Of a stretch of 27,005 nucleotides of DNA, positions 1-27,005 are shown piece after piece (the stretch's first letter is position 1; every line of letters starts with the position of its first letter). The notes below the pieces were generated by a model. It was not told where the DNA came from, did not search any database, and was given only the letters and a program-made list of their open reading frames with translations. Position numbers and translations under genes: made by a program. The stretch spans positions 1 to 27,005 of IMG/VR virus record IMGVR_UViG_3300020175_000039. The stretch is one strand, 5' to 3'. The stretch comes from a virus.

Positions 1-828
1 TGTCATATCTATACTACCAGATATTCCTGCTGAACCTGTAAATGGAAATGCTGCTGAACCAGATGTAAATGCTGCTAAAGTATTTGCTACTGATGAATTC
101 CATGCTGCAAAACCAAATCCTGCTGGTAAATCTAAATCCCCAGCTGCTGCCATGCTCATTAAGCTTTCGCTAACATAACTTGATACCATAAATGAAGTTG
201 CCTGTACTGCTAAAGAATTTGCAGGTTCTATAAATGGAGCAAAGGTATCACTTGCTGTAATTATTAAATTTGCTTGGTTTGAACCATCTCTATTTTCAAC
301 TGATAATATATCATATTGACTATATTCTCCTTGAACACCAGAACTTACATTTGAAGTTGAAGCTTGGTTAGCTATTATACCCCATTTTTGATCTCCAACA
401 ACATATTCTGAATCACTACTACCAGTAATATCTCTCATATCATTTGGTTCTCCTGTTCCTTGTTTTGAAATGGATGCAGATTCAAGAATATACATTCCTT
501 TTGGACATGCAATTCTTACATTTGTTTGTGATGCTGCTGTTGCGGTTGCATTAGCTGCTAGAGTTATTGTATTTGTACCGGAATTGTAATCTGTAATTCT
601 TGTGAATTCATTTACTTCTCCTCCAGATGCTAAAAACATTCCTGTTACTATTGATCCTGTACTAAATCCACTCCAACCCACTTGAGGTACTACATTAGTT
701 ACTGTTGGCGAACCATTTGTAAAATCGGCTTGGACTCTAATAGTACTATTAAAATTAGATGCTGTTGAATAAAAATTCCCAGTTCCTGGTACAGTTAGTT
801 TTGAAAATTGTAAATTTGGTACGCCCAT
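1..828 (-). CDS. Virion structural protein, 3' end beyond the left edge
   Basis: The frame opens with ATG at 828 and stays open to base 1, so at least 276 residues are present and the C-terminus is missing. The protein starts MGVPNLQFSKLTVPGTG and is rich in Ser, Thr, Ala, Gly and Asn, with no Cys-rich, transmembrane or enzymatic motif. That composition is typical of beta-rich phage fibre or decoration proteins and matches its neighbours. It follows the collagen-like fibre gene by 26 bases and is presumably co-transcribed with it. The A-rich leader (AATAAAAAATAAAAC before ATG) lacks a clear Shine-Dalgarno site and lacks the 10-mer found in the larger gaps. I do not recognise the family. A tail-fibre or fibre-associated role is inferred only from position and composition. 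Confidence 0.8.
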   Translation of the reverse strand, partial: MGVPNLQFSKLTVPGTGNFYSTASNFNSTIRVQADFTNGSPTVTNVVPQVGWSGFSTGSIVTGMFLASGGEVNEFTRITDYNSGTNTITLAANATATAASQTNVRIACPKGMYILESASISKQGTGEPNDMRDITGSSDSEYVVGDQKWGIIANQASTSNVSSGVQGEYSQYDILSVENRDGSNQANLIITASDTFAPFIEPANSLAVQATSFMVSSYVSESLMSMAAAGDLDLPAGFGFAAWNSSVANTLAAFTSGSAAFPFTGSAGISGSIDMT

Positions 829-854
829 GTTTTATTTTTTATTTTTTATTATTA

Positions 855-2636
855 TTAAAATATAACATTAAATAATGAAGCTCCAAATGCTCCATCTGTT
901 CCTGAAATTGTATATTTATTTTGTGTTGCAGTTAAATTTGTTGTTACAGATAATGATGAAATTGGAGATCCTGTAGCACCTGATCCAGCAGCACTACCTT
1001 GTACTGATGGGATTGCTATTTGTTTTTTATCTCCATCAGCACCACCACCATTTTGTAAACCGGCAGGTATTGTTAGATCAATTGGAGTAGATGTTTGATC
1101 ATTAGCATAAAAATGTACTCCTTCTAGTTGTTGACTACCACTAATTGCTCCACTACATCCTGTTATTGTAATTGAACTTACATCACCTGCTATTTGTACT
1201 ACACTTGCACTAAATGCTGGTACATACGCTCCAGCTGTTCCTGAAGTATCACCTGAATTTGCACAATCAAGTGTAAATAAATTTGCATTAGTTACTGTAA
1301 CTGCGCTATGTAAATAGTCTTCACTTGCGTTTCTTACTACTACAACATCTCCTGTTGATAAACCGTGAGCTGTTTGGTTAATAGATAAAGTTGTTGTTGC
1401 ACGTGTCCATGATATACCACCCATATAATTTCCGTTTCCTTTAATATATAAATCTAAATCAGTTCCTACTGTTAAAGCTTTATAATGGAAATTGTTATTT
1501 AATATTATAGCTGATCCACCTGTACCTTCAGCACCTTTTTCACCATCTGTACCTTGAGTACCTGTTGTACCTGTTGTTCCTTGTGGTCCTAATGGTCCTA
1601 TTGGACCTATTGGTCCTACATCACCTTTAATACCAGTTGCACCTTGTGGTCCTGCTACTGTTGAGTCAGCACCTGTTTCTCCTTTTTGTCCTTTTTCTCC
1701 ATCATCACCTTTTTGTCCTTTTTCTCCATCAGTACCATTTGCACCTACTTCACCTTTTTGTCCTTTTTCACCTGCTCCACCTGTTGGACCTGTTAGTCCA
1801 GTATCACCTTTAGTACCATTTGCACCTACTTCACCTTTATCTCCTTTTTCACCTACTCCACCTGTTGGACCTGTTAGTCCAGTATCTCCTTTAGCACCTG
1901 CTCCACCTGTTGGACCTGTATCTCCTTTAGCACCTGCTCCACCTGTTGGACCTGTTTGTCCTTTTTCTCCATCATCACCTTTGGCACCTTGTGGTCCTGT
2001 ATTACCAATTAGACCTTGTGCTCCTGTTGGACCTGTTGGTCCAGTATCTCCTTTTGTTCCTGCACCTGTTGGACCTGTTGGTCCAGTATCTCCTTTTGCA
2101 CCACCTGCACCTGTTGGACCTGTTAGTCCAGTATCTCCTTTAGCTCCACCTGGTCCTATAGGTCCTAGATTACCTTGTGGTCCTACATCTCCTTTATCTC
2201 CTTTTTCACCATCAACACCTTGTGAACCTGCTGAACCTGGTGTTCCAGTAGCACCAGTATCACCTTTAGCTCCACCAGCACCAACGGCACCTTGTGGTCC
2301 TAGTGGTCCTTCTGCACCTTTATCTCCAGCTACACCTTGAGCACCTTTTACTCCAGCAGCAATAGATGCTTTTGAAATTGTATTGGTTGCATCATCAATT
2401 TGCACAACATATCCTGTTGAAGCAACTGCTGGTCCCATATCAAATTTATTGTATGAGCCAGATAGATGTAATGATCCTGTTATTTTAAGTGACCCTGAAA
2501 GTGCGGGATCCGTACTATTACCAATTGTAATGTCGTAATTTTGGGCACCTGTGAATGCGTCAACAGATTGTGAGACTTGTAAAGCCTCTATGGTCAAACC
2601 TGTTTGTATATTAGTTTTATCTAGTGTTAATGCCAT
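855..2636 (-). CDS. Collagen-like tail fibre protein
   Basis: This 593-residue protein has three parts. An N-terminal region (about 1-94) is Ser/Thr/Gly-rich and probably attaches to the virion. A collagen-like stretch (about 95-374) consists of Gly-X-Y triplets such as [10 protein letters not shown] and [10 protein letters not shown]-terminal globular region (about 375-593) includes [11 protein letters not shown] and may be the tip. Gly-X-Y stretches in phage proteins form trimeric rods, so a fibre role in host contact is likely. The repeat register breaks once at GAGTKGD near residue 193 (a short triplet) and again at GADSTVAG near residue 325, where a kink in the rod would be expected. A copy of the putative promoter 10-mer lies 19 bases before the ATG. 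The antisense strand has long Pro-rich open frames, which are shadows of this repeat. Confidence 0.9.
1515..2354 (-). repeat. Collagen-coding tandem repeat (Gly-X-Y)
   Basis: About 840 bases made of nine-base units, the GGN-NNN-NNN triplet pattern repeated, with several longer blocks recurring nearly intact (for example the blocks encoding [12 protein letters not shown] and [14 protein letters not shown]). Such arrays expand and contract by slippage and recombination, so repeat number may vary between strains and is prone to misassembly. Confidence 0.85.
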
Positions 2637-2655
2637 GGTATAAGGTTATATTTTA

Positions 2656-2665
2656 TTATAAATAT
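2656..2665 (-). promoter_or_regulatory. Putative late promoter 10-mer before the collagen-like gene
   Basis: The coding strand reads ATATTTATAATAAAATATAA. The 10-mer ATATTTATAA is identical to copies in four other gaps. It ends 19 bases before the ATG at 2636. The complementary strand reads TATAAATA, the T4 late promoter octamer. Function is inferred from recurrence and position. Confidence 0.55.
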
Positions 2666-2672
2666 GTAAATT

Positions 2673-3740
2673 TTATTGTCTGTCTATGTTTACTAAAATT
2701 GTTGTGTCAGTAGTTCTAGAAGTAGGTAAAGGCTGCGCTAATTTTCCTACTGCTACTAATTCATTATTATTGTTATACATACCAACTGTTGAAATATAAG
2801 GTGAAAAGTATGAAGATGTTACAAAATTGTAAACTGTTCCATCATTACTAGAACCTGATATAGTAGTTGGATTTAATGAATAATTAAATTCGTCTTCTGC
2901 TAATGTACACTTATATTGCGTCTCATAAATAGTAAAAGAAGATGAAAATGATGCAGTTATGTTAGTAGTAAAAGCAAAGTTATCTACATCTGCATATCCT
3001 ACAGTTCTACCACCATATTTTCCTGCTCCATATTCAACATTTCCATATGATCCTGTTTCTCCAGTACCTACATTTCTAGGTCCTCCTGTAAAAATTACCA
3101 TTCCATGTTCGTATACTACGTTACCTACATTAATAGATTGAGATGGTATTCTTAAAGGGCAATCTCTCATTAATCTACCTTCTCCATCATCAAAATAACT
3201 ACCACTCGGTGTTACAATTTTTAATGATTTAGGTTGAATAAAGTCTCCAAATAGTGACTTTGGAATAGACATTACTGATATTGTTGGGTTTACTGTTCCT
3301 ACTCCATAAATTGCTTCTCCATATTTAGCTGAACCATATTTTGATCCATCTAAAGTTAAAACTGTATATGAACTAGTTGGAAAGTATTTTTCAGGTACTA
3401 AATCGGTTTGTTCAAAATTAAAATAAGCATTACTTCCTATTGGACCTATTGATGTTCCATCTGGTTGTATTGATGCTGTATTTACTTGTTGTACATCCCC
3501 ATTACTACTTGATATGTAATTTGAATAATATAATTGTTGTACTGAAGCGTATATAGCTGACTGAGTATATTGAGTATCAGTTGTTCCTGTAGTTATTACA
3601 TCATTGATTGGACTACCTAAGTATCTAGCTATATTAACATTAGATGCTGTTAAAGCATTACCTTGGTATTCAAATCCTTTAGTTAATTCTAAAGGTGATA
3701 CTATTATATCTTGTGAGTTGAATTGTTTGTACGCCGCCAT
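2673..3740 (-). CDS. Virion structural protein, paralogue of the next gene upstream
   Basis: This 355-residue protein shares its layout with the 345-residue product at 3747-4784. The clearest match is C-terminal (about 284-333): EFNYS-x-NP-x-x-ISGS, then TVGMYNNNNEL-x-AV-x-KL-x-x-PL, ending in an alternating beta strand. A weaker match lies earlier, around SIPKSLFGDFIQPKSLKI. It also has two YGxx tandem stretches, at about 134-146 (KYGSAKYGEAIYG) and 231-244 (SYGNVEYGAGKYGG), of a kind also seen in the 1535-residue protein. It follows its paralogue by 6 bases. The GAATGGATGG context holds two overlapping ATGs; the second gives the MAAYKQF start used here. No named family is recognised. It is probably a baseplate-peripheral or fibre-connecting component. 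Confidence 0.85.
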   Translation of the reverse strand: MAAYKQFNSQDIIVSPLELTKGFEYQGNALTASNVNIARYLGSPINDVITTGTTDTQYTQSAIYASVQQLYYSNYISSSNGDVQQVNTASIQPDGTSIGPIGSNAYFNFEQTDLVPEKYFPTSSYTVLTLDGSKYGSAKYGEAIYGVGTVNPTISVMSIPKSLFGDFIQPKSLKIVTPSGSYFDDGEGRLMRDCPLRIPSQSINVGNVVYEHGMVIFTGGPRNVGTGETGSYGNVEYGAGKYGGRTVGYADVDNFAFTTNITASFSSSFTIYETQYKCTLAEDEFNYSLNPTTISGSSNDGTVYNFVTSSYFSPYISTVGMYNNNNELVAVGKLAQPLPTSRTTDTTILVNIDRQ

Positions 3741-3746
3741 CCATTC

Positions 3747-4784
3747 TTAAAAATCTAATTTAACTCTAACTAAAGCTTCTTTTGTAAAGTCTTTGTTTAG
3801 AGGTTTTGATAATTTTGCTACTGCTAATAATTCATTTGAATCATTATATAACCCTACTGTTGTCATATATGTTTGAGGGTTGTTTATAAAATAATCATAT
3901 ATCACTTCACCTGTTGATCCTGATATATAGGATGGATTTTCACTATAGTTAAATTCTGAGTTTCTAGCTCTAACAAATACAAAATCTGATGTAATTGTTT
4001 CTTCACTATTTAACCCAAAGAACCCACTTCCTGAAATTGCATTCCACATTTTAAGTGAATTAACTGGTGAACCTGGTGTGTTAACAGATGTTTCTGTTTG
4101 TAAATTAAGTCCTGAAGCTGCGTTAACATCTAATGCATCTCCATTTAATAATATTGTTCCAATATCTGGTAAAAATAAACCATATGATCCACTTGCTTGT
4201 GAATATCCGTTTACATTAACTGATGTGTTTGCAACACCATCTGAACCTGATACTATTTGATATGCTCTAGTTGTACCATAATATGTTGGTAAATTAACAC
4301 CTGGTGTTTGAGAATTATCTGTTAAATGTAAAGTTGTTTCACCTGCACCACTTCCACTTAGTCTTAAATTAAAAGAACCTGGAAATAATGATTGCTTATA
4401 TCTAGATCTTTCAATACTTAAAGCATAAATAGAACTACCTGTTACATCTCCAAATACAAAATCTGCATTTTCATCTTCTAATACTAATGTTCTATATTGT
4501 CCATAAATTGTTGATGCTGGAGATATATTTGATACTAATGAATTGAAGGCATAAGCACCTCCACCACTTTTATTACCGTAGGCAATTTCAAATTGTGCAG
4601 TTGAAATAGAAGATGTAGGGTTACCATTAAAAACGGTAGTGTAATATACACCTGAATCACCCCTAATCTGATTAGATTGGGTGAAAAAAGTTGTTAACGT
4701 TGGTTCATTATTTGACCAACAAGTAGCTGTTTGCGCCTGTGCACTTACTACAAAATCGTCTGCTTCTAATCTTTTGAATGCCAT
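3747..4784 (-). CDS. Virion structural protein, paralogue of the next gene downstream
   Basis: This 345-residue protein starts MAFKRLEADDFVV. A central segment (about 117-140, with SIERSRYKQSLFPGSFNL) is followed by a Gly/Ser-rich beta region and LPDIGTILLNG (about 205-215). The C-terminal block (about 277-329: EFNYSENPSYISGS, TVGLYNDSNELLAVAKL) is strongly conserved with the neighbouring paralogue, implying a duplicated structural role. Both likely occupy similar positions in the tail or fibre attachment site. There is no transmembrane segment or catalytic motif. The leader is A-rich (AACATAAAAATAAATAAATG) with no Shine-Dalgarno site, and the gap to the upstream gene is 10 bases. The family is unnamed to me. 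Confidence 0.85.
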   Translation of the reverse strand: MAFKRLEADDFVVSAQAQTATCWSNNEPTLTTFFTQSNQIRGDSGVYYTTVFNGNPTSSISTAQFEIAYGNKSGGGAYAFNSLVSNISPASTIYGQYRTLVLEDENADFVFGDVTGSSIYALSIERSRYKQSLFPGSFNLRLSGSGAGETTLHLTDNSQTPGVNLPTYYGTTRAYQIVSGSDGVANTSVNVNGYSQASGSYGLFLPDIGTILLNGDALDVNAASGLNLQTETSVNTPGSPVNSLKMWNAISGSGFFGLNSEETITSDFVFVRARNSEFNYSENPSYISGSTGEVIYDYFINNPQTYMTTVGLYNDSNELLAVAKLSKPLNKDFTKEALVRVKLDF

Positions 4785-4794
4785 TTATTTATTT

Positions 4795-5460
4795 TTATGT
4801 TGTTGACTTAGTTATTGTAATTGGAATAGTAATTCTTGCTCCACTATCTAAACCATTAACTGTTAATGTACTTAATAATGTTGAATTTGATCCAAATAAT
4901 GTGTTTACTGTTGTTGCTCTTAACGTAAATTGTGTTCCAACTATCGTTGATGATACATTTGTTCCAATTGTTGTTGTCGCTGATGCGTTAGCACTAGCAG
5001 CAGCTGTTGTATTAATACCTGTTCCTTCGAATGTATTTAATAATCTAATATCAGCAATTGTAGCTGAGTATCCTGCTGTTTCGAATACTTGGTCATTACC
5101 TAAATAATTCAATGTTTGAGGTGTTATTGCAATTGTAGCACCCTGTTGTAATGTAATAGCATCATACCCTAAATTAAGTATAGGTAATTTAGCTGTACCT
5201 CTTGGTAATGTAGCTAATTTATATTTCATTATTTGTGATTCCTCTGGAAATGCTTCTAATAAAGGCATTCCATCTATAGCTTGACCATAGAATGCAGAAC
5301 CTGATGGATGAGTTGGTTGATAAAGTGTATAATCAATTTCATCATCTGAAAGTGCAAATTGTGTGATTCTAAAAGAACCATCGTTAGCTGCTAATAATTC
5401 TCTACCTTTAGTAGTTAGAATTGCGTCAACTGTTATTACTGAATTATTTAAATATCCCAT
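4795..5460 (-). CDS. Conserved phage structural protein of unknown role (221 aa)
   Basis: The N-terminal half (about 1-115) begins MGYLNNSVITVDAILTTKGR and continues with FRITQFALSDDEIDYTLY and HPSGSAFYG. From memory this looks like a well-conserved block found beside structural genes in marine T4-like phages, but I cannot confirm it here. The C-terminal half (about 130-221) is low in complexity, with an Ala/Thr/Ser run near 150-170 and then alternating beta strands. It lies between the 1535-residue protein and the paralogue pair and is probably a virion component. Two putative promoter elements sit in the 42-base leader (5473-5482 and 5492-5501), so the gene may begin a late transcript. No enzymatic signature is visible. 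Confidence 0.85.
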   Translation of the reverse strand: MGYLNNSVITVDAILTTKGRELLAANDGSFRITQFALSDDEIDYTLYQPTHPSGSAFYGQAIDGMPLLEAFPEESQIMKYKLATLPRGTAKLPILNLGYDAITLQQGATIAITPQTLNYLGNDQVFETAGYSATIADIRLLNTFEGTGINTTAAASANASATTTIGTNVSSTIVGTQFTLRATTVNTLFGSNSTLLSTLTVNGLDSGARITIPITITKSTT

Positions 5461-5472
5461 TGTTGTTTTTTT

Positions 5473-5482
5473 ATATAAATAT
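5473..5482 (-). promoter_or_regulatory. Near-copy of the putative late promoter 10-mer
   Basis: The coding strand reads ATATTTATAT, one base different from the 10-mer in other gaps. It ends 12 bases before the ATG at 5460. With the perfect copy 19 bases upstream it forms a doublet, the only one seen in the window. Confidence 0.4.
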
Positions 5483-5491
5483 TGTTATATG

Positions 5492-5501
5492 TTATAAATA
5501 T
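5492..5501 (-). promoter_or_regulatory. Putative late promoter 10-mer before the 221-aa protein gene
   Basis: The coding strand reads CATATTTATAACATATAACA and contains the identical 10-mer ATATTTATAA. It lies one base after the stop codon of the 1535-residue protein (5503) and 31 bases before the next ATG. The tight packing against the stop codon suggests the gap exists to hold this element. Confidence 0.5.
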
Positions 5502-5502
5502 G

Positions 5503-8500
5503 TTACTCTATTAGTTTCTTATCTCTTAGGTCACGAATCACTTTATCTGGTTCAAGCTCTATTGCTGCTATCGGATATTGTGGAAATATTATACCCGATG
5601 GTGTATTATTTTGCTTTAATAAAGGTTGATACTTATCAATAAAACTTCCTGATGGAGTTTGTACTGCTGATGAAGTAGTTGCATCACCTGTTTTTACCTC
5701 TCCACTAGCATCAAAGAAATTAGTTGTTGTATTATTACTAACTACAAATTCTTTTTCTGCTGGTAACCCACCATAAGGGAAAATATTGTCAATTACTATT
5801 GAATTTGGGCTATATCTATATCTCCTTAATATAAAGAAGTTAAGATTTGTTGAGGGTGATACTGTATTATCTAATATTAATTTTAATTTGTTTACTTGAT
5901 TTAGTGAATTATTTTCTTGTGGTGTAATTACTTCTTGTATTCTAAATGATTTTGATTCATTATTTTCAAATCTAATTTCATCTCCTACCATAACAGACCA
6001 AGGTATGTTATTTTGAGCAATTACTGTATCTGCTGGTTCTAATCCTCCAGGGAAAACTTCATTTGATGAAGCAGTATAAGGTAAAAATCCTTGGTAATAG
6101 CCATTTTCAACCCCATATGATGTATTACCATTTGGTGATTGTAATTCTATAACATTCAGTACAGGTTGTGCTGCTGATTGTGAAAAATCCCAATATGGGT
6201 AATTTAATGCATTATTTGTTGATGATTGACCACCTAAATCTCCTTCAATATTAGTTGAGAAAAATGGACCACCAACTGTTAGGTTTGGTTTTGTCCAATC
6301 CGTATACCAACTATAAGTTGGATTCCAAAAATTATGATCATCCTGTAATGGTTCTGCTTGATAATTTAAATCAACATACCATCTATATCTTGTACCTGAT
6401 ACTAGATTTTCATCATCAGCATTAGATAAATTTATTATATATTTTAAATAATCTGCGTTTTTAAGTTCTTTACCTGCTTGTGTGAATGCATCTTTAATTT
6501 GTTTCCAATGAATTCTAATTTTAAATTCTGTTCTGTTTAGTCTTAAACCAGCATTATTTTGCCCCAATATAGTTCTTAAATTAAATGATTCTGAACCATT
6601 ACCATAATAACCTAATAGACTAGGTTCTGAAAGTAATTTCATTTTACAATTTGTCCAACTATTTGTAGTTAATGATGTATTTGTTGTTTTTTGAAGTCTT
6701 ACAACAATATAACCAATATAACTTTCGTTATAATCACTACTATCCCAAAAACCACCATTGTCCGTTTTAACCTTCCATATAGCTGAGGATTCTTGTTGAT
6801 AGTTTAAAACTATTTTATAATCATCAGATAAAGAAGGTGGGTTTAAACTTGTTATACTTGGATTTGTTGCAAATGGGTCTGGTGTGAAATAATACTCTCC
6901 AGCATTACCCACATAATTAGGCTCCGATACTGATTGTGTTATTAAAGATGAAGAAACATATATGTTAGCTCCACTACCTGATAATCCATAATCTGTTGGG
7001 TAATCTATATCCGTGGTATTTACTGCTATTGATGATGTTATTCCACCTAGTAAATTAGATAAAGTAATTAATTTATCATTAAAATCAGAGGCATTAAAAA
7101 CGTTACCTTGAGCTGCTAAACCATAATTACAAAATGGAGCATCATAACTAGATACTCTATCAGGGTTACCTGCTAATGGAATTGAACTTGTAGTATTAGG
7201 GTAATCTTCACTTCCTGAAATTGCAAATGTAGACGCACCAGTTTGTGACCATAATACTGCTACTGGTTCTTTTGCTACTCTATGTATGGTTTGAAAACCA
7301 TTTAAATTATCATATTGAGATGAACCTGATACCTGATTAATACCAATTCTACCTAACATTCCTTCTGTCCAGCTTCCTTCTAAATCATAAGCTGTGTAAG
7401 GTGATAATGTAGGTTGTAAAGCATCTCCTGCTTCATTTATTAAATATTGTACATTAAGTAATATTTTGTTATTAACTACTGGGTATGGATCTATAATTTG
7501 ATTTGCAAACCCAAAATATGTCGTTAAATAATCAACTACAGGTATTACACCAAATCCAGTTTCATTTCCACCTTCACCACCTAATCCTTCTATTGTGTTT
7601 ACTCCATTAGCTGTTGATCGTGAACCATTATATCTCGGTAATATTGAGGGTAATGTTGTATAATTAGATTCTGGTACTGTTGATTTACGAGCTGAACCTG
7701 ATAATATTTGTTGGAAATTAATTGGGCTATAAGGATCAGTTGAATAATCAACTTCTTGAATTAATTTATTTCTTCTGTATTGTGATACATTATTTAAAAT
7801 TGGTTGACAATTATAAGCATTACTAAACCCATTTGTTGATTCCGATCCTGAAAATGCATTTTCTATTAATGTTGGTACTGGTTTTGCCCCACCACCGGCT
7901 AATTGATTATTAAATTCTAAATTATATTCTTTAACTACAAGTGAATTTTGAATTACATCCCCTGTTGATTTTGATACCGAAATTGAGACATTTAAACAAT
8001 CCTGGAATGAAATTGATTCCGAGGGTATTAACAAACTCATCGTATATGGTTCTGGTGTAGTATGAATGGTTGAAGACCTTAATTCCGAAGAAGTTAATGG
8101 TGTTGAACCTATATTAGGTATGCTATTTGGAAAACTACCAGTATAAATAGATATTGAAGCTGTTGTCCATGTAGTACCAGGGGTTGAGGGTTGTTCACCA
8201 TAATCTCCAGTTCCATAATCATCTGTTCCAAATACTGCTCCTGGTTCTTCACCTCTCCATACATCTACTAACATAGAAGCTGTTACTTGGATGTCTCCTG
8301 ATGGTAATTGATTAAATACATATAAACCATCTTGTGATGAGGATAATGAAGATGAATATGAAATATAAACATCATTTACTTTACTTGCAAATATTCCCTG
8401 TACTGGGGCTACATTAGTTGTATATGAAGGGTTTGTAATATTATTTGAAAATGTATTATAATTAATAGTACCCGCAAATGATGGTGTGCCTACTAATGCA

Positions 8501-10110
8501 TTATAATCAGCATAAAATCCTTTTAATAATTCAAAATATTGAGGGCTACCATCTGAGCCAGTAAATGTTATTGTTATATTAGTTGCTGCTGATGAATCTA
8601 ATTCCGCTCTATATGTTACATAATCATTATATTGACATAGTAAACCAAATTGTGTAGAACCACTAGCTGGAGTTCCATTACCTGCTGTTGTAGTAAATGC
8701 ACTTGATGTATAACTATATTCTCCATTCGTTAATGTCTGAGTTGATACTTGTGCTACTTGATTATCAGTAACACCTCTGCTCTGATTAATTCTATTAACA
8801 AGTTGTGGTGATTGTATTACTACATTTGTTGTTACTCCATTTAAAAATGGTTGATTTGGGTTAGATAATGTTCCGTTTGCTACTGTAAATTCCCAGTAAG
8901 TACCAGGACCAATATTGTCTATAGATGTTACATCATAAATAATATTATTTGATGGGTTTGAATTTTGTTCTATTCTTATTTTTCCTAATGTTTGACCATG
9001 TGAGGCAAATGATTGAGAATAAGGGCCTAAATTTAAACCTATAGCATAACTATTCGCTAATGATATTTTAGTAGCTGATTGCTGTGTTGAATTATTAATT
9101 GCTACTTTACCTGCACCTGGGTCTGCTACTGCTGTTGAAGCATTAAATCCTATAGAGTTAAATGATTCTGATACATGCTCTTCATATATGCTATAAAATG
9201 CTCCTGCTATTGGGAAACTACTTAATGTATGATATTTAGTAAATATCCAAAAATCAACATCTCTAGTATCATGATATATTGTAAATGAACCACTATCTAA
9301 TGACTGTGAAACATTACCACCACCTTCATTTCCTACTACAGATAATTGAGCATAATCATATGCATCATTAAAAATTGTTCCTGTACTATTTCCTACATTT
9401 GTATTAACAGGGCTACCAACAGGTAAATAAGGGTTTGCTGGTATACCTGATCCTGTTTCTGTTAAAATATATGATTTATATGGTCTGTGTAAATAAGGAT
9501 TGTAATTATAAGTATCTCCATCCCCACCAACAGTATTAAATCCTCTAGAAACATAAAGTTCTTGATTGTCCCCTATTGGTATTGTAGTAGATGTAAAGTT
9601 AATATTACTAGCTTGTAAAGTAATAACAATATCATCTGATGTATTAATTCCTATAAAATTTAATTGGGCAGCCGTTATAGTAATTGTTTCTCCAACTTGC
9701 CAACCATCAGAAAGTGGAAAACTACCATTACCTGATAGTATACTAACTTGTGTTACAGCAAAAACCCCAGTTGTTACTTCTGTAGATACTACTGTTAATG
9801 CCGCATTTGTACCGTTTAAACTACCATTTAAATTTGTTATGGGTGTTCCACCTGCAGCATTTGTTACTGCTATAGAACTATAATTTATTCCTGTAGATGA
9901 AGGAACTAAATATCTATGCTCAACACCATTATCTACTACATAAGATACTCCAGCACCTAAAGAGGATATTTTTGAAGTATAATTAGCATTTAATATTGGA
10001 GTAGTGTCTTTAATACTATCGATCAAAGTATTCATACCTGATTTCGTACTCGATCCAGATACAAATATTTGATTTGTTGTTTCTTTGTAATAATATTTTA
10101 TGCTACTCAT
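5503..10110 (-). CDS. Very large virion structural protein (1535 aa)
   Basis: One uninterrupted frame from MSSIKYYYKE to the charged C-terminus (VIRDLRDKKLIE). The protein is beta-rich, with abundant Asn, Ser, Thr and Gly, few Cys, no transmembrane segment and no recognised catalytic motif. At about 94-170 it carries a module also found in two other structural proteins here (GWQVGETITITAAQL then DDIVITL). At about 625-640 there is a YGxx stretch (FGTDDYGTGDYGEQ) like those in the 355-residue protein. The C-terminal third is more ordered, with EFKIRIHWKQIKDAF, YLKYIINLSNADD and YRWYVDLNYQAEP. Position after the gp7/gpI-like gene suggests a peripheral baseplate or fibre-network protein, occupying the genomic place of T4 gp8-gp10, but no homology to those is visible. 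A putative promoter 10-mer lies 14 bases before the ATG. Confidence 0.85.
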   Translation of the reverse strand: MSSIKYYYKETTNQIFVSGSSTKSGMNTLIDSIKDTTPILNANYTSKISSLGAGVSYVVDNGVEHRYLVPSSTGINYSSIAVTNAAGGTPITNLNGSLNGTNAALTVVSTEVTTGVFAVTQVSILSGNGSFPLSDGWQVGETITITAAQLNFIGINTSDDIVITLQASNINFTSTTIPIGDNQELYVSRGFNTVGGDGDTYNYNPYLHRPYKSYILTETGSGIPANPYLPVGSPVNTNVGNSTGTIFNDAYDYAQLSVVGNEGGGNVSQSLDSGSFTIYHDTRDVDFWIFTKYHTLSSFPIAGAFYSIYEEHVSESFNSIGFNASTAVADPGAGKVAINNSTQQSATKISLANSYAIGLNLGPYSQSFASHGQTLGKIRIEQNSNPSNNIIYDVTSIDNIGPGTYWEFTVANGTLSNPNQPFLNGVTTNVVIQSPQLVNRINQSRGVTDNQVAQVSTQTLTNGEYSYTSSAFTTTAGNGTPASGSTQFGLLCQYNDYVTYRAELDSSAATNITITFTGSDGSPQYFELLKGFYADYNALVGTPSFAGTINYNTFSNNITNPSYTTNVAPVQGIFASKVNDVYISYSSSLSSSQDGLYVFNQLPSGDIQVTASMLVDVWRGEEPGAVFGTDDYGTGDYGEQPSTPGTTWTTASISIYTGSFPNSIPNIGSTPLTSSELRSSTIHTTPEPYTMSLLIPSESISFQDCLNVSISVSKSTGDVIQNSLVVKEYNLEFNNQLAGGGAKPVPTLIENAFSGSESTNGFSNAYNCQPILNNVSQYRRNKLIQEVDYSTDPYSPINFQQILSGSARKSTVPESNYTTLPSILPRYNGSRSTANGVNTIEGLGGEGGNETGFGVIPVVDYLTTYFGFANQIIDPYPVVNNKILLNVQYLINEAGDALQPTLSPYTAYDLEGSWTEGMLGRIGINQVSGSSQYDNLNGFQTIHRVAKEPVAVLWSQTGASTFAISGSEDYPNTTSSIPLAGNPDRVSSYDAPFCNYGLAAQGNVFNASDFNDKLITLSNLLGGITSSIAVNTTDIDYPTDYGLSGSGANIYVSSSLITQSVSEPNYVGNAGEYYFTPDPFATNPSITSLNPPSLSDDYKIVLNYQQESSAIWKVKTDNGGFWDSSDYNESYIGYIVVRLQKTTNTSLTTNSWTNCKMKLLSEPSLLGYYGNGSESFNLRTILGQNNAGLRLNRTEFKIRIHWKQIKDAFTQAGKELKNADYLKYIINLSNADDENLVSGTRYRWYVDLNYQAEPLQDDHNFWNPTYSWYTDWTKPNLTVGGPFFSTNIEGDLGGQSSTNNALNYPYWDFSQSAAQPVLNVIELQSPNGNTSYGVENGYYQGFLPYTASSNEVFPGGLEPADTVIAQNNIPWSVMVGDEIRFENNESKSFRIQEVITPQENNSLNQVNKLKLILDNTVSPSTNLNFFILRRYRYSPNSIVIDNIFPYGGLPAEKEFVVSNNTTTNFFDASGEVKTGDATTSSAVQTPSGSFIDKYQPLLKQNNTPSGIIFPQYPIAAIELEPDKVIRDLRDKKLIE

Positions 10111-10124
10111 TGTCTATAATATAA

Positions 10125-10134
10125 TTATAAATAT
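10125..10134 (-). promoter_or_regulatory. Putative late promoter 10-mer before the 1535-aa protein gene
   Basis: The coding strand reads ATATTTATAATTATATTATA and contains the identical 10-mer. It lies 14 bases before the ATG at 10110, in the 42-base gap after the 2168-residue protein. Confidence 0.5.
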
Positions 10135-10152
10135 TTAATTTATCACGTTTTC

Positions 10153-13100
10153 TTAGTTAAAATATGAACTATCTATTGTTGCACCAAACCCATTAGAATT
10201 ATTTGAGGTAAACCATTGTTGTACTAATATTTGTGATGATTGTCCTGTTCCATAATTGTTAAATGGTGTTAATACTACATATGCTGATCTTACAAATGCT
10301 CCATTTGATGGATAAATACCTGGAGAAATTGAACTACAAGTTAATGTAATAGTATTAGGTGTTGAAGTAACGGGTGATGTTACTGATAACCAGTTACTTG
10401 CTGGGAATGCTAAATTTTCAACATAATTAATTGATGTTAAATATTGTACATTAGCTCCTCCTAATCCTACAACATCTACTGTTATAGTACCACCTGATTG
10501 ATATTGAGGTTCCCAACTATAAAACCCAACTCCATTAAATAGTGTATTTACTTTTCCTGGTGGTTGAGGTACAACTAATGGGCTTAACCCAATATTTGCT
10601 AAGGATGGGGATGGTGTAGTAAACACATCAAACCCTAACCCCAATTCAACAGTTGATGCTGTAATTGAACCTGTATATAATTGTAAATCTGTTGTTCCTA
10701 AATTACCTACTAAACTAGAATTATCTAATATTTGTGTTGTACTTGCGGTAACATTAATAAACCATGGTAATACACTTTGTGTATAAGGTTCAAAACCATC
10801 ATAATCATATTCTCTTGATGATGTTGTAAAGTTATTAAACCCAAATGGATCATGATAAAAACCAGATGATGTTGTTAAAAATATTGTTGAATCTCCTGGT
10901 GTTGCTTTATAATAATTAGCTTGACCCCAACCTCTAATAAATGATTCTGTAGGGAAGCTTTGTGCTTCAGGTGGGAAATATCCTTGGGGTATAGATGAAG
11001 TTAAACCTGATTCAAGTATTACAAGAGGATCATCTCCTGATTGTGTTGCTTGATATATAAAGTCTCCACTAGCACTAAAGGATAAATCGTAAGTTTGTGT
11101 ATCAAAAGATGTAATTGCATCTGATGATGGTTCAGAGAATATGTTTAATAAATTAGATATATCTCCTAAATTATTTGATGGTTGGTTAGTTGCTGAACCT
11201 ATATAATAAGTTTGGAAGCCATTAATAGCATTATTTAAATAATCTGCTGCATTTGTAAATGTAAATGTTACATAATCTGCTGTATTGATGTATGGTCTAG
11301 TTAATTCACCATTAACATCTTTGAAAGACATTTTTATGTATTTTACTTTATTAGTTACCGTTTGTATAGGTGTTGAAAAATTGTCTGCCTCTAGTGCAAC
11401 AATTAAAGATTGATCTACAACAGCACCTATTATAGGGTCTAATGTTGCTAAATCAGTAGTTGATATTTCAAATGTGTCTCCAACTGCATAATTAGCTCCT
11501 ATATTAAGTATATTTGCTGTCATTATTGGTGTTCCATTTTGAATAGATTGTGATAATGAAATTTCAATACCACTACCACTTATTGAAGTAGTTTGAGATG
11601 GTGTAGGTGTCCATGCTGCTGATGATGCAGATGATGCTGGGTATGATGTTACTGATACATTAGCTTGTTTTAAAACAAATTCTGCATCTCCTGTTCCTCC
11701 TGGTCCTAAACTAGTAGAATTTAAATATGCTTCCGTAAAATTAATAGTTTGACCTACTTGTGCTGTTGCAGGATTACCTCCTGCTAAATTGCTTGGGTAA
11801 AAACTAATAATATCTCCACTTGCATTTGTAAGTAATGATCCCGAAATACCACCATCTGGCGATGTTGAAGATGAGTAAGTACCTATATACCCTTCAGAAC
11901 CGTCATTAGCTACTGAAGTATCTGCATGTTGACCTATTGCAAATGCTTGAGTTTGGTATCCCGTTGCTGTAGGGGAACCAACACCTGTAATTACTCCTAA
12001 TGCTATTGGTCCTGAGGAAGCAACAGTATAAGGTGATTGTGTTATTGGTAATTCTTCTCCTAAAAGTAATACATCAGCTAAACTTGATGTTAATGTATCT
12101 GCCCAAAACCATACATTTCCTGCTAATGGTTGGAATTCAGGACTTAAAAAATTATCTTCTGTAAATGTTGCTTCATTAAACCATTGGATAAAGAATTGAT
12201 AATCAACAATTGCATCTTGTCCAAAAAATGTTGAACATATGTCTTTTAAACCTACTGGTAAAGATCCAGTACCTGCTTGGAATTCACCATTATAAAACTC
12301 ACGTTGATCTATTCTTGGTAATGTATATTGTCCTTGACCTGCACCTAATGTTTTAGATGCTGTATTTGGACTACCTATACCTAAAGTTGTTTCTGAGTAT
12401 TCTTCAAATCCTTGAGAAAATCCTGGATATAATTTCCAGAACATTGAGCCTGATATTTCATTATTAGTTAAACCCGTAGTAGGTAAACCTCCTATAATAA
12501 AACATACTTCTAAAGCTTCATTGTCAATATATGATACTGCTGGGTTGTTTTCTGTTACTGTTAAGTGAAATATAATATCACCAGATGATTTAACTACAGC
12601 TTCTTGACCATACAATGATGGGGATATTTCTGTTCCATCACTATAATCGGCATCTCCAAAACCTCCACCTTCTATGCTTTCCATGAAATTTATTTCATGT
12701 GTAATCATACCATCTACCCCTCCATCAAGTTGAACATAGCATGATTGGCTAAAGAACATCGATGCTGAGTATAATTGTTGTAAATATAATTGAGGTATAG
12801 CTTGGCCATCTGATTGTGAGATGTTAATGCTCATTGTATTAGTGGCTGTACCTACTGTTGAGGTAAATCCTAGAGAACCTACTGTTGGAGGAATATCTAA
12901 TTCAGAATTTGATGATGTAAAGAAATAATTATCAAAGCATACTTTTTGGTCTGATGCACTTATAGGTGCAGTATATAAACTATTATATGGTTCAAATACA
13001 CCACCTGTACCACCATCAAATACTTCAATTGAAGAACCACTACCCTGAACATTTGCATATTGAGGGAAGTTTGGTGCCGTTTTAGCTAATGCTAAATTAT

Positions 13101-16100
13101 TAGAATCTAAAGTTATTACTATATCATTTGTTGCTGTAATACCAGTTGAAGCTAATGTTGCTTGGTTAATTGTTATTTCTTCTGTTCTATAATAATCACT
13201 ACCAGTATTAATTACTGAAACTGATTTTATATTACCACTATCAACATGAAGTTGGAAGGTTGCACCTGAACCTGAAACTCCATTTACTGATCCTGTTATT
13301 GGTAATTCTGAACCTGTAACATAAGAACCTCCTGGAGTAATACCTACAAAATCAACACTATTAAATGACAATAAATCATTACTAATTAAAGCCCCAGATT
13401 GTGTATATTGAGCTGTATCAAAGTATGTTGGTACTTCTGTATAATATACTTCATAATCCCTTGGTGCCGATTTTACACTACCAGAATATTCTGGTATAGA
13501 AAACGACATTGAAGGTGGTGCTTGTTTATTTCTTTCTAATAAATTTTGTTTTATTACTACACCCGATGATAAACTTGTTCTTGCAGGTGTAAAATCTTCT
13601 ATCATTTTAAATAATGAATTATCAAAGAATTTAATTAACCTTACAAAATCATTTACATCATAGCTTTTTATATATTTTGTAAAATATGCATCTCTTAAGG
13701 CGTCTAATTCTGGGTATGAATAAGTTGACTCAGATATTTGTCTTGGGTCTCCTATATAATCTCCTAAATTAAAATCACCTACTTGTGCTATTATATCATC
13801 ATTAATTTGGTCCTGTGGAGAAAATGCTACTTCTAAATAATTAATATTAGGAGCACTTCCACTAGGGTATGGTGTTTGTTGTATTGATCTATATGGTGAT
13901 AAAGTAGAACCTGATGGGATTGTAGTTGTTACAATATGTACTTTATCTGTAATTCTATTTTTAATACCTCCTGGTACTTGGTTTAAGAAAATACTTTCTG
14001 TATTTTGTATAAAAGATCCTGTCAAGTAAAAATTACTATCACTAGCAAAGGATTGGGTTATTTCCCATGATCCAGTTACTTTAGGGTGAATAGAAGTTCT
14101 ACTACCTGTGTTTAATTCTGTACCTAAATCTGCTCTAAACATTAATTCATCTGGAGCTGTATTAACACCTGTACCTTGTGTTGAATAAGGGTTAACTACA
14201 TAATCAAAGAAAAAACTTTCACTTAATGGTGTATCCCAATATCTTACTTCTTGTAAGGCACCAGATAGTGGTGCGTGATTTAATGAATTTAAAATTAAAT
14301 TACTAGCACTAGGAATATAAGCTGTTGTTGCTGTCTTCCAATATTGCCCCTGAGTTACTGCTATATGATCGGATCCGCTAAATCCAATTTCTTCTCCTAT
14401 TCTATTTGCAACATAAAGTGATGCAGTAGTTGTATTATCATAATCATAAGTTGCTTGTACTGACCACCACCCTTGATCAAAGAAAGGTAAACTAACACTT
14501 GCAGATCTACCTGCAGCATATCCTACTTGACCTTCAGGATAAAATGCTAAAGTACCATAAGCATTACTTTCACTTGGAACTGATCCACTCCAACTTCCTG
14601 ATATTGTGCCATTACCGTCATATTCTAAAGTTATAAATGCATTATTATAATCTAATACAAATAAATTTTGATAAAATGATGAGGTTGGAATTCCTGTTGT
14701 TTTAAATCTAAGTTGAACAGTTTGTGGGGATGTATCTACATTAGGCCATGCTGAATTCCCTGCCCAAGATGATGTTATATAAGTTGGGTTACTAATACCT
14801 TCTAATTGTAAGGCATAGTTAAATTGGTTTTGTGAATAATCCCAATCTTTAGTTGTGTCTCTATCTTTACTTCCAAATTCACTAATTCTTAAAATTGTAT
14901 CTGGGATCCCATAAGAAGTAATTAATGCTCTTAACCCTCCTATTGTACCTTTACGTTTAAGTAAATTAGGTAGGTTGTGGTAAATACGTTTATATAAACG
15001 TTTATTTACATTGTCTAATGGGACTATGTCATCCGAAGCTGATATTTCAGTATCTACGTATTCATACCCAGAAGGCGTGTCAACTTTGCCATTAATTGAC
15101 CCCGTCATATATGGGAAAGGGAATGTACTTCCTGAAGGTGTTATACCTAAAAACGCAGTATATAAATCATCAGTATTAAAATTATTACTATATAGTTTTA
15201 TACCAAAATCCTTAATTGCGTCAGCTACTAAATCTTTAGAAATACCATAATCTAACCTATTATCAGCATCAAATCTAGTAGTAATATTTTTTGTGTATAA
15301 CCAAGTATTATCGTATTGTTGAGCTACCATATCAACAAATAACTCATATTTAGCGTTATTTGGATCTGTTTTTAAATACTCGGGTATTGTGTTTTTTAAA
15401 TAATTATCATTTTCTTCATCATAATTAGAAGCTGATAATGATTGGCCTCCATAATATGCATTACTAGGATCTGCACTACCTAACCAAGTTAAAACTTCTG
15501 AACTTCCAGTACTATATAAGGTAAAAGGAGGTTCGGTGTTTGATTTAGGGTAAGAATATTCTGATCCACTATTATAGTATAAGAAGTATTCATACCCATC
15601 AAAATTCTTTTCTATTTCAGCAATTTTACTTGTAAATTCAGCATTACTTTCACTGTATGCTATAGATCCAGTTCCACCATCTGTAATTTGGGATAGAATA
15701 TTGTTTAAAGTATTTTGATATTGTTCTATCAATCCTACTTTATATACAAAGTTTTCTAATCTAGTATATGCTGATGAAAATTGTATAAAATCATTATAGT
15801 CTGTATAATCAACACTAATAGATACTTCTTTTCTATTTAATAAGTTTTTAACTTGATTAGCAGAGCTTGTTAGATTTGTTCCTATTAATGAGTTATAATC
15901 ATAAACTTGACTTGCTACTCCTGATTCTTGTGTTAAATTTAAAGAATAATTTGGACCTAAAATAAATTGAAAATCATTAGGTATAAATTCTTCAAAAGGG
16001 AAAGTAACATTATATGCTTGGGGTGCTGAAATTTCTTCTACTACCCACAATGTTGATTTTAATCCAAATTGTACTGGTAAAGGTTCATATAATTTTACTA

Positions 16101-16659
16101 ATATAGAAGGTTCAACTTCTGATTCAGTATCTAATTTTATATTGTTTGCAATACATTGTTGATCATTACCAAAATTAAGTAAGAAATCTACAAAATATTC
16201 GGAGTTTTCTCTTGATGATATAAAATCATTACTTGAGCTTATAATCCTACTATCTGCTATAGTATTACTTTTTAATCTAACCTCTGTTCTATCCGAACTA
16301 ATTTCACTAATATAGTAATTAACTGTTATATTTGAATCTAGTAAATATCTATAAAAATTATATGTTGAATAAAATGAACCATAATCATATCCTATGTTTT
16401 CTAAGTCTTGATTAGGGTATAATATTGTATCTCCATTTATAACACTATATGAATTTACAGAAACTGCTTTAATATTTGGGGCAGAAGGATATATTAAAGT
16501 TTTATTTTCATCATAGGCATAATATTCTATATAATCAGTAGATGAAGTAAAAGCAGTATCTAATCTCGATGAAGAGATTAATATATTATCTTGTTCCGTA
16601 TATTGTTGGAACTCAAATGTTACTGGATTTACTTGTTGTATTGTTATATTATTATCCAT
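10153..16659 (-). CDS. Giant baseplate wedge-type protein with gp7/gpI-like motif and LamG-like domain
   Basis: A frame of 2168 residues from MDNNITIQQV. An ATG 11 codons upstream (16692) would overlap the previous gene by 32 bases. The start at 16659 lies one base after that gene's TAA and has AGGA about 11 bases upstream, so it is preferred. Around residues 553-595 is LPNLLKRKGTIGGLRAL followed by YGIPDTILRISEFG, resembling the KGT motif of P2 gpI-type wedge proteins, to which T4 gp7 is related. Next, about 640-823, is a LamG/concanavalin-like beta region (QGWWSVQATYDYD, ALQEVRYWDTPLSE). Around 980-1045 is a helical stretch with FFDNSLFKMIEDFTPAR and LLERNK. Two copies of the shared beta module follow, near bases 13090-13300 and 11370-11700. 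The rest is beta-rich and unassigned. Position soon after gp6 supports a wedge role. It is about twice the length of T4 gp7 (1032), so extra domains appear grafted on. Confidence 0.85.
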   Translation of the reverse strand: MDNNITIQQVNPVTFEFQQYTEQDNILISSSRLDTAFTSSTDYIEYYAYDENKTLIYPSAPNIKAVSVNSYSVINGDTILYPNQDLENIGYDYGSFYSTYNFYRYLLDSNITVNYYISEISSDRTEVRLKSNTIADSRIISSSNDFISSRENSEYFVDFLLNFGNDQQCIANNIKLDTESEVEPSILVKLYEPLPVQFGLKSTLWVVEEISAPQAYNVTFPFEEFIPNDFQFILGPNYSLNLTQESGVASQVYDYNSLIGTNLTSSANQVKNLLNRKEVSISVDYTDYNDFIQFSSAYTRLENFVYKVGLIEQYQNTLNNILSQITDGGTGSIAYSESNAEFTSKIAEIEKNFDGYEYFLYYNSGSEYSYPKSNTEPPFTLYSTGSSEVLTWLGSADPSNAYYGGQSLSASNYDEENDNYLKNTIPEYLKTDPNNAKYELFVDMVAQQYDNTWLYTKNITTRFDADNRLDYGISKDLVADAIKDFGIKLYSNNFNTDDLYTAFLGITPSGSTFPFPYMTGSINGKVDTPSGYEYVDTEISASDDIVPLDNVNKRLYKRIYHNLPNLLKRKGTIGGLRALITSYGIPDTILRISEFGSKDRDTTKDWDYSQNQFNYALQLEGISNPTYITSSWAGNSAWPNVDTSPQTVQLRFKTTGIPTSSFYQNLFVLDYNNAFITLEYDGNGTISGSWSGSVPSESNAYGTLAFYPEGQVGYAAGRSASVSLPFFDQGWWSVQATYDYDNTTTASLYVANRIGEEIGFSGSDHIAVTQGQYWKTATTAYIPSASNLILNSLNHAPLSGALQEVRYWDTPLSESFFFDYVVNPYSTQGTGVNTAPDELMFRADLGTELNTGSRTSIHPKVTGSWEITQSFASDSNFYLTGSFIQNTESIFLNQVPGGIKNRITDKVHIVTTTIPSGSTLSPYRSIQQTPYPSGSAPNINYLEVAFSPQDQINDDIIAQVGDFNLGDYIGDPRQISESTYSYPELDALRDAYFTKYIKSYDVNDFVRLIKFFDNSLFKMIEDFTPARTSLSSGVVIKQNLLERNKQAPPSMSFSIPEYSGSVKSAPRDYEVYYTEVPTYFDTAQYTQSGALISNDLLSFNSVDFVGITPGGSYVTGSELPITGSVNGVSGSGATFQLHVDSGNIKSVSVINTGSDYYRTEEITINQATLASTGITATNDIVITLDSNNLALAKTAPNFPQYANVQGSGSSIEVFDGGTGGVFEPYNSLYTAPISASDQKVCFDNYFFTSSNSELDIPPTVGSLGFTSTVGTATNTMSINISQSDGQAIPQLYLQQLYSASMFFSQSCYVQLDGGVDGMITHEINFMESIEGGGFGDADYSDGTEISPSLYGQEAVVKSSGDIIFHLTVTENNPAVSYIDNEALEVCFIIGGLPTTGLTNNEISGSMFWKLYPGFSQGFEEYSETTLGIGSPNTASKTLGAGQGQYTLPRIDQREFYNGEFQAGTGSLPVGLKDICSTFFGQDAIVDYQFFIQWFNEATFTEDNFLSPEFQPLAGNVWFWADTLTSSLADVLLLGEELPITQSPYTVASSGPIALGVITGVGSPTATGYQTQAFAIGQHADTSVANDGSEGYIGTYSSSTSPDGGISGSLLTNASGDIISFYPSNLAGGNPATAQVGQTINFTEAYLNSTSLGPGGTGDAEFVLKQANVSVTSYPASSASSAAWTPTPSQTTSISGSGIEISLSQSIQNGTPIMTANILNIGANYAVGDTFEISTTDLATLDPIIGAVVDQSLIVALEADNFSTPIQTVTNKVKYIKMSFKDVNGELTRPYINTADYVTFTFTNAADYLNNAINGFQTYYIGSATNQPSNNLGDISNLLNIFSEPSSDAITSFDTQTYDLSFSASGDFIYQATQSGDDPLVILESGLTSSIPQGYFPPEAQSFPTESFIRGWGQANYYKATPGDSTIFLTTSSGFYHDPFGFNNFTTSSREYDYDGFEPYTQSVLPWFINVTASTTQILDNSSLVGNLGTTDLQLYTGSITASTVELGLGFDVFTTPSPSLANIGLSPLVVPQPPGKVNTLFNGVGFYSWEPQYQSGGTITVDVVGLGGANVQYLTSINYVENLAFPASNWLSVTSPVTSTPNTITLTCSSISPGIYPSNGAFVRSAYVVLTPFNNYGTGQSSQILVQQWFTSNNSNGFGATIDSSYFN

Positions 16660-16660
16660 A

Positions 16661-17203
16661 TTAATATGTTCCTGATGTTGTTCCACTTCCACCTGCCGTT
16701 GATGTTGAAGTTGAATTTGAAGGTGAATTTGCTACTATACCTGAGTTAGTAGTTCCTTCATCAAACTCTTCAGTAGAATTTAAATTTAAATCTTTTGTTA
16801 CTTGTTGTATTGTGTCATCACTAGTATTATCTAAAGCTTGAGCATCGAAGTCAATAGTTCTACCTGTTAATGCTTCTACTTTTTCAATTTGTGCTTGTAA
16901 TAAATCTTTTCTTAATTGTGTTATTTCGTCCTGTAAGCTATTAATTAATTTACTATCTTGGTCATAATTAATATACTGAGCACTTGATTCAATTAAAAAT
17001 TGGTGGGAATTAGTATCACCAAAAGCTGGTATTTCGTAGAATAAATCATTATATTGTTCAAAAAATTCTTCAACTGTAAAAGTATCATCTAGTTGTTCGG
17101 GTAGAGATATATTACCTAATTGTCTAAATTTAGTGTCAATTATTTTAGGATATTCTGTTTTAGAATATACTTTTTTTATAAGGTCAATTCTTTCCTCTGC
17201 CAT
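16661..17203 (-). CDS. Structural protein with central coiled coil (180 aa)
   Basis: The N-terminal part (about 1-80) contains TVEEFFEQYNDLFYEIP and FGDTNSHQFLIESSAQYI, giving a compact helical domain. A coiled coil follows (about 80-112, with LINSLQDEITQLRKDLLQAQ). The C-terminus is acidic and then a low-complexity Ser/Thr/Gly tail (about 155-180). It sits between the DNRLRE-like gene (11-base gap) and the giant wedge-type gene (1-base gap), so it is probably a baseplate wedge assembly partner. It resembles T4 gp53 in size and genomic neighbourhood but not visibly in sequence, so I do not use that name. Confidence 0.8.
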   Translation of the reverse strand: MAEERIDLIKKVYSKTEYPKIIDTKFRQLGNISLPEQLDDTFTVEEFFEQYNDLFYEIPAFGDTNSHQFLIESSAQYINYDQDSKLINSLQDEITQLRKDLLQAQIEKVEALTGRTIDFDAQALDNTSDDTIQQVTKDLNLNSTEEFDEGTTNSGIVANSPSNSTSTSTAGGSGTTSGTY

Positions 17204-17214
17204 TTTATAGCTTT

Positions 17215-18708
17215 TTAACCATTAATTACTTTAAAGTAATAGTTTTCATCCATTACTATAGTATTCCCTTGTATTTCTGTTTGTATCAAAATTTGATAAT
17301 ATCTTTCTGGCTCTAAACCATTCATGTATACTTTAAAAAAGCTACCTGTTGGATCACAACTTATTTGTGTAAATTCTTTATCAAAATCAACCACAAATTC
17401 ATTAGTATCTAAATCTTTTATTGCATAATAAGATGAAGATGGTAATGCATAATTCAATGTATCAATAGATGATGTTTCAAAGGTACGAACTGGGAATTCA
17501 GGACGCACGTTTAATCTAAAATTATTTATGCTTTCACTATAAAAAACACCTTGGTTATTATCTAATGACATAAAAACATCAGGTGTTGATATTACATTTA
17601 ATTGTTCAATATCAAAAGTTGATAATGTTACTACTGCATTTGTAGTAGCACCTGATACTGCTGGTAAGTTATTTAACGTAGCAGCATTCCAAGTTAATAC
17701 ATCATTTGATTTATATCCTGATCCTATTTCTTTAACAAATACATCTACCATAGATGAACTTTTAAATGTAGCTCCATAAGTAGCACCTATTCCTGTTCCT
17801 GTATTTGAATCAGGTGCAGGTAAAGATTGTGTATATGAACATGATATTGAACTTGTTATTTCGTTTGTTGGATATGAACCTGTTAATGTTCTTCCTTCTT
17901 CAAATGCACCACTACTAGTACTATATGCAAAATCCCTCCATTTTATTTCTAGTTGTGGTGGGTATATTGTGTTTGTATCAACTGAGTAATAGCTTAATTG
18001 AGGTGTTACAGCACTTGATGTTGTAAACTCTATACTATCTTCCCATTTAATAATAAATCCTTCATTTTGGATATCTGTTCTTCCGGTATTATTTCCTGTT
18101 GAACCTGAATGCCATATTTTTACAGCATTAGTTACATTCATATCTAAATCTTTGTCACTCCTTAAAGTAAACATTTGAGATGAAGTAATATCTGTAATTC
18201 CTTCATATTCACCTCCTACTACATTTGAACCTGTAAACCAAACAGCTCCTCCTGTATTGTCACTACCACTCCAAGATGCTGTAACTAAAGTTCCAAATGA
18301 TGTTATCGGCCATTCTGTTGAACCTGAATATGCTGAGTATTTCCAACTTACACCTGTTCCATTTATAATGTTATCTAAATATTGTCCTGTACCATTATTC
18401 CACGATCCAGATATAGGGTAAGCATATAATGTTGAATCTAAAGTTATATTAGTTGCTTTAGCAACATAACTTTTTAAACTAGCTGACCAGTTATTCCAAT
18501 TTGATTGAGTTACATTTGAAATAGTTGTTAACACATTATCAATTTCTGATTGATTAAATTTAACTAACGATCTTGCTACTCTAGCAACAGGGTTTGATTC
18601 TGTTACTTCGTTTTTTACATCTAAGATAGCATCAAGCCCAGTATTCATATATCTATATGCACTGTATATTGATGCGTCTTTTTCAGGAAATAATTTATAT
18701 ACTGCCAT
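17215..18708 (-). CDS. Baseplate-associated structural protein with DNRLRE-like N-terminal domain
   Basis: Residues 1-257 look like a DNRLRE-type beta domain, known from disaggregatase-related and surface adhesin proteins. Visible marks are FPEKDASIYSAYRYMNTG then ILDV, ARSLVKFNQSEI (about 46-56), the GTGVSWKYSA...W element (about 117-133), and the closing TIYPPQLEIKW (about 247-257). Residues 303-365 are a copy of the shared beta module (KEIGSGYKSNDVLTWNAATL then AVVTLSTFD). The C-terminal part (about 370-497) has a conserved look: INNFRLNVRPEFPVRTF, SYYAIKDLDTNEFVVDFD and GLEPERYYQILI. It follows gp6 by 2 bases. A peripheral baseplate or carbohydrate-contacting role is plausible; DNRLRE-like homology is by eye only. 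Confidence 0.8.
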   Translation of the reverse strand: MAVYKLFPEKDASIYSAYRYMNTGLDAILDVKNEVTESNPVARVARSLVKFNQSEIDNVLTTISNVTQSNWNNWSASLKSYVAKATNITLDSTLYAYPISGSWNNGTGQYLDNIINGTGVSWKYSAYSGSTEWPITSFGTLVTASWSGSDNTGGAVWFTGSNVVGGEYEGITDITSSQMFTLRSDKDLDMNVTNAVKIWHSGSTGNNTGRTDIQNEGFIIKWEDSIEFTTSSAVTPQLSYYSVDTNTIYPPQLEIKWRDFAYSTSSGAFEEGRTLTGSYPTNEITSSISCSYTQSLPAPDSNTGTGIGATYGATFKSSSMVDVFVKEIGSGYKSNDVLTWNAATLNNLPAVSGATTNAVVTLSTFDIEQLNVISTPDVFMSLDNNQGVFYSESINNFRLNVRPEFPVRTFETSSIDTLNYALPSSSYYAIKDLDTNEFVVDFDKEFTQISCDPTGSFFKVYMNGLEPERYYQILIQTEIQGNTIVMDENYYFKVING

Positions 18709-18710
18709 AA

Positions 18711-20552
18711 TTAAAATATTGTTACTACCCTACCTTTAATGTCGGTATTTGGATATTTAAGTTCAAAAATACTAGGATCTAATGAAGGGAATATTGTACC
18801 ATTTTGGTTGGCAGCATTCATATCATAAGCCCACTGTGAATATCCAGCTGAAACACCTGCTTTATTTGTAAGGTTTATTTGTTTAACTGTTTGTACACCA
18901 TCAATTGCATCTAATAATACAAATAAGTCTGGTGTAATAATGGGTTGGTTAATTTGCCATCTATCTATATTAAAATAATTTTGTAATGCTACAATACATC
19001 TTTGTAATACTTCATTGTTATTAAAATTAGGATATGTAATTATTTCAAAATCAATATTAAAATTAATAATAAATGCATCTTTAATACTAATAGTATCTCC
19101 AATCATCCTATATTCATTTATATAAGATTTTAAATTATTTTTTAATGTTAATGATGCTGTTGTTAATTTTTGGTTTAGATCCGATGTTAAAACATATATA
19201 TCTAAAGTTGTATTAGCATCACTAGCATTTGGTTTTTGTGTAATTGCTTTAGATATTACTCCATATTTAGGATCCATACTTAATGCTCTTACTAAATAAT
19301 CATTTGCAGTTACGTTTCTTAATTGTGTTGAAAAATTTGATATACTATTTTGTCTAATTTCTTCTATTGTATCCCCATCTTGTCCTCCACTTGCTGCTAT
19401 TACATTATTTGCTGCTAAAGTATTAAATATATATTGTGCTGTTGTTGGGTTTAAATCAGCATTTATAAAATTTATTGTTGATGTATTTAATTCATTTAAA
19501 GTATTAGAAGGTACATTTGAACCAACACCACCACCTGTATAATATCTAATTGTTAGAGTCGTATTTGAAGGGGCTACACCATAAGTATTTGTAAATATAA
19601 AATTGGTTGGTGAATATGCTGTTGTCATTTTGTTTTGTAAAAATGGCAAACCTAAACCTACGTTAAATGGGTTTGGTACTATGTCTTCTGTTGTTGAGTT
19701 GGAACTACCAGCACCAAACTGTAATTGTAATGAGTTTGAATTTAAAAATCTAGTAGCAAATCTATTTTGTACTTGTTTTGTTTGAAGTAAATAAGGAGCA
19801 TCAGTGTCAAGATATGTATTTGGATCATTTGTGTTAGTATTTTTAATACCATCAAATACTTGTTCTTGCCCTAAATAATCTACTTGATACCATTTATTAC
19901 CATCTGAGTCAACTACATCTAATATTCCTGCTATATTACCAGCTGATATTACAGTTGTAGCAAATTCTTGTGGGGCACCAAATGATACTGTTGTTGTATT
20001 TATATTACCTGAGAATGCTTTTCGTCTTTTAGCTAATAAATAATAAACTGGTAAGTTATTAGATACTTGCGCTACTGTTATTGTAGTTGGATCTAATGAA
20101 CTTGATACTGTAAAATCTATTGGTTCTTCTATTGTAAATGCTTGACTTCCACCTTGATTTGTAATTACTGTATTTGCATTTACATATACAGCATAACTAA
20201 AATCTGGGACTGTTTCACCATTAACTAGTTTAGAAGGAACTTGTTGGTAAAAATCCATTATAGTTGTAGCTAAACCTGTTACTTTTGGTGTATAACCGTA
20301 CATATAAGCTAAATCAAATATGTTACTTGGTTGTCTAGCGTATTGTAAAAAGTTTTCTTGTATTTGGTTGTCTAAATAAAAGGATAAAACATCCCCTACA
20401 TAGGCTGCTTGTTCCATAAACATCATCCCAGGGGAGGTTTCAGTAAAATCAGTGTATGTAGTAGGAAAGTATGTTTGAGAATAGTTAATCAGTTGATTTC
20501 TATACTCAGAAAAATCCTTATTAATATATTGTATGTCTCTTTTAATTGCCAT
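18711..20552 (-). CDS. 6: Baseplate wedge protein gp6-like (gpJ family)
   Basis: A 613-residue homologue of T4 gp6 (660 residues), the wedge subunit that dimerises to form the inner baseplate ring and drives its opening during sheath contraction. The N-terminus shows the family pattern: a leading MAIKRDIQYINKDF, then TSPGMMFMEQAAYVGDVLSF and YLDNQIQENFLQYARQP (about 38-75). The central J-like block at about 390-437 has EEIRQNSISNFSTQLRNVTA and NDYLVRALSMDPKYG. The C-terminal half contains IKDAFIINFNIDFEIITYPN. The start overlaps the gp25 stop by one base (TAATG), so the two are probably translationally coupled. In T4 gp6 works with gp25, gp53 and gp7, consistent with the order here. The N-terminal and central motifs make this assignment firm. 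Confidence 0.95.
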   Translation of the reverse strand: MAIKRDIQYINKDFSEYRNQLINYSQTYFPTTYTDFTETSPGMMFMEQAAYVGDVLSFYLDNQIQENFLQYARQPSNIFDLAYMYGYTPKVTGLATTIMDFYQQVPSKLVNGETVPDFSYAVYVNANTVITNQGGSQAFTIEEPIDFTVSSSLDPTTITVAQVSNNLPVYYLLAKRRKAFSGNINTTTVSFGAPQEFATTVISAGNIAGILDVVDSDGNKWYQVDYLGQEQVFDGIKNTNTNDPNTYLDTDAPYLLQTKQVQNRFATRFLNSNSLQLQFGAGSSNSTTEDIVPNPFNVGLGLPFLQNKMTTAYSPTNFIFTNTYGVAPSNTTLTIRYYTGGGVGSNVPSNTLNELNTSTINFINADLNPTTAQYIFNTLAANNVIAASGGQDGDTIEEIRQNSISNFSTQLRNVTANDYLVRALSMDPKYGVISKAITQKPNASDANTTLDIYVLTSDLNQKLTTASLTLKNNLKSYINEYRMIGDTISIKDAFIINFNIDFEIITYPNFNNNEVLQRCIVALQNYFNIDRWQINQPIITPDLFVLLDAIDGVQTVKQINLTNKAGVSAGYSQWAYDMNAANQNGTIFPSLDPSIFELKYPNTDIKGRVVTIF

Positions 20553-20959
20553 TAGTTAAAAGTTAAAGTTAGTTCATCTTCAATACCAGTATTTACTACT
20601 GAGTAATACATTTGAACTGATATTTCATTTGAATCCGGGTCTTCTAATAAAGACAGCTCTTGAAGATCTATGTTTGGAAAATTAGTTTTTATCTTATTTC
20701 CAACATCATCTTTTAAAAATTCTAATGTGTTATTTGATATTTGTTCAAATATAAATTCTCTTAAACCACCACCAAAAGCCGGATTTCCTGGCCTTTCACC
20801 TGGGTTAGTTAAGAAATAATTTATTAAATTGTTTTTTATAGATTGTGCCGTAGTATAATTTGGAATAAACACAGCTCCCCCATCTAATGGAAGGTCTACA
20901 CCTATACCAACTCGTGGTCTAGTGTCATTAGGAAATTGATTTATTGCTCCAAATGCCAT
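20552..20959 (-). CDS. 25: Baseplate wedge protein gp25-like (GPW/gp25 family)
   Basis: 135 residues, against 132 in T4 gp25. The family hallmark is at about 52-72: LTNPGERPGNPAFGGGLREF, followed by an amphipathic helix. This fold resembles the sheath-initiator subunit found in phage tails, type VI secretion (TssE) and R-type pyocins. gp25 joins the baseplate wedge to the first sheath ring. The gene has one of the few clear Shine-Dalgarno sites in the window (AAAGGATAAAAAATG). It lies 3 bases after the 120-residue protein gene and overlaps the gp6 start by one base, the usual conserved pairing. Confidence 0.95.
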   Translation of the reverse strand: MAFGAINQFPNDTRPRVGIGVDLPLDGGAVFIPNYTTAQSIKNNLINYFLTNPGERPGNPAFGGGLREFIFEQISNNTLEFLKDDVGNKIKTNFPNIDLQELSLLEDPDSNEISVQMYYSVVNTGIEDELTLTFN

Positions 20960-20962
20960 TTT

Positions 20963-21325
20963 TTATCCTTTACTTTTCATTAATCCCATTATTTGATCCA
21001 TGCTTACATTACCTTGAGGTAAACTTCCATTTGCTGACATAGTATCAACAGGCCCATTTACTTGCATAGGAACATCTGCTGATGTAGCATTTATAGTTCC
21101 ATTATTTCCAGGCATCATCCCATTTAAAACCCCCATCATATTTTCTCTTAATTTTATTTTATCATTTTCGGGTAATGGTTTTGCTTCTATAGCTTTTTCT
21201 ACTATCGGGGCAGATGTATGTGATTTAGGTGTTTTAATAGCTTCTAGTAAAATATCCTTCATCTCTTCTTGGATTGCTTCTTTAACTGCTGTTTTTACTA
21301 TGCTTTTTAATTGATTTAATTTCAT
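20963..21325 (-). CDS. Small helical protein of unknown function (120 aa)
   Basis: The N-terminal 30 residues form an amphipathic helix (MKLNQLKSIVKTAVKEAIQE), followed by a Pro/Ser/Lys linker. A Met-, Asn- and Gly-rich C-terminal half contains MMGVLNGMMPGNNG and ends in a short helix (MDQIMGLMKSKG). There is no transmembrane segment and no known domain. It sits directly before gp25 with a 3-base gap and its own putative promoter 10-mer 18 bases before the ATG, so it may head the transcript carrying gp25, gp6 and downstream wedge genes. A chaperone, scaffold or minor virion role is possible but unsupported. Confidence 0.75.
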   Translation of the reverse strand: MKLNQLKSIVKTAVKEAIQEEMKDILLEAIKTPKSHTSAPIVEKAIEAKPLPENDKIKLRENMMGVLNGMMPGNNGTINATSADVPMQVNGPVDTMSANGSLPQGNVSMDQIMGLMKSKG

Positions 21326-21343
21326 GTCAAAAAATTTAATTTA

Positions 21344-21353
21344 TTATAAATAT
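21344..21353 (-). promoter_or_regulatory. Putative late promoter 10-mer before the gp25-gp6 block
   Basis: The coding strand reads CAATATTTATAATAAATTAA and contains the identical 10-mer, with TATAAT embedded. It lies 18 bases before the ATG at 21325 in a 32-base gap. The genes from 21325 to 10153 are packed with gaps of 11 bases or less after it, so it could serve them as one unit. Confidence 0.55.
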
Positions 21354-21357
21354 TGGT

Positions 21358-23031
21358 TTAGTTTGCTTTTAAGTCATTTTGTTTAATATAAAATGCTAGT
21401 TCGTCAATTAGTATTTGATCATCTGCAGCAAACGATTTTTCTCCCTTTAAAATTACTATTCCTCGTGAGTCTTTTGCAACTGCATAACGTTGATATAAAT
21501 CTCCTTCTCCATAATTTTGAGCATTTTCTGTATCCGCTACTACTATTAATTCAAACCCATTTACAAAATTATCTGGAGTTTCACCTTGTGCATCTTGTTG
21601 TGCCTGTAATGCTAATAATTCTGAATTAATTTCTTCCATTTCAAGTTCTCCATCAGCACAGTCTCCTATTAATAAATCAATAGTTTTTAAATACTTTAAT
21701 ATTATAAATAAGCATATAACTAGTATAATTAAAGATATTAATATGGATTTTTTTATGTCTTTAAACTCCTTGGCAAAAGTTATTAATAATTCTTTTATTT
21801 CTTGAAGTTTACCTACTAAGGAATAACTTGCAAATTGTAAAGGAATAGGTAATTTATCTAATGCTTTTTCTATTATTGCGAAGTTTTTTGTTAGAATTAA
21901 AAACGCTACTGCTAGTGCTGAGTTAGTTATAATAACACTATATATGTTGTTTAATTGTCTTACTATTGAGTTTCTTCTTTTAATACACTGCTTTAATATT
22001 GTATTATCAGGACACCTAGCTTGATTTTTTTGTGCTAATTTAGCTATTCCAAAATTAATTAATAAACCTATAGCAAGTGGTAATAATTTTTGTTGTGCTA
22101 TAGTAGCAAACCCTAATACTTCTTTTTTTACAGCATTAATGGTTCGTTCAACAGGTTCAAATAATATATCTATCTGTTCATCTATTAATTTATTTATTTC
22201 ATCAACAACTTTTTGTTTTTCTTCTTTTGATAACTCTTTAATATTTAACATTCCTACAGGAGGGAGTTGTTCTTTAATTACATGATCACCTTTAATCATT
22301 TGTTGGAAGTAAGGTGTAAAATTAGTATCAACTCCTTCACCTGTGTTATATAATAAAATAGGTCTTAGAGGTACAACGGGATAATCTGGGTCTCCTATTA
22401 CTGGTATTCCAAATTTAATTTCAAATTCCCCATCACCATCGGTTTTAATTTCTTTAGCTTTTTTTCTTTCATCATCACTCATACTTTGTAAACTTGGGTC
22501 TTGTATGTATGATATTCTTTCTGTGGTTTTAAAATTAGACCACCTAAATGATTTTGCTTCTTCTAATTCTTCTCCTTCTTCAAGTTTTTCCTTCTGTCGT
22601 TCTTGTCTTTGTTCTTGTCTATTATCAAAATTATTTCTTCTTTCTTGAAGTCTATTCCATCTTTTTTCATCTAATTGTTCTACTATACCTTCTTTATTAG
22701 TTGCAAAGAATGATTTTTTATAAACTACATTACCATTCTCATCTTTTTCAGGTACTATAGGATATAATACTAAGGGGGATGATACTGGTATTCCTGGTAT
22801 GTTTGTTTTTTTACGAAGATCATATAATCTTCCTTTTACAGTAAATACTTCTATTCTTATAGAACGTAATATCTTTTTTATTTTATCAGCGTCTTTTTTT
22901 GCTTTTGTAATATCATCTCCATCAACATTTCCGGTATCAACTCCTAAATTCTTTTTAATTAGTTCTATACCTTTAGGTGAACTTAAAAATGATTTTGCTG
23001 CATCTAATATTGTATCTAAATCTAACTTCAT
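21358..23031 (-). CDS. Membrane-segment virion protein, tape-measure or hub candidate (557 aa)
   Basis: The N-terminal region (about 1-55) is helical and Lys-rich. At about 58-95 and 197-230 are two halves of what may be a beta-sandwich (FTVKGRLYDLRKKTNIPGIP and DGDGEFEIKFGIPV), like carboxypeptidase-regulatory or CNA-B folds, split by a highly charged coiled segment (about 120-160, QEQRQERQKEKLEEGEELEE). Three hydrophobic segments follow at about 316-333, 363-385 and 429-447. A compact C-terminal domain (about 493-550) includes RYAVAKDSRGIVILKGEKSF. Hydrophobic segments and length (T4 gp29 is 590 residues) would suit a tape measure or a membrane-contacting hub protein, but no homology is visible. 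It is preceded by the needle-like gene with a 1-base gap. The function is inferred. Confidence 0.75.
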   Translation of the reverse strand: MKLDLDTILDAAKSFLSSPKGIELIKKNLGVDTGNVDGDDITKAKKDADKIKKILRSIRIEVFTVKGRLYDLRKKTNIPGIPVSSPLVLYPIVPEKDENGNVVYKKSFFATNKEGIVEQLDEKRWNRLQERRNNFDNRQEQRQERQKEKLEEGEELEEAKSFRWSNFKTTERISYIQDPSLQSMSDDERKKAKEIKTDGDGEFEIKFGIPVIGDPDYPVVPLRPILLYNTGEGVDTNFTPYFQQMIKGDHVIKEQLPPVGMLNIKELSKEEKQKVVDEINKLIDEQIDILFEPVERTINAVKKEVLGFATIAQQKLLPLAIGLLINFGIAKLAQKNQARCPDNTILKQCIKRRNSIVRQLNNIYSVIITNSALAVAFLILTKNFAIIEKALDKLPIPLQFASYSLVGKLQEIKELLITFAKEFKDIKKSILISLIILVICLFIILKYLKTIDLLIGDCADGELEMEEINSELLALQAQQDAQGETPDNFVNGFELIVVADTENAQNYGEGDLYQRYAVAKDSRGIVILKGEKSFAADDQILIDELAFYIKQNDLKAN

Positions 23032-23032
23032 G

Positions 23033-24316
23033 CTATACAGATTTTACTTTTTTAGATAAAAATTTAGATATATCATTTTGTATATTTTGGATTTGGGGTA
23101 TTATCATTATAGCTTTTGCTGATGTAGATGTAAGACTTGATTCACTTGATAATGAGCTACATAATGTTTCTACATTTTTTAATAAACTAGAAAATGATTT
23201 CATAAAAGTATCACCTAATACTAAGGATTCATTGGCTTCATTTCCACCTAAATTAATATATCCTCTTTCGCTGCTTAAATTAACATTTTTTTCTCTAGAG
23301 TTAAATCCTATATCTTCATTAGATTCCCCTATTATTGATTTTTGAGCAGACATTATAATATTATCTTCTTTAGAATTAAAAATTAATCTATTAGAATTAA
23401 CCATTACCTGTGACCCACTATATTGTCTAGGGTCTATAGGTGTTTTTGATATAATATTATTTAAAGGTACAGTTGCAGATTCTCCTACTGCTAAATTTAA
23501 TGTTGCTATTTCTAAAGGTACACGTTGAGTTGAAGTTAAATATATTGATGTTGGGTCATCATTTATACTTTCAACTATTGGAACCCATGATTCATTACTT
23601 CCTGTAATTTTGGGTTGACCATTTTTTAATACCATAATAGGGCTCCCTTGTTTTCCTATTGAAGACCAATTATTAACAATATCACCATCAACCGTTGTTG
23701 TACTACCTAAACGAATTGTATTACTAAATCTACCTTCAATTATATTATCACCTGCAAATGGTAAAATAGGTTTAACATTTCCGTTTTCTACAAATTTTCC
23801 CCCACTCTGACCATTAAGATCAAGTTCAAATTCTTCATTGTTTTCTTTATTTGTAGCACCCGCTTGAATACTATCATAAGATTTAGTCTGAGATGGTGAG
23901 TTAGTATTTACTAAGTATGATGGATAACCATTCTGTTCAGGATGATTCCAAATACCAATTGGATTTAAATAATAATATTCATAATTGCCTGCAGCTCCTG
24001 GGTTTTCTGTGGATGGTAATTTAAATAAAAGTACTAATTCATTTACTAGTGGAAAATTTTTAAATTGTGGGTATAAGGGTTTTGCAGTATTAGAAGGATC
24101 ATCAACTGTACTTGTAGGTTGATCTAATATTTCATATTTAATTGTACCAATAGCACCCCACCCACCTTGTTTAAATAATTTTGAGTCTGAGTTTAAAGAG
24201 ATATCGATAACCCTAGCTACTATTAAATTATTTTTTAAATCTTCAATAGTACTATCTGAATTATTAGAACCTCCAGTAAGAGTTCTATTTAAATAAGCTA
24301 AACCTGTTACAGACAT
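23033..24316 (-). CDS. gp5/VgrG-like baseplate hub and needle protein, no lysozyme domain
   Basis: The first part (about 30-180) has an OB-fold character (NNLIVARVIDISLNSDS; GAIGTIKYEIL; LVNELVLLFKLP). The motif PILPFAGDNIIEGRFSNTIR (about 183-202) is typical of gp5/gpV spike proteins. Residues about 296-357 contain repeating short strands (NSNRLIFNSKEDNIIMSAQK, then VNLSSERGYINLG) resembling the triplex beta-helix needle. The C-terminus (about 360-427) is helical. T4 gp5 has an internal lysozyme domain, which is absent here, so peptidoglycan cutting would depend on another protein. The overlap with the upstream 117-residue gene is one base (TAATG). The gp5-like assignment rests on the GD-x-I-IEGR motif and the needle-like repeats. 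Confidence 0.75.
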   Translation of the reverse strand: MSVTGLAYLNRTLTGGSNNSDSTIEDLKNNLIVARVIDISLNSDSKLFKQGGWGAIGTIKYEILDQPTSTVDDPSNTAKPLYPQFKNFPLVNELVLLFKLPSTENPGAAGNYEYYYLNPIGIWNHPEQNGYPSYLVNTNSPSQTKSYDSIQAGATNKENNEEFELDLNGQSGGKFVENGNVKPILPFAGDNIIEGRFSNTIRLGSTTTVDGDIVNNWSSIGKQGSPIMVLKNGQPKITGSNESWVPIVESINDDPTSIYLTSTQRVPLEIATLNLAVGESATVPLNNIISKTPIDPRQYSGSQVMVNSNRLIFNSKEDNIIMSAQKSIIGESNEDIGFNSREKNVNLSSERGYINLGGNEANESLVLGDTFMKSFSSLLKNVETLCSSLSSESSLTSTSAKAIMIIPQIQNIQNDISKFLSKKVKSV

Positions 24317-24669
24317 TATTTTTCTTTACTTTCAGTATAAGTTGTGTTTAATTTATCTAATTCAGCCATTAATTCTTCTTTTTCGGCTTCGGTAATACCC
24401 AATGAATCATCGCTGCTACTATTATTAATCGCACGCTGTACTATAGTAGCCATTTTAATTAATTGTTCATCGTTACGAATACCAATTTCCATATATTCTT
24501 TAATAAGTGGTACAATTAAAGTTGCATCACCAATATCATTAATTAATGGTTTTAGTTCTGATATTAAACCTGAAATTTGGGTTTCTTTTTTCTTTTGATT
24601 ATCGTAAATCTCACTTAGTATGTCCGAAAACTTTTTTTTCTTAAATACAATATTGTCTAGTGATCCCAT
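24316..24669 (-). CDS. Small helical protein, possible baseplate hub assembly factor
   Basis: 117 residues, almost entirely predicted helix and highly charged. Residues about 10-45 form an amphipathic or coiled segment (DILSEIYDNQKKKETQISGL). A central hydrophobic helix lies at about 46-66 (DATLIVPLIKEYMEIG). A final coiled segment is Glu/Lys-rich (ITEAEKEELMAELDKLN). No transmembrane segment or enzymatic motif is seen. It overlaps the needle gene by one base, so it is probably made with it. T4 places small hub-assembly genes (26, 51) near the hub; a similar role is possible by position only. A putative promoter 10-mer lies 10 bases before the ATG. Confidence 0.75.
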   Translation of the reverse strand: MGSLDNIVFKKKKFSDILSEIYDNQKKKETQISGLISELKPLINDIGDATLIVPLIKEYMEIGIRNDEQLIKMATIVQRAINNSSSDDSLGITEAEKEELMAELDKLNTTYTESKEK

Positions 24670-24679
24670 AGTGTTTTTA

Positions 24680-24689
24680 TTATAAATAT
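24680..24689 (-). promoter_or_regulatory. Putative late promoter 10-mer before the hub gene cluster
   Basis: The coding strand reads CATATTTATAATAAAAACAC and contains the identical 10-mer. It lies 10 bases before the ATG at 24669. It separates the sigma-factor gene from the structural genes, which fits a late promoter at the head of the structural block. Confidence 0.55.
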
Positions 24690-24704
24690 GGATATAGGAT
24701 AAAC

Positions 24705-25409
24705 TTAAAACTTACACCAACCGTTTTCTAAATAAAAGATATATTGACTTTTAAAAATATCATGAAGTTTATCTGCTATTTTAGTTATTTTTGGGGTTTT
24801 TACATCAATAATTTCTCTAATATAGATATAAAGTGCTTTTTTATTAAAAACTTCAATAGTTTCTCTTTTTCTAAACAACTCAAGTATAGCATCTGCTATT
24901 TGAGCATCATTTTTCTTTGGAAATAATTCAAAAATATTTTCTGTAGTGTGTTCTACAAATAATTCTATATACTTACTTAAATCATCTTTAGCTGCTCCAT
25001 CACCCATACTGTAAGTATGTGTTGATTTTTCACCCATTAATACATCAACTTCAACCTTTTTAATTTTTTTATTATAGTTTTTAGTGTTATATAATATTAA
25101 CCAACGTTTAACTATAGTACCAAAATAAGAGTAAGCTTTAGCTCCTCTTGTTGGGTCAAATAAATGAATTTTTGATAATAAAAAGGTTATTATCTCATGT
25201 TGGAGGTGTTCTAAATTCTCAACCTCTGTATGGTAGAACTTAAATGTGTGAATAATGTTTTGTGTTAGCTTAAAAAACGCGTAATGAATTTCGCGCTCGT
25301 AAATTTTGGATCTAATCTCAGAATCTGGTGTGTTATTGTAAAGTACAATAGCGTTTTCCGTATCCTGAGTAAAATAATTTTTACTCTTTTTTCTTCTTTT
25401 TCTTACCAT
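24705..25409 (-). CDS. 55: gp55-like late transcription sigma factor
   Basis: 234 residues; T4 gp55 has 185. The N-terminus is strongly basic (MVRKRRKKSKNYF). Residues about 30-105 look like sigma region 2: IHYAFFKLTQNIIHTF, then HEIITFLL, then IHLFDPTRGAKAYSYF, IVKRWLILYN. The FDPxRGxxxYSYF element is the usual core of a sigma region 2.1-2.4. The C-terminal part (about 145-234) is helical and its relation to the T4 C-terminal sliding-clamp tail is unclear. gp55 directs host RNA polymerase to phage late promoters (TATAAATA in T4). It lies among genes with repeated AT-rich motifs, which is consistent. It overlaps the stop of the 93-residue gene by one base (TAATG). Confidence 0.75.
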   Translation of the reverse strand: MVRKRRKKSKNYFTQDTENAIVLYNNTPDSEIRSKIYEREIHYAFFKLTQNIIHTFKFYHTEVENLEHLQHEIITFLLSKIHLFDPTRGAKAYSYFGTIVKRWLILYNTKNYNKKIKKVEVDVLMGEKSTHTYSMGDGAAKDDLSKYIELFVEHTTENIFELFPKKNDAQIADAILELFRKRETIEVFNKKALYIYIREIIDVKTPKITKIADKLHDIFKSQYIFYLENGWCKF

Positions 25410-25690
25410 TAGTTGATTTTAAACCTTGATATACCATCTTGTATTACCTTTATTTGTTCAAAAAACCAACCAATCTCATCATCACTTTTAAACGTACCTT
25501 TTTCATCAATTTTTTTAAGACGTTCGTCTGTGAATTCGATTTGTTTATTAAATTCTGTTATATAGTCATCATATTGTGTAATAATGTCTTCTTGCTTTTC
25601 AAATTTACGTAGTAAGTTCCATGAAGTATACATAAATATTACTACTAATAAACTTAATATTGAAATTATAATAATTGCTGTTATTGACAT
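25409..25690 (-). CDS. Single-pass membrane protein with coiled coil (93 aa)
   Basis: The N-terminal hydrophobic helix (about 3-24, AIIIISILSLLVVIFMYTSW) is followed by a charged coiled region (about 30-65) and a C-terminal segment with GTFKSDDEIGWFFEQIKVIQ. With no signal-cleavage site visible, it is likely an inner-membrane anchored protein with a cytoplasmic coil. It lies between the HD hydrolase gene (10-base gap) and the sigma-factor gene (overlap of one base). The role is unknown; it is not a holin by visible features, since only one membrane segment and a long soluble tail are present. Confidence 0.75.
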   Translation of the reverse strand: MSITAIIIISILSLLVVIFMYTSWNLLRKFEKQEDIITQYDDYITEFNKQIEFTDERLKKIDEKGTFKSDDEIGWFFEQIKVIQDGISRFKIN

Positions 25691-25700
25691 TATTTTTATT

Positions 25701-26477
25701 TTATAAACTATCTAACATATTCTTTAATCCTGGACTAGAAACTGTGTTTAATGCCTTAGATTTAGAACTTGATTTCTTATTCGTCGACAATGTAAATGAC
25801 TTCTTTGTGGTAGCCACGCTATCTTTAGAAAATTTTGGAAGCCATTCAATTTCAAATTCAATACGTGCAGCCATCATATCAGCTTGATGCAAAATGAATG
25901 GTAAAGATGTACGAGGTTTTGTTTCGGGCATAAATGATTTTAAATATTTCTCATTAGCCGAATCATATAAACCATCATGTGTCTGGATAGCTAACATTTC
26001 ATTAAATGTATATTTGATATCATGTGATTGTAGTAAAAATAACCCACGATCTGGAACAGCTGCAAATGCAATTTTCTTATTATGCATATATTCTTCACCT
26101 AATTTATCTCGTCTCCACTGATCAGTCTGAGGAATATAAGATTCATGTTCTGAGTCGCCCATTTTACCTAAATCATGGTTAATAGCAGAAAATATTAATT
26201 CTTCAATAGTAAATGTAGAAGTATCCATTCCAAATTCCTTCCAAACATCATACATTTTTAAAGATGCATCAACAACTCTATTTACATGATCAACATATCC
26301 GCCTGGAAATGCTGAGTGGTATTCTTTTTTATGTGATGCGGGCATTAATATTATTCGTTCTTCATATTTTTTATAGAAGTCTAATAATTTTTGTTTACGG
26401 TCACCTGTAATGTGTACACTGATGTTGTTGTTGAATGTTTCCCAATTCGATTGGATTTGTTCTGCTGTCAATTTCAT
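25701..26477 (-). CDS. HD-domain metal-dependent phosphohydrolase
   Basis: 258 residues with the spaced His/Asp pattern of the HD superfamily: His64 in GGYVDHVNRVVDAS, His101-Asp102 in INHDLGKMGD, further His at about 152 and 167 (SHDIKYTF, THDGLYD) and Asp200 in HQADMMAARIE. Metal binding by H...HD...D supports phosphohydrolase activity, probably on a nucleotide or cyclic nucleotide. The substrate cannot be read from sequence. Phage HD proteins include dNTP-related and signal-degrading enzymes, so nucleotide metabolism or counter-defence are both open. The C-terminal 45 residues are a Ser/Lys-rich tail (STNKKSSSKSKAL). Upstream, the leader carries TATAAATA on the coding strand 13 bases before the ATG. 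Confidence 0.85.
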   Translation of the reverse strand: MKLTAEQIQSNWETFNNNISVHITGDRKQKLLDFYKKYEERIILMPASHKKEYHSAFPGGYVDHVNRVVDASLKMYDVWKEFGMDTSTFTIEELIFSAINHDLGKMGDSEHESYIPQTDQWRRDKLGEEYMHNKKIAFAAVPDRGLFLLQSHDIKYTFNEMLAIQTHDGLYDSANEKYLKSFMPETKPRTSLPFILHQADMMAARIEFEIEWLPKFSKDSVATTKKSFTLSTNKKSSSKSKALNTVSSPGLKNMLDSL

Positions 26478-26489
26478 AACTTTTATTAT

Positions 26490-26549
26490 TTATTTATATT
26501 TGTAACGTTTAATCCCTTTACCCCCTGGTGCCTTTGTTTTAATTCCCAT
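26490..26549 (-). CDS. Possible 19-residue basic peptide
   Basis: ATG at 26549 with AGGA five bases upstream (TTTAGGAAAAAATG), then MGIKTKAPGGKGIKRYKYK and TAA. It is highly basic (seven Lys, one Arg). It ends 12 bases before the HD gene start. An alternative reading is that it is the C-terminal end of a longer, frameshifted small gene: another frame (26486-26608) reads FRAIVKSFHYLGRTGFRKKW and onward with no start codon. Either could be real or chance. Confidence 0.25.
   Translation of the reverse strand: MGIKTKAPGGKGIKRYKYK
26491..26498 (-). promoter_or_regulatory. TATAAATA octamer before the HD gene
   Basis: The coding strand reads ATATAAATAAATAATAAAAG. The octamer TATAAATA matches the T4 late promoter core in the sense direction, 13 bases before the ATG at 26477. 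The other gaps carry this octamer on the opposite strand. Chance is possible in AT-rich sequence. Confidence 0.35.
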
Positions 26550-26589
26550 TTTTTCCTAAACCCTGTACGTCCAAGATAATGGAAAGATT

Positions 26590-26680
26590 TTACAATGGCA
26601 CGGAATTTTCAATATCTTTTTTAAATACTTTTACCTTCATTAAGAATGCACATTTTTCATATGCTTCTTCTTGTTTCAAA
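26590..26680 (-). pseudogene. Out-of-frame C-terminal extension of the 107-aa protein gene
   Basis: Just before the stop of the neighbouring gene (TGA at 26657) another frame continues as LKQEEAYEKCAFLMKVKV and so on to TAA at 26590, about 29 residues. Removing one base of the four-base T run (coding strand, at 26678-26681) joins the two frames into one longer helix: ...NRAISYLKQEEAYEKCAFL. The helical, Lys/Glu-rich character matches the preceding part. This suggests a real or sequencing-derived single-base indel. Confidence 0.55.
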
Positions 26681-26980
26681 ATAACTAATTGCTCTATTAA
26701 GTGAATCAATAAGTTCTTCTTTTTTAAAATCCATTATTGCTTCTAAATGGTTTCTGTCTTCTAAATCTATCTTTTTGATATAATGGTAAGCCCTATTATA
26801 AACAGTATATTCAGATGCTGACTTGGTATCTTCTATACTATAATTAGGGGATTCTGCCTTTAAAAACTTTTCTAACTTTTGATGGAATACTTGATGGTTT
26901 ACTATTAATTTAGTAAACATACCTAATTTAGTAAATGGTTCATCTAATATCATAGATTTAATATTCGTATTTGGGGGCAT
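26657..26980 (-). CDS. Helical protein of unknown function, 3' end probably frameshifted, 5' end uncertain
   Basis: 107 residues from ATG at 26980, with GAGG six bases upstream (GAGGGTGAAATG). The frame stays open upstream to the window edge (codons for NLFNSEGE), so the gene may start outside the window and the ATG may be internal. The protein is mainly helical: LGMFTKLIVNHQVFHQKLEK, YTVYNRAYHYIKKIDLED, and FKKEELIDSLNRAISYF. It ends ETRRSI at a TGA, but a better continuation exists in another frame (see the neighbouring entry). No domain is recognised. It is the first gene of the window and lies 179 bases upstream of the HD gene start. Confidence 0.65.
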   Translation of the reverse strand: MPPNTNIKSMILDEPFTKLGMFTKLIVNHQVFHQKLEKFLKAESPNYSIEDTKSASEYTVYNRAYHYIKKIDLEDRNHLEAIMDFKKEELIDSLNRAISYFETRRSI

Positions 26981-27005
26981 TTCACCCTCACTATTAAATA
27001 AATTA

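Follow-up and report, generated by a model that had tools for sequence, protein, structure and literature searches.

The viral record IMGVR_UViG_3300020175_000039 carries one and the same 10-mer, ATATTTATAA, in several of its intergenic gaps, which raises the question of whether this sequence is a promoter, which genes it would control and by which sigma factor it would be read. A reading of the sequence alone had proposed a late promoter, to be recognized by a gp55-like sigma factor encoded in the same window, the window being the whole stretch of 27,005 nucleotides that was analysed. Because the contig is the entire record, the whole-genome count was replaced by a count in relatives. The comparative evidence from gap and strand counts, from enrichment before virion genes and from the fold of the sigma factor supports this proposal well. 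In all likelihood, as judged by comparative sequence analysis, ATATTTATAA is the core of a strand-specific one-box late promoter in a large group of far-T4 phages with probable Bacteroidetes hosts, and the neighbouring gp55-like sigma factor is its most likely reader.

The box in the window

A recount on both strands returned five exact copies of ATATTTATAA, all on the minus strand, which is the coding strand of every gene called in the window, and none on the plus strand; the copies lie where the sequence-only reading had placed them. Exactly five gaps measure 32-42 bases and these are the five that contain the 10-mer, as had been claimed; it was not found in the shorter gaps of 10, 10, 11 and 26 bases, nor in the 179-base gap at 26478-26656. 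The spacing of 10-31 bases to the following ATG was likewise reproduced, and so was the presence of TATAAT in four of the five exact copies, the one at 5492 reading TATAAC.

The candidate box at 2656-2665 (minus strand, followed by TAAA) is located 19 bases before the ATG of a gene for a collagen-like tail fibre (855-2636, minus strand), assigned by a phrog tail fibre match. The repeats of this gene give rise to a spurious plus-strand ORF of 119 amino acids (1981-2340). At 5492-5501 (minus strand, followed by CATA), 31 bases separate the box from the ATG of 4795-5460, a gene whose orthologue is preceded by a box also in the relatives G006 and G011 and in Flavobacterium phage vB_FspM_immuto_2-6A (hereafter immuto). 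The same ATG has a second, variant box 12 bases before it at 5473-5482 (minus strand, followed by AAAA); this is the one-mismatch copy reported earlier. It reads ATATTTATAT, a form that also precedes certain late genes of immuto and of phage Mel-JY01. The copy at 10125-10134 (minus strand, followed by TTAT) precedes the large ORF 5503-10110, with 14 bases between box and ATG. For the one at 21344-21353 (minus strand, followed by TAAA), the distance is 18 bases to the ATG of 20963-21325, a gene at the head of the baseplate wedge genes at 18711-20959 on the minus strand (gp6-like, 18711-20552; gp25-like, 20552-20959). Finally, the copy at 24680-24689 (minus strand, followed by TAAA) is 10 bases away from the ATG of 24316-24669 and comes directly after the sigma gene; its position is kept in G006 and, in the form ATATTTATAT, in immuto (78906).

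No box occurs in the sole long gap of the window, 26478-26656. A conserved stretch within it can be translated into a short basic peptide (MKVKVFKKDIENS.. / RAIVKSFHYLGRTGFRKKWELKQRHQG..), which is divided between two frames and interrupted by stops in some relatives; the stretch is possibly the remnant of a small gene, or else an RNA.

Under a first-order Markov model of the window gaps, ATATTTATAA is expected in 0.05 gaps versus the five observed, and none of 20,000 simulations produced a 10-mer present in more than four gaps. Matches with one mismatch on both strands number 18 in the window versus 24.4 in shuffles, that is, fewer, so that the signal resides in exactness, strand and position. 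The coding sequence of the window contains no copy of the 10-mer, in agreement with the earlier inspection by eye; since just 0.4-0.6 copies are expected there, this count is uninformative within the window alone.

Conservation and architecture in relatives

Relatives were collected with the sigma-like ORF at 24705-25409, and not the motif, as bait, which gave 80 loci of 82-100% identity; in IMG/VR, at least 566 stretches match the sigma gene. No other 10-mer is as common in the gaps of the 80 loci as ATATTTATAA, with 164 gap copies co-directed with the downstream gene versus 5 reversed and 12 in coding sequence (8 + 4 in 800 kb). The same strand bias is seen in 16 whole records. Gaps constitute 1.7-5.9% of the sequence of 13 long records among these 16 but contain nearly all copies (94 gap copies versus 1.44 expected; 2 reversed). 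Taken together with the window, these longer records have 101 gap copies, 99 of them on the major strand. Numerous sites are orthologous between loci and so do not count as independent; removal of those with similar flanks left 55 dereplicated sites, on which the following description is based.

With mutually different flanks, the 55 sites have in common the box, a T or C after it and, 11-13 bases past its first base, a run of A, where A accounts for 67-85%; an AT-rich segment thus follows directly downstream, as in a T4-type late promoter. The consensus across the group is [AC]TATTTAT[AT][AT]NAAA. Upstream of the box, relative entropy is near zero from -60 to -5, indicating that there is no conserved upstream element in this range; slight preferences are seen in the four bases before the box. 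The sites therefore present a single -10-like box without a conserved -35 region, which is characteristic of T4-type late promoters. The last T of TATAAT is replaced by C in 24% and by A in 11% of the sites, neighbouring clades retain [AC]TATTTAT[AT], and loci with about 60% identity to the immuto sigma factor have the form CTATTTATA[AT]; TATAAT, read as a sigma-70 -10 box, is thus not the conserved part. The distance from the end of the box to the ATG has a median of 14 bases and ranges from about -1 to 45, which is too variable for a ribosome-site signal at a fixed distance. The predicted architecture of the class, one box and then A-rich sequence, is that of T4 late promoters.

Genes behind the boxes

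The annotated genome of the isolate immuto has 8 exact copies of the 10-mer on the plus strand and 0 on the minus strand. The relaxed form [AC]TATTTATAA occurs at 15 gap sites versus 1 reversed site and is found before the genes for portal, sheath, tube and a spike, among others; relaxed boxes also precede terL, the hub and tape measure genes, and the ortholog of 24316-24669 of the window. A box is the nearest upstream promoter for 14 of 20 virion genes versus 5 of 39 genes of replication or metabolism (Fisher p = 1.7e-5, with genes of one operon counted separately and hence not independent). As in T4-type late promoters, the box is thus situated before virion genes. The gap before the major capsid gene lacks a box, and transcription of this gene would come from further upstream; one copy (1336) sits in a replication region. 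According to its annotation (NC_055915.1), immuto possesses two family A DNA polymerase genes and a DnaB helicase, and a gp45-type clamp was not found in it, unlike in T4.

Phage Mel-JY01 (PP395634.1), deposited as a Microcystis phage, has a sigma factor with 38% identity and carries ATATTTATAT before its tail tube gene and its presumed portal gene; one reverse-strand site faces a reverse-strand gene. The occurrence of nearly the same box in a phage that is reported from Microcystis and has a sigma factor of 38% identity implies that the box follows the sigma gene and not the host. The gp55-like and gp6 baseplate proteins of Mel-JY01 are close to those of the Flavobacterium phage group, yet GGAG-like ribosome sites precede its genes. 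As a query against viral contigs, the Mel-JY01 sigma factor retrieved no relatives. The 50 kb of LR756508 that were examined show no such motif, and its sigma factor as a viral-contig query found two loci only, with no box in them.

A second, host-type promoter class

The gaps of the relatives also hold the sequence TTTGG(C)TACC, followed after about 10 bases by TTCGTATATTTAC, that is, TTTG and TATATTTA 20 bases apart. This class occurs in the same genomes as the box and is found before small unknown genes. Its equivalent in immuto, GTTG, 20 bases and TATATTTAGGTATCAATAATTA, precedes many small ORFs at 67-76 kb. In these phages the host-type promoters follow the Bacteroidetes pattern TTG-N18-22-TAnnTTT[AG] rather than TTGACA/TATAAT, and match TAnnTTTG, the sigma-A consensus mapped in Flavobacterium (F. 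psychrophilum; PMC9723704). The combination of TTG, about 20 bases and TATATTTA[C/G] recurs many times in front of small ORFs in the relatives G001-G016 and at 60954-76214 of immuto, where about a dozen copies, nearly identical to one another, have the extended form TATATTTAGGTATCAATAATTA.

The detection of this class in the same gaps demonstrates that the method sees a two-part promoter where one exists, the 10-mer class being one-part. A -33 TTTG about 20 bases before TAnnTTTG is absent at the 55 box sites and present at the second class of the same genomes. A stretch ATATTTA is common to the Bacteroidetes sigma-A promoter (-33 TTTG, -7 TAnnTTTG) and the box, but the latter is devoid of the -33 element and differs in its end and its first base. 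The immuto sites 25036 and 90659 fit both classes at once (TTG-N20/21-TATATTTATAA) and possibly are promoters used early and late. A scan of the window for the host-type pattern gave matches only inside coding sequence; there is consequently no such early promoter in the window gaps.

The gp55-like sigma factor

The proposed reader of the box is the 234-amino acid product of the ORF at 24705-25409 (minus strand), for which both fold and profile matches are available. The window ORF alone gives weak Pfam and PHROG scores. Among 37 homologues, the commonest matches are Sigma70_r2 (weak, 24 of 37) and the late sigma family phrog_234 (20 of 37 at E <= 1, best E 0.0067); the phrog_234 hit is unique and located at the position of the gp55-like gene in 9 of 15 records of relatives. 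Alignment with the gp55 family (eight gp55 proteins) by hhalign yields a probability of 74.5% and E 2.7e-5 over 101 columns, single-sequence matches to gp55 being below the usual cut-offs. An AlphaFold2 model is helical with a mean pLDDT of 74. Its best structural match by VIA-align is T4 gp55 in the open promoter complex (7d7c_F), followed mostly by sigma chains, with a Z of 10.8 that, for a mostly helical model, is within the range where the tool warns of a common helical arrangement. Region 2 of the sigma chains is aligned at 2.4-2.8 A over about 93 residues, and that of sigma-E, SigW and RpoS at 2.6-2.8 A over 92-93 residues. Foldseek with the model gave nothing below E 0.47, and PDB sequence searches with the ORF and its profile gave no sigma matches. 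Late sigma factors of the gp55 family have a hydrophobic motif for clamp binding at the C terminus; the C-terminal end of the window ORF product, ...YIFYLENGWCKF, is, as judged by eye, not kept in immuto or Mel-JY01. By these models the protein has a sigma region 2 fold, and it would be a divergent gp55-like sigma factor, the fold of which matches T4 gp55 best, with modest support from sequence.

A T4-type late promoter initiates transcription about 6 bases after its box, late in infection, and is activated by the sliding clamp gp45 together with the coactivator gp33. Searches for a gp45-type or beta clamp with PF09116, which does find T4 gp45, and PF00712 gave nothing in immuto, Mel-JY01 and the other relatives; this absence carries little weight, as Mel-JY01 is annotated with clamp-loader genes yet appears clampless by PF09116 and PF00712. 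With no gp45 sliding clamp detected in the relatives, it would be unwarranted to extend the T4 activation mechanism to them. It is conceivable, if rather doubtful, that the gp55-family sigma factor in far-T4 Bacteroidetes phages has switched to TATTTATA and needs no T4-type sliding clamp to drive late genes; if so, late transcription would not be coupled to replication through gp45.

Proposed mechanism and alternative readings

In the scenario envisaged, the 234-amino acid sigma factor would recruit host core RNA polymerase to the box. Counted from the first base of the box, transcription would begin 11-14 bases further on, within the conserved A-run, resulting in short leaders. The box promoters would drive the operons of virion genes, while early genes would use the host sigma-A-type promoters (TTG, about 20 bases, TAnnTTTA/G).

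An origin of the 10-mer from AT-rich gap composition and chance hardly comes into consideration. The window is 69% AT and its one-mismatch count is not above that of the shuffles, as such an origin would have it, but the Markov controls fall far short of the observed number, the copies are strand-biased, and the box is kept across divergent flanks; the counts in the 80 loci and the 13 long records and the Markov test of the window rule chance out. The orientation of the box bears on another reading, in which TATAAATA, the T4 late promoter, would point the opposite way and generate antisense transcripts of the upstream gene. It builds on the fact that TATTTATA, the sequence as read towards the gene, and the T4 octamer TATAAATA are exact reverse complements of each other, and T4 late transcripts are known to run in either polarity (PMC2988020). 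Yet the box is on the strand of, and aimed at, the downstream gene at nearly all sites, the conserved A-run is on its gene side, and the window shows no excess of TATAAATA in the direction of genes (2 versus 8 reversed). T4 itself, run through the same pipeline, has TATAAATA, and not its complement, facing genes (18 versus 1.93 expected). Such antisense promoters are accordingly very improbable, and the suggestion that the T4 octamer on the opposite strand is the functional reading is abandoned.

A signal acting on the mRNA, where the leader would contain an enhancer of translation or a site of RNA processing, might be considered for a box so close before start codons, the more so as Bacteroidetes have no Shine-Dalgarno sites and use Kozak-like leaders instead (PMC6847099). 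The variable spacing to the ATG speaks against it, as does the restriction of the box to the heads of presumed operons, with many genes that have short or no gaps being without it; moreover, Mel-JY01 has the box and its genes do carry GGAG sites, all of which makes this explanation improbable. Somewhat less remote, albeit still unlikely, is a late or middle promoter that is read, with the help of a phage activator, by host sigma-A or by an alternative host sigma factor, leaving another role to the gp55-like ORF. The stretch ATATTTA that the box has in common with TATATTTA, the host-type -7 element of these phages, would agree with this, and so would the few immuto sites that fit both patterns (25036 and 90659). 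It is countered by the -33 element, which is not conserved at box sites and is strong at the host-type class of the same genomes, and by the first T of TAnnTTTG, which is not kept, TAA coming next instead. Furthermore, the alternative-sigma motifs mapped in F. psychrophilum are of the sigma-54 -24/-12, TAnnTTGY and CGT types (PMC9723704), and nearly the same box is present in a phage reported from a cyanobacterium. A late promoter dependent on the phage-encoded gp55-like sigma factor is preferred over these readings.

Comparison with T4-type late promoters

A literature search, with most subscription papers outside its reach, revealed no description of the box motif, and an exact-string search for TATTTATAA gave nothing on phage promoters among the papers it listed. 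The box would provide a sequence handle for assigning early and late genes in an abundant and almost unannotated group of marine phages.

Like the box, the late promoter of T4 consists of a single element of about 8 bp, roughly one helical turn before the presumed start, with AT-rich sequence downstream, no -35 element and a tightly kept consensus; it is found before virion genes, and a sigma factor of the gp55 family is encoded by the phage (PMC2988020). The two differ in sequence, T4 having TATAAATA and the box having the core TATTTATA with [AC] before it and [AT] and the A-run after it. Compared in the direction of transcription, six of the eight bases are the same, and bases four and five differ. 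What is conserved in this direction is therefore [AC]TATTTAT[AT] and not the T4 octamer; a further difference is the gp45 clamp, not detected in the relatives. That the consensus can drift within the T4 family is known from Aeh1, the late-promoter variant of which has a/gC at -13/-12 (PMC2988020); Aeh1 alters the first two bases, the box group bases four and five. From the sequence comparison, the box is probably a gp55-dependent T4-type late promoter with a new consensus. T4, Aeh1, the box group and Mel-JY01 would then form a natural series of joint divergence between a single sigma family and its box, which could be used to work out DNA recognition by gp55 and to learn if late transcription in general depends on the clamp as it does in T4.
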